Assembly: GCF_000026105.1 (NCBI RefSeq)
Contig: NC_008027.1
Span: 5,824,781-5,888,780, forward strand
From: Pseudomonas entomophila L48
GTDB taxonomy: Bacteria > Pseudomonadota > Gammaproteobacteria > Pseudomonadales > Pseudomonadaceae
Length of the DNA stretch: 64,000 nucleotides
Reading direction: 5' to 3'
The notes beneath the pieces were generated by a model, which was given only the letters and a program-made list of their open reading frames with translations, made no database searches and had not been told where the DNA came from. The translations under genes were made by a program, and so were the position numbers. Positions 1 through 64,000 of the stretch are shown piece by piece. Numbering within the stretch: position 1 is the first letter of the stretch; each line of letters starts with the position of its first letter.

Positions 1-1794
1 CGGCACCGCGTTGGCGATGCGTTGCGCCATCTTCTTCAGCAATTCGTCGGCCAACTCATGGCCGAGGCTTTCATTGAGCAGCTTGAAGCGATCGAGGTCG
101 ACATGCAGCAGCGCCAGGCTGCGCCCGTTCAGGCGCAGACGCTGGGCGGCGTCGTGCAGCCGCAGGCGGAACAGGGCGCGGTTGGCCAGCCCCGTGAGGT
201 CGTCGTAATGGGCAAGGTAACGCAGGCGCTCTTCCGATTCGCGGCGCGCCGACAGGTCGGTGAAGAAGCCGACGATATTGACGATCCTGCCCCGTGCGTC
301 GCGCACGCTGTTGAGCTGCAACCATTGCGGGTAGAGCTCGCCATTCTTGCGCGCTTCGACCAACTCGCCCTGCCAGCCGCCGTGCTGTTCCAGTGCCTGG
401 TCGATCGCCTGGCTGTGCCGGCGCGCGTCACGGCTGCAGGGCAACTCCAGGGCGTTGCGGGCAATCAATTCGGCGCGACCGTAGCCGGTGACGTCGCAGA
501 ACGCCTGATTGACCGCCAGCAACTGGTAATCGGCCCCCAGGATGGCGATGCCTTCGCTGGCCGCCTCGAACACCGTGGCGGCCAGGCGCTGCTGTTCTTC
601 CTGCTCCTTGCGGGCAGTGATATCGCGTCGAGTCCCCAGCATGCGGGTCACCTTGCCGTCCGAGGAACGCTCCACCGCCCTTCCGCGGTCCTCGATCCAG
701 CACCAATGGCCCTGGACGTGACGTATGCGGTACTCGACCCGGTAGTCCTCGGTGCGGCCTTTCAGGTGCTCGACCAGCGTTCGCCGCAGCAGCGGCAAGT
801 CGTCAGGGTGCAGGCGCGGCTTGAGGTCGGCGCGTACCGAACGCACCTGGTCGGAGTCCAGGCCGAACAACGTCTGCAACTGAGTGTGGTGAACTTCGTC
901 GGTCTGCAGGTTCCAGTCCCACAAGCCCAGCTCGCTCGCTTCGAGTGCCAACGCCAGGCGTTCCTCGCTCTTGCTCAGCGCCTGGTTGGCCAGGTCCAGT
1001 TCATGGCTGCGTTGCGCCACCCGCAATTCCAGGCCCGCTTGGGCCAGGCGCAGTTCTTCTTCAGCTTGACGACGCTGGCGGACTTCGGCGCTGAGCTGGT
1101 GGTTGAGGTCCGCGCCATGGCGCTGGGCACTTTGCAGGTGCTCGATCAGTGCCTGGTTCTGGAAGCGGCGCAGCAGGCCACGTTCGATCAGCCGGTTGAC
1201 CTGCCAGGCCACCACCATCAATGCCCCTAGCAGGATCAGCCCGAGCCAGCCCCAGCCCCGCTGGTGACCCGTGTCATAGACGAACAGGAAAACGATCGGC
1301 GGCAGCAGGCAAGGCAAGGCGAAACTGAGGAATGCCGGCAGGCTCACGGCGTAGGCGACACTGGCCGACAATGCCGCCGTCCCCAGCAGACCGAACACCC
1401 AGGCCTGCTGCACGAAGTTGTCCACAGGCACCAAGGCGATCGCCGCACTGGCGAGCGTCAATCCGCTGAACGCGGACCCGCACAGGAACATCCGCCGCCA
1501 GGTCGGCATGGCCTGGCGCCCGGGCGGGGCGGCGTCGAAAGCCGCCACCTGGATCACCCGCAAGGCCACCAGCGCCAGCAGCCAGGTCATCCACACGCCG
1601 ACCAGCAGGTAGCGCGCAGGGCTCCACAGCAGCCAGGCACTCAGCAGGCCGGTGATCAACATGAACAGCGTGGGCAACAGGGAGCCTTGGTACAGCAGGC
1701 GGGTGCGCTCGACCGACAGCTGGGTGGCGAATTGCCTGCGAACGCTCCGTGTCGTCTCCGGCGATGCTCCGATCGCCATGCAATCCTGGGTCAT
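1..1794 (-). CDS. Membrane PAS/GGDEF sensor protein, 3' end cut off by the window edge
   Basis: Probable cyclic-di-GMP signalling protein. Reading from 1794 downwards, the first ~190 residues carry about six hydrophobic helices. A heptad-rich linker follows, then a PAS_3-type PAS domain (motif LGLWDWNL and a DIT ending), then a second PAS domain ending in the usual FFTDLSARRESEERL linker. The open frame leaves the window at the start of a diguanylate cyclase fold (YDDLTGLANR, then DLDRFK). The GG(D/E)EF signature and any EAL domain lie outside, so cyclase or phosphodiesterase activity cannot be judged. The start could be the ATG at 1794 or the one at 1779; the second has the better AGGA ribosome site. 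The gene diverges from uvrD across about 240 bp. Confidence 0.85.
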   Translation of the reverse strand, partial: MTQDCMAIGASPETTRSVRRQFATQLSVERTRLLYQGSLLPTLFMLITGLLSAWLLWSPARYLLVGVWMTWLLALVALRVIQVAAFDAAPPGRQAMPTWRRMFLCGSAFSGLTLASAAIALVPVDNFVQQAWVFGLLGTAALSASVAYAVSLPAFLSFALPCLLPPIVFLFVYDTGHQRGWGWLGLILLGALMVVAWQVNRLIERGLLRRFQNQALIEHLQSAQRHGADLNHQLSAEVRQRRQAEEELRLAQAGLELRVAQRSHELDLANQALSKSEERLALALEASELGLWDWNLQTDEVHHTQLQTLFGLDSDQVRSVRADLKPRLHPDDLPLLRRTLVEHLKGRTEDYRVEYRIRHVQGHWCWIEDRGRAVERSSDGKVTRMLGTRRDITARKEQEEQQRLAATVFEAASEGIAILGADYQLLAVNQAFCDVTGYGRAELIARNALELPCSRDARRHSQAIDQALEQHGGWQGELVEARKNGELYPQWLQLNSVRDARGRIVNIVGFFTDLSARRESEERLRYLAHYDDLTGLANRALFRLRLHDAAQRLRLNGRSLALLHVDLDRFKLLNESLGHELADELLKKMAQRIANAVP

Positions 1795-2034
1795 AGGGCT
1801 GGATTCTTGTTGTGTTCTTGTTATGGCAGACCGCAAATGTGCAGCGAGCATACACAAGCGTCGCACCGGACCAAACTGCTCTGCGTCATGATTTCGAAAA
1901 TGTCTGTTGCGTCGAAGTGCGACCGCTCAACCACGCCGACCCGCCACCCTTATCGATGAACGGCGGATCGCCGACGAGACGAATTGCACCGCAGGCGTTT
2001 GCCCCTGCCCCCCGCCCGGCCCTAGAATGGCCGG

Positions 2035-4218
2035 ATGCGCAATGATGACCTCTCCCTCCTGCTGAACTCCCTCAACGACGCTCAACGCCAGGCCGTGGCG
2101 GCCCAGGTCGGGCGGCAATTGGTGCTGGCCGGCGCCGGCTCGGGCAAGACCCGCGTGCTGGTGCACCGTATCGCCTGGCTGATCCAGGTCGTGCAAGCCT
2201 CGCCGCATTCGATCCTGTCGGTGACGTTCACCAACAAGGCCGCGGCGGAAATGCGCCACCGCATCGAGCAATTGCTGGGCATCAACCCGGCCGGCATGTG
2301 GGTCGGTACCTTCCACGGCCTGGCCCACCGCCTGTTACGGGCGCACTGGCAGGAAGCGGGGCTGGCGCAGAATTTCCAGATCCTCGACAGCGACGACCAG
2401 CAGCGCCTGATCAAGCGGGTGATCCGCGAGATGGGTCTCGACGAGCAGAAATGGCCCGCGCGCCAGGTCCAGTGGTTCATCAACGGGCAGAAGGACGAAG
2501 GTCTGCGCCCACGGCATATCCAGGCCAGCGGCGACCTGTTCCTGACCACCATGCGTGACATCTACAGCGCATACGAGCAAGCCTGCGAGCGCGCCGGGGT
2601 CATCGACTTCTCCGAGCTTTTGCTGCGCGCTCTCGACCTGTGGCGCGACCAGCCAGGGTTGCTCGAACACTACCAGCGCCGCTTCCGGCACATCCTGGTG
2701 GACGAGTTCCAGGACACCAACGCCGTGCAATACGCCTGGCTGCGTCTGCTGGCCGGCGGCGGCGACAGCCTGATGGCGGTGGGTGACGACGACCAGTCGA
2801 TCTACGGCTGGCGCGGCGCCAAGATCGAGAACATCCACCAGTACACCGCCGACTTCCCGGACGCCGAGCTGATCCGCCTGGAGCAGAACTACCGCTCCAC
2901 CGGTGGCATCCTCAAGGCCGCCAACGCCTTGATCGCCAACAACAGCGGGCGCCTGGGCAAGGAGCTGTGGACCGACCTGGGTGAAGGCGAGCCGCTGACG
3001 CTCTACGCCGCCTTCAACGAACACGACGAAGCGCGCTATGTGGTCGAGACCATCGAAAGCCTGATCAAGCAGGGCAACGCCCGCAGCGATATCGCCATCC
3101 TGTATCGCTCCAACGCCCAGTCGCGGGTGTTGGAGGAGGCCTTGCTGCGCGAGCGCATCCCCTACCGCATCTACGGCGGCCAGCGCTTCTTCGAACGCGC
3201 CGAGATCAAGAACGCCATGGCCTACCTGCGCTTGCTCGAAGGCCGCGGCAACGACGCGGCGCTGGAGCGGGTGATCAACGTGCCGCCACGTGGTATCGGC
3301 GAGAAGACCGTCGAGGCCATTCGCGAGCATGCCCGTCACAGCCAGTCGTCGATGTGGGACGCGATGTGCCAGCTGCTCGCCGCCAAGGCCCTCAAAGGCC
3401 GCGCCGCCAGCGCCCTGGGCGCATTCATCGAGCTGCTCGACAACCTCGCCGCCAAGGTGCTGGACATGCCGCTGCACCTGATGACCCAGACGGTCATCGA
3501 GCAGTCCGGCCTGATCATCTACCACCAGGAAGAAAAGGGTGAAAAGGGCCAGGCACGGGTGGAAAACCTTGAAGAACTGGTCAGCGCCGCGCGCAACTTC
3601 GAGACCAGCGACGAGGATGCCGACCTGACGCCGTTGTCGGCGTTCCTCGGTCACGCCTCGCTGGAGGCCGGCGACAGCCAGGCCGACGAGCACGAGGACA
3701 GCATCCAGCTGATGACCCTGCACAGTGCCAAGGGTCTGGAATTCCCGTACGTGTTCCTGGTGGGCATGGAGGAAGGGCTGTTCCCGCACAAGATGAGCCT
3801 GGAAGAGCCCGGCCGCTTGGAAGAGGAACGCCGCCTGGCCTACGTGGGCATTACCCGGGCCATGCGTCAGCTGGTCATGACCTACGCCGAGACCCGCCGT
3901 CTGTATGGCAGCGAAACGTACAACAAGGTGTCGCGCTTCGTCCGCGAGATCCCGGCGGGCCTGGTGCAGGAAGTGCGCCTGTCGAACTCCGTCAGCCGCC
4001 CCTTCGGCGGCGCAAAGACGCCTGCCAGCAGCCTGTTCGCCAACGCCAGCATCCCGCAGACCGCCTTCAGCCTCGGCCAGCGGGTGCAGCACGCGGTGTT
4101 CGGCGAGGGCGTGATCCTCAACTTCGAGGGTTCCGGCGCCCAGGCGCGGGTGCAGGTGAACTTCTCCGAGGGCAGCAAGTGGCTGATGCTCGGTTACGCC
4201 AAGCTCGAAGCCATCTGA
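2035..4218 (+). CDS. uvrD: DNA helicase II, UvrD/Rep family
   Basis: ATP-dependent 3'-5' DNA helicase of nucleotide excision and mismatch repair. Superfamily 1A motifs appear in order: AGAGSGKT (Walker A, near residue 35), TFTNKAA, VDEFQDTN (Walker B), GDDDQSIYGWRGA, TLHSAKGLE and VGITRA. The C-terminus has the Tudor-like tail typical of UvrD (QRVQHAVFGEGVILNFEG). At 727 residues it matches E. coli UvrD (720). The start gives the usual short N-terminus before the Q-motif (LNDAQRQAV). It stands alone, with a divergent signalling gene upstream and a repeat pair directly after the stop. Confidence 0.96.
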   Translation: MRNDDLSLLLNSLNDAQRQAVAAQVGRQLVLAGAGSGKTRVLVHRIAWLIQVVQASPHSILSVTFTNKAAAEMRHRIEQLLGINPAGMWVGTFHGLAHRLLRAHWQEAGLAQNFQILDSDDQQRLIKRVIREMGLDEQKWPARQVQWFINGQKDEGLRPRHIQASGDLFLTTMRDIYSAYEQACERAGVIDFSELLLRALDLWRDQPGLLEHYQRRFRHILVDEFQDTNAVQYAWLRLLAGGGDSLMAVGDDDQSIYGWRGAKIENIHQYTADFPDAELIRLEQNYRSTGGILKAANALIANNSGRLGKELWTDLGEGEPLTLYAAFNEHDEARYVVETIESLIKQGNARSDIAILYRSNAQSRVLEEALLRERIPYRIYGGQRFFERAEIKNAMAYLRLLEGRGNDAALERVINVPPRGIGEKTVEAIREHARHSQSSMWDAMCQLLAAKALKGRAASALGAFIELLDNLAAKVLDMPLHLMTQTVIEQSGLIIYHQEEKGEKGQARVENLEELVSAARNFETSDEDADLTPLSAFLGHASLEAGDSQADEHEDSIQLMTLHSAKGLEFPYVFLVGMEEGLFPHKMSLEEPGRLEEERRLAYVGITRAMRQLVMTYAETRRLYGSETYNKVSRFVREIPAGLVQEVRLSNSVSRPFGGAKTPASSLFANASIPQTAFSLGQRVQHAVFGEGVILNFEGSGAQARVQVNFSEGSKWLMLGYAKLEAI

Positions 4219-4219
4219 C

Positions 4220-4304
4220 GTAGGAGCCAGCCTTGCTGGCGAAGCAGGCGCCGCGGTGGATGGCACCGGCTGCGCCGGTGTTCGCCGGCAAGGCCGGCTC
4301 CTAC
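4220..4304. repeat. Inverted pair of REP-like palindromic units
   Basis: A GTAGGAGCC...GGCGAA unit at 4220-4243 is mirrored by TTCGCC...GGCTCCTAC at 4281-4304. The two units face each other across a short G+C-rich spacer that itself folds (CACCGGC/GCCGGTG). This is the REP-doublet (REPIN) arrangement common between Pseudomonas genes. It lies right after the uvrD stop and could act as a transcript end or mRNA stabiliser. Related units occur at 11089, 19350, 46348 and 59913. Confidence 0.8.
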
Positions 4305-4424
4305 AATGGCGCGCGCCTTCTGACTATCAGGCAAAAGCTCGAAACATCTTGTCGCTGGCCATGTCTGCTGCTTCATGTGCACCATGACGCGCGTGCAATC
4401 CACAAAAATGGGAACCCCCAACTT

Positions 4425-5270
4425 ATGCAACGTTTTCTTAGCATCGCTCTGGCGCTTTGCGTCGGCCTGACGCTGAGCCTCGACGCCAACGCCAAGCGCT
4501 TCGGTGGCGGCAAGAGCTCGGGCTCCGCGCCAATCCACCAAACCCGCCAGGCCACCCCGACCACGCCAGCCGCCGCACCGACCGTCCCAGGCCGTGCGCC
4601 AGCCGCCAGCGGCGCTTCGCGTTGGCTGGGCCCGCTGGCCGGCATCGCCGCCGGTGGCCTGCTGGCCTCCATGTTCATGGGCGACGGCTTCGAGGGCATG
4701 CAGATCCTCGACTTCCTGCTCATGGGCCTGATCGCCTTCCTGGTATTCCGCTTCATCGCCGCGCGCCGTCGCCAGCAGCAGCCGCAACACGCTGCCGCCG
4801 GTCACGCCCCGTACCAGCGCGAAGCCCAGCCGCAGGCTGCTCCACAGCCGATCTTCGGCGGCTCTGCCGCACCGGTCGCCTCGCCTGTGATCAACGCCCC
4901 GGCCTGGTTCAACGAAGCCAGCTTCCTGGCCGCCGCCCGTTCGCACTTCCAGTCTCTGCAGCAGCACTGGGACGCCAACGAGATGGACAAGATCGCCGAA
5001 TTCGTCACTCCACAGATGCTCGACTTCCTCAAGCGCGAGCGCGCTGAGGAAGGTGAGGGCTTCCAGTCCACCTACATCGACGACCTCGATGTGCAACTGG
5101 AAGGCGTCGACGACCGCGCCGACAAGACCATCGCCACCCTCACCTTCCGTGGCGTATCGAAGACCTCGCGCTTCGACCAGGGCGAGGTGTTCAACGAGAG
5201 TTGGCACATGGAACGCGCACAGGGCGAAAACCAGCCTTGGCTGCTGGCCGGTATCCGCCAAAACGGTTAA
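4425..5270 (+). CDS. Exported Tim44-like domain protein
   Basis: Probable membrane-associated protein with a C-terminal Tim44/Tim44-like fold; its role in bacteria is uncertain. The chosen ATG gives a clean signal peptide (RFLSIALALCVGLTLSLDANA). An Ala/Pro/Gln-rich segment follows, then one or two hydrophobic helices (around residues 70-110), a second low-complexity linker and a C-terminal globular domain of about 130 residues (WFNEASFLAAARSHFQSLQ...), the part that matches Tim44-like proteins. About 281 residues. An upstream in-frame extension is possible but would bury the signal peptide and run into the repeat pair. A strong terminator follows, so it is probably transcribed alone. Confidence 0.8.
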   Translation: MQRFLSIALALCVGLTLSLDANAKRFGGGKSSGSAPIHQTRQATPTTPAAAPTVPGRAPAASGASRWLGPLAGIAAGGLLASMFMGDGFEGMQILDFLLMGLIAFLVFRFIAARRRQQQPQHAAAGHAPYQREAQPQAAPQPIFGGSAAPVASPVINAPAWFNEASFLAAARSHFQSLQQHWDANEMDKIAEFVTPQMLDFLKRERAEEGEGFQSTYIDDLDVQLEGVDDRADKTIATLTFRGVSKTSRFDQGEVFNESWHMERAQGENQPWLLAGIRQNG

Positions 5271-5286
5271 CCGTCGCACGTTGTAC

Positions 5287-5316
5287 AAAAAACCCCGGGC
5301 CTGTCCCGGGGTTTTT
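5287..5316 (+). terminator. Rho-independent terminator after the Tim44-like gene
   Basis: AACCCCGGG and CCCGGGGTT form a 9-bp stem with a five-base loop, preceded by A-residues and followed by TTTTT. It begins about 17 bases after the stop codon of the Tim44-like gene. Confidence 0.9.
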
Positions 5317-5384
5317 GCTTTTGCCAGACTCGACTACTAGGGTATAACGCGCAGCGTTGTCATCTAGGTCAGAGGAAGTGAACC

Positions 5385-5792
5385 GTGGAAGAAGTGATCG
5401 AACAACTCCGTGAAGCCAACGAACCGGTGCCGGTGCCGCTGGATCTGCCGGACGAGGATCAGTTGGTCGAGGTCGAGGAACAGCTGTTCATCAACATTCC
5501 CTTCGTGTTCAAGGAATTCCTGCTAACCGTCAGTGACGTGGTGTATGGCAGCCTGGAGCCGGTGACCGCCACTGACCCGCAATCCCATACCTACCTGCCG
5601 GAAGTCGCGGCCACTGCCTGGGACGCCGGCGTCCCTCGCGATCTCATCCCGATCTGCCAGGACGGCGACGATTACTACTGCGTCGAGGAAGACGGCACCG
5701 TGGTGCTGTGGTCAGGTGAAGAAGAGATCGTCACCGAAGAAAGCTGGGAATCGGTGTGGCACTGGGCCCGGGATGTCTGGCTGGAAAGCTGA
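5385..5792 (+). CDS. SMI1/KNR4 (SUKH) family protein
   Basis: Small acidic cytoplasmic protein of 135 residues with a SUKH-type fold. It has an N-terminal helix, the motif LPDEDQLVEVEEQLFINIPFVFKEFLL, a central PICQDGDDYYCV strand pair typical of SMI1/KNR4 proteins, and a C-terminal W-rich helix (ESVWHWARDVWLES). The start is GTG, with AGAGGAAG about eight bases upstream deciding it. SUKH proteins are often immunity proteins for contact-dependent toxins, but no toxin gene adjoins this one and the setting is core genome, so a housekeeping role is as likely. Confidence 0.85.
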   Translation: MEEVIEQLREANEPVPVPLDLPDEDQLVEVEEQLFINIPFVFKEFLLTVSDVVYGSLEPVTATDPQSHTYLPEVAATAWDAGVPRDLIPICQDGDDYYCVEEDGTVVLWSGEEEIVTEESWESVWHWARDVWLES

Positions 5793-5929
5793 ATGAGAAA
5801 TACCCGCACAAAATAATGGCTCTTAGCTATCAAGCCTCGTAGAATCGCCAGGCTCTCTGCGCCTGGCGACATCGCTACCGCTCCATCCCCTCGGACGACG
5901 GTGACGTCTCGCGCAGAAGGCGATAACCC

Positions 5930-7690
5930 TCAGTGCGAATTTTCCCGGCTGCTCTCCAGCGTCTCCAGCAAGGCGACCTGCATCCGCGTGTGCACCCGGA
6001 CGAACCAGCGCCATAGCAACGCCACCACCACTGCCGCGACCATCGCAATGATCAGCAGCAGTTCATTGGTCGGCAGAATGCTCGCCGACAACGCTGCCAG
6101 CAGCAGGAAGATCACCAGCAGCGACAGCAGTGGTATCACCTCGGCAATCACGCGCCGCACGCGTTGGGTGTGCCGCCCGGCCATTTCCGGCTTGACCCCC
6201 ATCTCCGCCAGCAGCATCGACAACGCCTTGAGCTTGCGATAGGCCGCGATCAGGAACGGCAACGACAGCAACAAGGCCGCCCCCCATATCAACGCCTTCT
6301 GTTGGCCGACATCGCCGACCCATTCGCTGAGCCAGGTGCCGATGCGCCCGGCGAAATAGCCACCACTGAAGAAGATGGCGATCACCAGCGCCAGGTTCAC
6401 CCCAACTTGCAACAAGATGCGCCGGATCATCGCCGCCAGCATGGCGCCTTCGCCCTGCGGCTGGATGCTGCGCAGCCATTCACCATACAACGACAGCACC
6501 CGTGCCAGCCGGCTCGGCACCACCTTGCCGAGCTTCAGCGACAACGGGTCGGCCGCGCGGATCAGGTAAGGCGTCAACAAGGTGGTGATGGCCGACACCG
6601 CCACCGCGACGGGGTAGAGAAAATCGCTGGTGACCTGCAGGGTCATGCCCAGCGCCGCAATGATGAACGAGAACTCGCCGATCTGCGAAAGCCCCATGCC
6701 CACGCGCAGCGAAGTGCGTCCGTCATTGCCGGCAATGAAGGCTCCCATGCCGCAGGAGAGCATCTTGCCCAGCACCACCGCCAGGGTGATCACCACGATT
6801 GGCCAGGCGTACTCGACAAGGATCGCCGGGTCGATCATCAGGCCAATGGCGACAAAGAAGATCGCGCTGAACAGGTCGCGAACCGGCTCGATCAAGCGTT
6901 CGATCTTCAGCAACTGGCGCGATTCGGCCATGATCGCGCCGATCAGGAAGGCGCCGAGCACCATGCTGTACTCAAGCTTGACCACCAGCAGGCAGAAGCC
7001 GAAGCACAGCCCCAGCACGGTGATCAGCAGCATCTCGTTGCTTTCGAACTTCGCCACGTACGCCAACAGCCGCGGTACCAGCAGGATGCCGATGACCAAC
7101 GCGACGATCATGAACAGCGACAGCTTGCCCACGGTGGAGAACACCTCGCCGGAGCTGACCGTGCCGCTGACGGCGATACCCGACAGCAGCGCGATGATGC
7201 CGATGCCCAGGATGTCCTCGACGATCAGCACACCGAAGATCAGCTGGGCGAAGCGCTCGTTCTTCATCTTCAGGTCGTTGAGCGCCTTGACGATGATGGT
7301 GGTCGAGGAAATCGCCAGGATCGCCCCGAGGAACAGCGAGTCCATGGTGTTCCAACCGAACCAACGGCCGATCTCGAAACCGATCCAGATCATCAGGACG
7401 ATTTCCAGGAAGGCGGCGATGAACGCCGTGGCCCCCACCTTGAACAACTTGCGCAGGCTGAATTCCAGCCCCAGGCAGAACATCAGGAAGATCACCCCCA
7501 GTTCGGCGAGGGTCTTGATCGTGTCTTCATCGTGAATCAGCCCGAACGGCGGGGTGTGCGGGCCGATGATGAAGCCGGCGACGATGTAGCCCAGCACCAC
7601 TGGTTGCTTGAGGCGGTGGAAGAGAATGGTGACCACCCCGGCGACCAGCATGATCACCGCCAGATCCTGGATGAAGCTGATGGCATGCAT
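5930..7690 (-). CDS. CPA2-family monovalent cation/proton antiporter
   Basis: Integral inner-membrane transporter of about 586 residues, related to KefB/RosB. The N-terminal two thirds has about twelve transmembrane helices, with the CPA2 signatures HRLKQPVVLGYIVAGFIIGP and GVIFLMFCLGLEFSLRKL near the start. The C-terminal part holds further hydrophobic segments and no visible Rossmann (TrkA-N/RCK) domain, unlike KefB/KefC, so classical glutathione gating is unlikely. The start at 7690 (MHAISFIQDL) has AAGGAG nine bases upstream; the longer open frame is non-coding. It is divergent from the thioesterase gene. Substrate ion unknown (K+ or Na+). Confidence 0.9.
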   Translation of the reverse strand: MHAISFIQDLAVIMLVAGVVTILFHRLKQPVVLGYIVAGFIIGPHTPPFGLIHDEDTIKTLAELGVIFLMFCLGLEFSLRKLFKVGATAFIAAFLEIVLMIWIGFEIGRWFGWNTMDSLFLGAILAISSTTIIVKALNDLKMKNERFAQLIFGVLIVEDILGIGIIALLSGIAVSGTVSSGEVFSTVGKLSLFMIVALVIGILLVPRLLAYVAKFESNEMLLITVLGLCFGFCLLVVKLEYSMVLGAFLIGAIMAESRQLLKIERLIEPVRDLFSAIFFVAIGLMIDPAILVEYAWPIVVITLAVVLGKMLSCGMGAFIAGNDGRTSLRVGMGLSQIGEFSFIIAALGMTLQVTSDFLYPVAVAVSAITTLLTPYLIRAADPLSLKLGKVVPSRLARVLSLYGEWLRSIQPQGEGAMLAAMIRRILLQVGVNLALVIAIFFSGGYFAGRIGTWLSEWVGDVGQQKALIWGAALLLSLPFLIAAYRKLKALSMLLAEMGVKPEMAGRHTQRVRRVIAEVIPLLSLLVIFLLLAALSASILPTNELLLIIAMVAAVVVALLWRWFVRVHTRMQVALLETLESSRENSH

Positions 7691-7967
7691 GGCGTGGTAC
7701 TCCTTGTTCTCGATGCACGGGGCGAACCGCTCCTCTGCCGGAAAACCCTGAACACGGAGCAGGCACATACTGTTCTGATAGACGGAAAAGCCCACGTTGC
7801 ATGGGCGTCGTCAGGTTAACATCGCGCCTTGCCACAAATGGCCGATGCAATATGCAGAAACAGATCGGCCGATTCGACACCGCCGATGGCAAAATTGTCG
7901 TGACGATGGAGCGTCAGCCGACGTCCCGTACCAGGATGGGAAACCTCAAAAGAGGGGAACAGAAGTG

Positions 7968-8501
7968 TCAGCAGATACCCGCCCCGATTCAGCGCAAACT
8001 CACCGTGAGCTCTCTATGGAACCTGGAAACGCCCAGTTGACCATGACCGTCCTGATGACACCGGACATGGCCAACTTCTCTGGCAACGTACACGGCGGCA
8101 CCCTGCTCAAGTACCTCGACGAAGTGGCCTATGCCTGCGCCAGCCGTTATGCCGGCACCTACGTGGTCACCCTGTCGGTGGACCAGGTGATCTTCCGCGA
8201 ACCGGTGCATGTCGGGGAGCTGGTGACCTTCCTGGCGTCGGTCAACTACACCGGCAACACCTCGATGGAAGTGGGTATCAAGGTGGTCACCGAGAACATC
8301 CGTGAACGCTCGGTACGCCACTCCAACAGCTGCTTCTTCACCATGGTCGCGGTCGACGACGACCGCCGTCCGGTGAAAGTGCCACCACGCCAGCCCCAGT
8401 CCAGCGAAGAAAAGCGCCGCTTCCTGCAAGGCCAGCAGCGCCGCCAGATCCGCCAGGAGCTGGAGCAGCGCTACCAGGACCTGAAGACCGACGCCATCTA
8501 G
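7968..8501 (+). CDS. Hotdog-fold acyl-CoA thioesterase
   Basis: Predicted cytoplasmic acyl-CoA hydrolase. A single hotdog domain shows the family signature NFSGNVHGGTLLKYLDEVAY (Asn and His/Gly of the active-site turn), VTLSVDQVIF and VGELVTFLASV. The C-terminal ~40 residues are charged and helical (EEKRRFLQGQQRRQIRQEL), an extension beyond E. coli YciA. The start is uncertain: GTG at 7968 has GGGGA seven bases upstream, while ATG at 8016 (MEPGNAQ) has no clear ribosome site. The TAG stop lies inside the CTAG that borders a short inverted-repeat element. Confidence 0.88.
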   Translation, partial: SADTRPDSAQTHRELSMEPGNAQLTMTVLMTPDMANFSGNVHGGTLLKYLDEVAYACASRYAGTYVVTLSVDQVIFREPVHVGELVTFLASVNYTGNTSMEVGIKVVTENIRERSVRHSNSCFFTMVAVDDDRRPVKVPPRQPQSSEEKRRFLQGQQRRQIRQELEQRYQDLKTDAI

Positions 8502-8659
8502 TGTCCTGTCTCGGAAATACGTTCTCTTTTGGCGAGTGGCTTGGGTGTTCGGCCAAGGCGCCGCGACGAGTCATAGCAGGGCTATGGCGAGGAGTGGCAA
8601 CGCCGGCCGGGCGCCCAAGACGCCGCCAAAAGTGAACAGCTTATTTCCGAGACTGGACA
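8502..8659. mobile_element. 158-bp MITE-like inverted-repeat element
   Basis: The ends are 17/18 matching inverted repeats (left TGTCCTGTCTCGGAAATA, right TGTCCAGTCTCGGAAATA read inwards), followed by a second matching pair (CTTTTGGCG/CGCCAAAAG) and a central CATAGC/GCTATG palindrome. CTAG lies on both sides (8498-8501 and 8660-8663), as a 4-bp target duplication would. There is no coding capacity. The whole element can fold into one long hairpin and could also terminate both convergent genes. I infer a non-autonomous element; CTAG/YTAR duplications are known for part of the IS5 family, but I see no transposase here. Confidence 0.6.
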
Positions 8660-9532
8660 CTAGTACAGGAGTCGCTGCGCCTCGAAGCGCACCCGGGGAT
8701 GGGCGATGCGATCCTGGGCCCGCACCAGCTGCAGTTCGTAGCTGGCGCAGGCCTGGGTTTCCAGCAGCACTTCATGCACTGCCGCCGCGGCGAACTCGAA
8801 CGCCTGCACATCGCTGTCACCCAGCAGCAGGCGAGCCATGAACAGCCCCGAGGTCAGATCCCCCACCCCGACCGGCTGGCGTGGGAAAGCCAGCAGCGGC
8901 CGGCGCAGGTGCCAACTCTCCTCGCCCGTCACCAGCAGCATTTCGAACGCGTCGTCGGCGCGCCCAGGGTAGTTCAGGTGCTTGACCAGCACGATGCGCG
9001 GTCCACGCTCCAGCAGGCCACGGGCCATGCCCACGCAATCCTCGAGGGACTCGGCGCGCCGGCCGCAGAAGCTGTCCAGCTCAAGCTGGTTGGGGCAGAG
9101 GATGTCGGCCTTGGCGACGGCCTCTTCGAGCAGGAACTCGCTCACCTCGGCAGGGACGATGCAGCCTTTTTCAGCGTGGCCCATGACCGGGTCGCACAGG
9201 TACAACGCCTTGGGGTTGACCGCCTTGATGCGCGCGACCCCGGCCAGGATCGCCCGGCCTTGCTCGGCGCTGCCCAGGTAACCCGACAGCACCGCGTCGC
9301 AGTTTCCCAACTCGCCGATGTTGGAAATGCCTTCCACCAACGCGGGAATTTGCGCTGGGGCAAGCACTTCCCCGGCCCACTGTCCATACTGAGTATGGTT
9401 GGAGAACTGCACGGTGTTGAGCGGCCAGACGTTGACCCCGACCCGCTGCATGGGAAACACCGCGGCGCTGTTGCCGGCGTGTCCAAAGACCACGTGGGAC
9501 TGAATGGCGAGCAAGTGCGGCGTACGTTTCAT
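8660..9532 (-). CDS. pdxY: Pyridoxal kinase PdxY
   Basis: Phosphorylates pyridoxal (vitamin B6 salvage) with ATP in the cytoplasm. The 290-residue ribokinase-like protein opens with [17 protein letters not shown], the substrate-binding start of PdxY/PdxK. It contains LCDPVMGH and ends with the anion-hole/catalytic motif [10 protein letters not shown], whose Asp is the expected base. Length and motifs match PdxY (about 286) better than ThiD. Its TAG stop is formed by the CTAG bordering the short inverted-repeat element at 8502-8659, convergent with the thioesterase gene. Confidence 0.92.
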
Positions 9533-9652
9533 GCAGGGCTATTCCGAAACTGTGTGGATAAGTGTGCGGCCCGCAGTATGAACCCGATTGCCATCTGTAC
9601 GACAGGCCAGAGACGCAGTTAAGCTGGATCGACCTGTCTGGAGCTTACGCAA

Positions 9653-10045
9653 ATGCTGACCCTGGAAAACCTTTTCGTCCTGATGCTGGTGGCGACCGCA
9701 GGCGCCTGGCTGTGGCACAACCACGGGCTGCGCGAAAAGGCCCTGGCCCGGGTCAAGCAGCATTGCGCCAAGCTCGATCTGGAGCTGCTCGACGACGCCG
9801 TGGCGCTCAAGCGCATCGCCTTCGTGCGCGATGCCAATGGCAAGAAACGCCTGGCGCGCATCTACAACTTCGAGTTCACCGTTACCGGTGAGCAGCGCCA
9901 TCCCGGGACCGTCACGCAGTTCGGCGCCCACACCCTGCAGATCGAACTCGCGCCCTACCCCTTCGAGATCAAGACGCCGCCGCGCACCGATAACGTCATC
10001 GAGATGCAGCAGTGGCGCCAGGAGCACAACCGCTGGCGTAACTGA
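9653..10045 (+). CDS. DUF3301 small membrane-anchored protein
   Basis: A 130-residue protein with a single N-terminal hydrophobic helix (LENLFVLMLVATAGAWLWHN). A basic soluble domain follows, with the conserved DDAVALKRI, IYNFEFT and HTLQIELAPY segments of DUF3301. No function is known for the family. GGAG lies upstream of the ATG at a workable distance. Its TGA stop abuts the stop of the convergent GTPase gene with no spacer. Topology is probably N-in with a cytoplasmic tail, but this is inference. Confidence 0.8.
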   Translation: MLTLENLFVLMLVATAGAWLWHNHGLREKALARVKQHCAKLDLELLDDAVALKRIAFVRDANGKKRLARIYNFEFTVTGEQRHPGTVTQFGAHTLQIELAPYPFEIKTPPRTDNVIEMQQWRQEHNRWRN

Positions 10046-11020
10046 TCAGGCGCCCAGCCGGCACGCGGCAAGCGCCTCCTGCAGCTCGTCCACCGGTTGC
10101 GCCTCGACGAAAATCAGTTCCATCCGCGAATCCTTGCGCCATTCGCTCGGCTGCCAGCCGGGCAACTGCCCATCGAGCCCATTGAACGACAGCCAACCCA
10201 GGTCGCTGTGGATAACACCCTTGGCCCGGCGCCATGGCCACGCCTGGAGAAAGGCATGCAATCTCTGCGTGTCGAAGCGTTGGCTGGGGTGCCAGCGCCA
10301 ACCGATGCTCCAGCCACCTTCGCCCTGCTGGGCCTGGCATAGCGGCCGGCTTGGATCTGTCCACAGGGCAGCAAGCGCCGGACTTGGATTGTCCACAACC
10401 TGCCGACTTGCGTCAGAACAGCCCTTCCCCTCTGTGGAAAAACCTGGCAGCCGGATCAACGGCAAGGCGCCATGATCGACCCAAACCTTAGGTAGATCGG
10501 GCAATCTGTCAGTTATCAACAGGCGGGCCTGGCTGTCCACAGCGGACGACTTGTTCAACACCAGCAACCCTGATGCAGGCAACGCCAATTGCTGCGCTTC
10601 AGGCAAGGCTTCGCCACGCGCCAGGGCCTGGGCATCCAGCACCATGAGCAGTGGTTGCACGGCCAATACATCCGTCCAGGGTGCTTGCTCCAGTTGTTGA
10701 AGCAACTGCTGGGGATGACCCAGGCCCGAAGGCTCGATGAACAAGCGATCGGGGCGTGCCTTGCGCAATAGACGCCCGAGGCCGACCTGGAACGGCGCGC
10801 CATTGACACAGCAAAGGCAGCCCCCCGCCACTTCGCCAATGGCAATGCCGTCTTCATCGCCTGCCAACAGGGCTGCATCCAGGCCGATCTGCCCGAATTC
10901 ATTGACCAGCACCGCCCAGCGTTCGTCAGCTGGACGCTGGCTCATCAGATGGCGGATCAAGCTGGTCTTGCCGGCCCCCAACGGGCCGGCGATCACATGG
11001 GTGGGGATGTTCTGCAGCAT
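10046..11020 (-). CDS. CobW/YjiA-type G3E GTPase, metal-insertion family
   Basis: Predicted metallochaperone GTPase of 324 residues. It shows the G3E P-loop (HVIAGPLGAGKTS), VNEFGQIGLDA, the family metal-binding motif GGCLCCVNG, FIEPSGLGHP, and the guanine motif as LNKSSAV (usual NKxD, here NKSS). A C-terminal CobW_C-like domain follows. The weak NKxD motif could lower GTP selectivity. A second, longer G3E GTPase of the zinc-responsive type lies 0.8 kb away, so the two may share metal homeostasis work. The gene contains a perfect DnaA box at 10207-10215. Confidence 0.85.
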   Translation of the reverse strand: MLQNIPTHVIAGPLGAGKTSLIRHLMSQRPADERWAVLVNEFGQIGLDAALLAGDEDGIAIGEVAGGCLCCVNGAPFQVGLGRLLRKARPDRLFIEPSGLGHPQQLLQQLEQAPWTDVLAVQPLLMVLDAQALARGEALPEAQQLALPASGLLVLNKSSAVDSQARLLITDRLPDLPKVWVDHGALPLIRLPGFSTEGKGCSDASRQVVDNPSPALAALWTDPSRPLCQAQQGEGGWSIGWRWHPSQRFDTQRLHAFLQAWPWRRAKGVIHSDLGWLSFNGLDGQLPGWQPSEWRKDSRMELIFVEAQPVDELQEALAACRLGA

Positions 11021-11088
11021 GGCTCGGTGTCGGGTCGGGATTCATGCAAGTCTATCGCGAGCCAGCAGCAACGCGACACACGCACTCT

Positions 11089-11171
11089 GTAGGAGCGGCT
11101 TCAGCCGCGATCACCCGCGAAGCGGGTGCCAGGCACGGCGTTGCCTGCATCGCGGCTGAAGCCGCTCCTAC
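11089..11171. repeat. REP-like inverted pair
   Basis: GTAGGAGCGGCTTCAGCC at the left end is exactly mirrored at the right end (GGCTGAAGCCGCTCCTAC), with a folding spacer (CACCCGCGAAGCGGGTG). This is the P. putida-type REP doublet, located between two genes read on the same strand. Confidence 0.85.
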
Positions 11172-11192
11172 AAAACAAGGTCTGTGAACAAC

Positions 11193-11809
11193 TCAGGCCA
11201 GCCAATCCAGGCTCAGCAACAACCGCCGATCGCCTGAAGAAGCCTGCGGCGAACGGTGGATAAGTCCGGCACCCTCGTTGCCCTGCCATTTCTCGCCCTT
11301 GAGCAACGCGACATCACCTGCCATCAGGCGACGTATGTTATCCACAGGCGGTGGGTCATAGAGCAACCGTGATCGATCAATTGCGCCTTCGTCCAACCAC
11401 TCGCTGCCTGCGCCTGCATAGCTGCTCAGCAACCGCAGCGGCACATGATCCACATGGAAACGCGGGCACATCGCACTGTCCAGCACACGCAGACGCAACC
11501 CGACCCGTCGGGCGCCCAACAGGCAGGTGTAGGCCGCCACCAGCCAGCACACGTCAGCGACAAAGCCGTCATAGCCATGCAGGTCCTGCGCCTCCCTGAG
11601 CAAACCAGGCAGCCGGGGTGGCTGACGTTCATCCACTTCGATCACCCGCTCATCCGTCAACGTCTGGCCAAGGCTGATCACCAGCGCGGCGAAGTCTTCT
11701 ACCTGGGCGGGCAGGCGACGCTGCCATACCGCCAGGTTGACGCCGTCCTGAAGAATCTCCGTCAAGATTTGGGGCGATTCGCCGAACGCCTGGCGGATAT
11801 CCACAGCCC

Positions 11810-11813
<4 letters not shown>
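11193..11813 (-). CDS. DUF1826 protein
   Basis: A 206-residue soluble protein of the DUF1826 family. Recognisable segments are [20 protein letters not shown] (a His-X-Asp-His arrangement resembling a metal or 2-oxoglutarate-oxygenase site), GDVALLKGE and GLIHRSP. Its ATG overlaps the stop of the upstream zinc GTPase gene by four bases (ATGA), so the two are translationally coupled. In other pseudomonads this family accompanies Zur-controlled genes, and a Zur-like palindrome lies at the head of this operon. Function unknown; a role in zinc limitation is inference from the operon. Confidence 0.8.
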
Positions 11814-13018
<1,205 letters not shown>

Positions 13019-13064
13019 GACGGACCTCATCGGGCGGGCGCATTCGAAACGATGCATTGCGCAA

Positions 13065-13079
13065 TGTTATATTATAACA
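13065..13079. promoter_or_regulatory. Zur-type operator between divergent zinc-limitation genes
   Basis: TGTTATATTATAACA is a perfect 15-bp palindrome (7-bp arms around a central T). It matches the gammaproteobacterial Zur box pattern GTTATA-N1-TATAAC. It sits between the zinc GTPase gene (minus strand) and the small exported protein plus folE2 (plus strand), all of which belong to known Zur-regulated families in pseudomonads. Binding by Zur is inference. Confidence 0.75.
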
Positions 13080-13127
13080 ATACAATTTAGCCAAGCCGCT
13101 TTGGCCGAACGGTTGTCTGGAGAGCAC

Positions 13128-13505
13128 ATGAAATCACTCGGCATCGCTGCGTTGCTGCTGGCCACCCTGCCGGCACCGTTGTTTGCCATGCCCCACACGG
13201 ATCTTGCCCTGTGCACCCGCAGTGCCACCTTGCTCGCCTGCCAGGACAAACAGGGCAATTACTACAGCGTCCGCACCGAAGGCAGCACCTTCTACCTGCG
13301 CGGCTACGAAGTGGTGGGCAAACGGCTGTGGGCACAAACCAATAGCCGCTATGGCCCATTGACCTTCTTCACCGGCCTGGCCAGCGACGGCGAAGCCTGG
13401 GTCGGCTACAGCCGGCGCGTTGGCTGGACGACCCTCAACCGTGTTTCAAGCTCCAGCGGCCAACGCTTCGATCTGCATTGCAGCCTGATCGGTGGCTGCC
13501 GTTGA
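13128..13505 (+). CDS. Small exported protein of unknown function
   Basis: A 125-residue protein beginning with a strong Sec signal peptide (MKSLGIAALLLATLPAPLFA), followed by a soluble domain with four cysteines (LALCTRSATLLACQD near the start, LHCSLIGGC at the end) that could form two periplasmic disulphides. The ATG at 13128 has GGAG eight bases upstream; the longer frame overlaps the operator. The next gene, folE2, begins 25 bases after its stop. Its place next to a Zur-like operator suggests it is made under zinc limitation. I recognise no family. Confidence 0.72.
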   Translation: MKSLGIAALLLATLPAPLFAMPHTDLALCTRSATLLACQDKQGNYYSVRTEGSTFYLRGYEVVGKRLWAQTNSRYGPLTFFTGLASDGEAWVGYSRRVGWTTLNRVSSSSGQRFDLHCSLIGGCR

Positions 13506-13530
13506 ACACCCCAAACTCCAGGATCTCGCC

Positions 13531-14412
13531 ATGACCAGCCTCACCCTTCCCGACATCGCCGCTCAGAGCGCCCAGCAGCCGTTGCCGCTGGACTGGGTAG
13601 GCATGTGCGGCATCGCCATGCCGGTGCAGTTCGAGGGGCGCCAACTGAGCGCGCTTGCCGATGCAGGGGTGAGCCTCGACGACGGTGCATCGCGTGGCAT
13701 TCATATGTCGCGGCTGTACCTGGCGCTGGAAGCACTGGAGCGAGACACGCTCACCCCACGGCTCATCCACCAGGTACTCGAGCAGTTTCTGTTCAGCCAC
13801 GAAGGCCTTTCAGCAAGCGCCCACCTCCGTCTGCAGTTCGATCACCTGCTCAAGCGCCCTGCGCTGGTCAGCCCGCTGGCGGGATGGAAGCACTACCCGG
13901 TGGCTATCGATGCACGGTTGAAAGCTGAAATGTTCCACGTGGAACTATCCGTGGAGATTCCCTATTCATCGACCTGCCCGTGTTCGGCGGCGCTCGCCAG
14001 GCAACTGATCCAGGAGCGTTTCGACCAGGACTTCACGGGGCAGGCGGTGGACCGACAAGGCGTGAGGGCATGGCTTGGCAGCAGCAGCGGGATCGTTGCC
14101 ACACCCCATAGCCAGCGCAGCATGGCGAAGCTACAGGTCCGCCTGGTGGGGGATGAACTGCCGGTTACCGTACTGATCGACAAGGCCGAAGCGGCCTTGG
14201 GCACGGCGGTCCAGACTGCCGTGAAACGTGCCGACGAACAGGCCTTCGCCTTGGCCAACGGCCAGAACCTGATGTTCTGCGAAGATGCCGCCCGGCGCCT
14301 TAACCTGGCCTTGCGCCAGCTCGATTGGGTGGCGGGGTTCACGGTGCGCGTGGAACATGCAGAAAGCCTGCATGCCCACGACGCGGTGGCGGTGAGTCGG
14401 TTCCAGAGGTAG
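13531..14412 (+). CDS. folE2: GTP cyclohydrolase FolE2 (type IB)
   Basis: Zinc-independent GTP cyclohydrolase I, first step of tetrahydrofolate synthesis. It replaces the zinc enzyme FolE when zinc is scarce. The 293-residue protein shows the FolE2 signatures DWVGMCGIAMPV, the cysteine-containing STCPCSAALARQLI and the C-terminal CEDAARRLNLAL region with conserved Glu/His positions. The start at 13531 (MTSLTLPDIAAQ) has AGGA upstream and gives the family N-terminus. It lies behind a Zur-like operator and a small exported protein. Its coding sequence contains a perfect parS-like palindrome at 13932-13945. Confidence 0.93.
   Translation: MTSLTLPDIAAQSAQQPLPLDWVGMCGIAMPVQFEGRQLSALADAGVSLDDGASRGIHMSRLYLALEALERDTLTPRLIHQVLEQFLFSHEGLSASAHLRLQFDHLLKRPALVSPLAGWKHYPVAIDARLKAEMFHVELSVEIPYSSTCPCSAALARQLIQERFDQDFTGQAVDRQGVRAWLGSSSGIVATPHSQRSMAKLQVRLVGDELPVTVLIDKAEAALGTAVQTAVKRADEQAFALANGQNLMFCEDAARRLNLALRQLDWVAGFTVRVEHAESLHAHDAVAVSRFQR
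13931..13946. other. parS centromere-like site within folE2
   Basis: TGTTCCACGTGGAACT contains the 14-bp perfect palindrome GTTCCACGTGGAAC, which matches the Pseudomonas parS consensus known for the chromosomal ParB. It is read in folE2 as the codons for MFHVEL. The parAB genes lie about 42 kb away in the same window, consistent with an origin-proximal parS site. Confidence 0.85.
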
Positions 14413-14417
14413 GGCGA

Positions 14418-14945
14418 TCAGCTGCGTGGCTTCACCGTTCCACAGTCGTTGCCCAGCCATACCGCGCGGGTGTCCATACTGCCAGCCTGCTGAACCCCGG
14501 ACGCATTGAAGGTGCCGTTGACCTTGGTCAGGAACTCCCGGTCGCTGAGGAACGTGGCCTGGCCTTGCCCCTGGGCCTTCGGGCAGCTGAACTGGAACTT
14601 CCAGACGTTGCCATTGCGCTCGGTGATCTTCTGGGTGCACCCGGACTGCGGATCCTGCAATGGGATGTCATTGGTACGGACCTGTTCCGGCGTCAGGCAC
14701 GAACGCACGCCCTTGCCACCCACGCTGATGCCTTGCTTGGCCAGCGCCCCCTCCATCATCGCCCGCTGTTCGGGCGGCAGGTTCTTCAGTTGGCCCAGCA
14801 TGAAGGCCATGTCCGGCAATGGTTTGCCATCGACCTGCATGTTGCTGGTGGTCAGCTCCCACAAGCCGGGTTGCAACATCTGCGCTTGGACCAACGGGCT
14901 GCCCAGCCCCAGGACCAGGGCAAGCAGTGGCAGGCGAATCTTCAT
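14418..14945 (-). CDS. DUF3617 periplasmic protein
   Basis: A 175-residue exported protein. The signal peptide (MKIRLPLLALVLGLGSPLVQA) is followed by the DUF3617 opening QPGLWELTTSNMQVDGKPLPDM. Paired cysteines (RSCLTPEQV, GCTQK, FSCPKA, NDCGT) could form disulphides. DUF3617 has no assigned function. It is convergent with folE2, with five bases between the stops. Confidence 0.82.
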   Translation of the reverse strand: MKIRLPLLALVLGLGSPLVQAQMLQPGLWELTTSNMQVDGKPLPDMAFMLGQLKNLPPEQRAMMEGALAKQGISVGGKGVRSCLTPEQVRTNDIPLQDPQSGCTQKITERNGNVWKFQFSCPKAQGQGQATFLSDREFLTKVNGTFNASGVQQAGSMDTRAVWLGNDCGTVKPRS

Positions 14946-15075
14946 GGATCTAGGCTCCTCGAAATACCGGCTCCGGCCGGACTGTGCCGTTAGACGTCAT
15001 TTTCCCCCACAGGTTGCAGCCCCCCCCACGAACGTGGTCTGTTAGGCAGCAGTGTGATTGGCAAGCAGGATGCGT

Positions 15076-16515
15076 ATGGATTACCACAGCCCCTACTTCT
15101 TCGGTTACTTGATCGGCCTGATTCATCTGCTCGGCATCATCGCCGCACTGCATGCGGTGTTCACCGTGCGCACCGCTCAAGGCGCAATCGCCTGGGCCTT
15201 GTCATTGCTGTTCATCCCCTACTTCACCCTCATCCCCTACCTGATCTTCGGTGCCCGCTCGTTCTACGCCTACATCCAGGCGCGTCGCCAGGCCAACCAG
15301 GAAATGCATGTGGCCATGGCCAACCTCAACTGGCGACCCTGGGTCGAAGAGGCGTTGACCGCGCGCGAATCCGACAGCTATGCGGCCCTGCGGGCGATGC
15401 CCAAACTCGGGCGCATGCCTTGCCTGGCCAACAATGAAGTCAAGCTGCTGATCGACGGCGAAGCCACTTTCAAGGCGATCTTCGCTGCCATCGAAGCAGC
15501 CCGGAACACGGTGCTGGTGCAATTCTTCATCATTCACGACGATACCCTGGGCAAGCAGTTGCAACGGTTGCTGTTACGAAAGGCCGCCGAAGGGGTACAG
15601 GTATTCGTGCTCTATGACCGGGTCGGCAGCCACGCCTTGCCAGGCAGCTACAGCCAGGTGCTGCGGGACGGCGGTGTGCAGATCCAGGCGTTTGCCACTC
15701 GCCGCGGCTGGTTCAACCGCTTCCAGGTCAACTTCCGCAACCACCGCAAGATCGTCGTGGTGGATGGCTTGCGCGGCTTCCTGGGTGGGCACAACGTGGG
15801 GGACGAGTACCTCGGCGCCAATCCCCATCTGTCGCCCTGGCGCGACACCCATGTGCAGATCGCCGGCCCGGTACTGGCCTGCCTGCAGGAGTCGTTCGCC
15901 GAGGACTGGTACTGGGCCACACGCCAACTGCCACCGTTGATCCTGCCAGACACCTACCCCGAGAACGGCGTACTCTGTCAGGCCCTGGCCAGTGGCCCGG
16001 CGGACCCGCAGGAAACCTGTGCGCTGTTCTTCCTGGAGGCCATCCACTCGGCCACCCGCCGCGTGTGGATCACCAGCCCCTACTTCATACCCGACGAAGC
16101 GATTTTCGCGGCCCTGCGCCTGGCTGTATTGCGCGGGGTGGATGTTCGCGTGCTGATCCCGTCGCGCCCGGACCATCGCATCGTCTATGCCGCCTCCAGC
16201 CTGTTCGCCTTCGAAGCGGTACGTGCAGGGGTGCGCATGTTCCGTTACCAGCCGGGGTTCCTACACCAGAAGGTGGTACTGGTGGACGATGAGGTCAGCG
16301 CCATCGGCAGCGCCAACCTGGACAACCGCTCCTTCCGCCTGAATTTCGAGATCACCCTGCTGACCGTGGATCGCGCCTTCGCGGACCAGGTGGAACAAAT
16401 GCTGCAGAGCGACTTCGACCAGGCCCGGGAGATCACAGCCGAGGACAGCCGTGACACCCACCGCCTTCAACAGTTGGGGATGCGCATCGCGCGATTGATT
16501 TCACCGATCCTCTAA
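15076..16515 (+). CDS. clsA: Cardiolipin synthase
   Basis: Makes cardiolipin by phosphatidyl transfer between two phosphatidylglycerols at the inner membrane. Two N-terminal transmembrane helices ([21 protein letters not shown] and [21 protein letters not shown]) precede two phospholipase-D HKD motifs, [16 protein letters not shown] and [18 protein letters not shown]. The chosen ATG (MDYHSPYFF) has AGGATG seven bases upstream and yields 479 residues, the usual length; two nearby upstream starts exist at 15058 (TTG) and 15070. It ends at a bidirectional terminator shared with cfa, another membrane-lipid gene. Confidence 0.94.
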
Positions 16516-16517
16516 CG

Positions 16518-16546
16518 ACAAGGGCCTGCTTGAAGCAGGCCCTTGT
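16518..16546. terminator. Bidirectional terminator between cls and cfa
   Basis: ACAAGGGCCTGCT and its exact complement form a 13-bp stem around TGA. It sits between the two convergent stops. T-tracts are short on both sides. Confidence 0.8.
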
Positions 16547-16550
16547 GGTC

Positions 16551-17735
16551 TCAGCGGTAGAGATCCTCACGCGTCCATGGCAGTTCATGGTGACCGTCCG
16601 CGTAGGGTTTCACGGCGAGAATCTGGTGCAGGTTGATCCAACCCTTGGAGAACGCGTAGGCACAGCCGGCCAGGTACAGGCGCCAGATACGCAGGGCCTG
16701 CTCGGGCACCAGCGCTGCCGCACGGTGCAGCTGGTTCTCCAGGTTCTCGCTCCAATGGTTGAGGGTCTTGGCATAGTGCAGGCGCAAGCTCTCCACATCG
16801 ACCACTTCCAGGCCCACCTCACCAATGCTGGCGCTGATCATCGAGATGTGTGGCAGCTCGCCGTGGGGGAAGACATAGCGGTCGATGAACTCACCCGCAC
16901 CACGCCCGACCGGGCGGCCGTCCACATGCTTGGCGGTGATCCCGTGGTTCATTACCAGGCCGCCCTCGCGCACCGCGCTGAACAATTTCCGGCAATACAG
17001 CTCCAGGTTGGCGTGGCCGACATGCTCGAACATGCCTACACTGACCACCTTGTCGAAACGGCCATCCTCGGGCAGGTCGCGGTAGTCGAGAATCCGCAGA
17101 TCGACCTTGTCGTCCAGCCCCTCTTCCTTGACCCGTTCACGGGCCAATTGCAATTGCTCCTTGCTCAGGGTGATACCGAACACCCTGGCGCCGTATTCAC
17201 GGGCGGCGAAACGCGCCAGCCCACCCCAGCCGCAACCGACATCGAGCAGGTACTCCCCAGCCTGCAAGCGCAGCTTGCGGCACAGGAGATCGAACTTGTC
17301 CTGCTGGGCCTGGGCCAGGGTGTTGTCCGGCTCCTTGAAGTAGGCGCAGGAGTAGGCCATGTCTGGATCCAGCCACAGCTGATAGAACTCATTGGAGAGG
17401 TCATAGTGATAGGAGATGGCTTCGGCGTCGGTGCGCTTGTCGTGCGCGGTACGCACGGCCTGGGGTTCGTCTTCACCCTTGAGCAGCGCTTCACTGAGCT
17501 CGTCACAGACGCGGATGACCTCACCGATATCGCCCTCCAACTCCAGCTTGCCCTCGACGAAGGCTGCACCCAGCTCAGCCAGGCTCGGGTGAGTGAGCTG
17601 GGCGATCAGTTGGGGTTCCTTGACCAGGATGGTGACCTGCGGGCTGGGCCCGAGATCGAAGTGGTTGCCGTCCCACAACTTGACGCGCAAAGGCAAGTGC
17701 AGGCTCTGCAACGCGGGTGGAAGTTGCGCAAGCAT
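16551..17735 (-). CDS. cfa: Cyclopropane-fatty-acyl-phospholipid synthase
   Basis: Transfers a methylene group from S-adenosylmethionine to cis double bonds of membrane phospholipid acyl chains, usually on entry to stationary phase. The 394-residue protein has the N-terminal lipid-binding domain, then YHYDLSNEFYQLWLDPDMAYSCAYF (conserved active-site Cys), the SAM loop LLDVGCGWGGLARFAA, and VGMFEHVGHANL with the bicarbonate-site Glu/His region. This full-length housekeeping enzyme is the useful comparison for the shorter Cfa-like protein in the secondary-metabolite operon at 36.6-37.5 kb. Confidence 0.95.
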   Translation of the reverse strand: MLAQLPPALQSLHLPLRVKLWDGNHFDLGPSPQVTILVKEPQLIAQLTHPSLAELGAAFVEGKLELEGDIGEVIRVCDELSEALLKGEDEPQAVRTAHDKRTDAEAISYHYDLSNEFYQLWLDPDMAYSCAYFKEPDNTLAQAQQDKFDLLCRKLRLQAGEYLLDVGCGWGGLARFAAREYGARVFGITLSKEQLQLARERVKEEGLDDKVDLRILDYRDLPEDGRFDKVVSVGMFEHVGHANLELYCRKLFSAVREGGLVMNHGITAKHVDGRPVGRGAGEFIDRYVFPHGELPHISMISASIGEVGLEVVDVESLRLHYAKTLNHWSENLENQLHRAAALVPEQALRIWRLYLAGCAYAFSKGWINLHQILAVKPYADGHHELPWTREDLYR

Positions 17736-17944
17736 TCATGACCCTCCCTATCTTTGATTCGGGACGCCACGCCTTACATTACGGACGTCACCGGATCAGG
17801 GTAGTTCATTCGTGCGAAGTTTCCGTTAATCGCGACCATGGTCTAGAACTATCTGGCGCGGCGAAACCAACAGATTGTATACAATCTTTCGCGCTCGGAC
17901 TAACCTTGTGCCCCTCTTCGCTTCCTCACTCTGGAGTAGAACCC

Positions 17945-19345
17945 ATGAAATCCTATGACGTGGTGATCATCGGCGGCGGCCCCGGCGGCTACAACGCAGC
18001 CATCCGTGCCGGCCAGCTGGGCCTGAGCGTGGCCTGTGTCGAAGGCCGTTCGACCCTCGGCGGCACCTGCCTGAACGTGGGCTGCATGCCCTCCAAGGCA
18101 CTGCTGCACGCCTCCGAGCTGTTCGAAGCGGCCAGTGGCGAGGAATTCGCGCACCTGGGTATCGAGGTCAAGCCGACCCTGAACCTGGCCCAGATGATGA
18201 GGCAAAAAGACGAGAGCGTGACCGGCCTGACCAAGGGCATCGAGTACCTGTTCCGCAAGAACAAGGTCGACTGGGTCAAGGGCTGGGGCCGCCTGGACGG
18301 CGTTGGCAAGGTGATCGTCAAGGCCGAGGACGGCAGCGAGACTATCCTGCAGGCCAAGGACATCGTCATCGCCACCGGCTCCGAACCCACGCCGCTGCCC
18401 GGCGTTGCCATCGACAACCAGCGCATCATCGACTCCACCGGCGCACTCGCCCTGCCCCAGGTGCCCAAGCACCTGGTGGTGATCGGTGCTGGCGTGATCG
18501 GCCTGGAGCTAGGTTCGGTATGGCGTCGCCTGGGTGCCGAAGTGACCGTGATCGAGTACCTGGACCGCATCTGCCCAGGCACCGACAACGAGACGGCGAA
18601 GACGCTGCAGAAGGCGTTGGCCAAGCAGGGCATGACCTTCAAGCTCGGCAGCAAGGTGACCCAGGCCAAGGCCTCGGCCGACGGTGTCAGCCTGACCCTG
18701 GAGCCCGCCGCCGGTGGCACTGCCGAAACCCTGCAGGCCGACTACGTGCTGGTGGCCATCGGCCGGCGCCCGTACACCCAAGGCCTGAACCTGGAGAGCG
18801 TGGGGCTGGAAACCGACAAGCGCGGCATGCTCGCCAACGATCACCACCGCAGCTCGGTGCCCGGCATCTGGGTGATCGGTGACGTCACCTCAGGCCCCAT
18901 GCTGGCGCACAAGGCCGAGGACGAAGCGGTTGCCTGCATCGAGCGCATCGCCGGCAAGCCCCACGAGGTCAACTACAACCTGATCCCGGGCGTCATCTAT
19001 ACCCGCCCGGAACTGGCCACGGTCGGCAAGACCGAAGAACAGCTCAAGGCCGAGGGCCGCGCCTACAAGGTCGGCAAGTTCCCCTTCACCGCCAACAGCC
19101 GCGCCAAGATCAACCACGAGACCGAAGGCTTCGCCAAGGTCATCGCCGACGCCAACACCGACGAGGTGCTGGGTGTGCACCTGGTCGGCCCGAGTGTGAG
19201 CGAGATGATCGGCGAGTTCTGCGTGGCGATGGAGTTCGCCGCCTCCGCTGAAGACATCGCCCTTATCTGCCACCCTCACCCGACGCGTTCCGAGGCCCTG
19301 CGCCAGGCGGCGATGAATGTGGATGGCAAGGCAATGCAGATCTGA
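17945..19345 (+). CDS. lpd: Dihydrolipoamide dehydrogenase
   Basis: FAD-dependent E3 component that reoxidises lipoyl groups of 2-oxoacid dehydrogenase complexes. The 466-residue protein shows the FAD motif VVIIGGGPGGYNAAI, the redox-active disulphide GGTCLNVGCMPSKALL, an NAD-binding GAGVIGLELGSVWRRLGAEVTVIE, a second FAD motif VIGDVTSGPMLAHKAEDE and the catalytic HPHPT near the C-terminus. GGAG lies ten bases before the ATG; the longer frame covers the promoter region and is not coding. No E1/E2 genes are nearby, so this is a stand-alone Lpd paralogue. Which complex it serves cannot be told. Confidence 0.94.
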   Translation: MKSYDVVIIGGGPGGYNAAIRAGQLGLSVACVEGRSTLGGTCLNVGCMPSKALLHASELFEAASGEEFAHLGIEVKPTLNLAQMMRQKDESVTGLTKGIEYLFRKNKVDWVKGWGRLDGVGKVIVKAEDGSETILQAKDIVIATGSEPTPLPGVAIDNQRIIDSTGALALPQVPKHLVVIGAGVIGLELGSVWRRLGAEVTVIEYLDRICPGTDNETAKTLQKALAKQGMTFKLGSKVTQAKASADGVSLTLEPAAGGTAETLQADYVLVAIGRRPYTQGLNLESVGLETDKRGMLANDHHRSSVPGIWVIGDVTSGPMLAHKAEDEAVACIERIAGKPHEVNYNLIPGVIYTRPELATVGKTEEQLKAEGRAYKVGKFPFTANSRAKINHETEGFAKVIADANTDEVLGVHLVGPSVSEMIGEFCVAMEFAASAEDIALICHPHPTRSEALRQAAMNVDGKAMQI

Positions 19346-19349
19346 TTGA

Positions 19350-19397
19350 TCCGCCGGCAAGCTCGCTCCCCCGTAGGAGCCGGCTTGCCGGCGAACC
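19350..19397. repeat. REP-like unit with a partial inverted copy
   Basis: GTAGGAGCCGGCTTGCCGGCGAA at 19374-19396 is preceded by a partial inverted relative (CCGCCGGCAAGCTCGCTCC). Located between the convergent lpd and hcnC stops, where it may serve as terminator. Confidence 0.7.
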
Positions 19398-19401
19398 GTC
19401 T

Positions 19402-20652
19402 TCAGCCATGCACCAGCTTCTTGTCCACCCCCTCCCGAAACCGTGAGGCCAGGAACGGCGTGATATCCAGCGGCAACGCCTCATTGTGGACAACCCTGTC
19501 CAACAGCACCCCGGTAATGGCCGACGTAAGAATCCCGGTACGGAAGTGTCCACAGGCATTGAAATAGCCCTGCACATTATCCACAGGCCCGAGTATCGGC
19601 AGCTCATCCGGCGACCCCGGGCGCAGCCCGGCCCAGGTACGCTTGAGGTTGACCTGCGCCAGCTGCGGCACGCAGCGTATCGCCCCCTGCACCAACCCAT
19701 TGATCTCCGGGAAGGTGTTGCTGACATCGAAGCCCTTCTCTTCGGTCGTGCTGCCGATCAGGATCTCGCCGTTGTCCTTCTGCGCCATGTAGCAATCACT
19801 GGTGGTCAGGCAGCCATCGAGCAGCTTGGGCAGGCGCTCGGTCAGGACGATCTGGCCCTTCACCGGCTTGACCGGAATGCTCTCCCCCGTCGCCCACTCA
19901 CTGAGTTCGGCCGCCCAGGCGCCAGCAGCGTTGATCAATGTGCCGCAGTGGAACTCACCGGCTTCGGCGGTGCGCACGCCTTTGATCCGCGAGCCCTCAT
20001 GCAGCACGCCCGTGATGTTCACGTTGGGGTACAGGTCGACGCCGTTCTGCCGCGCCGCTTCCATGAACGCATCGCCCAGGCGGAACGGGCTGACCTGGTG
20101 ATCGCACAAGAACTCCAGCGCACCGGTGGCCTTCAACGTCACCGCTGGCTCCGACGTGCGCAACGCATCGCGATCCAACCAGCGCACCTGATCAGCCAGG
20201 TGGGGGATCTGCTTGACGATGTGCTCGGCGTACAGCTGGTCCTCTTCATCCTGGATGATGTATTTGAGCCCGGTGCGCTCGAACTTGAAGTCCATGCCGT
20301 GGCGCTCGATCAGTTCCTGGTGCAGCTGTGGATAAATCGCATTGGACTGCAGGGCGAAATCGAAGAAGCACTGCGGCAGGATATGCGGCGTACTGGAATC
20401 CACCGCCACCGCCGCGCCGTGGGCTTCGCGCTTGCTGCGCGTAGACATCATGCGGAAGAAAATCACCCCGCAGCCCAGCCCCACCGATTCACCGATGGCC
20501 CACAACCCGCCCGCCGAGGCACGGGTGGCGTTGCCCGGGCGCTTGCAGTCGATCAGCGCGATCTTCAGGTTGCCGCGCTTGGACAACTGGTAGGCACAGG
20601 AGGCGCCGATCACCCCGCCGCCCGCGATGATGATGTCGTAATGCTTGTTCAT
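19402..20652 (-). CDS. hcnC: Hydrogen cyanide synthase subunit HcnC
   Basis: FAD-dependent amino-acid-oxidase-type subunit that, with HcnA and HcnB, oxidises glycine to hydrogen cyanide and CO2 at the inner membrane. The 416-residue DAO-family protein has the dinucleotide motif IIIAGGGVIGASCAYQL, an ASAGGLWAI segment and a C-terminal WAGLRPGSPDELPILGPV plus GHFRTGILTSAITG FAD region. The start at 20652 is two bases after the HcnB stop, with GGAGG upstream. Membership of a three-gene set with the 104-residue ferredoxin-like HcnA separates it from opine or glycine oxidases. Confidence 0.92.
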   Translation of the reverse strand: MNKHYDIIIAGGGVIGASCAYQLSKRGNLKIALIDCKRPGNATRASAGGLWAIGESVGLGCGVIFFRMMSTRSKREAHGAAVAVDSSTPHILPQCFFDFALQSNAIYPQLHQELIERHGMDFKFERTGLKYIIQDEEDQLYAEHIVKQIPHLADQVRWLDRDALRTSEPAVTLKATGALEFLCDHQVSPFRLGDAFMEAARQNGVDLYPNVNITGVLHEGSRIKGVRTAEAGEFHCGTLINAAGAWAAELSEWATGESIPVKPVKGQIVLTERLPKLLDGCLTTSDCYMAQKDNGEILIGSTTEEKGFDVSNTFPEINGLVQGAIRCVPQLAQVNLKRTWAGLRPGSPDELPILGPVDNVQGYFNACGHFRTGILTSAITGVLLDRVVHNEALPLDITPFLASRFREGVDKKLVHG

Positions 20653-20654
20653 GC

Positions 20655-22049
20655 TCAGGCCTCCGTGGCCAGTTGTTCGAATGCGGAAAACGGAATCGGG
20701 TCTACCGGGAAGCGCGGCCGCAGCCAGCCCACGTCCTTGCGCCCAGTGGCGCTGCGCAGGCGATCGCTGCAATAGCCGACGCACATGCGCCCCTGGCAGT
20801 CGCCCATGCTCACCCGGGTGCGCATCTTCAGGCTGGCCATGTCCTGCACGCCCTGCTCCAGGGCCAGGTCGATCTGGTCACGGGTCACGTGCTCGCAGCG
20901 GCAGATCACGGTGTCGGCCTGGGGCAGGTCGATCTGCGCGGCACCACGCGCGGTGTAGCGCTCCACGCCAGAACGGAAACGCTTGATCGCCGCCAGCTTG
21001 CCCAGGTACTGCTCACGCCGTTCGATGGCATTCTCTGCATCGAGCTTGCCCATCTGCTGGAGCATCGACACCGCGGCGATGCGCCCGGTCAGCATGGCTG
21101 CCTCACCGCCACGAATACCGGCCATGTCGCCGGCCAGGTGCACATTGGGTCGGCTGCTCTGCTGCCAGACGTTGCACTCGGCACGCAGGTAGCCGTCCTC
21201 GCTGAACCCATGCGCCAGCCCCAACTGCTGGCTGAGCTGGGTGCGCGGGATGAAACCGTAGCCCACGGCCAGCGTCTGCACCGACTCGCGCTGGACGCGG
21301 GTCATGTCCGGCTTCCAGTCCTGGGTGTAGGGCGCGACGCTGACTTCGCGCAACTCCCCTTCCCCGGTGGCGCCAACCACACCCCAGCCGTAGTGCATGG
21401 GGATACCGTTGAGCTTCATGTAGGCGAGCATGCTCAGGCCATCGAGGAACAGCTGCGGCTTGTTCATCAGTGCCAGGCTTTCCTTGGCGATACGGTTGAA
21501 CGAGCAGGCTTCGTACACGCCAGCGACCTTGGCGCCAGCGGCGTGCAGCTGACAAGCCACCAGCGGCAGCAGCGGCCCGGTACCGGCAATCAGGGTGCTG
21601 CCCAGAGGTTTGACCACGCCGCTCTTGATCTGCAGCTGCAGCCCACCCAGCAGGATGACACCCGGTAGCGTCCAGCCCGGGAACGGCACATTGCGTTCAT
21701 GACAGCCGGCGGCCAGCAACAGGTGGGAATAGTCGATCTCGTGCAGTTGCTCGTCACCGTCCAGCACCATCAAGCGCTGATCATCCCCACCCACCACCCG
21801 GTGGTTCAGGCGCAGGTCGATGTGTTGGGCGCTGGCGGCGAAATCCTCGTGCAGCTTGTTCAGTGCCTTGGTGTAGCGTGGCCCCAGGTAGCCCAGGTCG
21901 ACGCCCGCGCGCAATGGCCCGCGATACACCACCCCACCGGGGCGCGAAGCTTCATCGAACAACAGGCAATCGACACCATGCTCGGCCAGCTCGATGGCCG
22001 CCCCCATGCCGGCCGAGCCACCACCGACGATCACAGGACGCAGGCTCAT
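20655..22049 (-). CDS. hcnB: Hydrogen cyanide synthase subunit HcnB
   Basis: Flavoprotein subunit of HCN synthase, about 464 residues. It begins MSLRPVIVGGGSAGMGAAIELAEHGVDCLLFDE (FAD/NAD Rossmann motif). It has LLAAGCHERNVPFPGW in the centre and VHLAGDMAGIRGGEAAMLTG near the second FAD site. A C-terminal cysteine-rich BFD-like [2Fe-2S] domain follows (TVICRCEHVTR ... GDCQGRMCVGYC). Its ATG overlaps the hcnA stop by four bases. The same architecture occurs in opine oxidase large subunits; the neighbours decide for HcnB. Confidence 0.93.
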   Translation of the reverse strand: MSLRPVIVGGGSAGMGAAIELAEHGVDCLLFDEASRPGGVVYRGPLRAGVDLGYLGPRYTKALNKLHEDFAASAQHIDLRLNHRVVGGDDQRLMVLDGDEQLHEIDYSHLLLAAGCHERNVPFPGWTLPGVILLGGLQLQIKSGVVKPLGSTLIAGTGPLLPLVACQLHAAGAKVAGVYEACSFNRIAKESLALMNKPQLFLDGLSMLAYMKLNGIPMHYGWGVVGATGEGELREVSVAPYTQDWKPDMTRVQRESVQTLAVGYGFIPRTQLSQQLGLAHGFSEDGYLRAECNVWQQSSRPNVHLAGDMAGIRGGEAAMLTGRIAAVSMLQQMGKLDAENAIERREQYLGKLAAIKRFRSGVERYTARGAAQIDLPQADTVICRCEHVTRDQIDLALEQGVQDMASLKMRTRVSMGDCQGRMCVGYCSDRLRSATGRKDVGWLRPRFPVDPIPFSAFEQLATEA

Positions 22050-22360
22050 GGTCGGCCCTCCTCTTGCACGCGATTGACCTCGGTCTCCACGCGCATGCCG
22101 GGCCTCACCACCGTCTGACAGGCGCGCCGCTTGGGCCGGCCATCGATCTGCACCAGGCAGCAGTGGCAGACGCCCATGCCGCAATACGCACCACTGAGCT
22201 GCCCATGGTCATTGATTGCCAACTGCCGCAGGCCGACCGCGTTGAGCACACTGAGGACAGTTTCACCCGCGCTCGCCACGGTGGGCAGACCGTTGACCAG
22301 CAGGGTCATCTCGGCGTCGTCCAGCGGCTGAATATCGTACTTTCGTTCCAGAATCTGCAT
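22046..22360 (-). CDS. hcnA: Hydrogen cyanide synthase subunit HcnA
   Basis: Small [2Fe-2S] subunit of HCN synthase. At exactly 104 residues it has the usual HcnA length. The cluster-binding motif GAYCGMGVCHCC is followed by RRACQTVVRPGM, giving the ferredoxin cysteine pattern. The opening ERKYDIQPLDDAEMTLLVNG also fits the family. It is the first gene of hcnABC, with four- and two-base junctions downstream. AAGGACG just before the start serves as ribosome site and matches an RsmA/RsmE target, and an ANR-like site lies 62-75 bases upstream. Expression under low oxygen and Gac/Rsm control is therefore expected. Confidence 0.94.
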   Translation of the reverse strand: MQILERKYDIQPLDDAEMTLLVNGLPTVASAGETVLSVLNAVGLRQLAINDHGQLSGAYCGMGVCHCCLVQIDGRPKRRACQTVVRPGMRVETEVNRVQEEGRP

Positions 22361-22367
22361 TTCTTGT

Positions 22368-22435
22368 CGTCCTTGGTTGCTCGTGAGACGGCGACGTTAG
22401 GTGAAACGCAGTGTGAAAACATTGATCCATGCCAG
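22368..22435 (-). promoter_or_regulatory. hcnA leader: RsmA/E-like site and ANR-like box
   Basis: Read on the minus strand, CAAGGACG (plus 22368-22375) overlaps the hcnA ribosome site and fits the RsmA/E consensus CANGGANG. CTGGCATGGATCAA (plus 22422-22435) matches the ANR half-sites TTGGC-N4-ATCAA at 9 of 10 positions and lies at a plausible activation distance. Both controls are well known for hcn operons of pseudomonads; here they are inferred from sequence only. Confidence 0.65.
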
Positions 22436-22627
22436 ATGCCAGACGTAGGGATTTTCCTCAGATGACGAACTGCAACATGGATCACGGATTAAATGGAATA
22501 TTTGAAGGTTGGGCTTGGTCGATAAGAGCGCCGCAAGTGAACCGACATCGAACTGCGCCCACCGGTTTGCAAGCGATATAAATCGACCCAGCTGCGCACC
22601 GCCCGATTGCAGCAACCGTTAAGATCA

Positions 22628-23254
22628 CTAGCCAACTGAGGCGCGGCCAACAGCACCGTGTTGCCGAACGATGCCTTTAGCCACCAGGTAATCGAAAATA
22701 GCGCCCACCACCTCGTTCACAGTGTGCGTGCTGGTATCGAACGCCAGATTGGGTCGAACGGGGGGCTCATAAGGTGAATCTATGCCAGTGAAATTCGCAA
22801 GTTCCCCAGCCCGAGCCTTGCGATAGAGCCCCTTCGGATCACGTCGCTCACAGTCGGCGAGCGACGTGCTGAGAAACACTTCAACGTATTCATCTTCATT
22901 GAGCAGTTGGCGAACCAGATGACGATCCTTCTCGTACGGCGATATAAATGCACAGGACACAATCAGCCCTGCATCGTTGAACAACTTGGCCACCTCGCCA
23001 ACTCGGCGGATATTTTCCACGCGATCTTGCTCGCTAAAGCCCAGGTCTTTGTTCAGCCCTTGACGCACGTTATCTCCGTCCAGCACATAGGTATGGCAGC
23101 CGCGCCGGTGCAGCCAGCCATCCAAGGCGTTGGCAATGGTCGACTTGCCACTTCCACTGAGCCCGGTGAACCAGATAGTGCAGGGGCGATGTCCATTCAT
23201 TTCGACTCTTGCCAACCGGCTGGTGGCATGACCATGCCAATGCAGATCCTTCAT
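22628..23254 (-). CDS. cysC: Dedicated adenylylsulfate (APS) kinase
   Basis: Phosphorylates APS to PAPS, the sulfate donor of sulfotransferases. The 208-residue protein has the P-loop TIWFTGLSGSGKSTIANAL, the substrate motif YVLDGDNVRQGLNKDLGFS, ISPYEKDR and DPKGLYRKARAGE, all standard for CysC. It lacks a CysN domain. It is the last gene of the 13-gene operon, 15 bases after the M28-like gene, with AAGGAAG before the start. Pseudomonads normally make PAPS for assimilation with CysNC or reduce APS directly. A separate kinase here most plausibly feeds the sulfotransferase domain encoded 4 kb upstream in the same operon. Confidence 0.93.
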   Translation of the reverse strand: MKDLHWHGHATSRLARVEMNGHRPCTIWFTGLSGSGKSTIANALDGWLHRRGCHTYVLDGDNVRQGLNKDLGFSEQDRVENIRRVGEVAKLFNDAGLIVSCAFISPYEKDRHLVRQLLNEDEYVEVFLSTSLADCERRDPKGLYRKARAGELANFTGIDSPYEPPVRPNLAFDTSTHTVNEVVGAIFDYLVAKGIVRQHGAVGRASVG

Positions 23255-23269
23255 ATTTCAAGCTTCCTT

Positions 23270-24391
23270 TTATTGTTGTGCTGTTGCCTGTTCAAGGATG
23301 AAACGCTCAAGCGCCTGGCAGATACCTGCAAGCTTCGGCATATCCACCGCATCTGGGAAACGGTCATCGGGATGGTGGAACAACGCATTTCCACCTTGCA
23401 GCGACAGGTAGTTCGCTTGTCGTGGGATCTGCTCACCCTCACCCGAAAGGGCACCGCCTCGCGGCGCAATGATGTCGGGTTCGATACCCTTGGCATTCAG
23501 GGCGTGCAGGAACGTCTGTTCGATCATTGCGTTTGACGCTTGCATGAAAAACAGCGGGTCATGCCGCGCGGAAAAGTTCGCCCCCAAGTGCACCCAGAGG
23601 TGCGCATCTTTGGGCAAGACCTCCCGAACCAGCTGCTTCATTCCGAGATAACCAAGCTCATGCCCGCTGCTGACTGCAAGAATCACCGTTCGCTGCACAT
23701 CGGTGTCCCGAAGGGCTGAGGCAAGGCTGACCATCGCTGCCAGCCCACCGCCCCGTTCGGACGCACAATGCCACCAGCCTGTACGAGGAGTGAATACGAT
23801 GATGGGGGCAAGATCGCCCCTTGCACCCTGCTTTATCGCAACGATATTGCTTGAGCGACGGGGCTGACGAATGACCCGGGAGTGCAAGGTTGCTGCCAAG
23901 TTTTGCTCGGCCAACGCCAGCAAGCGCGCCCGTTGCTCGCCCGAGACGAAAAACGTAGGCACTTGCAAGGGGGCTTCAAAGTGCTCGGCATTAGGGGGCG
24001 TGAGGCCGGGGCGCGACCCCATGGTGATGACGATCATCGCTGCTGCACGGCTGTTTTCGCGTATCTCGGTGAGCTGTGTATAACCCATGGTCGAACTTTG
24101 AACGACCTGAATGCCCTCGGTGGTCCGCGTGTCGATCTCCGCCTGCAGTTCCAACCGCTCCGGGAGCAGAGAGTCATGACAAGGCATGAGTTCAAACTGC
24201 TCGGTACCAATCTGTAGCTGGCAGCAGTGATCTGTGATGACGTCCAATGAAAATGGTCGGCTAACGATCTCCAGGCCCAAGCCGGTCAACGCATCGACAA
24301 ACCATTGTGCTACCGCTTTATCCTGCTCGGCACCTGTACGGTGAGGCCCCATCTGATCATACCGGGCCAGCAATTTTTCGATCTCAAGCAT
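23270..24391 (-). CDS. M28-like zinc peptidase homologue with altered metal ligands
   Basis: A 373-residue protein with the general plan of M28 aminopeptidases: an inserted PA-like segment (residues ~60-180) within the peptidase core. The expected first ligand pair (His-x-Asp) is replaced by FTPRTGWWHC (200-209), and the bridging Asp aligns with Glu212 (SERGGG). HELG (244-247) and HHPDDRF (339-345) keep possible Glu and His ligands. There is no signal peptide, so it is probably cytoplasmic. It sits between the amidotransferase and APS kinase genes, 15 bases from each. It may be a catalytically changed hydrolase, a glutaminyl-cyclase-like enzyme or a non-catalytic partner; I cannot choose. Confidence 0.7.
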   Translation of the reverse strand: MLEIEKLLARYDQMGPHRTGAEQDKAVAQWFVDALTGLGLEIVSRPFSLDVITDHCCQLQIGTEQFELMPCHDSLLPERLELQAEIDTRTTEGIQVVQSSTMGYTQLTEIRENSRAAAMIVITMGSRPGLTPPNAEHFEAPLQVPTFFVSGEQRARLLALAEQNLAATLHSRVIRQPRRSSNIVAIKQGARGDLAPIIVFTPRTGWWHCASERGGGLAAMVSLASALRDTDVQRTVILAVSSGHELGYLGMKQLVREVLPKDAHLWVHLGANFSARHDPLFFMQASNAMIEQTFLHALNAKGIEPDIIAPRGGALSGEGEQIPRQANYLSLQGGNALFHHPDDRFPDAVDMPKLAGICQALERFILEQATAQQ

Positions 24392-24406
24392 TCCCTGCTC
24401 CTGAAA

Positions 24407-26335
24407 TCAGAGTGTCAAATTGAACTGCTTTTGCAGGGAACAAGCGCTGGCCACCTGAATGAGCAGTGCATCTGCGCCCGCTTGCACGTTGGCGGGCAAG
24501 TTCGGGATGTTGTTGATCAGCGCCAGCAGCTTGCGGTTGTCATAAAACGGCAGGTCCTGAGCGGTACTGCTGTTGAGCATGTCACAGACGAATGCCTGCA
24601 AGGCACCATGGCTGGCCCGGGATATGGCCGGAGCCATGAACGGCTGTTTCTGACGATCGAAGATGCTCTGCGGAATCAGCTCACGTACCGAAGACCTGAG
24701 TAGGTGTTTTTCACGCTCGAGGTGGATTTTCTGGCTGACTGGAATGCCCGCGCAGAACTCGGCCAATGCGTGATCCAGGAACGGAGGGCGCCCTTCAATG
24801 GAGTGGGCCATTTCCATTCGATCACCCAACACGCTGAGCATGTAGTTGGGAAACGACGTCTTGTTCCACAAGTAAAGCGATTGATTGACCTCGTCACGCC
24901 CCTTGAGCTGACGCGAAACATCGAGCCCATCGAGGAAGGCAGCGATGCTGTCCCGGCCCTGCATCATCGAGAGGAACTCAGGTCGGTAGAATGACGAGTA
25001 CAGCTTGAAGCGGCGAATACTGCCTGCCAGTTGAGCTGGCACATAACCGAGCAAGGACCGGATAAACGCATGCTCGCTTCCCGATTCCTCCGACAACAAC
25101 AGGCCGATGGAGGTCTTGTTGGCAAGTTTGAGCGCGTCCAACTTGCGCTCCAGTTCCTCACGATCCATTTCGCCAGCCTGAGACATCAGCAGGTCCTGGC
25201 GGAAGATCGGGTATCCCGCGAGAATTTCGTCGGCCCCTTCGCCGGTGAGCACGGCTTTCAACCCCTGCGCCCTGACGGCCTTCGATAGCAGGAACTTGGC
25301 GACGCCGTGCGGGTTGATAAACAGGGACTCCGCATGCCAGACCGCCTGGTCAAAATGAGTCGCGAGATCGGCATCGCTCACATCGACGCGGTGTAGCCGC
25401 GACCCTGTGAAGTCCGCCATTTCCCGAGCCATGTCGAACTCGTCATAGAGTCCGTCGTTGAAGGAGATGGTAAAGGCATCCAGGGGTTTCCCAGCCAGCG
25501 CGTTGGCCATGCCCAATATGCTGCAGGAGTCCAGACCTCCGCTGAGGTAGCAACCCACTGGCACATCGGCATCCAGACGTAGCCTGACCGCATCGGCGAA
25601 CAGCGCCTTGAACGGTTCCACATAGTCCTGCGGGCTGCGCTTGTCCTGCGCAAGTGTTGCCTGCGTGGCAAAGGTGGTGTCCCAATAGCCAACGGTTCGC
25701 ACATGCCCTGTGCTTGCCAGCAGGAAGTGCCCCGGTGGCAGTTGCTTGACTCCACGGAAGAAACTGCGGTCGTTGTGCAGGATCCCGGCATCAAAGTCAT
25801 AGACGCTCTGCACATCCCAGCGCGGCTCGACACCCAGGGCCAGCAGAGCCTTGATCTCGGATGCCAGGTACAGGTCATCCCCGTCCTGATGGTAAAAGAG
25901 TGGCTTGACCCCAAAGCGGTCCCTGCCGGCGAACAGCTGCTGTTTACGACCATCCCAGATAATGAAGGCGAACTCACCTCGGAGGGATTGCAGACAGGCG
26001 GTTCCTTGCTCCAGGTACAACGCCAGGAGCACTTCACTGTCGGAGGCGGTCTTGAATTGATACCCCTTGCCCGCCAGCAGCCCACGTAGTTCGCGGTGCC
26101 CATAGATCTCACCATTAACGACGGCCACCACGTCCTGCGAGGCCGCGTGCAATGGCTGTTGTCCATGTTCGAGATCGACCAGGCTCAACCGAGCATGTCC
26201 GAGGGCCACCTTGCCATCAGGTGCGATCCAGCTGCCTGAGCCGTCTGGGCCACGGTGCCCGAGTACCTTGATCGCTTGCTGCAACTGCCGTTGCTCGATG
26301 GTCGAAGCCTTGATGACGCCGATGATGCCGCACAT
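24407..26335 (-). CDS. Asparagine-synthetase-like glutamine amidotransferase in the biosynthetic operon
   Basis: Two-domain enzyme of 642 residues. The N-terminal Ntn glutaminase begins MCGIIGV, so Cys2 is the expected nucleophile, and it has HRGPDGSGSW and VNGEIYGHREL. The C-terminal synthetase domain has the pyrophosphatase loop CYLSGGLDSCS, LTGEGADEILAGY and the ATP-site EGRPPFLDH. It therefore looks able to adenylate a carboxylate and transfer ammonia from glutamine. Its ATG shares one base with the stop of the upstream desaturase (TAATG). Placement in a fatty-acyl/polyketide operon suggests it amidates a pathway intermediate or substrate rather than serving asparagine supply, but that is inference. 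Confidence 0.82.
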   Translation of the reverse strand: MCGIIGVIKASTIEQRQLQQAIKVLGHRGPDGSGSWIAPDGKVALGHARLSLVDLEHGQQPLHAASQDVVAVVNGEIYGHRELRGLLAGKGYQFKTASDSEVLLALYLEQGTACLQSLRGEFAFIIWDGRKQQLFAGRDRFGVKPLFYHQDGDDLYLASEIKALLALGVEPRWDVQSVYDFDAGILHNDRSFFRGVKQLPPGHFLLASTGHVRTVGYWDTTFATQATLAQDKRSPQDYVEPFKALFADAVRLRLDADVPVGCYLSGGLDSCSILGMANALAGKPLDAFTISFNDGLYDEFDMAREMADFTGSRLHRVDVSDADLATHFDQAVWHAESLFINPHGVAKFLLSKAVRAQGLKAVLTGEGADEILAGYPIFRQDLLMSQAGEMDREELERKLDALKLANKTSIGLLLSEESGSEHAFIRSLLGYVPAQLAGSIRRFKLYSSFYRPEFLSMMQGRDSIAAFLDGLDVSRQLKGRDEVNQSLYLWNKTSFPNYMLSVLGDRMEMAHSIEGRPPFLDHALAEFCAGIPVSQKIHLEREKHLLRSSVRELIPQSIFDRQKQPFMAPAISRASHGALQAFVCDMLNSSTAQDLPFYDNRKLLALINNIPNLPANVQAGADALLIQVASACSLQKQFNLTL

Positions 26336-27336
26336 TAGTGTTCCTCACTCACCACAGAGGTGTTGTCCGTTGACTGTCGTTTGCTGTCGATGAACGCTTG
26401 TCCGGTCGTCCTGATCTCCCATGCAAGGCCGATGACGCCCAGTGCCCTGATGATCGAACCCGTCAGGTCCAACTGCCACCACTCCACCTGCGTCGTGGCC
26501 GAAGCAGGAAATGCATGATGATTGTTGTGCCAGGCGGCACCGAGTGTAGGCAGGGCCAGCCAGGCGAGGTTGGTGCTCTTTTCCTGGGTTCTGAACGGGC
26601 GGCTGCCAAATCGATGGCAAAACGAATTCACGATGTACACACCGTTCTGGACAAACCAGATCCTGGCCAAGCCGGCCAACAGGAAACCTTTCAACGCACC
26701 TTCCCACATGCCACTCCAAACGAACGAAGCGAGCGTGGGAATGGCTAGGCCAAGCAGCACCCAAACGAGGTAATAGCGTGTGACGAAAGCGATCAGCGGG
26801 TCACGCAGCAGGTCGGCGGCAAACGCCGAAACATTCACATAACGGTTACCGAACGACCATCCGACATGAGCATGCCAAAGGCCGCGGATACCACTCACCG
26901 CGCCGTTCTCGTCAAACCATGGCGAGTGGGTATCGAGTTCGGTATCGGTGTACTGATGATGGCGCCGGTGATTGGCAACCCAGAATGCCGCCGGTCCCTG
27001 GGCCGCAAAGGCACCCAGTACAGCCAGAACGAACCGGGTGCGCTGGCCTGTCTTGAACGCACGGTGCGCCAAGTAACGGTGGTAAGCACCCTCGATGCCA
27101 AAAAAGCTGGTGACGTACATGAACACGAACAGCCCAAGATCGAACCCATCAAACCCCCAGTAGATCGCAACGGGGATGCAGGCCAGGGCCCCGCACAGTG
27201 GGATGCCATTGAACAACAGGCTAAGCATTCGCTGGCGTCGAATCAGGGTCGGGTCGCTGATCGTCACACGTACCGGTGCCGTCCTCGTGGCAGCCGACAC
27301 TTCGGAATCAGGCTGTGGTCTCAGAGTGCTCGTCAT
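26335..27336 (-). CDS. Membrane fatty-acyl desaturase (second of two in the cluster)
   Basis: Integral-membrane di-iron desaturase of 333 residues. The three histidine boxes are present in the expected order and spacing: HRYLAHR, NHRRHHQ and HNNHH. Hydrophobic helices lie between them (LFNGIPLCGALACIPVAIYW, FVLAVLGAFAAQG, WVLLGLAIPTLASFVW). AGGAGG six bases before the ATG at 27336 fixes the start, which lies inside the end of the KR-ACP-ST-TE gene (29-bp overlap). It is clearly related to the desaturase at 37.8-38.7 kb yet differs in sequence. By analogy with ACP-dependent desaturases it may act on an ACP-bound chain. Confidence 0.88.
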   Translation of the reverse strand: MTSTLRPQPDSEVSAATRTAPVRVTISDPTLIRRQRMLSLLFNGIPLCGALACIPVAIYWGFDGFDLGLFVFMYVTSFFGIEGAYHRYLAHRAFKTGQRTRFVLAVLGAFAAQGPAAFWVANHRRHHQYTDTELDTHSPWFDENGAVSGIRGLWHAHVGWSFGNRYVNVSAFAADLLRDPLIAFVTRYYLVWVLLGLAIPTLASFVWSGMWEGALKGFLLAGLARIWFVQNGVYIVNSFCHRFGSRPFRTQEKSTNLAWLALPTLGAAWHNNHHAFPASATTQVEWWQLDLTGSIIRALGVIGLAWEIRTTGQAFIDSKRQSTDNTSVVSEEH

Positions 27337-30300
27337 CGCGCACCTCCTGTATTGGCGAAATACCTGGGTTGCGAGTGATGATTCGGGTGACTTCATCGGG
27401 ATGTTGCAGATGCAGGTTGTGACCGCCGTCGATAAAGGTCACACAATCATCGTCCAGGCCTTGGGCCTGTAACTCGATGTCCTTGCGTCGGTTGGACCGG
27501 CTATCGCGGCCAAACACGATATGCACATCAACTTCCAGCGCATGCAGTATTTGCAGATAGGTATCCCGGTCCAGCCCAAGCCCAAGGCCAGCACGAAATC
27601 GAAGCCTGGGATCCCATGTCCAGCGCCGCTCACCATCGTCCCCTACCGTGGTCATTCGCTCCGCCAGTTCACAGGCCCTGTCCTGTGTAAGGAAGGAAGA
27701 GACCGCACGAATCCGCTCTGCGGCCTGTTGCAATGACCCCAGCGGCAGATGCTCATGGGGCGCTGCGAGAAACTGGACCATCTCACGATAGAACAGTCGA
27801 GGATCATGGCGTTTCTCTGCCAGCAGCACCGGCTCGATGAGCCAGAGCTTCTTCACCCTTTCAGGGAATGCGGCTGCATAGGCTACCGCGATGACCGCCC
27901 CGAACGAGTGAGCGACCAGTTCAAGCGGCTGTGTGCCAGAAGCTCGGTGCACAGCATCGGTATCCATGACGTAGTCCAGCAAAGCAGGCAACCGCTGCGG
28001 CGAACCGTGCCCGCTCAGGCCATGCCCACGGATGTCCGGAGCAATACAGGACCTTCCCGATGCGTACAGGTTTTGGGCAATGTCATCCCAGACCGTCGCC
28101 TGATCCAGCAGCCCATGCAAGCACAGATAGTCCGGGTGTTCGTATCGGCCCCAGGCACTGACGCTCAGTGAAACTTCACCCGCTTGCACATTCAGCGTCT
28201 GACGGGCCGCTTCGTCACGCTTGGCTGACGCTGGCAACGCCTCGTCGTAACCAAGCCGCCCGGCCAATGCAACAGTCTGGGGCCATAACGGACGATCCAG
28301 TGAACGGTGCCGCCAGGCGTCGGCGAGCGAAGCATCCACGCGGTCTCGCTTGAGAAAGTTCGGATCCTCGATGGCCAGAGAGCCCTCACGCACGCCGTCA
28401 TTCATCCGCCCTACGCCGTACGGCATGGTCATGGATGGCTGGAACTCGATGTCCAGAAATGCACAAATGCCGCGCAGGGTCGTCTCGGGGTCCCTTACCA
28501 GGGTTTCATAGTCGACGCGTAATACCCGTTCGGCCTCGACGTGACGGGCAAAAAACGCTTCCAGATTGAGGTTACCCTCAAGCCAGATCCGTTCGGCCGT
28601 GGAGATACCATCGTTGTCCTGCTGACCTAACAACTTGTGCATGCGCATGCGACTGAACGACTCGATCATCGCCAGGGGATTGCGCACCAGATGGATGTAA
28701 CGCGGTTTGTCGAACGCAAGCTCCGCTTGCAGCAATGCCTTCGGGTTGGAGGCATAACTGGGAGACTTGTCCACCAGCAAACCACAGCCGGAACGTTCGC
28801 GCATGAAGCGGTAAACCTCTGCGACCGCAATATCCTGGTCGACCCACTGACCAAGCAGCGACACTGCCTCGTCGAGCGAGCCCTCATGCAGTTCCATCAA
28901 GGCGCGCTGCAGCCCCTGGTCGAAATAGTTTTCCTTCGTCGCTTCATGCCATTGCGCAAGCGAGGTGTACCCCAGCAGGTGCAGCTCGGGTGGCGCGAAT
29001 ACCTGATCATGCCCCTGCAACATTGCACGCAGCAACGTGGAGCCGGACCGTGGGCTGGACAGAATGAACGCCACACCTGGCACCCGATCCGCAACGTCCT
29101 GCACCACCCCAGCCAAATCGGCCAGGGGGCTCAGGTAATCCTCATGCCGCTGCCTGCTATCGCCGCCCGCAAGAGGTTCGTCGTTGCCTGCCCTGAGCTG
29201 CCCGGCCAGGTAGTGGGCAAATTGCGACAGGGTCGAGTGGGTGTACATTTCCCGGGGATAGATAATCAATCCGAGATCCATCCGAACCGTCTTCAAGATT
29301 TCCATCAGTACCAGGGAGTCCAGGCCCCAGGCTTCGATACTGGCGCTAACATCGAGTGATTCAGTGGCGACAGTGGCTGCAGCACGGAACAGACCCAGCA
29401 GGTAATCCTGTAGCGCATGCTCCCTGGCCTCGTCACTTTCCAGTGCCAGGAGCCTCTCGGAAACCGCCAGGCCTCGCACCTCCGGTCGCTGCATCGGCGC
29501 CTTCAGGAGCTGTCCGACCAAGGCCTGGCTCAGCTTTCCATCCAGACGTGCCTGCAACTGCGCCCAATCAACTCGCGCGTGCAGCCAATGACGAATCGAA
29601 CGGGAGGCCAAGGCTCCTAGACAATCGGCCAACGCTTCCACTTCGAGTGGATGAACGCCCAGTCCTTCCCAGCCCGAGCTGGCTGAAAACCCGGACATCG
29701 AAGCCATGCCCACGCCCAGCAAGGGCCCACTGTTAATCGTGTGCATCCGTCCATTGCAGCGGTCAGCCAAGTGATCGAGAAATGCGTTCGCGGCGCAGTA
29801 GCTGGCAGCGCCATGCGTTCCGACCAAAGAAGTGATGGAGGAAAGGGCGTAGTGATTTGTTGCCACGTCGTCGAATATTTCCAGCAGGGTTGCGCCACCC
29901 AACACCTTGGGCGCCAGCACCAACCAGTCATCTTCCTCGCTCGCATCGAAGATGCTGCTCTGCTTGACCGTTCCCGCCAGGTGAAAGACCGATTCGATTC
30001 TTGCGCCCTGCTGTTCCAGGTGGAGCTTGAGGCTGAGCACCTGTTCGGGCTCACGGACATCAACACTGAGATAGGTGATGCCCTCCTCGACCTGTGCCGA
30101 GGGCCTGCGACCCACGTGCCAGATACGGGTTGCCCCTTGGCGAGTCAGCTCAGCGCTCAAGTGCTTGCCGACTTCGCCAGCCCCTCCCACGATCAGGCAG
30201 TTGCCCCACGATTGCCCATGGCCAGAGTCCAGGAATTGTTCGGCGACCGGCCGCAACATCCGAAAGTGAACGGCCCCGTTCCTGTAGACCAACTGACGCT

Positions 30301-30997
30301 CTGCACCGCCCGAAAGAGCTAGCAAAACATGTAAATCGGATACGTCCATGTCAACGGTGGTGATGCGCAGACGCGGACACTCGATCGCGGCGCCCAATAC
30401 CCACCCGTGGAAAACTGCAGCCAGGGGTGGCCTTGGATCGGATAGAGAGACGGGCCCAAGTGCGTCAGCGGTGCGCAAGACAATATCGACACCGTTTCGA
30501 TCGGCGGCACTGAGTACGTGCTTGAGCTCAGCCAATATCGCAACAACCGCCTTCAGCCGATCCATCAATACTGCGCCCGGATCCACTTTTGAATGTACAA
30601 GTGAAAACAGGTCCACCACGAGGGCGGTGAAGGCTGGCGCTTGCCCCTCTTCAAGCAGGGCCAAGGCCTCATCCACCGAAGAAACCTGATAAGTGGGCTG
30701 TGCATCCACCGCCAAGGCACTCGAAAATTCCGCCCAGGTACTCCAGCACAGCAACGCTCCGTTGCGCGGCACCGAACATCCTTGTAGGTAGCTGTCCACA
30801 GCCTGTGTTTCCCAGACAATCTCGTGACAATCACCCAAGGTCACTGCGTCGGCGCCAGAACTGCTTGTCGCGAGTCTGCGCTGGATACGCCTCACCGTTT
30901 CCAGCAACTGTGGTCTGGAAAAACTTTCAACACTGGACAACACCGAATCCATGGTGCTCATGCGGCCCCTCGAAACTGTTGATTGATCGGAACTCAT
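27308..30997 (-). CDS. Multidomain KR-ACP-sulfotransferase-thioesterase (terminal-alkene module)
   Basis: A 1229-residue protein. Domains in order: structural plus catalytic ketoreductase (NADPH loop VGGAGEVG near 270, Lys364, Ser387, Tyr400, Asn404); ACP (GLDSL, Ser561); sulfotransferase (PAPS loop SSPRSGST 647-654, LVRNPLAMIES 770-780); and alpha/beta-hydrolase thioesterase (AHSFGA with Ser1031, Glu1055 in LIEPV, His1193 in GGHNLH). This is the terminal module of curacin synthase CurM and cyanobacterial olefin synthase: beta-keto reduction, sulfation of the beta-hydroxyl, then hydrolysis with loss of CO2 and sulfate to give a terminal alkene. No KS or AT is fused, so it must accept its chain from separate KS proteins. 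It starts 11 bases after the P450 gene with GAGG upstream. Confidence 0.92.
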   Translation of the reverse strand: MSSDQSTVSRGRMSTMDSVLSSVESFSRPQLLETVRRIQRRLATSSSGADAVTLGDCHEIVWETQAVDSYLQGCSVPRNGALLCWSTWAEFSSALAVDAQPTYQVSSVDEALALLEEGQAPAFTALVVDLFSLVHSKVDPGAVLMDRLKAVVAILAELKHVLSAADRNGVDIVLRTADALGPVSLSDPRPPLAAVFHGWVLGAAIECPRLRITTVDMDVSDLHVLLALSGGAERQLVYRNGAVHFRMLRPVAEQFLDSGHGQSWGNCLIVGGAGEVGKHLSAELTRQGATRIWHVGRRPSAQVEEGITYLSVDVREPEQVLSLKLHLEQQGARIESVFHLAGTVKQSSIFDASEEDDWLVLAPKVLGGATLLEIFDDVATNHYALSSITSLVGTHGAASYCAANAFLDHLADRCNGRMHTINSGPLLGVGMASMSGFSASSGWEGLGVHPLEVEALADCLGALASRSIRHWLHARVDWAQLQARLDGKLSQALVGQLLKAPMQRPEVRGLAVSERLLALESDEAREHALQDYLLGLFRAAATVATESLDVSASIEAWGLDSLVLMEILKTVRMDLGLIIYPREMYTHSTLSQFAHYLAGQLRAGNDEPLAGGDSRQRHEDYLSPLADLAGVVQDVADRVPGVAFILSSPRSGSTLLRAMLQGHDQVFAPPELHLLGYTSLAQWHEATKENYFDQGLQRALMELHEGSLDEAVSLLGQWVDQDIAVAEVYRFMRERSGCGLLVDKSPSYASNPKALLQAELAFDKPRYIHLVRNPLAMIESFSRMRMHKLLGQQDNDGISTAERIWLEGNLNLEAFFARHVEAERVLRVDYETLVRDPETTLRGICAFLDIEFQPSMTMPYGVGRMNDGVREGSLAIEDPNFLKRDRVDASLADAWRHRSLDRPLWPQTVALAGRLGYDEALPASAKRDEAARQTLNVQAGEVSLSVSAWGRYEHPDYLCLHGLLDQATVWDDIAQNLYASGRSCIAPDIRGHGLSGHGSPQRLPALLDYVMDTDAVHRASGTQPLELVAHSFGAVIAVAYAAAFPERVKKLWLIEPVLLAEKRHDPRLFYREMVQFLAAPHEHLPLGSLQQAAERIRAVSSFLTQDRACELAERMTTVGDDGERRWTWDPRLRFRAGLGLGLDRDTYLQILHALEVDVHIVFGRDSRSNRRKDIELQAQGLDDDCVTFIDGGHNLHLQHPDEVTRIITRNPGISPIQEVRDDEHSETTA

Positions 30998-31008
30998 CTC
31001 ACCCAGCC

Positions 31009-32442
31009 TCAGTGATGGCCACGTTTCCTGAGCATCACTTGAACGCCACTCTCCGGCCCCATGACAATCCTGCGAAGGCTCGGCGCGGCCCCTTCGGCAG
31101 CGTCCAATCGGTTATCCAGCAAGTAACGCTGGGAAACAGTGGCCAGTAACAACAGGCCATCCATCATTGCCATTCCCATGCCGATGCAAGAGCGACCACC
31201 TCCTCCGAATGGAATGAAGGCCTGCTTTACGCCAGGGTTGGCGACAGGGGCGTCGAAGCGATCAGGGTCGAAGGCCAGAGGGTTCTCCCAGTAGTCCGGA
31301 TGGCGATGCATGAAATAGATGTTCAACACAATCATCGTTCCCGCTGGCACGGGGTTGCCCGCCAGTTCGGTGTCCTGTTTGGCACAACGGATGAGCATCG
31401 ATCCGGGCGTGTAGTGACGCATCGTTTCATTGAGCACTTTGCGCGTGTAACCCAACTTGGCGACATCCGCGATGGTAGGCAGCCTGCCTTGGGTGACCTC
31501 ATCCACCTCGGCAATGACCCGCGCTCGTACCTGGGGATATTTCGACAGGAAATGAAAGGCGTAAGTGAAGGTGTTGGCGCTCGTTTCATAGGCACCAAAA
31601 CAAAGTGTCATGCACTCGGTCAGCAGTTGCTCGTGCGCCATTGGCTCACCGTTGTCGGCATAGCGGGCAGCCATGAACATCTGCACCATTGATCTGACCG
31701 GAGCTTGCTCGACGCGATGGCGTTCGATCACCCGCTCGATCAAGTGCAACATGCGCTCCTTGGCCTCCAGGAAGCGCCGGTTGGACGGGGTCGGGACCCA
31801 TAGTGGAGCCGGCGCGATTTGACGCGCACGCTCCATCGTGACGATGTTGGCAACCTCGAAGCACTCGCGAATGGTCCGAGCGGCATCCTCGAAAGTCTCC
31901 TCCACGCCCAGCACGTTCTCGCAAATGTTGCGCCGCGTCAGCTGGAGAATGGCCTGTTTCAGGTCGATCTGCTGCAACCCTTGTTGTTCCCAGGCATCCA
32001 TCATTTCCTTGGCCGCATTGACCATGGGCACAGCGAAACTGTCCGTCAGCATGGGATTGAATGTGGGTTTCAACAACTTGCGTTGGCGCTTGTTGAAATC
32101 ACCGTCGCTGGTAAACAGGCTGTTGGTGAAAAAACGATCGATTTCCTTGAAGTTGCGATTTCCGCCTTTCTGGTAATGACCGCGGCGGTCACTCAACACC
32201 TCACGAATATCTTCTGGATGGCTGATGATCAGTGCCTGTTCCTTCAGCCCGAACTTTATCCGGCACAGATCACCGTACGTGGTATTGAACTCCACCAACG
32301 CAGCAAGGGCGTCCTTGCGCAGCTTCCTTACCGTGCCAAGAATGCTCGAAGGTCCATCGATCTTGCGATTGCCACCAGCCCCCTGCTCTACAGGCTCGAG
32401 CAAGACATCCATTTCCACGTCCGGTGCAGTATTGATACTCAT
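31009..32442 (-). CDS. Cytochrome P450
   Basis: Haem monooxygenase of 477 residues, soluble, with no membrane anchor visible. The I-helix oxygen motif appears as FGAYETSANT, the K-helix ExxR as ETMR, and the haem loop as FIPFGGGGRSCIG with Cys419 as the expected iron ligand. Sequence style resembles the CYP4/CYP102 fatty-acid hydroxylases rather than CYP101-type. No ferredoxin or reductase gene is present in the operon, so redox partners must come from elsewhere. Eleven bases separate it from the genes on both sides. A fatty-acyl or hydrocarbon intermediate is the likely substrate. Confidence 0.9.
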   Translation of the reverse strand: MSINTAPDVEMDVLLEPVEQGAGGNRKIDGPSSILGTVRKLRKDALAALVEFNTTYGDLCRIKFGLKEQALIISHPEDIREVLSDRRGHYQKGGNRNFKEIDRFFTNSLFTSDGDFNKRQRKLLKPTFNPMLTDSFAVPMVNAAKEMMDAWEQQGLQQIDLKQAILQLTRRNICENVLGVEETFEDAARTIRECFEVANIVTMERARQIAPAPLWVPTPSNRRFLEAKERMLHLIERVIERHRVEQAPVRSMVQMFMAARYADNGEPMAHEQLLTECMTLCFGAYETSANTFTYAFHFLSKYPQVRARVIAEVDEVTQGRLPTIADVAKLGYTRKVLNETMRHYTPGSMLIRCAKQDTELAGNPVPAGTMIVLNIYFMHRHPDYWENPLAFDPDRFDAPVANPGVKQAFIPFGGGGRSCIGMGMAMMDGLLLLATVSQRYLLDNRLDAAEGAAPSLRRIVMGPESGVQVMLRKRGHH

Positions 32443-32453
32443 GGTGGCGCTCC

Positions 32454-34463
32454 TCAGGCAGAAACTTCTTTTAGCAACAGGTTCAGCGCATCCTCATCGC
32501 TCATCGCTTCGATCTGTGCAACGTCATGCGTTACGGGCACTGCAGGCTTCTGTACAGTTGTCGACGGGCTACCTTGCACCTCGCTGAATTCACCAAGCAG
32601 GTACCCCACCAACGCGTTGATCGTTGGGTAGTTCCACAGCAGCGTGGCATCGAGTTCCATACCCAGGTGCTTTTCCAGGTCGCAGACAATTTCGACGGCA
32701 TCGGTCGAATCAAGCCCGAAGTGGGTAAACGGTTCGTCCGTAGCCACCTGGGAAAACGGAATTTCGACGCACCGGGCAATCCACTCCTGCAACCAGGCCG
32801 TCAACTGCGTCGCCCGAACATTGCGGTCATCGACCATAGCCGCACCGCCCGGCCCTGATACCATCACCTCCTGAGGGGCAACCGACTTGGCCAGGTATGG
32901 GTCCAGGCTCTGGTCATCCAGTGGCAGCCTTTGTTCTATATCGTCGATATCTACCAGCAGACCTTCGATTTCCTTGCGAACCTGGGCGATATCGACCATG
33001 GCCACTTCATCAGGGCTGCCCTCGACAGCCTCGCGCAACAGCCTCTCGAACCGCTTTGCTGCCCACAGCGCAGAACGCTCGAGACGGTCATCGGGCTGAT
33101 CCAGCAAAGCCTTGTGCAGAAATGCTCGCAGGATCCCGAAACTGGCTACCTGGCCGACCTTGAACTGGCACCACCGCTTGCCCAGCAACGGGTCGCCCTG
33201 CAGGAACGGATGGGAAACTGCAGCATGCTGGATAGCGTGGGCCGCATCCTGAATAAGCCGCACCAGAGCAGGTGCCTGCAGTGTTTCGTCGAGAAAACGG
33301 TAGAAAACATCAGCACCTTTGAGGATGCGACCACCGAGGTACATGTTCATGGTTTCTGTCGGACCTTCGAATATCCGCAGAATCCGTGCATCGCGCAGCA
33401 ACTGCGGTACACCATTGGTCTCGATGTAACCGCGGGCGCCAAGCAGCTGGGTCAAGTGGTCGGTCGCCTCACCAAACAGTTCGGGCGCCGTGGACTTGCA
33501 CGCGGTATAGACCTCGTCTGGCACCCCGATGTGCTGATCCATCAGCCTGCCAATCGAAAACACCAGAGTATCGACGGCCGTGATGGCTGCCGACACATCG
33601 CTCAAGCGTGCTTGCGTTACCGGGTTGTCCAACAGGACTCCCGTGGAGATCCGCCTGCGTTCTGCATAACGCAGCATCAGCTGTGCACAGCGCTTCATCC
33701 CACCAAGGCTGAGCCCGGCAATACCCAGGCGCGCATGCATCATGATCTGCTGAGCAATGTCCATGCCGGCATTGCGCGTACCCAGGAGATAGCGCTCCGA
33801 TACCACGGCATCCTTGAAATCGACAATGTTCTGGATCATGCCCCGCATGCCCATCGTCAAGGCCTCGGGACCTTGCTCCAGGCCAGGCGTGCCCGCCTTT
33901 ACGATGTAACCGCTGATGCCACTGGGCCGACCGGCTTCATCCAGTTGCTGGGCGAACACCGTGGTCACACCTGCCCAGGCCCCCGAGCCGATCCAGGCTT
34001 TCTGCCCATTGAGCCGTTGATAACCTGCCCCCTGGGATGTCGCGGTGGTGCGAATGGAACGCGCGTCGGACCCCGCCACAGGCTCGGTAAAGGCGAATGC
34101 CGCCAACTCACGCCCCCAGGCAAGTGCAGGCAGCAGCTCCTGCTTCACCTCTTCGCTGGCATACATCTGGATTGGCCAGATACCAAGCCAGTTGTTCAAA
34201 CCTACGAACGTACCCAGCGTCATGTCGATGGCCGTCAACTGCTGGATCACCCTCATCAGGTCGACCGTGCTCAGCTCCAACCCGCCATAGCGTTTTGGCA
34301 CCTGCATGCCGAGGATGCCCCTGTTGCCGAGGTCCAGCACGATATGAGGCGGAATGGTTCGCCGCTCATCGATCATTCTCGAGTTGATGCGCTCCGACGC
34401 GTATCTACGCAGCCAGGCAATGAGTTCGTCCGCGGTGCTTGTTGTCGTTGTTTGAGCCGTCAT
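32454..34463 (-). CDS. Acyl-CoA dehydrogenase fused to an acyl carrier protein
   Basis: A 669-residue fusion. Residues ~1-520 form an acyl-CoA dehydrogenase fold with the FAD segment FAFTEPVAGSDARS, YIETNGVPQLLRDARILRIFEGPTE (catalytic Glu) and a C-terminal helical bundle. A linker leads to an ACP around 555-635 with the phosphopantetheine site GLDSTD (Ser586). The last residues, IEAMSDEDALNLLLKE, resemble the short linear docking motifs that follow ACPs in modular synthases. The natural reading is that the dehydrogenase desaturates the chain carried by its own ACP at the alpha-beta position. It lies between KS and P450 genes with 36- and 11-base gaps. Confidence 0.87.
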   Translation of the reverse strand: MTAQTTTTSTADELIAWLRRYASERINSRMIDERRTIPPHIVLDLGNRGILGMQVPKRYGGLELSTVDLMRVIQQLTAIDMTLGTFVGLNNWLGIWPIQMYASEEVKQELLPALAWGRELAAFAFTEPVAGSDARSIRTTATSQGAGYQRLNGQKAWIGSGAWAGVTTVFAQQLDEAGRPSGISGYIVKAGTPGLEQGPEALTMGMRGMIQNIVDFKDAVVSERYLLGTRNAGMDIAQQIMMHARLGIAGLSLGGMKRCAQLMLRYAERRRISTGVLLDNPVTQARLSDVSAAITAVDTLVFSIGRLMDQHIGVPDEVYTACKSTAPELFGEATDHLTQLLGARGYIETNGVPQLLRDARILRIFEGPTETMNMYLGGRILKGADVFYRFLDETLQAPALVRLIQDAAHAIQHAAVSHPFLQGDPLLGKRWCQFKVGQVASFGILRAFLHKALLDQPDDRLERSALWAAKRFERLLREAVEGSPDEVAMVDIAQVRKEIEGLLVDIDDIEQRLPLDDQSLDPYLAKSVAPQEVMVSGPGGAAMVDDRNVRATQLTAWLQEWIARCVEIPFSQVATDEPFTHFGLDSTDAVEIVCDLEKHLGMELDATLLWNYPTINALVGYLLGEFSEVQGSPSTTVQKPAVPVTHDVAQIEAMSDEDALNLLLKEVSA

Positions 34464-34499
34464 GGATTCATTCCGAAAGGTCTTAGGCGTTGTCGATCT

Positions 34500-36611
34500 T
34501 CAACCGGCGTGAAGCCAGCATCGGACGGAATCGAAGTGATAGGTGGGTAGCAAGGGGAAGAGCAGCGTGTCGTGAGCACTGAGCAGATGACCGTCGAAGG
34601 TATGTCCCAGGCACCAAAGTTCGGCGAGCGCATGGGCCAGATCATCGAAACGTGTACCGTCCTGCAGAACGAACCGCCCCCCGGCTTGCCTTGCTCCAGC
34701 AGTCACGATTTCCAGTACGGCTAATGAGTCCTGGGGGCTTTTCGGCTGTCGCGCAAGAAATGCTTCGAGTGCCTGGGTATTGCTCAGGACCTTGACCGCC
34801 TGACCCGCCTCCAGCCGTGATTCCAGATAGGCTGGCAGCAGAGCGCCGAGCCCCCTGTACCGGATGACGTCATCGAACAATTGGGTCGCGATGATCTGTT
34901 CCACCGCCCTCAACGTGGATAGAAATCCTCTGAGCGGTGCCGATGCGAGGTCACCCATGCAGGAGGTGCCCAGCAGTTCGGAAAATGGCAAGGGAATATC
35001 GAACGATGCCCCATCATCACTATGGTGCTCACCCTCCTCGAGGGAGAACGACACACCGATCGTGGTTGGGCGACGTTGCGGGCAATGCCGCACATGTCTA
35101 TCAGGCTCGGCCAGGACGGCCTCTATGCCCTCGATCCATTCGCCAATGTGCTCACCGGTGATTGCAACACGCCAGGCAAATGCATCACGCCGAAGCAGTT
35201 GCCTGGCCAGTGTCCCGCGGTCCGCTTCCCGGTAACCCGGCAATGCCTTGCGCAAGGATGCCAGCATGGCAAGCAGTGATGTCTTCGATTTGGCCGAGAC
35301 CACCAGCAAGCGGTCAACGCAACTTGATGCCTGGCTTGTCATCAAATTGCTGTGCGCCTTGAGCAGGGCGAATCCATTGGTTCCGCCAAAACTGAAGCCG
35401 CTGACCCCAATCAACCCTTGGGCCAATGAAGCGTCGCTACGGTGCTCTTGGGACACACGCAAGGTGCCTTCGGCATATTTATAGAAGCGATTTGGCCGAG
35501 AGAAATGCAACGTAGGGTAATACTCGCGAAAATGCGCCATACAGGCGGCCTTGATCAACGAGGCAATACCGGAAGCAGACTCCAGATGGCCAATATTGGT
35601 CTTTATCGATCCAACCTGTACCGTTTGCTTGGCCGAAGAAGTCCTGACCAGCTCATCTAGAACCTTCAGCTCGATGGCATCCCCCATCAGCGTGCCCGTG
35701 GTATGGGTTTCGACATAGCACAACCGCTCCACACCAGCCTCCACAGCGCCGAAGGCCTTGGCTAGAAGACGCTTCTGGGCTTGTACGTTCGGTGCGGAAA
35801 AACCGTTGCTCGCGCCTCCATGATTGACTGCGGTCGATACCACTGACGCCCAGATCCGTGCTTGTGCCGCAAGGGCATCGGCGTGGCGCTGGAGCAACAC
35901 CACACCGCAGCCTTCGGCACGCACGTAGCCATTTGCACCATCGTCGAAGGACCGGCAACGGTCGTCCGAAGAAATGATCCCAGCCTGCATGTGTGCAACC
36001 GTATTGGCGGGATGAAGCATGCCGTTCACGCCGCCGACTATCGCGGCGTCGATCTCGCCACTGCGCAATGCGGCGACCGCCTGATGAAGCGCCACGAGTG
36101 AAGACGAACACCCCGTGTCCACCACCAGGCTGGGCCCCTGAAGATCATGGAAGTAGGAAAGTCGATTGGCCGCAGTTCCCAACGCTGTTCCCGTGGCACT
36201 GTGCTTACTCAACTCGGCGGGCTGTGCGAACAGCATGCGATGGTAGTCGGCATTGGTCGCGCCGATGTATACACCTGTATTGCTTCCACGCCAGGTCGAG
36301 GGAGCAATACCTGCATTTTCGAACGCTTGCCAGGTGACCTCCAGCAACAGGCGTTGCTGAGGGTCCAGGTGTTCCGCTTCATCCTGGGACATGCCGAAAA
36401 AGAGCGGGTCGAACAACTCTATCCCGTCGACAAACCCCCCCTTCGGAAAATCCCCTGCCAACCAGTCGAGTGCGGGGTCGCCTTCGCGTAACCGCCCAGC
36501 TGGCATCCCGCTCACCACCTGACGTCCCTGGCGTAGAAGCTCGACGAACGCGCTCAAGCTCGCGGCCCCCGGAAACCGGCATCCCATGCCTATGATCGCT
36601 ACATCCGTCAT
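34500..36611 (-). CDS. Polyketide ketosynthase with a vestigial acyltransferase region
   Basis: A 703-residue protein. Residues 1-420 form a complete type-I KS: DTGCSSS (Cys168; Gly replaces the usual Ala), ETHTTGT (His303, unusual for EAHGTGT) and KTNIGH (His342). The remaining ~280 residues keep the shape of the post-KS linker and an AT-like fold and end with LLPTYHFDSVRCWL, the usual post-AT tail, but no GHSxG serine motif or AT histidine can be found. It therefore probably needs malonyl delivery by another AT. The start at 36611 (MTDVAIIGMGCRFPG) is chosen because the KS begins there; an in-frame extension of 67 residues upstream looks non-coding. Confidence 0.87.
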   Translation of the reverse strand: MTDVAIIGMGCRFPGAASLSAFVELLRQGRQVVSGMPAGRLREGDPALDWLAGDFPKGGFVDGIELFDPLFFGMSQDEAEHLDPQQRLLLEVTWQAFENAGIAPSTWRGSNTGVYIGATNADYHRMLFAQPAELSKHSATGTALGTAANRLSYFHDLQGPSLVVDTGCSSSLVALHQAVAALRSGEIDAAIVGGVNGMLHPANTVAHMQAGIISSDDRCRSFDDGANGYVRAEGCGVVLLQRHADALAAQARIWASVVSTAVNHGGASNGFSAPNVQAQKRLLAKAFGAVEAGVERLCYVETHTTGTLMGDAIELKVLDELVRTSSAKQTVQVGSIKTNIGHLESASGIASLIKAACMAHFREYYPTLHFSRPNRFYKYAEGTLRVSQEHRSDASLAQGLIGVSGFSFGGTNGFALLKAHSNLMTSQASSCVDRLLVVSAKSKTSLLAMLASLRKALPGYREADRGTLARQLLRRDAFAWRVAITGEHIGEWIEGIEAVLAEPDRHVRHCPQRRPTTIGVSFSLEEGEHHSDDGASFDIPLPFSELLGTSCMGDLASAPLRGFLSTLRAVEQIIATQLFDDVIRYRGLGALLPAYLESRLEAGQAVKVLSNTQALEAFLARQPKSPQDSLAVLEIVTAGARQAGGRFVLQDGTRFDDLAHALAELWCLGHTFDGHLLSAHDTLLFPLLPTYHFDSVRCWLHAG

Positions 36612-36637
36612 CACCCTGGTCCTTTTACCTGTGCTGC

Positions 36638-37522
36638 CTACCGAAGCCCTTGGGCGGGCCGGTCGATTCGCTTGAACGTGATCCGCACAAGCCCCATCGA
36701 GCCGGTCTTGAAACCGACCATGCACATTTGCAGGTAAAGGTTGTAACGGTCGTATACGGCCTGACCAAAACGCTCGCAGATGATCTGCTTGTTGCGCTTC
36801 AGGGCCTGCCACCAGGCTTTTTGGGTCAGGTAGTAATGCATCCTGTCATTGCGCAGTCGCTCGACCTCAAACAGGCCATCTGCCGCCTGAATGATTTCGA
36901 ACATGCGCGGAAGGTCCGATTCCGGGAATATTTCGTTGGCGAAGAATGGGCTGAAATCCTCACGGGTCGAGTTCTCGTAGGTAATGGTCTGCAGCGAGAT
37001 GCGGCCACCCTCGACCAGCCAGCCGTGACAACGCTGGAAGAACGCGCGATAACCGGCGACCTTCTGCTCCACCGTCTGATCAAGGTTGGCAAAATGTTCA
37101 AACGCACCGACGGAAATGATGCTGTCGTACCGTGATGAAGGCTGATGGTCCTGCCAGTTCTCGACACGGACATCGACGCCTGGCAAGCCAAGCGTGTCGA
37201 TATACAGTTTCTGCGCGTCGCTCAGGGTGAGCCCCACGGCATGCTGTACGTCATGCTTCCTGACCAGACTCTCCAACGTCCCACCCCAACCGCAACCGAT
37301 GTCGAGGACATTGGCCGCGCCTTGGCTGGCTGCCTGGGTAATGTGGTAGTCGACCTTGCGCTGCTGAGCCGTGATGAAATCATCCTCGGGTTCGAACAAT
37401 GCCGCGGAATAGCAGCGCGTCTGCGGATCGAGCCAGAGATGATAGAACTCGTTTGACAGATCGTAGTGCGACTGGATCGCTTCCTTCGAAGCACCGATCG
37501 CCGGGGCGGTTGGGGTGGCCAT
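36638..37522 (-). CDS. Cyclopropane-synthase-like SAM methyltransferase
   Basis: A 294-residue protein of the cyclopropane-fatty-acid/mycolic-acid synthase family: SHYDLSNEFYHLWLDPQTRCYSAALF with the conserved Cys, the SAM loop VLDIGCGWGG (72-81) and SVGAFEHFANLD. Compared with the 394-residue housekeeping Cfa in this window, it lacks the ~100-residue N-terminal phospholipid-binding domain. That suggests a carrier-protein-bound or free substrate. It lies between the free ACP and KS genes (18- and 26-base gaps). Expected chemistry is cyclopropanation or methylation of a cis double bond made by one of the cluster's desaturases; which of the two cannot be read from sequence. Confidence 0.88.
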   Translation of the reverse strand: MATPTAPAIGASKEAIQSHYDLSNEFYHLWLDPQTRCYSAALFEPEDDFITAQQRKVDYHITQAASQGAANVLDIGCGWGGTLESLVRKHDVQHAVGLTLSDAQKLYIDTLGLPGVDVRVENWQDHQPSSRYDSIISVGAFEHFANLDQTVEQKVAGYRAFFQRCHGWLVEGGRISLQTITYENSTREDFSPFFANEIFPESDLPRMFEIIQAADGLFEVERLRNDRMHYYLTQKAWWQALKRNKQIICERFGQAVYDRYNLYLQMCMVGFKTGSMGLVRITFKRIDRPAQGLR

Positions 37523-37540
37523 ATCAACTCCTCGATGGGT

Positions 37541-37795
37541 TCAAGCTGCAGCAGTCTCACTGGCTTCCCAGGCATGGGTAGCCAATGCCTCGATGGTGGG
37601 GTGCTCATAGACAACGGTGGGGTCGATTTCCGTGCTGAGCCAGTCGGACAAATCCCCCGTCATGCCGATGACTGCAGCCGAATCAAGGCCAAAGGTGCTG
37701 AACGGAACATCCTGTGCCACCTCAGCCTGATCGATCCCAACCAGATCCGCGATATAGGCAACCAGCCAGTGTTTGATCGTTGTCTTCTTATCCAT
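37541..37795 (-). CDS. Free-standing acyl carrier protein
   Basis: An 84-residue ACP with the phosphopantetheine site FGLDSAAVIGM. Helix II and the VYEHPTIEALATHAWE segment are typical of polyketide-type ACPs rather than fatty-acid AcpP. The true start at 37795 (MDKKTTIKHW) overlaps the desaturase stop by eight bases; the longer frame runs backwards into that gene. It sits next to the desaturase, two genes from the fatty acyl-AMP ligase. The likely role is to receive the activated fatty acid and present it to the desaturase and the Cfa-like enzyme. Confidence 0.9.
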   Translation of the reverse strand: MDKKTTIKHWLVAYIADLVGIDQAEVAQDVPFSTFGLDSAAVIGMTGDLSDWLSTEIDPTVVYEHPTIEALATHAWEASETAAA

Positions 37796-38747
37796 GTTGC
37801 TCTCCGGACCTCTCCGTCCTGTGCTGTGGTAATCGAATGTCGGTGGCCAAACCCAAGGCAGCCAACAACCTGATGAACCAGTACCCGATATCCATGTCCC
37901 AGAGACTGCCGGCGAATCGCGCCGATGCAGGGAATGCGTGGTGATTGTTATGAAACGATTCACCCACCGTCAGCGGACCCAGCAGCCAGATGTTGGTGCT
38001 TCTGTCATGCGTGGCATGGCGCCGACTGCCGAGCAGATGAGTGAGTGAATTGATCGCACTGGTCGCGTGGTAAGACAGGCAGACCCTGAACATGCCCCCC
38101 CAAAGCAAACCTTCCAGGGCACCGTAGAGACTGCGAGTGAGAAGCCCCCCCAAGACACAAGGAATGAGCAGACTGAGTCCGACCCAGTAGTAGTACTTGG
38201 CCGAAATCCAGCAGATATCCTTGTCACGCAACAAGTCCTTGGCATAACGAGCGGGTTGAGTGAGTTGGTGCTGGTACGTCCAAGCCACCTGAGCGAACCA
38301 GAACCCCTTGAGTCGACGCCAGGGCTCGGTGGGTGACAGTAGATTCGGAGAGTGTGGGTCACCCTCCTCGTCGCTGAATTCGTGGTGACGGCGATGATTG
38401 CTGACCCAGTAAATCGGCGTGCCCTGCGCCGTCATGCTGCCTAGGATGGCCAACAGGCATTTGGTATATCGACCGGTCTTGAAACTGCGGTGGGCGAAAA
38501 GCCGGTGATATCCCACCGAGCCTCCCAGCATCGTGAGCAGGTAAAGTACGGCAAATGCACTGAGGTTTTGCCACGCTACACCATGATGAAATGCCAGGAA
38601 GAACGCCAGCAAGGAGCCTATGGCGGGCACCCATAGCAGCGTCAGCGCATGCAGGCGCTGGAACCGCCGCAAGTAAGGGCTCGTAATGGTGATCCCTTTG
38701 AGCGCATCCGGTGATCGGGCTCTGCGCGGCAGCACTTCCATGTTCAT
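37788..38747 (-). CDS. Membrane fatty-acyl desaturase (first of two in the cluster)
   Basis: A 319-residue membrane di-iron desaturase with histidine boxes HRLFAHR, NHRRHHE and HNNHH, plus several transmembrane helices. GGAG seven bases before the ATG at 38747 fixes the start. It lies directly between the acyl-AMP ligase (19-base gap) and the ACP gene (8-bp overlap), the same neighbourhood seen for ACP-dependent desaturases in polyyne clusters. That supports action on the loaded acyl-ACP. It would create the cis double bond that the Cfa-like enzyme needs. Confidence 0.88.
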   Translation of the reverse strand: MNMEVLPRRARSPDALKGITITSPYLRRFQRLHALTLLWVPAIGSLLAFFLAFHHGVAWQNLSAFAVLYLLTMLGGSVGYHRLFAHRSFKTGRYTKCLLAILGSMTAQGTPIYWVSNHRRHHEFSDEEGDPHSPNLLSPTEPWRRLKGFWFAQVAWTYQHQLTQPARYAKDLLRDKDICWISAKYYYWVGLSLLIPCVLGGLLTRSLYGALEGLLWGGMFRVCLSYHATSAINSLTHLLGSRRHATHDRSTNIWLLGPLTVGESFHNNHHAFPASARFAGSLWDMDIGYWFIRLLAALGLATDIRLPQHRTERSGEQHG

Positions 38748-38766
38748 AGGTTTGCTCCTTGTCCAA

Positions 38767-40470
38767 TCAGGCCTGAAGTAACTCGCCGCGCTCGAAACGT
38801 GCAGCCGTTTCAGCTCGACGGAGCTTTCCGCTTGAAGTCTTCGCAACCCCCTTGGGCTTGATGAGCATCACTGCATCAGGCGCAATCCCATGCTGCTCGA
38901 TGATCCGCTGCCGAATGGCACAGACCATCTGCTCACGGGTATGCGGGTCCAGTTCACCTTTTTCCACTTCGTGTACCAGCACCAGACCTTCTTGCTCCCC
39001 TGCGCGCTGACTGAACGCGACGCCGCAGTTTTCCCGCAGACCGGGGGTGGCAAGAAATGCCGTCTGCTCGATGTCTTGTGGGTAGTAATTGCGACCGCGG
39101 ATGACGATCAGGTCTTTCAACCGTCCCGTAATGTAGAGCTCTTCATCCTTGAGGAAACCGAGGTCGCCTGTGCGATAGAAGACGACTTCAGGCTCGGTTT
39201 CGAAATAGGCGCCAAAACGTTCGCGTGTGGCGGATGGGTTGTCGAAGTAGCCCTGGGCCACAGAAGAACTGGCAACCCACACTTCGCCAATGTGCATATC
39301 CTGTTTGCGCGCACCGGTTTCGGGATCGACGATCGCCACCCGTGAGCCATTGATCGGGCGGCCATTGCTGACAAGCAAGTCACCAGGTGCATCGGGTCGT
39401 GCCGCAACGGCAAGTCCCAGTTGCAGGCTGTTTCTGTCCAGCTCAAGTACCCTGAGGCCAGCCCCTGCCGTTGGCCCGGTCACGATCAGGGTCGTTTCGG
39501 CCATTCCGTAACAAGGGTAGAAACTCGAAGGCGCGAATCCATACCGGGAGAAGCGCTTGGCAAATGCATCTAGCACCTCATGACGCACGGGTTCAGCACC
39601 GCAATAAGCTATTCGCCAACTGCTCAGGTCGAGGCCCACGCACTCTTCATCCTTGATTCGAGCCAAGCAATGGGCAAACCCGAACGTCGGCCCTCCCGAT
39701 GTAGTCCCCCTGTAGTCACTAATAGCCCTGAGCCAGCGCACAGGCTTCTGCACGAACTCAAGTGGTGACATGTGGATGCAGGTGATCCCCAAGTACAAGG
39801 GCTGCAGAACGTTTCCGACCAACCCCATATCGTGGAACAACGGCAACCAGTTCACCCCAACAATGTGTTCATCGTTGGCAAATCCTGATTGAATCATTTC
39901 AAGATTGTTGACTAGGTTGGCGTGAGAAATGACCGCCCCCTTGGGATCCCCCGTTGATCCGGAGGTGTACTGAATAAACGCCGTTGCCTGCGAATGCGGC
40001 GAATCGGGTGACCACTCCGTCTGCTCAGCGACAAATTCATCTGTCGCCAGTTTGCCGAGCTCGCCGAACACGTCAAAATCGAACCGCTGCATCAGCCCAC
40101 TGCTACTCAAGACATACTCGATGCGTGCGTCATCTATGATTTTCTTGAATCGATCCAGGGCATGAGGCTGTGTGGGCGTATTGACAGGTACGGGCACGGC
40201 ACCGGCATACAAACAGGCAACAAATGCCTTGATGAACTCTAGCCCACTGGGATAGATCAGTAAGATGTTCCGACCTTGCAGGTTTTGTGTGCACAAATAC
40301 AGTGCCAGTGACCTTGAAAAAGCATCAAGCTCACCAAAAGTCAGAATCTCTTCGGTCTGCCGTGTAATGAATACAAAAGCAGCCTTGTCGGCATGGGCAG
40401 AGGCATGCAAGCGACAACTATCAACAATATTGCAATGCGCGCGCGCAGGCGCCAGACAGGCATGAGGCAT
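38767..40470 (-). CDS. Fatty acyl-AMP ligase (loading enzyme)
   Basis: Activates a free fatty acid with ATP and passes it to an ACP. The 567-residue adenylation enzyme shows the P-loop TSGSTGDPKG (169-178), the FAAL hallmark LPLFHDMGLVGNVLQPLY, SFYPCYGMAET, TGDLGFL, GRLKDLIVIRGRNYYPQDIE and a C-terminal SSGKLRR lysine. The FHDMGL and YYPQDIE forms favour a FAAL over a CoA ligase. It is the second gene of the operon, after the KS-AT. In the cyanobacterial Ols protein the same domain is fused at the N-terminus; here it is separate. Confidence 0.92.
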   Translation of the reverse strand: MPHACLAPARAHCNIVDSCRLHASAHADKAAFVFITRQTEEILTFGELDAFSRSLALYLCTQNLQGRNILLIYPSGLEFIKAFVACLYAGAVPVPVNTPTQPHALDRFKKIIDDARIEYVLSSSGLMQRFDFDVFGELGKLATDEFVAEQTEWSPDSPHSQATAFIQYTSGSTGDPKGAVISHANLVNNLEMIQSGFANDEHIVGVNWLPLFHDMGLVGNVLQPLYLGITCIHMSPLEFVQKPVRWLRAISDYRGTTSGGPTFGFAHCLARIKDEECVGLDLSSWRIAYCGAEPVRHEVLDAFAKRFSRYGFAPSSFYPCYGMAETTLIVTGPTAGAGLRVLELDRNSLQLGLAVAARPDAPGDLLVSNGRPINGSRVAIVDPETGARKQDMHIGEVWVASSSVAQGYFDNPSATRERFGAYFETEPEVVFYRTGDLGFLKDEELYITGRLKDLIVIRGRNYYPQDIEQTAFLATPGLRENCGVAFSQRAGEQEGLVLVHEVEKGELDPHTREQMVCAIRQRIIEQHGIAPDAVMLIKPKGVAKTSSGKLRRAETAARFERGELLQA

Positions 40471-40513
40471 GGCGTGTAATCCTGAAACTTATTGTATTTA
40501 TCGAGGATGGCGT

Positions 40514-43276
40514 TCAGCTTGAATGTGCAATGGCTTCGACGATATCCGCCAAGTCTTTTTCAGAGAAATAACTCGCCAGCCTCTGTTCCGCTGAATAGCA
40601 GTTCTGATTGAAACGGTAAGGGGGCAACAGATCGGCGCGTTGCGCGGAGTCATGTAGTTTGCCCCATGAGATACCTTGGCCTGACTCAAATAACGCAGAC
40701 AATGTCGACATCCATTTGAAACTGTCATCCTGGTTTTTGTCCAGGGAGCTCAACGTCTGGTGTTCGCCGCCATTATCAAGCTCGTTGATCAATGTAGCCA
40801 TTTGTCTGCCTGGGCCGATTTCCAGAAACAGGAACCGGCGCGTACTCATCAATGCACGTACAGCATCGGCAAAGCGCACCGTGTCTCTGATATGCCTCAC
40901 CCAATAATCGGGTTGCGCAAGTCTGGTGATTTCTAGCTTGCCGGTTAGTGTGGAATAAAACGGCAAGCTCGGCACCTGAGGTGTAATGCCCTCGATGGCC
41001 GTCGCATAGGCTGGAAGCACAATATCCATTTGCTGGGAATGATAGGCTCGTTCGACGTCCAGACGTTTGTGCGCAATATCAGCTGCCTTCAAGGCCTCTC
41101 GACAAGCCAGCTCATCTTCGCAGGAAAGGGCCAGCACACAGCTCTGGGGCGTGTTGATCGCGGCTACCGAAAATGGGATGTTTCCCAGAGCCCCATTCGC
41201 CTGCTCGGCACTGGCATGAACGGCATACATACACCCTTCTGTGACATTACCCTCGATCAGCCTTCCCCGGTGCCAGACCATTCGGGCAGCCTGCTCCAGG
41301 GTCAAGACACCAGCGCAGCAGGCCGCTGCATATTCACCCAGGCTATGGCCGATTACTGCATCCGCAACGACACCGACACCCGCCCAACAACGCGCCAATG
41401 CATACTGGAGGGCGAAGGTGGTGACCTGTACCTGCGAGACGCTCAACGATTTCTTTGCTTCGAACAAGCAAGCCAGAAGATCGAATTCAAAATGTTCCTG
41501 GTAGAACGAAGCGACTTCATCCAGTGCTTGGCGGTACAGTACGTTAGTGCGATAGAGCGACTGGCTCATTCCAGGGTAATGCCCACCTTGGCCGGCAAAC
41601 ACCAGGCAGACCGGTAATCGCTCACGGTACCCGCCCTCCTTCCCTGCCAAGGTGCGATCAAGGTGTTCAAGCAACCCTTGCCTATCGGCAACCGGATAGG
41701 CAAAGCGTGCTGGCATTTGTGATTTGTACCGATTGCTCGCCCGGCAAAATGGCATCAGCTCAGCAGCCTCAAGTGCTGTTACATGAGCTCGCAGCTGCTG
41801 CAACTGCAGGCGTAACGCATCATGGTCGGGTGCACTGAGCGTCAGGCAGCCTGCGCCATCCATCTCGACCTCATCAGGGTCATCGGCGCTGGAAACAATC
41901 ACATGAGCGTTGGTACCGCTCATGCCAAAACTGCTGACAGCGGCGACTCGCGATGCGCCCCCTCTTGGCCAGGGGTGGCTGCTAGTCGCAACACAGAGTT
42001 GACTACGTGACCAGTCGAAGTGGGGAGTAGGCGACGAACAATGGAGCGAGGGCACGATCCGGCCATGCCGCGCACTCAATACAGCCTTGATCAAGCCAGC
42101 CAGGCCAGCAGCCGCTTCAAGATGACCGATATTGCTTTTCACCGACCCAATCCAGGTCTGTTCGGTCTTGCCATAGTGTCGGGCCAACGCACCGAGTTCT
42201 ATGGGATCACCCAGCGGCGTCGCAGTGCCATGACATTCGACATACCCGACGTCTGCGGCATCCATACACGCATTTTCAAGCGCTTTGCTGATAACTTCCT
42301 GTTGAGCGATACCGCTTGGGGCAGTCATGCCATTGGACTTCCCGTCATGGTTGACTGCAGAGCCGCGAATAAGCCCCCAGATCGGGAGCTTTTCCTTCTG
42401 CGCATCACTGAGCCGCTTGAGAACCAATACAGCCCCTCCCTCACCTCGGACGTAACCATCAGCATTACTATCGAAGGGGCGACTGCTTCCGCTGCGTGAC
42501 AAAGCCTGCATCGCGGAGAAAGCCACTGAAGCGCCGGGCGTGAGCATAAGATTGACGCCACCGACAAAAGCCGCATCAATTTCGCGGCTGCGTAATGCCT
42601 TGCATGCAAGATCTGCCGCCACCAACGCCGACGAACAACTGGTGTCGACCTGCAACGCAGGGCCACGCAAGTTGTAGAAGTAAGAAATACGCCCGGGCGC
42701 TATGCTCTTCCCACATCCAAGCGCAGACAAAGGCGAGATCCGCTGCCGATCAGCAGAACGCGTGTAAAAATCCGCATAGTCATCACTGGAGAGGCCAATA
42801 TAGACCCCTGTGGCCGAACCACTCAGCGAATGGCGGTCAATCCCGCTGTGTTCCAGTGCCTGCCAGCTGAGCTCAAGCAATAGCCGGTGCTGAGGATCCG
42901 TGCGCCGTGCCTCCTGCTCACTCATCGAGAAAAAGGAAGCATCGAAACCATAGGGGTTATCAATAAGGGCTGCGGTGCTCTGATAAGTGGTGCCGGGCTC
43001 CCCTGCACTCGAGCTGTAACTATCCCCTCCCCAACGCTTATTAAGGAAAGGCTCGATAGAGCAGTGGCCCTTGGCGAGGTTTTCCCAGAAAGCAGCTGGC
43101 GAATCAGCCTTCCCGGGAAATCGGCAGCTCATGCCGACAATGGCAATAGGTTCATGCTGTTGAGCGCGAAGTTTCTCAACTTCAACCTTCAGTGCATTGA
43201 TGCGCAGCAGTGACTGTTTAATTACGTCTGTCGGGGCACCGGATACAGCTGAATTAGACGCACCATCGCTCAACAT
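40514..43276 (-). CDS. Polyketide synthase KS-AT protein
   Basis: First gene of the operon, 920 residues. A short coiled helix at the N-terminus (TDVIKQSLLRINALKVEVEK) looks like a docking element. KS follows with intact triad: DTSCSSAL (Cys214), ECHGTATPLGDPIE (His349) and KSNIGH (His385). Then comes a full acyltransferase with FAGQGGHYPG, GHSLGEYAA (Ser645) and the catalytic His746 in RAYHSQQM, closer to malonyl- than methylmalonyl-type. No reductive domains or ACP are fused, so it must work with separate carriers. The start at 43276 is preceded by AGGGAA; 12 more in-frame residues upstream are possible. It may also supply malonyl groups to the AT-less KS. Confidence 0.92.
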   Translation of the reverse strand: MLSDGASNSAVSGAPTDVIKQSLLRINALKVEVEKLRAQQHEPIAIVGMSCRFPGKADSPAAFWENLAKGHCSIEPFLNKRWGGDSYSSSAGEPGTTYQSTAALIDNPYGFDASFFSMSEQEARRTDPQHRLLLELSWQALEHSGIDRHSLSGSATGVYIGLSSDDYADFYTRSADRQRISPLSALGCGKSIAPGRISYFYNLRGPALQVDTSCSSALVAADLACKALRSREIDAAFVGGVNLMLTPGASVAFSAMQALSRSGSSRPFDSNADGYVRGEGGAVLVLKRLSDAQKEKLPIWGLIRGSAVNHDGKSNGMTAPSGIAQQEVISKALENACMDAADVGYVECHGTATPLGDPIELGALARHYGKTEQTWIGSVKSNIGHLEAAAGLAGLIKAVLSARHGRIVPSLHCSSPTPHFDWSRSQLCVATSSHPWPRGGASRVAAVSSFGMSGTNAHVIVSSADDPDEVEMDGAGCLTLSAPDHDALRLQLQQLRAHVTALEAAELMPFCRASNRYKSQMPARFAYPVADRQGLLEHLDRTLAGKEGGYRERLPVCLVFAGQGGHYPGMSQSLYRTNVLYRQALDEVASFYQEHFEFDLLACLFEAKKSLSVSQVQVTTFALQYALARCWAGVGVVADAVIGHSLGEYAAACCAGVLTLEQAARMVWHRGRLIEGNVTEGCMYAVHASAEQANGALGNIPFSVAAINTPQSCVLALSCEDELACREALKAADIAHKRLDVERAYHSQQMDIVLPAYATAIEGITPQVPSLPFYSTLTGKLEITRLAQPDYWVRHIRDTVRFADAVRALMSTRRFLFLEIGPGRQMATLINELDNGGEHQTLSSLDKNQDDSFKWMSTLSALFESGQGISWGKLHDSAQRADLLPPYRFNQNCYSAEQRLASYFSEKDLADIVEAIAHSS

Positions 43277-43321
43277 GGCAATTCCCTGTGCAGTTATGAG
43301 ATTCCATCTCACGCTAATGCC

Positions 43322-43379
43322 GGAGTATTAATACTCCAATGCGAGCAGGACTATAGAGCATGAGTAATCTTAAGGGCAA
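43322..43379 (-). promoter_or_regulatory. Candidate promoter and operator of the 13-gene operon
   Basis: On the minus strand a TTGCCC (plus 43374-43379) and a TATAGT (plus 43350-43355) are spaced by 18 bases, a reasonable sigma-70 promoter. Just downstream of the predicted start point lies GGAGTATTAATACTCC (43322-43337), a perfect 16-bp palindrome 46 bases before the KS-AT start codon. That is a typical place for a repressor operator; as RNA it could form a small hairpin. No regulator gene is in the cluster. Confidence 0.5.
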
Positions 43380-43400
43380 TAGGTATTCGTACTAATTCCA

Positions 43401-43409
43401 CCCCCCCCC
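43401..43409. repeat. C9 homopolymer in the operon's upstream region
   Basis: Nine consecutive C residues on the plus strand, 125-133 bases upstream of the KS-AT start and about 20 bases upstream of the predicted -35 element. The rest of the 43277-43610 intergenic stretch is AT-rich and holds the promoter, operator and glmS terminator described here; I see no gene in it. Confidence 0.9.
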
Positions 43410-43504
43410 AAAGAACTGACCCACGAGATCAACCCGATGCAATAAGCTCATGATTTCTCTTAACTTTTAACTAAATTTCCTGCTGTTTTCTTTTCCCCCT
43501 GGTA

Positions 43505-43561
43505 GAAAAAAACAAGCCTGACCTCCAGTTTCGCAATATTTGGAAACAAGAGATCAGGCTT
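43505..43561 (-). terminator. glmS terminator
   Basis: AAGCCTGA (43514-43521) pairs with TCAGGCTT (43554-43561), with an inner GTTTC/GAAAC pair. On the minus strand the hairpin is followed by a T-rich run (A-run at 43505-43512 on the plus strand). It closes the glmS transcript and separates it from the operon downstream. Confidence 0.75.
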
Positions 43562-43579
43562 TTGTAACACCTGTTTAAA

Positions 43580-43650
43580 TCGGACGTTTATTTAGTCTTT
43601 GGCAGAATAGTCACTCTACTGTGACCGATTTAGCCAAGTTACGTGGCTGA
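43580..43650 (-). other. attTn7-type site at the glmS 3' end
   Basis: The last codons of glmS (encoding [15 protein letters not shown]) are the conserved TnsD recognition sequence. Tn7 inserts about 25 bases past the stop, here near 43586. No Tn7 end repeats or transposase genes are visible, so the site looks empty, but the accessory operon begins just beyond it. Confidence 0.65.
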
Positions 43651-45446
43651 TCCACGTCAGTCCCCTTGAGTACTGCCACATAATAAGAAAGCAACTGCAG
43701 CGGAATGGTGTAGAGGATCGGCGCCAGGGCGTCGTTGATGTGCGGCACCTTGATCACATGGGTACCCTCGCCGTTGCTCATGCCAGCGTTCTCGTCAGCG
43801 AACACCACCAGCTCGCCACCACGGGCGCGCACTTCCTGCAGGTTGGACTTGAGCTTTTCCAGCAGCTCGTTGTTCGGCGCCACGGTGACCACCGGCATGT
43901 CATTGTCCACCAGCGCCAGCGGGCCGTGCTTGAGCTCACCGGCCGGGTAGGCTTCGGCGTGGATATAGGAGATTTCCTTGAGCTTGAGCGCGCCTTCCAT
44001 CGCCACCGGGTACTGGGCACCGCGGCCGAGGAACAGGGTGTGGTGCTTGTCGGCGAACAGCTCGGCGGTCTTCTCGACCACGCTGTCCATCGCCAGTGCT
44101 TCACCCAGGCGAGCCGGCAGGCGACGCAGTTCTTCCACCAACTCGGCTTCGACGCCGGCTTCCAGGGTGCCGCGCACTTGGCCCAGGGCCAAGGTCAGCA
44201 GCATCAGCGATACCAGCTGGGTGGTGAAGGCCTTGGTGGAAGCTACGCCGATTTCCGGGCCCGCCAGGGTCAGCAGGGTCAGGTCGGATTCGCGAACCAA
44301 CGAGCTGATGCCGACGTTGCAGATTGCCAGGCTGCCGAGGAAACCCAGCTCCTTGGCATTGCGCAGGGCGGCCAGGGTATCGGCGGTCTCGCCCGACTGG
44401 GAGATGGAGACGAACAGGGTGTCCGGCTGTACCACGACCTTGCGGTAGCGGAACTCGCTGGCCACTTCCACCTGGCACGGGATACCGGCCAGGCTCTCGA
44501 GCCAGTAACGGGCGACCATGCCGGCGTGGTAGCTGGTACCGCAGGCAACGATCTGCACGTTACGCACTTTGGCGAACAGCTCGGCCGCCTTCGGGCCAAA
44601 GGCCTGGACCATGACGTGGTCCTTGCCCAGGCGCCCTTCCAGGGTGCGCTGCACCACGGTCGGCTGCTCATGGATCTCCTTGAGCATGAAGTGGCGGAAC
44701 TCGCCCTTGTCGGCGGCTTCGGCACCTTCGTGATACTGCACGGTTTCACGCTGGACAGGGTGGCCGGCCTGATCCCAGATCTTCACCTGGTCACGGCGGA
44801 TCTCGGCGATATCACCCTCCTCCAGGTACATGAAACGATCGGTGACCTGGCGCAGGGCCAACTGGTCGGACGCCAGGAAGTTCTCACCCAGGCCCAGGCC
44901 GATCACCAGCGGGCTGCCGCTGCGCGCGGCCACCAGGCGATCAGGCTGCTGCTTGCTGATCAGCGCCAGGCCGTAGGCGCCGTGCAGGCGCTTGACCGCG
45001 GACTTGAGCGCATCGGTGAGGTCCGGGATGCTCTTGAGGGTGTGGTGGATCAGGTGGACGATAACCTCGGTATCGGTCTGCGAGTCGAACACGTAGCCCA
45101 GGCCCTTGAGCTCATCACGCAGCTCTTCGTGGTTCTCGATGATGCCGTTGTGCACCACCGCCACGTCGCTCGCAGAGAAATGCGGGTGGGCATTGCCCTC
45201 GGTCGGCGCGCCATGAGTGGCCCAGCGGGTGTGGGCGATGCCCAGCTGGCCGATCAGCGGCTCGGCGGCATTGGCGGCGTCCAGTTCGGCGACCTTGCCG
45301 ATGCGGCGGCGACGCTGCAGCTCACCCTGCTGGGTGTAGACAGCCAGGCCAGCGCTGTCATAGCCGCGGTACTCGAGGCGTTTGAGACCTTCGATGAGGA
45401 TGGCCGTAATGTTGCGCTCGGCTACAGCACCAACGATTCCACACAT
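43611..45446 (-). CDS. glmS: Glutamine-fructose-6-phosphate aminotransferase
   Basis: Makes glucosamine-6-phosphate from fructose-6-phosphate and glutamine, the first committed step to UDP-GlcNAc for peptidoglycan and LPS. The 611-residue protein begins [12 protein letters not shown] (Cys nucleophile of the glutaminase domain) and has [13 protein letters not shown] and two SIS sugar-binding domains ([20 protein letters not shown]). It ends in the conserved [13 protein letters not shown]. Two bases follow the upstream DeoR-type regulator, so both are probably one transcript. A GlmS this close to glmU is typical of pseudomonads. Confidence 0.97.
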
Positions 45447-45448
45447 GG

Positions 45449-46225
45449 TTATTGCTCCTGGCTGATCGCGGCACAGATCAGGTTGATGCCGCGGGCTTGA
45501 ATATGTTCGCGCGCCGCTGCGGGCAGGCGTTCGTCTGTAATAAGGGTGTGCACGCTGCCCCAGGGCAGCTCGAGGTTGGGAATCTTGCGCCCAACCTTAT
45601 CGGACTCGACCATCACGATCACCTCGCGGGCCACCTCGGCCATGACCCGGCTCAGGCCGAGCAGTTCATTGAAGGTGGTGGTACCGCGGTTGAGGTCGAT
45701 GCCATCGGCACCGATGAACAGCTGGTCGAAATCGTAGGAACGCAGGACCTGCTCGGCGACCTGCCCCTGGAACGATTCGGAATGCGGGTCCCAGGTACCG
45801 CCGGTCATCAGCAGCACCGGCTCGTGCTCGAGTTCGCTGATGGCGCGGGCCACGTTCAGTGAGTTGGTCATTACCACCAGGCCTGGCTGGCGGCCCAGTT
45901 CCGGGATCATGGCCGCCGTGGTGCTGCCGCTGTCGATGATGATGCGCGCATGTTCGCGAATCCGGCCCACGGCGGCCCGGGCGATGGCCTTCTTGTAGAC
46001 CGAGACGGGCTGCGCGGGCTCGCCCAGCATTTCTTGCGGGACGGGTACCGCACCACCGTAGCGGCGCAGCAGCAGGCCGTGGGATTCGAGCGCCGCGAGA
46101 TCCTTGCGGATGGTCACTTCCGAGGTTTCGAAGCGTTTGGCCAACGCATCCACACTCACCTCGCCCTGCTCGCTGAGCAAGGCCAGGATGTTACGGCGGC
46201 GTTGGGGCGTGTTTCGTTTCGACAT
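45449..46225 (-). CDS. DeoR/GlpR-family regulator upstream of glmS
   Basis: A 258-residue repressor-type protein. The N-terminal DeoR helix-turn-helix ([35 protein letters not shown], with the RRYGGA wing) is followed by a sugar-phosphate-binding DeoR C-terminal domain ([33 protein letters not shown]). It immediately precedes glmS on the same strand and most likely senses an amino-sugar phosphate to control glmS or glmU. Effector and target sites are not visible. Confidence 0.9.
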
Positions 46226-46347
46226 TGGTGCTTAAGTTTCGATTCGAAAGATATGGGTTGCAATCAAAACCTAAGTTTGGGGCTTCGTCAAGGCTGCTGA
46301 TCAGAAAATGCAGCTTGTGGATAAATGGCTGACGGTACGCTGGCCCA

Positions 46348-46410
46348 TTCGCCGGCAAGCCGGCTCCTACAGGTATAGCGCCAGCTGTAGGAGCCGGCCT
46401 TGCCGGCGAA
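46348..46410. repeat. REP-like inverted pair
   Basis: TTCGCCGGCAAGCCGGCTCCTAC at 46348-46370 faces GTAGGAGCCGGCCTTGCCGGCGAA at 46387-46410, with a 16-base spacer, in the gap between the DeoR gene and glmU. Confidence 0.85.
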
Positions 46411-46431
46411 GAGGCCATCACGAACAATAAA

Positions 46432-46461
46432 AAAGCCGACTTACTCACGTAAGTCGGCTTT
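46432..46461 (-). terminator. glmU terminator
   Basis: AAAGCCGACTTAC and its exact complement form a 13-bp stem with loop TCAC, followed on the minus strand by a T-run. It lies just past the glmU stop and ends that transcript. Confidence 0.92.
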
Positions 46462-46483
46462 CGATCGAAAGGGCTGTGGATAA

Positions 46484-47851
46484 TCAGCTCTTCTTGATCT
46501 TCTCCGGCCGCTTCCAGCCTTCGATATTGCGTTGGCGAGCTCGCGCCACGCCCAGTTGCCCTGCTTCCACCGTCTGGGTGATAGTCGAACCCGCCGCTGT
46601 GGTAGCGCCCGCCTGGATTTCCACAGGCGCTACCAGCGAGTTGTTGGAGCCGATGAACACATCCTCACCCATCACGGTGCGGAACTTGTTGGCGCCATCG
46701 TAGTTGCAGGTAATGGTACCGGCACCAATGTTGGTGCGCGCGCCGATCTCGGCGTCACCCAGGTAAGTCAGGTGGCCAGCTTTGGCGCCTTCGCCCAGGT
46801 GCGCATTCTTCAGCTCGACGAAGTTACCCACATGCGCCTTGGCTTCCAGTACACTGCCTGGACGCAGACGAGCGAACGGGCCGGCGTCGCTGCCTTCGCC
46901 CATCACCGCGCCTTCGATATGGCTGTTGGCCTTGATCACCACGCCCTTGCGCAGGGTGCTGTCCTTGATCACACAGTTGGGGCCGATCTGCACGTCATCC
47001 TCGATGACCACCTTGCCTTCGAGAATCACGTTGATATCGATGAGCACATCGCGGCCGACGGTCACTTCACCGCGCACATCGAAACGCGCCGGATCACGCA
47101 GGGTCACGCCCTGAGCCATCAGGCGGCGGCCTTCACGCAACTGGTAATGACGCTCGAGTTCGGACAGTTGGCGACGGTCGTTCGCCCCCTGCACTTCCAT
47201 CGGATCGTGGGGTTGCTCGGTGGCGACCACCAGGCCATCGGCAACGGCCATGGCGATCACGTCGGTGAGGTAGTACTCGCCCTGGGCATTGTTGTTGGAC
47301 AGCCGGCCCATCCAGTCGGCCAGGCGCGCCGCAGGCATGGCGAGAATACCGGTGTTGCCTTCCTTGATCGCTTTCTGTGCTTCGCTGGCATCCTTGTGCT
47401 CGACGATAGCGGTCACGTTACCCGCTGCGTCACGCACGATGCGGCCGTAACCCGTCGGGTCCTGCAGCGTTACCGTGAGCAGACCCAATTGCTGCTCGCT
47501 GACCTTGGCCAGCAGTCGCTGCAAGGTCTCCACCTCGATCAACGGCACATCACCGTACAGCACCAGCACGGTGTCGGCAGTAATTGCCGGAAGCGCCTGG
47601 GCCACGGCATGACCAGTACCCAGTTGCTTGTCCTGCATGACGAAGTTCAGGTCCTCAGCGGCCAGGCGCTCACGTACCTGCTCGGCACCATGGCCGATGA
47701 CCACGTGGATACCTTGGGGCTGCAACTGGCGCGCGCTGTGGATAACGTGGCCGAGCATGGAGTTGCCGGCGACCGGGTGCAGCACCTTGGGCAATGCGGA
47801 ACGCATGCGGGTGCCCTGGCCTGCGGCGAGAATGACGATATCGAGGGACAT
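46484..47851 (-). CDS. glmU: Bifunctional GlcNAc-1-P uridyltransferase / GlcN-1-P acetyltransferase
   Basis: Last two steps to UDP-N-acetylglucosamine. The N-terminal pyrophosphorylase domain shows [20 protein letters not shown] and [10 protein letters not shown]. The C-terminal left-handed beta-helix carries hexapeptide repeats ([39 protein letters not shown]). The 455-residue length is standard. It lies downstream of the ATP synthase operon with its own upstream region after the atp terminator. Confidence 0.97.
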
Positions 47852-47912
47852 GACTGGCTACCAATCCTGGGCGGTCAGGGATATGACCGAAGAGGGAATC
47901 TCGGAAAAAGAA

Positions 47913-47936
47913 AAAGGGTAGCCGAGGCTACCCTTT
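47913..47936 (-). terminator. Terminator of the ATP synthase operon
   Basis: AAAGGGTAGCC and GGCTACCCTTT form an 11-bp stem with a two-base centre. The minus strand continues with a T-rich run. It lies 38-61 bases past the atpC stop. Confidence 0.92.
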
Positions 47937-47973
47937 AACTCAATCGCAATGGAAGTGACCGGCCAAAGCCAGG

Positions 47974-48393
47974 TTACTTGCCTTTGCGCAATTGCTGGAC
48001 AGTACGCAACTGAGCTGCAGCCTCGGCCAGACGTGCGGCGGCAGCGCCGTAGTCGAAGTCCGAGCTTTTCGCGTTCAGGGCGTTCTCGGCAGCCTTGAGG
48101 GCTTCCTGAGCCTGAGCTTCGTCCAGGTCGGCAGCGCGCTGCACGGTGTCGGCAAGAACCTTGACCATGTTCGGCTGCACTTCGAGGAAGCCACCGGAGA
48201 TGTAGAACACCTCACGATCGCCACCTTGCTTGGTCAGCGTGATCGGACCTGGCTTGAGATTGGTGATCAGCGGCGCGTGGCCTGGAGCGATACCCAGATC
48301 GCCCAGGTTGCCGTGCGCTACTACCATCTCGACCAGGCCGGAAAAGATCTCTCCTTCCGCGCTGACGATATCGCAATGGACTGTCATAGCCAT
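47974..48393 (-). CDS. atpC: ATP synthase F1 subunit epsilon
   Basis: Inhibitory and coupling subunit of the F1 rotor stalk, 139 residues. The N-terminal beta-sandwich ([31 protein letters not shown]) precedes a C-terminal helical hairpin rich in Ala. It is the last gene of the atp operon. Confidence 0.96.
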
Positions 48394-48437
48394 CTGCTTG
48401 CCTCAACCTGAAAAGCGCCCCTTGCGGGGCGCCGGGA

Positions 48438-49841
<1,404 letters not shown>

Positions 49842-50702
49842 TTAAACCGCGGCAGCGCCGCCGACGATTTCCGAGATCTCCTGGGTGATCGCAGCCTGAC
49901 GCGCCTTGTTGTAGATCAGCTGGAGTTCGCTGATCAAATCACCGGCGTTGTCTGTGGCGTTCTTCATGGCGATCATCCGGGCCGCTTGTTCAGCAGCGTT
50001 GTTCTCGACCACCGCCTGGTACACCTGCGACTCCACGTAACGCACCATCAAGCCGTCCAGCAGCTCTTTTGCGTCGGGTTCGTACAGGTAGTCCCAGTGA
50101 TGCTTGAGATCCTGATCCGGGGTTGCCACCAACGGTACCAATTGCTCGACCGTCGGTTTTTGGGTCATGGTGTTGATGAACTTGTTCGAAACCACCGAAA
50201 GGCGATCGATACGGCCGTCCAGGTAGGCGTCCAGCATCACTTTGACGGAGCCGATCAGATCGTTGATCGATGGCTCTTCGCCCAGGTGGCTGATCGCGGC
50301 TACGACGTTGCCGCCAAAGATGCGGAAGAAAGTCGCACCCTTGCTACCGATCACGCACAGGTCGATTTCCACGCCCTGTTCGCGGTTTTCGTTCATGTCC
50401 TTGACCAGGGCCTTGAACAGGTTGGTATTCAAGCCACCGCACAGACCACGGTCACTGCTCACCACGATATAACCAGCGCGCTTTACAGGGCGCTCGATCA
50501 TGAACGGGTGGCGGTATTCCGGGTTGGCGTTGGCCAGATGACCGATCACCTGGCGGATACGCTCCGCGTAAGGACGGCTAGCAGCCATGCGCATTTGTGC
50601 CTTGCGCATTTTGCTGACCGCCACTTTCTCCATGGCGCTGGTAATTTTTTGCGTGCTTTTGATGCTCGCAATCTTACTGCGAATCTCTTTTGCGCCTGCC
50701 AT
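49842..50702 (-). CDS. atpG: ATP synthase F1 subunit gamma
   Basis: Central rotor shaft, 286 residues: N-terminal [32 protein letters not shown] helix and the C-terminal conserved helix [31 protein letters not shown]. Intact, between atpA and atpD. Confidence 0.97.
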
Positions 50703-50750
50703 GTATCACCTATCAGGTTAGCAAGCGGGGGCCGGAGCCCCCGCTGCGGC

Positions 50751-52295
50751 TTACCAGGTCTGGGTGGCCTTGAACTTCTCGATACCGGCTTTCATGCCAG
50801 CGTCGATTTCGTCGTTGAAGTCACCCTTCACGTTGATCTTCGCCATCAGTTCGGCGTGATCACGGTTGAAGTAGGCGATCAGAGCTTGCTCGAAGCTACC
50901 GACCTTGGCGACTTCTACGTCGGTCAGGAAACCACGCTCAGCGGCGTACAGCGACAGGGCCATGTCGGCGATCGACATTGGCGCGTACTGCTTCTGCTTC
51001 ATCAGCTCGGTAACGCGCTGACCATGCTCCAGCTGCTTGCGGGTAGCCTCGTCCAGGTCAGAAGCGAACTGGGCGAATGCCGCCAGTTCACGGTACTGAG
51101 CCAGAGCGGTACGGATACCACCGGACAGCTTCTTGATGATCTTGGTCTGGGCGGCACCACCAACACGGGATACCGATACACCGGCGTTAACGGCAGGACG
51201 GATGCCTGCGTTGAACATGGCCGATTCCAGGAAGATCTGACCGTCGGTGATCGAGATCACGTTGGTCGGAACGAACGCGGAAACGTCGCCAGCCTGGGTT
51301 TCGATGATCGGCAGAGCGGTCAGCGAGCCAGTCTTGCCAGTTACGGCACCGTTGGTGAACTTCTCGACGTACTCTTCGGAAACGCGCGATGCACGCTCCA
51401 GCAGACGGGAGTGGAGATAGAACACGTCGCCTGGGTACGCTTCACGTCCTGGTGGACGGCGCAGCAGCAGGGAGATCTGACGGTAGGCAACGGCCTGCTT
51501 GGACAGGTCATCGTAAACGATCAGGGCGTCTTCACCGCGGTCACGGAAGAACTCGCCCATGGTGCAGCCGGCGTATGGGGCCAGGAACTGCAGTGCGGCG
51601 GATTCCGAGGCGCTGGCGGCAACAACGATGGTGTTGGCCAGGGCGCCGGCTTCTTCCAGCTTGCGAACAACGTTGGCGATGGTCGACTGCTTCTGGCCGA
51701 CGGCCACGTAGACGCAGAAGATGCCGCTGTTTTTCTGGTTGATGATCGCGTCGACCGCCATGGCGGTCTTACCGATCTGACGGTCACCGATGATCAGCTC
51801 GCGCTGGCCACGGCCAACCGGGATCATGGCGTCGACCGACTTGTAGCCAGTCTGTACAGGCTGGTCTACCGACTTACGCCAGATCACGCCTGGAGCAACT
51901 TTCTCGACCGCGTCGGTCTCGGTGTTGTTCAGCGGACCTTTGCCGTCGATCGGGTTGCCCAGTGCGTCGACGACGCGACCCAGCAGTTCCTTACCAACCG
52001 GAACTTCCAGGATGCGGCCGGTGCACTTGGCCGACATGCCTTCGGCGAGCGAGGTGTAGTCGCCCAGGACAACTGCACCCACGGAGTCTTGCTCCAGGTT
52101 CAGTGCCATACCGAAGACGCTGCCCGGGAACTCGATCATTTCGCCGTACATGACGTCGGCCAGACCGTGGATCCGTACGATACCGTCGGAAACGCTTACG
52201 ACGGTACCTTCGTTACGGGCTTGGGAGCTGACATCGAGTTTCTCGATGCGGCCCTTGATGATTTCACTAATTTCGGAAGGATTGAGTTGCTGCAT
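50751..52295 (-). CDS. atpA: ATP synthase F1 subunit alpha
   Basis: Non-catalytic nucleotide-binding subunit, 514 residues. [15 protein letters not shown] is the P-loop, with [15 protein letters not shown] and [20 protein letters not shown] downstream. The arginine-finger motif VSRVGGAAQ is present. Intact. Confidence 0.98.
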
Positions 52296-52316
52296 TGCTC
52301 TGCTGCCCCTTCAAAC

Positions 52317-52853
52317 TCAAGATTTCAATGCTTCGGCCAGTTTCGCGATCTTGCCGCGAACCGAGCCATCGATTACCAGGTCGCCGGCGCGGATGACGAC
52401 GCCGCCGATCAGGCTGGCATCCTCCGACGCGTGCAGGCGCACTTCCTGGCCTAACCGTGCACTGAGAACCTTGGCGAGTTTGTCTTGCTGTTCTTGGTTC
52501 AACGCAAAAGCACTGGTGACTTCCACGTCCACGGATTTCTCTTGCTCGGCCTTGTACAGGTCGAACAGAGCCGAAATCTCCGGCAGAAGCAGGAGACGGT
52601 CGTTTTCCGCGGCAACATGAATGAAATTCTGTGCCTGGGCGTCAAACTTGTCACCGCACACTTCAATGAATGCGGCGGCCTTTTCTGCGCTAGTCAGTTG
52701 CGGGGCCTTGAGCAGGCGCTGCATGGTGCCGTCTTCCGACACCGCAGCAGCCAGGCCGAGCATGGCTGACCAATTGGCCAGTTGCTGATGGGCCTGGGCG
52801 TGCTCGAAGGCCGCCTTAGCGTAAGGTCGGGCCAACGTGGTCAGTTCTGCCAT
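52317..52853 (-). CDS. atpH: ATP synthase F1 subunit delta
   Basis: Peripheral-stalk subunit joining b to alpha, 178 residues: [13 protein letters not shown] at the start and the C-terminal [25 protein letters not shown] signature. Confidence 0.96.
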
Positions 52854-52865
52854 GATCGCCCTCGC

Positions 52866-53336
52866 TTAAATTTCAGCGGCCAGTTTGTTAACCAGCTCCG
52901 CATGCGCGTTTTGATCGATTGTGGCGCCAAGGATCTTTTCAGCACCGCCAACGGCCAGGGCACCCACTTGGGCACGCAGGGCGTCTTTGACGCTGTTCAG
53001 TTCCTGTTCGATCTCGGCTTGAGCCTGAGCCTTCACACGGTCAGCTTCGACGCGAGCCTGTTCACGGGCTTCGTCGACAAGCTGAGCAGCGCGTTTCTTG
53101 CTTTGCTCAATGATTTCGGCTGCCTGTGCCTTCGCTTCACGCAGTTGCTGACCCACTTTTTCTTGGGCCAGCTCCAGGTCGCGAGCTGCGCGGTTGGCAG
53201 CGTCCAAGCCGTCGGCAATCTTCTTTTGGCGCTCTTGCAGGGCAGTGATGACCGGAGGCCATACGTACTTCATGCAGAAGAGTACAAAAATCAGAAAAGC
53301 AACGGATTGGCCAATCAGGGTTGCATTAATGTTCAC
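52866..53336 (-). CDS. atpF: ATP synthase Fo subunit b
   Basis: Peripheral-stalk subunit, 156 residues. One N-terminal transmembrane helix ([20 protein letters not shown]) is followed by a long charged coiled coil that dimerises. Confidence 0.97.
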
Positions 53337-53393
53337 GCCAACACCTCGCTCGGTCTTTGTCCATCACACCAATCAACTCGTAAGAACGAGTGA

Positions 53394-53666
<273 letters not shown>

Positions 53667-53745
53667 TTACGTCGTATTGGTTAGGTTTTTAGTTTGAAGC
53701 GGTAAAACAAATCGTTTGGTACAGCTGCCCTTGCGGACTTTTTAA

Positions 53746-53776
53746 GCCCTCCCCCCGGACAGGCGGGGAAGGCTAT
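53746..53776 (-). promoter_or_regulatory. G+C-rich hairpin between atpB and atpE
   Basis: The 143-base gap between atpB and atpE contains an imperfect hairpin (GCCTTCCCC / GGGGGGAGGGC on the minus strand). It may stabilise or process the atp mRNA so that subunit c is made in excess. Confidence 0.5.
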
Positions 53777-53794
53777 CAGACACGCCAGGCGGTC

Positions 53795-55088
<1,294 letters not shown>

Positions 55089-55237
55089 CACAACTGCTCC
55101 TCGAAAGTCGACCGCCTAGTCAGCAATGACTTGGCATAATTTGTGCCGACAAAATGCGCGCAGAGTATAGGGGTGGATTAACCCCTATTCAACTCTTCGG
55201 TAGTGATTTCCGACTGCGCGCTACAACGGGAATTGTT

Positions 55238-56110
55238 TCAGCGGATGTGAGCAAGCACGCCTTGCAACTCGTCAAGCGAGTTGTAGCGAATAACCAACTG
55301 GCCCTTGCCCTTGTTGCCATGGCGAATTTGCACCGCCGAGCCCAGGCGCTCTGCCAGACGCTGTTCGAGGCGCGCGATATCCGGATCAGGTTTGCTCGCT
55401 TCGACCGGCTCAGGCTTGCCATTGAGCCACTGACGCACCAGTGCCTCGGTTTGGCGCACGGTGAGGCCACGTGCGACAACATGACGCGCCCCTTCTTCCT
55501 GGCGATCTTCCTCGAGGCCGAGCAAGGCGCGGGCGTGGCCCATCTCCAGGTCGCCGTGGGCGAGCATGGTCTTGATTGCCTCGGGCAGCGAGATCAGGCG
55601 CAGCAGGTTGGCCACGGTCACCCGCGACTTGCCGACCGCGTCGGCCACTTGCTGTTGCGTGAGCTCGAACTCTTGCTGCAGGCGCTGCAGGGCGAGCGCC
55701 TCTTCCAGCGGGTTGAGGTCCTCGCGCTGGATGTTCTCGATCAGAGCCATGGCGATGGCGGCTTCGTCGGGCACTTCGCGGACCATGGCCGGGACAGTGT
55801 CCAGGCCGGCCTGCTGCGTGGCGCGCCAGCGGCGCTCACCGGCGATGATCTCGTAGCGGTTGTCGCCGATCGGGCGCACCACGATCGGTTGCATGACGCC
55901 GTGGGTGCGGATCGAGTGCGCCAGTTCTTCCAGCGCCTCGGGATCCATGTCGCGGCGCGGCTGGTACTTGCCGCGCTGGATCAGCTCGACCGGCAGCTGT
56001 TGCAGTTCTTTCTGGTCGATCTTGACAGCCTGCGCCTCGAGCGCGCTGACGGAAGGACCACTGAGCAGTGCATCCAACCCACGTCCGAGACCGCGTTTCT
56101 TGATGGCCAT
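55238..56110 (-). CDS. parB: Chromosome partitioning protein ParB
   Basis: Centromere-binding CTP-dependent clamp, 290 residues. The ParB/Srx motif GERRWRATQQAGLDTVPAMV (with the GERR CTP-binding box), an HTH (TQQQVADAVGKSRVTVANLLRLISLP) and a C-terminal dimerisation domain (GKGQLVIRYNSLDELQGVL) are all visible. A perfect parS-like site occurs 42 kb away at 13932-13945. Its start lies nine bases after parA. Confidence 0.97.
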   Translation of the reverse strand: MAIKKRGLGRGLDALLSGPSVSALEAQAVKIDQKELQQLPVELIQRGKYQPRRDMDPEALEELAHSIRTHGVMQPIVVRPIGDNRYEIIAGERRWRATQQAGLDTVPAMVREVPDEAAIAMALIENIQREDLNPLEEALALQRLQQEFELTQQQVADAVGKSRVTVANLLRLISLPEAIKTMLAHGDLEMGHARALLGLEEDRQEEGARHVVARGLTVRQTEALVRQWLNGKPEPVEASKPDPDIARLEQRLAERLGSAVQIRHGNKGKGQLVIRYNSLDELQGVLAHIR

Positions 56111-56119
56111 GCGGATTCC

Positions 56120-56911
56120 TTAAGTTGTTTGTGCAATGCGTGATGGACGGCGCTGGCGGCGCACCAGTTCCCCGGCCAGCGCCAGGTAGGCGAGCGCGCC
56201 ACGGGATTGCTTGTCGTAGGCCAGGGCCGGCATGCCGAAGCTCGGCGCCTCGGCCAGGCGAATGTTGCGCGGGATCACCGTGTCGTACAGCTGGTCACCG
56301 AAGTGTTCCTTGAGCTGGGCCGATACATCGTTGTTCAGGCTCAGGCGCGGATCGTACATGGTCCGCAGCAGGCCTTCGATCTTCAGCTCCGGGTTCAACC
56401 GGGCGGCGATGCGCTTGATGTTATCCACAAGGTCGCTGAGACCTTCCAGCGCGTAGTACTCGCACTGCATGGGGATGATCACGCCATCGGAGGCGACCAG
56501 GGCGTTGAGCGTCAGCATCGACAGCGACGGCGGGCAGTCGATGAGGATGTAGTCGTAGTTCTCGCGGATCGGCGCCAGCGCGTTGCGCAGGCGGCTCTCC
56601 TTCATCTGCATTTCCAGCAGGACCACTTCCGCGGCAGTCAGGTCGCGGTTGGCCGGCAACAGCTGGTAACCGCCGTGCTCGGAATAGTGCATGGCCTGGG
56701 CCAGGTCGCATTCCCCGATGAGCAGGTCGTACACCGAGTGCTCGAGCTCGTGTTTATCCACACCGCTGCCCATGGTGGCGTTGCCCTGTGGATCGAGGTC
56801 GATCAGCAGCACGCGACGCTTGGTCGCGGCCAGCGATGCGGCGAGATTGATGCAGGTGGTGGTCTTGCCCACACCACCTTTCTGGTTCGCGATTGCGAAT
56901 ACCTTAGCCAT
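56120..56911 (-). CDS. parA: Chromosome partitioning ATPase ParA/Soj
   Basis: Deviant Walker ATPase, 263 residues: AIANQKGGVGKTTTCINLAA (signature Lys and P-loop), LLIDLDPQGNATMGSG and ILIDCPPSLSMLTLNAL. It works with ParB to separate origins. Two perfect DnaA boxes fall inside the gene (56421-56429 and 56754-56762). Confidence 0.97.
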   Translation of the reverse strand: MAKVFAIANQKGGVGKTTTCINLAASLAATKRRVLLIDLDPQGNATMGSGVDKHELEHSVYDLLIGECDLAQAMHYSEHGGYQLLPANRDLTAAEVVLLEMQMKESRLRNALAPIRENYDYILIDCPPSLSMLTLNALVASDGVIIPMQCEYYALEGLSDLVDNIKRIAARLNPELKIEGLLRTMYDPRLSLNNDVSAQLKEHFGDQLYDTVIPRNIRLAEAPSFGMPALAYDKQSRGALAYLALAGELVRRQRRPSRIAQTT

Positions 56912-56929
56912 TGTTGCGTGTGTTCCCAG

Positions 56930-57580
56930 TCATGCCTTGCGGCGCAGTATCAGCAGATGGCGCTGGCCCTGGCAACCTGGAACGGTCAGGGCCTGCTCGC
57001 TTTCCACTGTGAAGTCTGCGGGCAATGCTACCAGTTCATCGGCAGGATGCAGCCCCTTCATTGCAAGCCATTGCGTGCGGCTGTCACCCAGGTGGCGGGT
57101 CCAGTTGGTGAAATTCTCCATGCTGCTGAAGGCGCGGGAGATGATCCCGCAGAACGGCTGCTCGGGCTGGACCTCTTCCACCCGGCTGTGGATAACCGTG
57201 AGGTTGTCCAGTTTCAGTTCCATCTTCACTTGCGTCAGGAAACGGGTCTTCTTGCCGTTGCTGTCGAGCACGGTCACCTGCTTGTGCGGATGCAGGATCG
57301 CCAGCGGGATGCCCGGCATGCCGCCGCCGCTGCCCACATCCAGCCAGCGTTGGGTGTCATTGTGGATAAACGGCATGACACTCAGGCTATCGAGCAGGTG
57401 GCGCGAGACCATCTCGTCCGGGTCGCGCACCGCGGTCAGGTTGTAGGCCTTGTTCCATTTGATCAACAGGGCCAGGTAACCCAGCAGCAGTTCGTGCTGC
57501 TGCGCGCTCAGCTCGACACCGAGCTGGCGCGCGCCTGTGGACAACTCTTCAGCGTGTTGCGGGGTGACCAGGGAACTCAA
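56930..57580 (-). CDS. rsmG: 16S rRNA (guanine-527-N7) methyltransferase RsmG
   Basis: SAM-dependent methyltransferase of the small ribosomal subunit, 216 residues: [17 protein letters not shown] (SAM loop), [20 protein letters not shown] and [11 protein letters not shown]. Its ATG overlaps the mnmG stop (ATGA). It was formerly called gidB. Confidence 0.96.
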
Positions 57581-59472
57581 GCGCTTTGCTCCAATTCGCG
57601 GCCTGCGCCGCGTTTTTTCAAGTGAATCAGCAACAGGGAAATCGCCGCCGGGGTAACGCCCGGAATGCGCGAAGCCTGGCCCAGGGTTTCTGGACGGGTC
57701 TGCTCGAGCTTGCCCTGGATCTCCTTGGACAGGCCGGAAATCGTGGTGTAGTCGATATCCACAGGCAGGCGCGTGTCTTCGCTGGCGCGCAGGCGGGCGA
57801 TCTCTTCCTGCTGACGGTCGATGTAACCGGCGTACTTGGTCTTGATCTCGACCTGCTCGGCGACCTGTGGGTCGATGACCTCGCCCCCCGTGGCCTCGAT
57901 CAGCCCAGCGTAGTCGACTTCTGGGCGGGCAAGCAGGTTCAGCAGGCTGTATTCATGCGCCAACGGGGTGCCGAACTTATCCACAACGGCCTGGCCTTGT
58001 GGCGTGCCCGGGCGAACCCAGGTGCTCTTCAGGCGCTGCTCTTCACGTTCGATACCTTCGCGCTTGGCGCAGAAGGCCGCCCAGCGCGCGTCGTCGATCA
58101 GGCCCAGCTCGCGGCCTTTTTCGGTCAGGCGCAGGTCGGCATTGTCCTCGCGCAGGATCAAACGGTATTCGGCACGCGAAGTGAACATCCGGTAGGGCTC
58201 TTGGGTGCCCAGGGTGATCAGGTCATCGACCAGCACACCGATGTAGGCCTCGTCACGACGCGGGCACCAGCTTTCGCGGCCCTGCGCACGCAGCGCGGCG
58301 TTGGTTCCAGCCAGCAGGCCCTGGGCGCCGGCCTCTTCGTAACCGGTGGTGCCGTTGATCTGGCCAGCGAAGAACAGACCGCCGATGACTTTGGTCTCGA
58401 GGCTGTACTTCAGGTCGCGGGGGTCGAAGTAGTCGTACTCGATGGCATAGCCCGGGCGCACGATGTGGGCGTTTTCCATGCCGCGGATCGAGCGCACGAT
58501 CTCCAGTTGCACGTCGAACGGCAGCGAAGTCGAAATGCCGTTGGGGTACAGCTCATGGGTGGTCAGGCCTTCTGGCTCGATGAACACCTGGTGGCTTTCC
58601 TTGTCGGCGAAGCGATGGATCTTGTCCTCGATCGAGGGGCAGTAGCGCGGGCCGATGCCTTCGATGACGCCCGAGTACATCGGCGAACGGTCGAGGTTCG
58701 AGGCGATGATCTCGTGGGTGCGGGCGTTGGTGTGGGTGATCCAGCAGCTCACCTGGCGCGGGTGCATTGCGGCGTTGCCCATGAACGACATCACCGGGAT
58801 CGGCGTGTCGCCCGGTTGCTCGGTCATCACCGAGAAGTCCACCGAACGACCATCGATACGCGGCGGGGTGCCGGTTTTCAGCCGGCCGACGCGCAGCGGC
58901 AGTTCACGCATGCGCTGGGCCAGGGCATTGGCGGGCGGATCGCCGGCGCGGCCACCGGAGTAGTTCTGCAGGCCGATGTGGATAAGTCCACCGAGGAAGG
59001 TACCGCTGGTCAACACCACCGAGTCGGCGAAGAAGCGCAGGCCCATTTGCGTGACCACGCCCTTGACCTGGTCCTGCTCGACGATCAGGTCGTCGCACGA
59101 CTGCTGGAATATCCACAGGTTCGGCTGGTTTTCCAGGATCTCACGCACCACCGCCTTGTAGATGGCGCGGTCGGCCTGTGCACGGGTGGCGCGCACGGCC
59201 GGGCCCTTGCGGTTGTTCAGAACGCGGAACTGGATGCCGCTCATGTCGGTGGCCAGCGCCATGGCGCCGCCGAGCGCATCGATCTCCTTGACCAGGTGGC
59301 TCTTGCCGATGCCACCGATAGCCGGGTTGCAGCTCATGTGACCGAGGGTTTCCACGTTATGGGTCAGCAGCAAGGTTTTTACACCCATGCGTGCGGACGC
59401 AAGCGCAGCCTCGGTACCGGCATGGCCGCCGCCGATGACGATCACTTCAAAACGGGAAGGGAAATCCACCAC
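57577..59472 (-). CDS. mnmG: tRNA uridine 5-carboxymethylaminomethyl modification enzyme MnmG
   Basis: FAD-dependent partner of MnmE that modifies U34 of several tRNAs. The 631-residue protein begins with the FAD motif [21 protein letters not shown] and contains [24 protein letters not shown], the cysteine-bearing [10 protein letters not shown] and the C-terminal [17 protein letters not shown]. It is the first gene of the mnmG-rsmG-parA-parB run. A DnaA-box cluster lies upstream. Confidence 0.97.
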
Positions 59473-59570
59473 GCACCTCGTGCCTGTTTTTGCGAATAGA
59501 GAAGGTAAGCGGACAAGTATAGGGACTTCCCCCCCTTCAAAGGAACCTTCTGAGCAAAATTTGACCAGGC

Positions 59571-59845
59571 TGTGGATGAGTGGCAGGCAAAAGTAAACAA
59601 AGAGGAAAAATTTATAAAAGCTTTGTTTTTATGTTTATGTTTAGGCACCTATCCACATGTGGATAAGTCTCTTAAGCCCAGTATCAGTAAGGCTTTTCTG
59701 GAATCATAACCCTGTGGCGTAGTGGGTCTGAGGGTTCTGGATAACGGCGTGTAACCTGTGGATTAAAGTATCGCTTACCCACAGGCTGGTTTGTCCTCAG
59801 AAAAAAAGGTCAGTTATCAACGGAGCTGATGGCGAGTTTTCCACA
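59571..59845. other. DnaA-box-rich, AT-rich intergenic region upstream of mnmG (origin-like)
   Basis: In the 560-base gap between mnmE and mnmG there is one perfect DnaA box (TGTGGATAA, 59658-59666). It is joined back to back with CTATCCACA (59649-59657). Near-matches lie at 59571, 59736, 59757, 59775, 59814 and 59837. They flank an AT-rich stretch (59604-59641) suited to strand opening. Pseudomonads have their main origin near rpmH-dnaA, just outside this window; a second DnaA-box region near mnmG has been discussed as an origin. Whether this one functions is unknown. Confidence 0.55.
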
Positions 59846-59912
59846 GAGTTCCTGAGCCGCTGCTTGCACCTGTTGATGAAAAGGATCCCTCGTACAGGAA
59901 GCGTGAAACCTT

Positions 59913-59957
59913 GTAGGAGCGGGTTTACCCGCGATCACCGGCTACGCCGGTGCCATG
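59913..59957. repeat. Single REP-like unit
   Basis: GTAGGAGCGGGTTTACCCGCGA followed by CACCGGCTACGCCGGTG, the canonical P. putida REP form, lies between the DnaA-box cluster and the mnmE terminator. Confidence 0.75.
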
Positions 59958-59983
59958 CGAGGCGATGACCTGTAAATCACAGG

Positions 59984-60013
59984 CAAAAAAAAGCCGCTCC
60001 AGTCAGGAGCGGC
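59984..60013 (-). terminator. mnmE terminator
   Basis: GCCGCTCC and GGAGCGGC form an 8-bp stem with a five-base loop (AGTCA), followed on the minus strand by an eight-base T-run. Confidence 0.92.
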
Positions 60014-60035
60014 CTCGATATTGCGCAGCTGCGGG

Positions 60036-61406
60036 CTACTTACCGATGCAGAAGCTCGAGAAAATTCTGCCAAGCAGGTCATCAGAACTGAACGCTCCGG
60101 TGATCTCTCCCAACGCCTGCTGTGCCTGGCGAAGATCCTCCGCCAGCAGCTCTCCGGCACCCGCCAGGGTCAGTTGTGCCCGACCATGCTCCAGGTGCGC
60201 ACTGGCCTGACGCAGCGCCTCCAGGTGCCGACGACGGGCGCTGAAGCTGCTTTCCGCCGTCTGTTCATAACCCATGCAAGCCTTGAGGTGATCGCGCAGC
60301 AGATCCAGCCCCATGTCGTCTTCGCGGGCACTCAGGGTAATCGTCACGTGCCCATCGTCACTCTGCTCCATGCCGACGTGTTCACCGCTCAAGTCGGCCT
60401 TGTTACGGATGAGCGTGACTTTTGCCACATCTGGCCGCTGATCAAGGAACTCCGGCCAAAGGGCAAAGGGGTCACTGGCCTCCGGAGCGGTCGAGTCGAC
60501 GACCAGCAGCACACGATCTGCCTCGCCGATGGCCTTGAGCGCCCTTTCCACCCCGATCTTTTCCACATGATCGTCGGTGTCACGCAAGCCTGCGGTGTCC
60601 ACCACATGCAGCGGCATGCCATCAATGTGGATATGTTCACGCAAGACATCCCGGGTGGTGCCGGCGATATCGGTAACGATGGCTGCCTCGCGCCCGGCCA
60701 GCTGGTTGAGCAGGCTGGATTTACCGGCATTCGGACGGCCGGCGATGACCACGGTCATGCCATCGCGCAACAGGGCACCTTGCCCGGCTTCGCGCTGCAC
60801 TGTGGACAACTCGCTGCGCACATCATCGAGCATGCGCAACACATGGCCGTCCGCGAGGAAGTCGATTTCCTCTTCAGGGAAGTCGATCGCTGCCTCGACG
60901 TAGATACGCAAGGCAATCAGCGCCTCGGTCAGCCCATGCACGCGCTTGGAGAAGGCCCCCTGCAGCGAACGCAGGGCGTTGCGGGCGGCCTGGGTGGAAC
61001 TGGCTTCGATCAGGTCGGCAATGGCTTCGGCCTGGGCCAGATCGAGCTTGTCGTTGAGGAACGCACGTTCGCTGAACTCGCCAGGCCGTGCCAGGCGGCA
61101 GCCCAACTGCAGGCAACGCTGCAGCAGCATGTCCATCACCACAGGGCCGCCATGGCCCTGCAATTCCAGTACATCTTCACCGGTGAACGAGTTCGGCCCA
61201 GGGAAGAACAAGGCGATGCCTTCGTCCAGGACCAGGCCATCGGCGTCACGGAACGGGCCGTAATGGGCGTGCCGCGGTGTCAGCGTGCGGCCGGTGATGG
61301 CCTGCCCGGCCTGGCTGGCCAGCGGCCCGGACAAGCGGACGATGCCGACCCCGCCGCGGCCCTGGGCGGTGGCGATGGCGGCGATGGTTTCACGCACAGT
61401 GTTCAT
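60036..61406 (-). CDS. mnmE: tRNA modification GTPase MnmE
   Basis: GTPase that with MnmG forms cmnm5 modifications at U34. The 456-residue protein has the N-terminal tetrahydrofolate-binding domain, a G domain ([44 protein letters not shown]) and the C-terminal CIGK with the conserved Cys. Standard length. Confidence 0.97.
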
Positions 61407-61441
61407 GCTCGAAAGCCTCTACAACGAATTCGTCAGATAGC

Positions 61442-61468
61442 AAAAACGCCCCACTAGGGGGCGTTTTT
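61442..61468. terminator. Terminator between yidC and mnmE
   Basis: AAAACGCCCC and GGGGCGTTTT form a 10-bp stem around a short loop, A-rich on one side and T-rich on the other, so it can work in both directions. It ends the rpmH-rnpA-yidD-yidC transcript. Confidence 0.92.
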
Positions 61469-61493
61469 ATTCACAGGCAAACCGGGTTGCCCG

Positions 61494-63179
61494 TCAAGCG
61501 GCAGCTTTCTTGGTGGCTGCCTCGATGCTGCGAGTGATGTACCACTGCTGTGCGATCGACAGGCAGTTGTTCACAACCCAGTACAGCACCAGACCGGCCG
61601 GGAACCACAGGAAGAAGAAGGTGAAGATGATCGGCATCATTTTCATGACCTTCGCCTGCATCGGATCCGGCGGCGTCGGGTTCAGGCGCTGCTGGATGAA
61701 CATGGTGGCGCCCATGATGATCGGCAGGATGAAGAAAGGATCCTTGATCGACAGGTCGGTGATCCACAGCATCCATGGGGCCTGGCGCATCTCGACGCTT
61801 TCCAGCAGTACCCAGTACAGGGCCAGGAACACCGGCATCTGCACCAGGATCGGCAGGCAGCCGCCCAGCGGGTTGATCTTCTCTTTCTTGTACAGCTCCA
61901 TCATCGCCTGGGACATCTTCTGGCGATCGTCACCGAAGCGTTCCTTGAGCTGGGCCAGTTTCGGCGCCACGGCACGCATGCGCGCCATCGAACGGTAGCT
62001 GGCGGCCGACAGTGGGAAGAACAGACCCTTGATGAGCATGGTCAGGACGATGATCGACCAGCCCCAGTTGCCCAGCAGGCTGTGGATATGTTGCAGCAGC
62101 CAGAAGATCGGCTGGGCAATGAACCACAGGAAGCCGTAGTCGACGGTCAGTTCCAGGCCTGGGGACAACTCCTTGAGCTTGGACTGGATCTTCGGGCCGG
62201 CGTACAGCATGGCGCTGGTTTCGACCTTGCCGCCGGCAGGGACGTTAAGCGCAGGGCCGGTGTAGCCGATGATGTAGTTGCCCTGGCTGTCCTTGCGGGT
62301 CTGGACGGCATTGTTGTCCGACTTGCTCGGGATCCAGGCGGTCACGAAGTAGTGCTGCAGCCAGGCGACCCAGCCGCCAGCCACGTTTTCCTGCAGGCCG
62401 CCCTTGTCCATGTCCTTCATCGACACTTTCTTGTACGGCTCGGAAGCAGTCCACAGGGCAGCGCCCAGGTAGGTCGCGGTGCCGGTGGCGGTGCTCGACG
62501 ACGGATCGGAGCTGGCGTCACGCTTGAGCTGGGCAAACATGTTGCCGCTCCAGGCCTGGGCGCTCTGGTTGTCGATCAGGTAGCTGACGGTCAGGTCGTA
62601 CTCGCCGCGCTTCAAGCTGAAGCGCTTGATGTAGTTGACGCCGTTCTCGCTGAACTTGAGGTCGACGACCAGTTGGTCCTGGCCATCGGCCAGCTGGTAG
62701 CTCTTCTGTTCGGTGGCGTACAGCGGTCGGCCGCTGGCGCGGTCCGGGCCGTCGGTGCCGATCAGGCCGCTCTGTGCCAGGTAGACACGCTCGCCGCCGT
62801 TGTCGAACAGCTGGAACGGAATCTCGGGGTGGTCCTGGCGACGCGGGAACTTGGGCAGTGTCAGTTGGACGATATCACCGCCAACCGGGTCGATAGCCAG
62901 GTTCAGGACATCGGTCTTGACCTGAATCAGGTCCTTGCTGACCGCAACTGGCGCCGGAGCCAGGCCGGTGGTGCCGTTTTGCGCATTGACGCTCGGCAAA
63001 TCAGCGTTCGCGCCGTTGTTGCCGGCGGGCACGCTGTCCGGCAAGGACGCGTTGGCAGTGCTGGCAGCAGTATTCTGAGTCGGCAGGGCAGCCTGGCCGT
63101 AGTCCTGGTTCCACTTGAGGACCATGACGTAGGACACGATTGCCAGGGCGACGATCAGGATCGTGCGTTTAATATCCAT
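61494..63179 (-). CDS. yidC: Membrane protein insertase YidC
   Basis: Inserts and folds inner-membrane proteins, including ATP synthase subunits. The 561-residue protein starts MDIKRTILIVALAIVSYVMVL, the first membrane helix. A large periplasmic beta-domain follows, then the conserved insertase core (WGWSIIVLTMLIKGLFFPLSAASYRSMARMRA, LGGCLPILVQMPVFLALYWVL). The start at 63179 is chosen because the longer frame is the yidD sequence in another phase. Confidence 0.97.
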   Translation of the reverse strand: MDIKRTILIVALAIVSYVMVLKWNQDYGQAALPTQNTAASTANASLPDSVPAGNNGANADLPSVNAQNGTTGLAPAPVAVSKDLIQVKTDVLNLAIDPVGGDIVQLTLPKFPRRQDHPEIPFQLFDNGGERVYLAQSGLIGTDGPDRASGRPLYATEQKSYQLADGQDQLVVDLKFSENGVNYIKRFSLKRGEYDLTVSYLIDNQSAQAWSGNMFAQLKRDASSDPSSSTATGTATYLGAALWTASEPYKKVSMKDMDKGGLQENVAGGWVAWLQHYFVTAWIPSKSDNNAVQTRKDSQGNYIIGYTGPALNVPAGGKVETSAMLYAGPKIQSKLKELSPGLELTVDYGFLWFIAQPIFWLLQHIHSLLGNWGWSIIVLTMLIKGLFFPLSAASYRSMARMRAVAPKLAQLKERFGDDRQKMSQAMMELYKKEKINPLGGCLPILVQMPVFLALYWVLLESVEMRQAPWMLWITDLSIKDPFFILPIIMGATMFIQQRLNPTPPDPMQAKVMKMMPIIFTFFFLWFPAGLVLYWVVNNCLSIAQQWYITRSIEAATKKAAA

Positions 63180-63181
63180 GA

Positions 63182-63427
63182 TTACTCGGCTATCGAAGAA
63201 GTTCGGGAGGAAGGAGCAGGTGGAACGGGATCGAAACCGCCGTCGTTCCACGGATGACAACGCCCCAGGCGACGAACGGCCAGCCACCCACCACGCAAGA
63301 GGCCATGGTTTTCGATGGCTTCATAGGCGTAACAGGAACAGCTGGGATAGAAACGACAGTGACTGGCCATCAGTGGACTGATGGCATAACGGTAGAACTG
63401 GATCGGAACGAGGGCCAGTTTACGCAT
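63182..63427 (-). CDS. yidD: YidD, membrane protein insertion efficiency factor
   Basis: An 81-residue amphipathic protein: [36 protein letters not shown], with the conserved cysteine cluster, and [15 protein letters not shown]. It overlaps the rnpA end by eight bases and lies two bases before yidC. Confidence 0.95.
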
Positions 63428-63821
63428 TGTGACTGTCTACCCCTGCGGAATCGGCGACCGCTGGAGAGGGCCGACTGCGGACCAGTCGCTTCCAGAGCTT
63501 GCCAAAGTGTTGGTGCAATTCTGGGTTTTCCACTTCGCCCAACCCCTTGCGCGCGACGATCACGATATCCAGCCCTGCCAGCATTTGCTGGTTGAGGCGG
63601 AACGAATCACGCATCAGGCGTTTCAGGCGATTGCGTTGAACGGCGAGCTTGACGCTCTTCTTGCCGATCACCAGGCCGAGGCGTGGATGATCGAGGCCGT
63701 TTTCGCGGGCAAGGATAAGCAGGTTTTTCCCTGGAACCTTGCCGGTTGGGGAGTCGAAGACCGCTTTGAAGTGCCGGGGTGTAAGCAGTCGCTTGTCCCG
63801 ACTGAAGTCCTGACTCACCAC
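63420..63821 (-). CDS. rnpA: Ribonuclease P protein component
   Basis: Basic protein cofactor of RNase P (tRNA 5' maturation), 133 residues. The signature [29 protein letters not shown] is intact. The start is one of two adjacent GTG codons (63821 or 63818) behind a weak AGG site; no ATG fits. It starts 13 bases after the rpmH stop. Confidence 0.94.
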
Positions 63822-63834
63822 CTGTGCCGAAAAA

Positions 63835-63969
63835 TCAAATGGCCAGACGCTTACGGCCTTTGGCACGGCGACGCGACAGAACAGCACGGCCGTTCTTGGT
63901 AGCCATACGGGCACGGAAACCGTGGGTGCGGGCGCGCTTGATGGTGCTTGGTTGGAAAGTACGTTTCAT
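63835..63969 (-). CDS. rpmH: 50S ribosomal protein L34
   Basis: A 44-residue ribosomal protein, [20 protein letters not shown]... ending GRKRLAI, with the usual very basic composition. First gene of the rpmH-rnpA-yidD-yidC operon. Its upstream side leads to the dnaA/origin region outside the window. Confidence 0.98.
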
Positions 63970-64000
63970 GGCGTGTTACCTGGGTTGGTCGACAACGGGC

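Follow-up and report, generated by a model that had tools for sequence, protein, structure and literature searches.

A split two-KS operon with an ST-TE release end in Pseudomonas entomophila L48 and its predicted terminal-alkene product

Introduction

Most of what is known about terminal-alkene release by ST-TE comes from cyanobacterial proteins with fused domains, and the release chemistry has been published for the olefin synthase (Ols) and CurM lines (PMC3903477, PMC11837247). As described in the available parts of these sources, Ols combines FAAL-ACP loading, KS, AT, KR-ACP and ST-TE in one extension module of one or two proteins, without a described ACAD or tailoring set (PMC3903477, PMC11837247), and such lines need one extension (PMC3903477). 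Outside cyanobacteria, the ST-TE of HlaB, from haliamide biosynthesis in Haliangium, is proposed to yield a terminal olefin within a PKS-NRPS line that has a benzoate unit and, from the portion of the article available, is apparently not FAAL-primed (PMC6274090). CurM, of curacin A biosynthesis, ends in KR-ACP-ST-TE, also carries its own KS and AT and lacks a FAAL. The CurM literature reportedly names P. entomophila for an ST-TE tandem, in agreement with the initial annotation of the DNA studied here, which mentions such tandems in at least one Pseudomonas genome.

Here we describe a 13-gene operon in a window of 64,000 nucleotides from P. entomophila L48 (contig NC_008027.1), the whole stretch of DNA that was analysed. 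The operon has FAAL-ACP loading, KS, AT, KR-ACP and ST-TE in common with Ols as described above, the KR-ACP-ST-TE end with CurM and an ST-TE outside cyanobacteria with HlaB. In a culturable and genetically tractable Pseudomonas, a set of separate enzymes that brings its own APS kinase would open every step to deletion or assay on its own, among them the still unproven part that ACAD-ACP plays in FAAL-primed lines. No product assignment was found in the open-access literature searched; the compound could add a new metabolite to those of this insect pathogen, which has been studied and in which some other clusters have assigned products according to the available part of PMC10194917.

Results and discussion

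Thirteen packed genes with predicted roles in loading, extension, tailoring and release

The operon consists of 13 minus-strand ORFs that all run in the same direction, from 43276 to 22628, with all 13 frames open (Table 1). Its twelve junctions, whose lengths depend on gene starts picked by ribosome-binding-site context, measure 43, 19, -8, 18, 26, 36, 11, 11, -29, -1, 15 and 15 bases, making 43 bases the largest intergenic gap and giving three overlaps, much as the initial annotation had described (13 tightly packed genes on one strand, gaps of at most 43 bases, several overlaps). Pfam and NCBIfam models identified KS-AT, FAAL, desaturase, ACP, CMAS, KS, ACAD-ACP, P450, KR-ACP-ST-TE and a further desaturase, together with a glutamine-hydrolysing Asn synthase and an APS kinase. 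The claimed enzyme inventory was thus recovered, with the Asn-synthase-like, M28-fold and APS kinase proteins as additions. Because 13 packed, co-directional genes have matching biochemistry, the arrangement is not plausibly one of chance.

Table 1. Positions in the window of the operon genes, in order of transcription, and of the leader before them.
Feature	Position	Strand	Length (aa)	Remark
Leader, glmS stop to first operon gene	43277..43610	-		contains one promoter-like site, 43379-43350
KS-AT	40514..43276	-	920	KS Cys and both His, AT GHSLGEY present
Stand-alone FAAL	38767..40470	-	567	domain match; FAAL models among best NCBIfam matches
Fatty-acid desaturase 1	37788..38747	-	319	three His boxes intact
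Stand-alone ACP	37541..37795	-	84	GLDS serine present
CMAS/Cfa-family SAM-dependent enzyme	36638..37522	-	294	SAM motif kept
KS with decayed AT	34500..36611	-	703	no GHSxG; post-AT LPTYHF motif kept
Acyl-CoA dehydrogenase-ACP (ACAD-ACP)	32454..34463	-	669	FEG glutamate and ACP serine present
Cytochrome P450	31009..32442	-	477	FGGGGRSCIG and ETMR present
KR-ACP-ST-TE	27308..30997	-	1229 (1217 from ATG at 30961)	KR, ACP, ST, TE motifs present
Fatty-acid desaturase 2	26335..27336	-	333	three His boxes intact
Glutamine-hydrolysing asparagine synthase-like amidotransferase	24407..26335	-	642	N-terminal Cys (MCGIIG) present
M28-peptidase-fold protein	23270..24391	-	373	conserved family with own invariant His/Glu/Asp set
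APS kinase	22628..23254	-	208	Pfam/NCBIfam; predicted PAPS supply for ST

The release end resembles that of CurM

The ST and TE lie in this order on one protein and are homologous to those of CurM. Comparison with solved structures gave as best ST matches the CurM ST 4gbm (E 7e-71) and 4gox (E 2e-71), which we take to be the Ols ST, and as best TE match 3qit (E 2e-42), presumably the CurM TE; the 4gox and 3qit chains are both named 'Polyketide synthase'. The PAPS-loop SSPRSGST is present in the ST. The CurM TE has a Ser/Glu/His triad, a sulfate-site arginine (Arg205) and Asn211, and at the CurM positions 160 aligned rows revealed Ser100 in 160, Glu124 in 153, Arg205 in 148 and His266 in 158. 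These rows came from the first 93 of 120 listed proteins, 80 loci and 3qit, after removal of eight loci, one protein that was too short and five in which the searched motif was missing; they include duplicates, some loci and proteins being the same sequence. The window TE keeps the equivalents of all four residues and Asn267, and differs from CurM at the Asn211 position, which is a gap or Gly; since Asn stands there in 75 of the 160 rows, this is a weak criterion. Terminal-alkene release, as the initial annotation had proposed, is the best reading of an ST-TE end predicted from such matches and residues. The KR has HLAGTVKQ where CurM has HAAGVLDD, and because the LDD motif is absent, the stereochemistry of the predicted hydroxyl may differ from that of CurM. 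The genome holds three full-length APS kinase matches including that of the operon, plus two weak partial ones, and that such a gene closes the operon despite the two other full-length matches speaks for the pathway proposed below.

Predicted loading and extension depart from single-module Ols

Both genes expected for fatty-acid loading, FAAL and ACP, are identified, as had been claimed. The best solved chains for the FAAL are named Polyketide synthase and Saframycin Mx1 synthetase B, followed by FAALs such as FadD23 and 3pbk. The dehydrogenase-ACP, which the initial annotation had placed among the modifying steps, is present and, by comparison, seems to belong at the starter stage: because 34 of the 120 relatives listed (732 found; counted from the table) carry an AMP-binding/FAAL domain, it is likely a starter-stage enzyme that oxidises the starter, with the other 86 of the 120 having no FAAL domain.

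Catalytic motifs are kept in both KS proteins, the second being 703 aa against 920 aa for the KS-AT protein, in which no KR, DH or ACP domain was found. In a KS tree of 39 rows, from which the module-1 KS of the cyanobacterial locus described next is absent, both window KS form long, unplaced branches, and neither is tied to a module.

By domain architecture, the nearest arrangement found is an uncharacterised two-module line of Nostocales cyanobacterium LEGE 11386 (locus L027), rather than one-module Ols, whose products are odd-chain 1-alkenes. This locus reads FAAL-ACAD-ACP, KS-AT-ACP, KS-AT-KR-ACP-ST-TE, DUF6208 and APS kinase, with the FAAL cut by the locus end, and so has the FAAL, ACAD, three ACPs, two KS, KR, ST, TE and nearby APS kinase of the operon. 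It differs in being fused into three proteins, in having the second AT and in placing DUF6208 between ST-TE and APS kinase, and the locus stretch examined gave no desaturase, CMAS, P450, Asn-synthase or M28-like match. Judged by its domains, the operon is the L027 set in separate proteins with a decayed second AT. The proposal of an Ols with its activities separated therefore stands in part: the KS, AT, KR, ACP, ST and TE domains are all present, and FAAL, ACP, KS-AT, KS and KR-ACP-ST-TE are separate proteins, but two KS proteins, one without its AT, and three ACPs bring the operon nearer to L027 than to the single-module fused form.

Predicted tailoring enzymes and a doubtful cyclopropane

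The two desaturases are 38% identical to each other. The CMAS protein has Gln for His (HTIT/HGIT) and Ala for Cys (YSCAYF), the His and Cys being common to CmaA2 and to the CfaB encoded in the window, and the changed His is presumably the residue with a bicarbonate role. Because these two residues are replaced, the cyclopropane that had been predicted for the product appears doubtful and was ruled out as a firm prediction. The best solved match of the Asn-synthase-like enzyme is a hydroxyamidotransferase. The chain may be amidated and oxidised at its far end. It counts against the pathway that, with the carboxyl leaving as CO2, an amidotransferase has no obvious place. The M28-fold protein gave no Pfam or NCBIfam match, and in 54 rows of its family His/Glu/Asp residues other than the canonical metal-ligand motifs are invariant; because the family has invariant residues of its own, we dropped a firm reading of this protein as a catalytically dead M28 relic.

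Relatives of the ST-TE and of the P. graminis-like cassette proteins

Among 398 Pseudomonas genomes, the source genome alone matched the ST-TE, and it alone matched each time across overlapping samples of the genus, family and relatives (398, 398 and 392 genomes). A class-level sample of 350 genomes revealed six other genomes that matched, over the ST part alone. A scan of genome contigs, which may omit records near the source genome, confirmed 334 relatives and kept 80 loci, none titled Pseudomonas. Plasmids gave 137 records, the best-ranked at 30.5% identity and none of the 20 listed from Pseudomonas, and viral contigs gave 42 pattern matches, none of which was confirmed. A FAAL-ACAD-ACP protein directly before KS proteins leading to ST-TE occurs in just 2 of the 80 kept loci (L027 and L073); the arrangement itself supports the pathway, and its scarcity counts against it. 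In L073 it is paired with a single KS module.

A P. graminis-like cassette resembles the operon in its ST-TE (~48% identity), ACAD-ACP (65%) and M28-like (50%) proteins, the three on which the comparison rests. Relatives of all three lie on one 24,427-base contig, and those of ST-TE and ACAD-ACP also lie together on one of 17,662 bases (both matched by size). In an ST-TE tree of 56 rows hand-chosen among the aligned TE rows, with an arbitrary root, the window row sits on a long branch and groups with rows P0002-P0008 at an SH-aLRT of 100, two of these seven being labelled Pseudomonas by a source.

A predicted two-extension pathway and its alternatives

From gene content, domains and residues we infer each reaction of a split FAAL/ACAD-ACP/two-KS/KR-ACP-ST-TE line that brings its own APS kinase. 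The line likely lengthens a fatty acyl chain in two extensions, and its predicted release product is a terminal alkene; we give this reading a probability of about 0.6. FAAL would activate a fatty acid and load it onto ACP, and ACAD-ACP would oxidise the loaded chain to 2-enoyl-ACP. Malonate would be added once by KS-AT and once by KS, one AT serving both (its use in trans is assumed), and KR would form a 3-hydroxyl on the last ACP. ST would then sulfate this hydroxyl, the APS kinase of the operon supplying the PAPS, and TE would hydrolyse the thioester with loss of CO2 and sulfate, leaving the terminal alkene. As a KR is missing from the first extension module, a ketone may persist, and the chain could end in, for example, R-CH=CH-CO-CH2-CH=CH2 or an isomer of it. 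The two desaturases, the CMAS-like methyl- or methylene-transferring enzyme, the P450 and the Asn-synthase-like amidotransferase would tailor the chain.

Two extensions appear likely because there are two KS proteins and because of the comparison with L027, whose two-module FAAL-ACAD-ACP line has the same domains. This, with intact catalytic motifs in both KS proteins, argues against a split olefin synthase in which KS-AT (or KS) and KR-ACP-ST-TE extend once, the second KS being accessory or serving another carrier, to give a tailored 1-alkene or, with ACAD, a terminal 1,3-diene. We regard such a line as rather unlikely, though the AT lost from the second KS, the single KS module of L073 and the one extension that Ols lines need, as stated in the available part of PMC3903477, would fit it. 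A quite improbable alternative makes the TE a plain hydrolase (or an acyl-transfer enzyme) and the sulfate from ST stable, the product being a sulfated acid, or one amidated via the Asn-synthase-like enzyme, with no alkene. The glutaminase Cys of the amidotransferase and its hydroxyamidotransferase match favour it, and the six genomes matched over the ST part alone are consistent with STs doing other work; however, the TE triad and Arg205 equivalent match a decarboxylating TE, and by sequence the ST comes closest, among solved chains, to the CurM ST and the presumed Ols ST.

That the cluster is decayed or silent and makes no product we consider highly improbable. One AT is lost, CMAS positions are changed and the region is not named among Pvf-regulated clusters in the available part of PMC10194917, but every frame is open, the checked motifs are intact except those of the second AT and CMAS, and the P. 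graminis-like cassette keeps its three proteins at the identities given above. Within the two-extension reading, it is speculative and on balance unlikely that the operon would be the first dissociated two-module ST-TE line, with a reactive terminal-alkenyl enone (R-CH=CH-CO-CH2-CH=CH2 type) as its product, the far end being desaturated, methylated, oxidised and amidated, in an insect-associated species and in P. graminis-like strains. We know of no terminal-alkenyl enone metabolite class from Pseudomonas.

Genomic setting

The operon is GC-poor and adjoins glmS, a site that in some relatives is occupied by Tn7-like genes. Downstream lie hcn-like genes, which fit the L48 numbering in the available part of PMC10194917, where hcnCBA is PSEEN5520-5522 and genes are plotted up to PSEEN5559, and which are consistent with the Pseudomonas origin that had been proposed; because hcnCBA has these numbers, the operon would be PSEEN5523-5535, by counting from hcnCBA and not from a record.

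Promoter and terminator scans revealed nothing exceeding shuffles in the two stretches scanned: the count of promoter-like sites in the leader is no higher than chance expectation, and 22200-41800 holds none on either strand against 7.2 expected from shuffles. A terminator-like hairpin after glmS was noticed by eye alone, the terminator scan listing none there. Flanking repeats that could be mobile-element ends were not convincing anywhere in 13000-43640, where the longest direct repeat (70% over 80 nt) links the operon's CMAS gene with cfaB in the window.

Operon layout and neighbourhood

The initial annotation had described thirteen tightly packed genes on one strand, and our analysis confirmed this arrangement, with junctions between the 13 minus-strand genes ranging from -29 to +43 bases. 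Three genes downstream of the operon look like hcnABC by their order and by the parts of PMC10194917 that bear on them; the first had no NCBIfam match and the other two had general oxidoreductase matches only. In the M28-fold family (window protein and listed relatives P0241-P0360) the motifs SERGGG, GHELG and H-x-GA are invariant or nearly so, and most of its 120 listed members have neither a Pfam domain nor an informative name.

Operon genes in transcribed order, neighbours and genes noted elsewhere (window positions unless another locus or genome is named)
Feature	Position	Strand	Remark
Operon	43276-22628	-	13 genes
KS-AT		-	gene 1
FAAL		-	gene 2
Desaturase 1		-	gene 3
ACP		-	gene 4
CMAS-family enzyme		-	gene 5
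KS		-	gene 6
ACAD-ACP		-	gene 7
P450		-	gene 8
KR-ACP-ST-TE		-	gene 9
Desaturase 2		-	gene 10
Glutamine-hydrolysing Asn-synthase-like protein		-	gene 11
M28-fold protein	23270-24391	-	gene 12
APS kinase		-	gene 13
glmS	43611-45446		upstream of operon
DeoR-type regulator, glmU			upstream of operon
CfaB-type cyclopropane fatty acid synthase	16551-17735	-	full-length; NF040703 above cut-off
Cardiolipin synthase	15058-16515	+	
DUF6208 (PF19713), locus L027	13478-14428		
CMAS-family gene, locus L069	3874-4971		
DUF6208 (PF19713), locus L069	5065-6075		
Weak sulfotransferase match (L002)	G000:C1:765924-766250		window's own genome
Stand-alone APS kinase (L086)	777610-778059		window's own genome

Releasing end

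The window ST could be aligned with the solved chains 4gox and 4gbm (the latter the CurM ST) and the window TE with 3qit. The database names 4gox and 3qit only as 'Polyketide synthase'; we take them to be the Ols ST and the CurM TE, and we likewise assume the numbering and roles of TE residues Ser100, Glu124, Arg205, Asn211, His266 and Asn267. Across 160 TE rows (protein relatives, ST-TE loci and 3qit, some sequences being duplicated), these positions held S in 160 (Ser100), E in 153 and D in 6 (Glu124), R in 148 (Arg205), H in 158 (His266), N in 112 (Asn267) and N in 75 (Asn211). The window TE keeps the equivalents of Ser100, Glu124, Arg205, His266 and Asn267 and lacks that of Asn211; the KR retains its Ser and Tyr motifs and lacks LDD. 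Given the resemblance of the ST to 4gox and 4gbm and of the TE to 3qit, with key residues kept, the earlier prediction of a terminal-alkene product is well supported, though unproven, and is open to direct test through one gene deletion.

A proposed split two-module line

The portions of PMC3903477 that concern us cover Ols and CurM chemistry and a FAAL separate from the PKS in four strains, and Ols architecture is reviewed in PMC11837247. When operon genes were searched in 80 ST-TE loci (E 1e-8; flanking sequence limited to 10 kb, with some contigs ending sooner), a FAAL-like match appeared in 47 and an ACAD-ACP match in 34, mostly to the ACP part alone; desaturase matched in 3, CMAS and APS kinase in 2 each, Asn synthase and P450 in 1 each, and the M28-like protein in none. 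ACAD matches exceeding 600 residues came from L027 (Nostocales cyanobacterium LEGE 11386) and L073, each within a FAAL-ACAD-ACP protein (in L027 the end of the locus truncates the FAAL), with a weaker match in L061 (27% over 363, opposite strand). This protein is followed in L073 by KS-AT-methyltransferase-KR-ACP-ST-TE, one KS module, and in L027 by KS-AT-ACP, then KS-AT-KR-ACP-ST-TE, DUF6208 and APS kinase, such that the L027 core domain set equals that of the operon except for a second AT, present in L027. PF00501 and/or PF23024 occurred in 34 of the 120 listed ACAD-ACP relatives and neither in 86.

The L027 line and these FAAL domains argue for a starter-stage ACAD and two extensions, and the simple split-Ols reading of the initial annotation yields to a split two-module line, in which the ACAD would oxidise the FAAL-loaded starter and the first of the two extensions would proceed without KR. 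Both KS proteins possess the catalytic KS motifs, and the second (703 aa) shares 41% identity with the first over 432 residues of its KS part. Its AT part showed no significant similarity to the first KS-AT and lacks GHSxG, and the post-AT LPTYHF motif is present; the single AT is assumed to act in trans for the two KS proteins.

The cyclopropane product foreseen earlier is doubtful. In L069, a cyanobacterial bin, a CMAS-family gene directly follows the ST-TE gene and, like the operon's CMAS-family gene, encodes Gln at the position where CfaB and CmaA2 have His. A DUF6208 gene, a possible partner of ST-TE lines, sits just behind the ST-TE gene in L027; in L069 such a gene comes after both ST-TE and CMAS. 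Near the operon, the window also encodes a CfaB-type enzyme with a cardiolipin synthase in the same neighbourhood.

Distribution

Overlapping samples of 398 genomes from the genus, 398 from the family and 392 from relatives yielded ST-TE in the window's own genome only; in a class sample of 350 genomes six others matched, each reported stretch lying within the ST part. Scanning the species-genome collection confirmed 334 relatives, the best 80 being, by title, mostly cyanobacteria, with Acidobacteria, Planctomycetota and one Actinobacteria bin. A non-cyanobacterial ST-TE is treated in PMC6274090. A protein search (7,994 best candidates scored; 146 found, 120 listed) returned, among the matches listed, seven relatives at 47-48% identity (P0002-P0008), two labelled Pseudomonas by source, which form one clade with the window protein in a 56-row ST-TE tree (SH-aLRT 100). 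Listed ACAD-ACP relatives included one named P. graminis at 65% and closer ones at 92% (3,421-base contig) and 75% (13,587-base contig), and M28-like matches listed included relatives at 84 and 60% identity. Further carriers therefore exist. Equal longest-contig sizes suggest that ST-TE, ACAD-ACP and M28-like relatives share one 24,427-base contig, and ST-TE and ACAD-ACP relatives one of 17,662 bases.

Searches of open-access literature listed no paper with a product for the operon. The relevant parts of PMC10194917 do not name the region among Pvf-regulated clusters, those of PMC13037486 (P. graminis) concern a siderophore and those of PMC8719888 treat other clusters.

Genomic site

The window forms the end of its 5,888,780-base contig. 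GC content was 57.6% in the operon versus 63.4% to the left and 60.4% to the right, and mean GC3 was 0.66 versus 0.77 in 13 other, hand-chosen minus-strand ORFs. We compared about 8 kb downstream of glmS in ten of 18 other same-genus genomes (ORFs of at least 120 codons); none of these stretches shared a gene with the window at E 1e-20, self-hits having worked as control, and E 1e-5 added two weak partial matches, each involving the same single frame at the far end of the window. Pfam analysis of ten proteins from six of these stretches revealed TnsA-, TnsB-, TnsC- and TnsD-like proteins in L103, TnsA- and TnsB-like proteins in L096, a TniQ match barely above cut-off in L094, chemotaxis receptors in L095 and L098 and a borderline AAA match in L102. 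As Tn7-like genes lie downstream of glmS in three of these genomes (L103, L096 and L094), the operon occupies a glmS site that such elements use in some relatives, a position that fits horizontal gain. None of the neighbouring proteins scanned was a tns product, and a search for repeats flanking the operon turned up none that was convincing. Elsewhere in the genome there is a second sulfotransferase match, a weak one, and about 12 kb from it a second stand-alone APS kinase.
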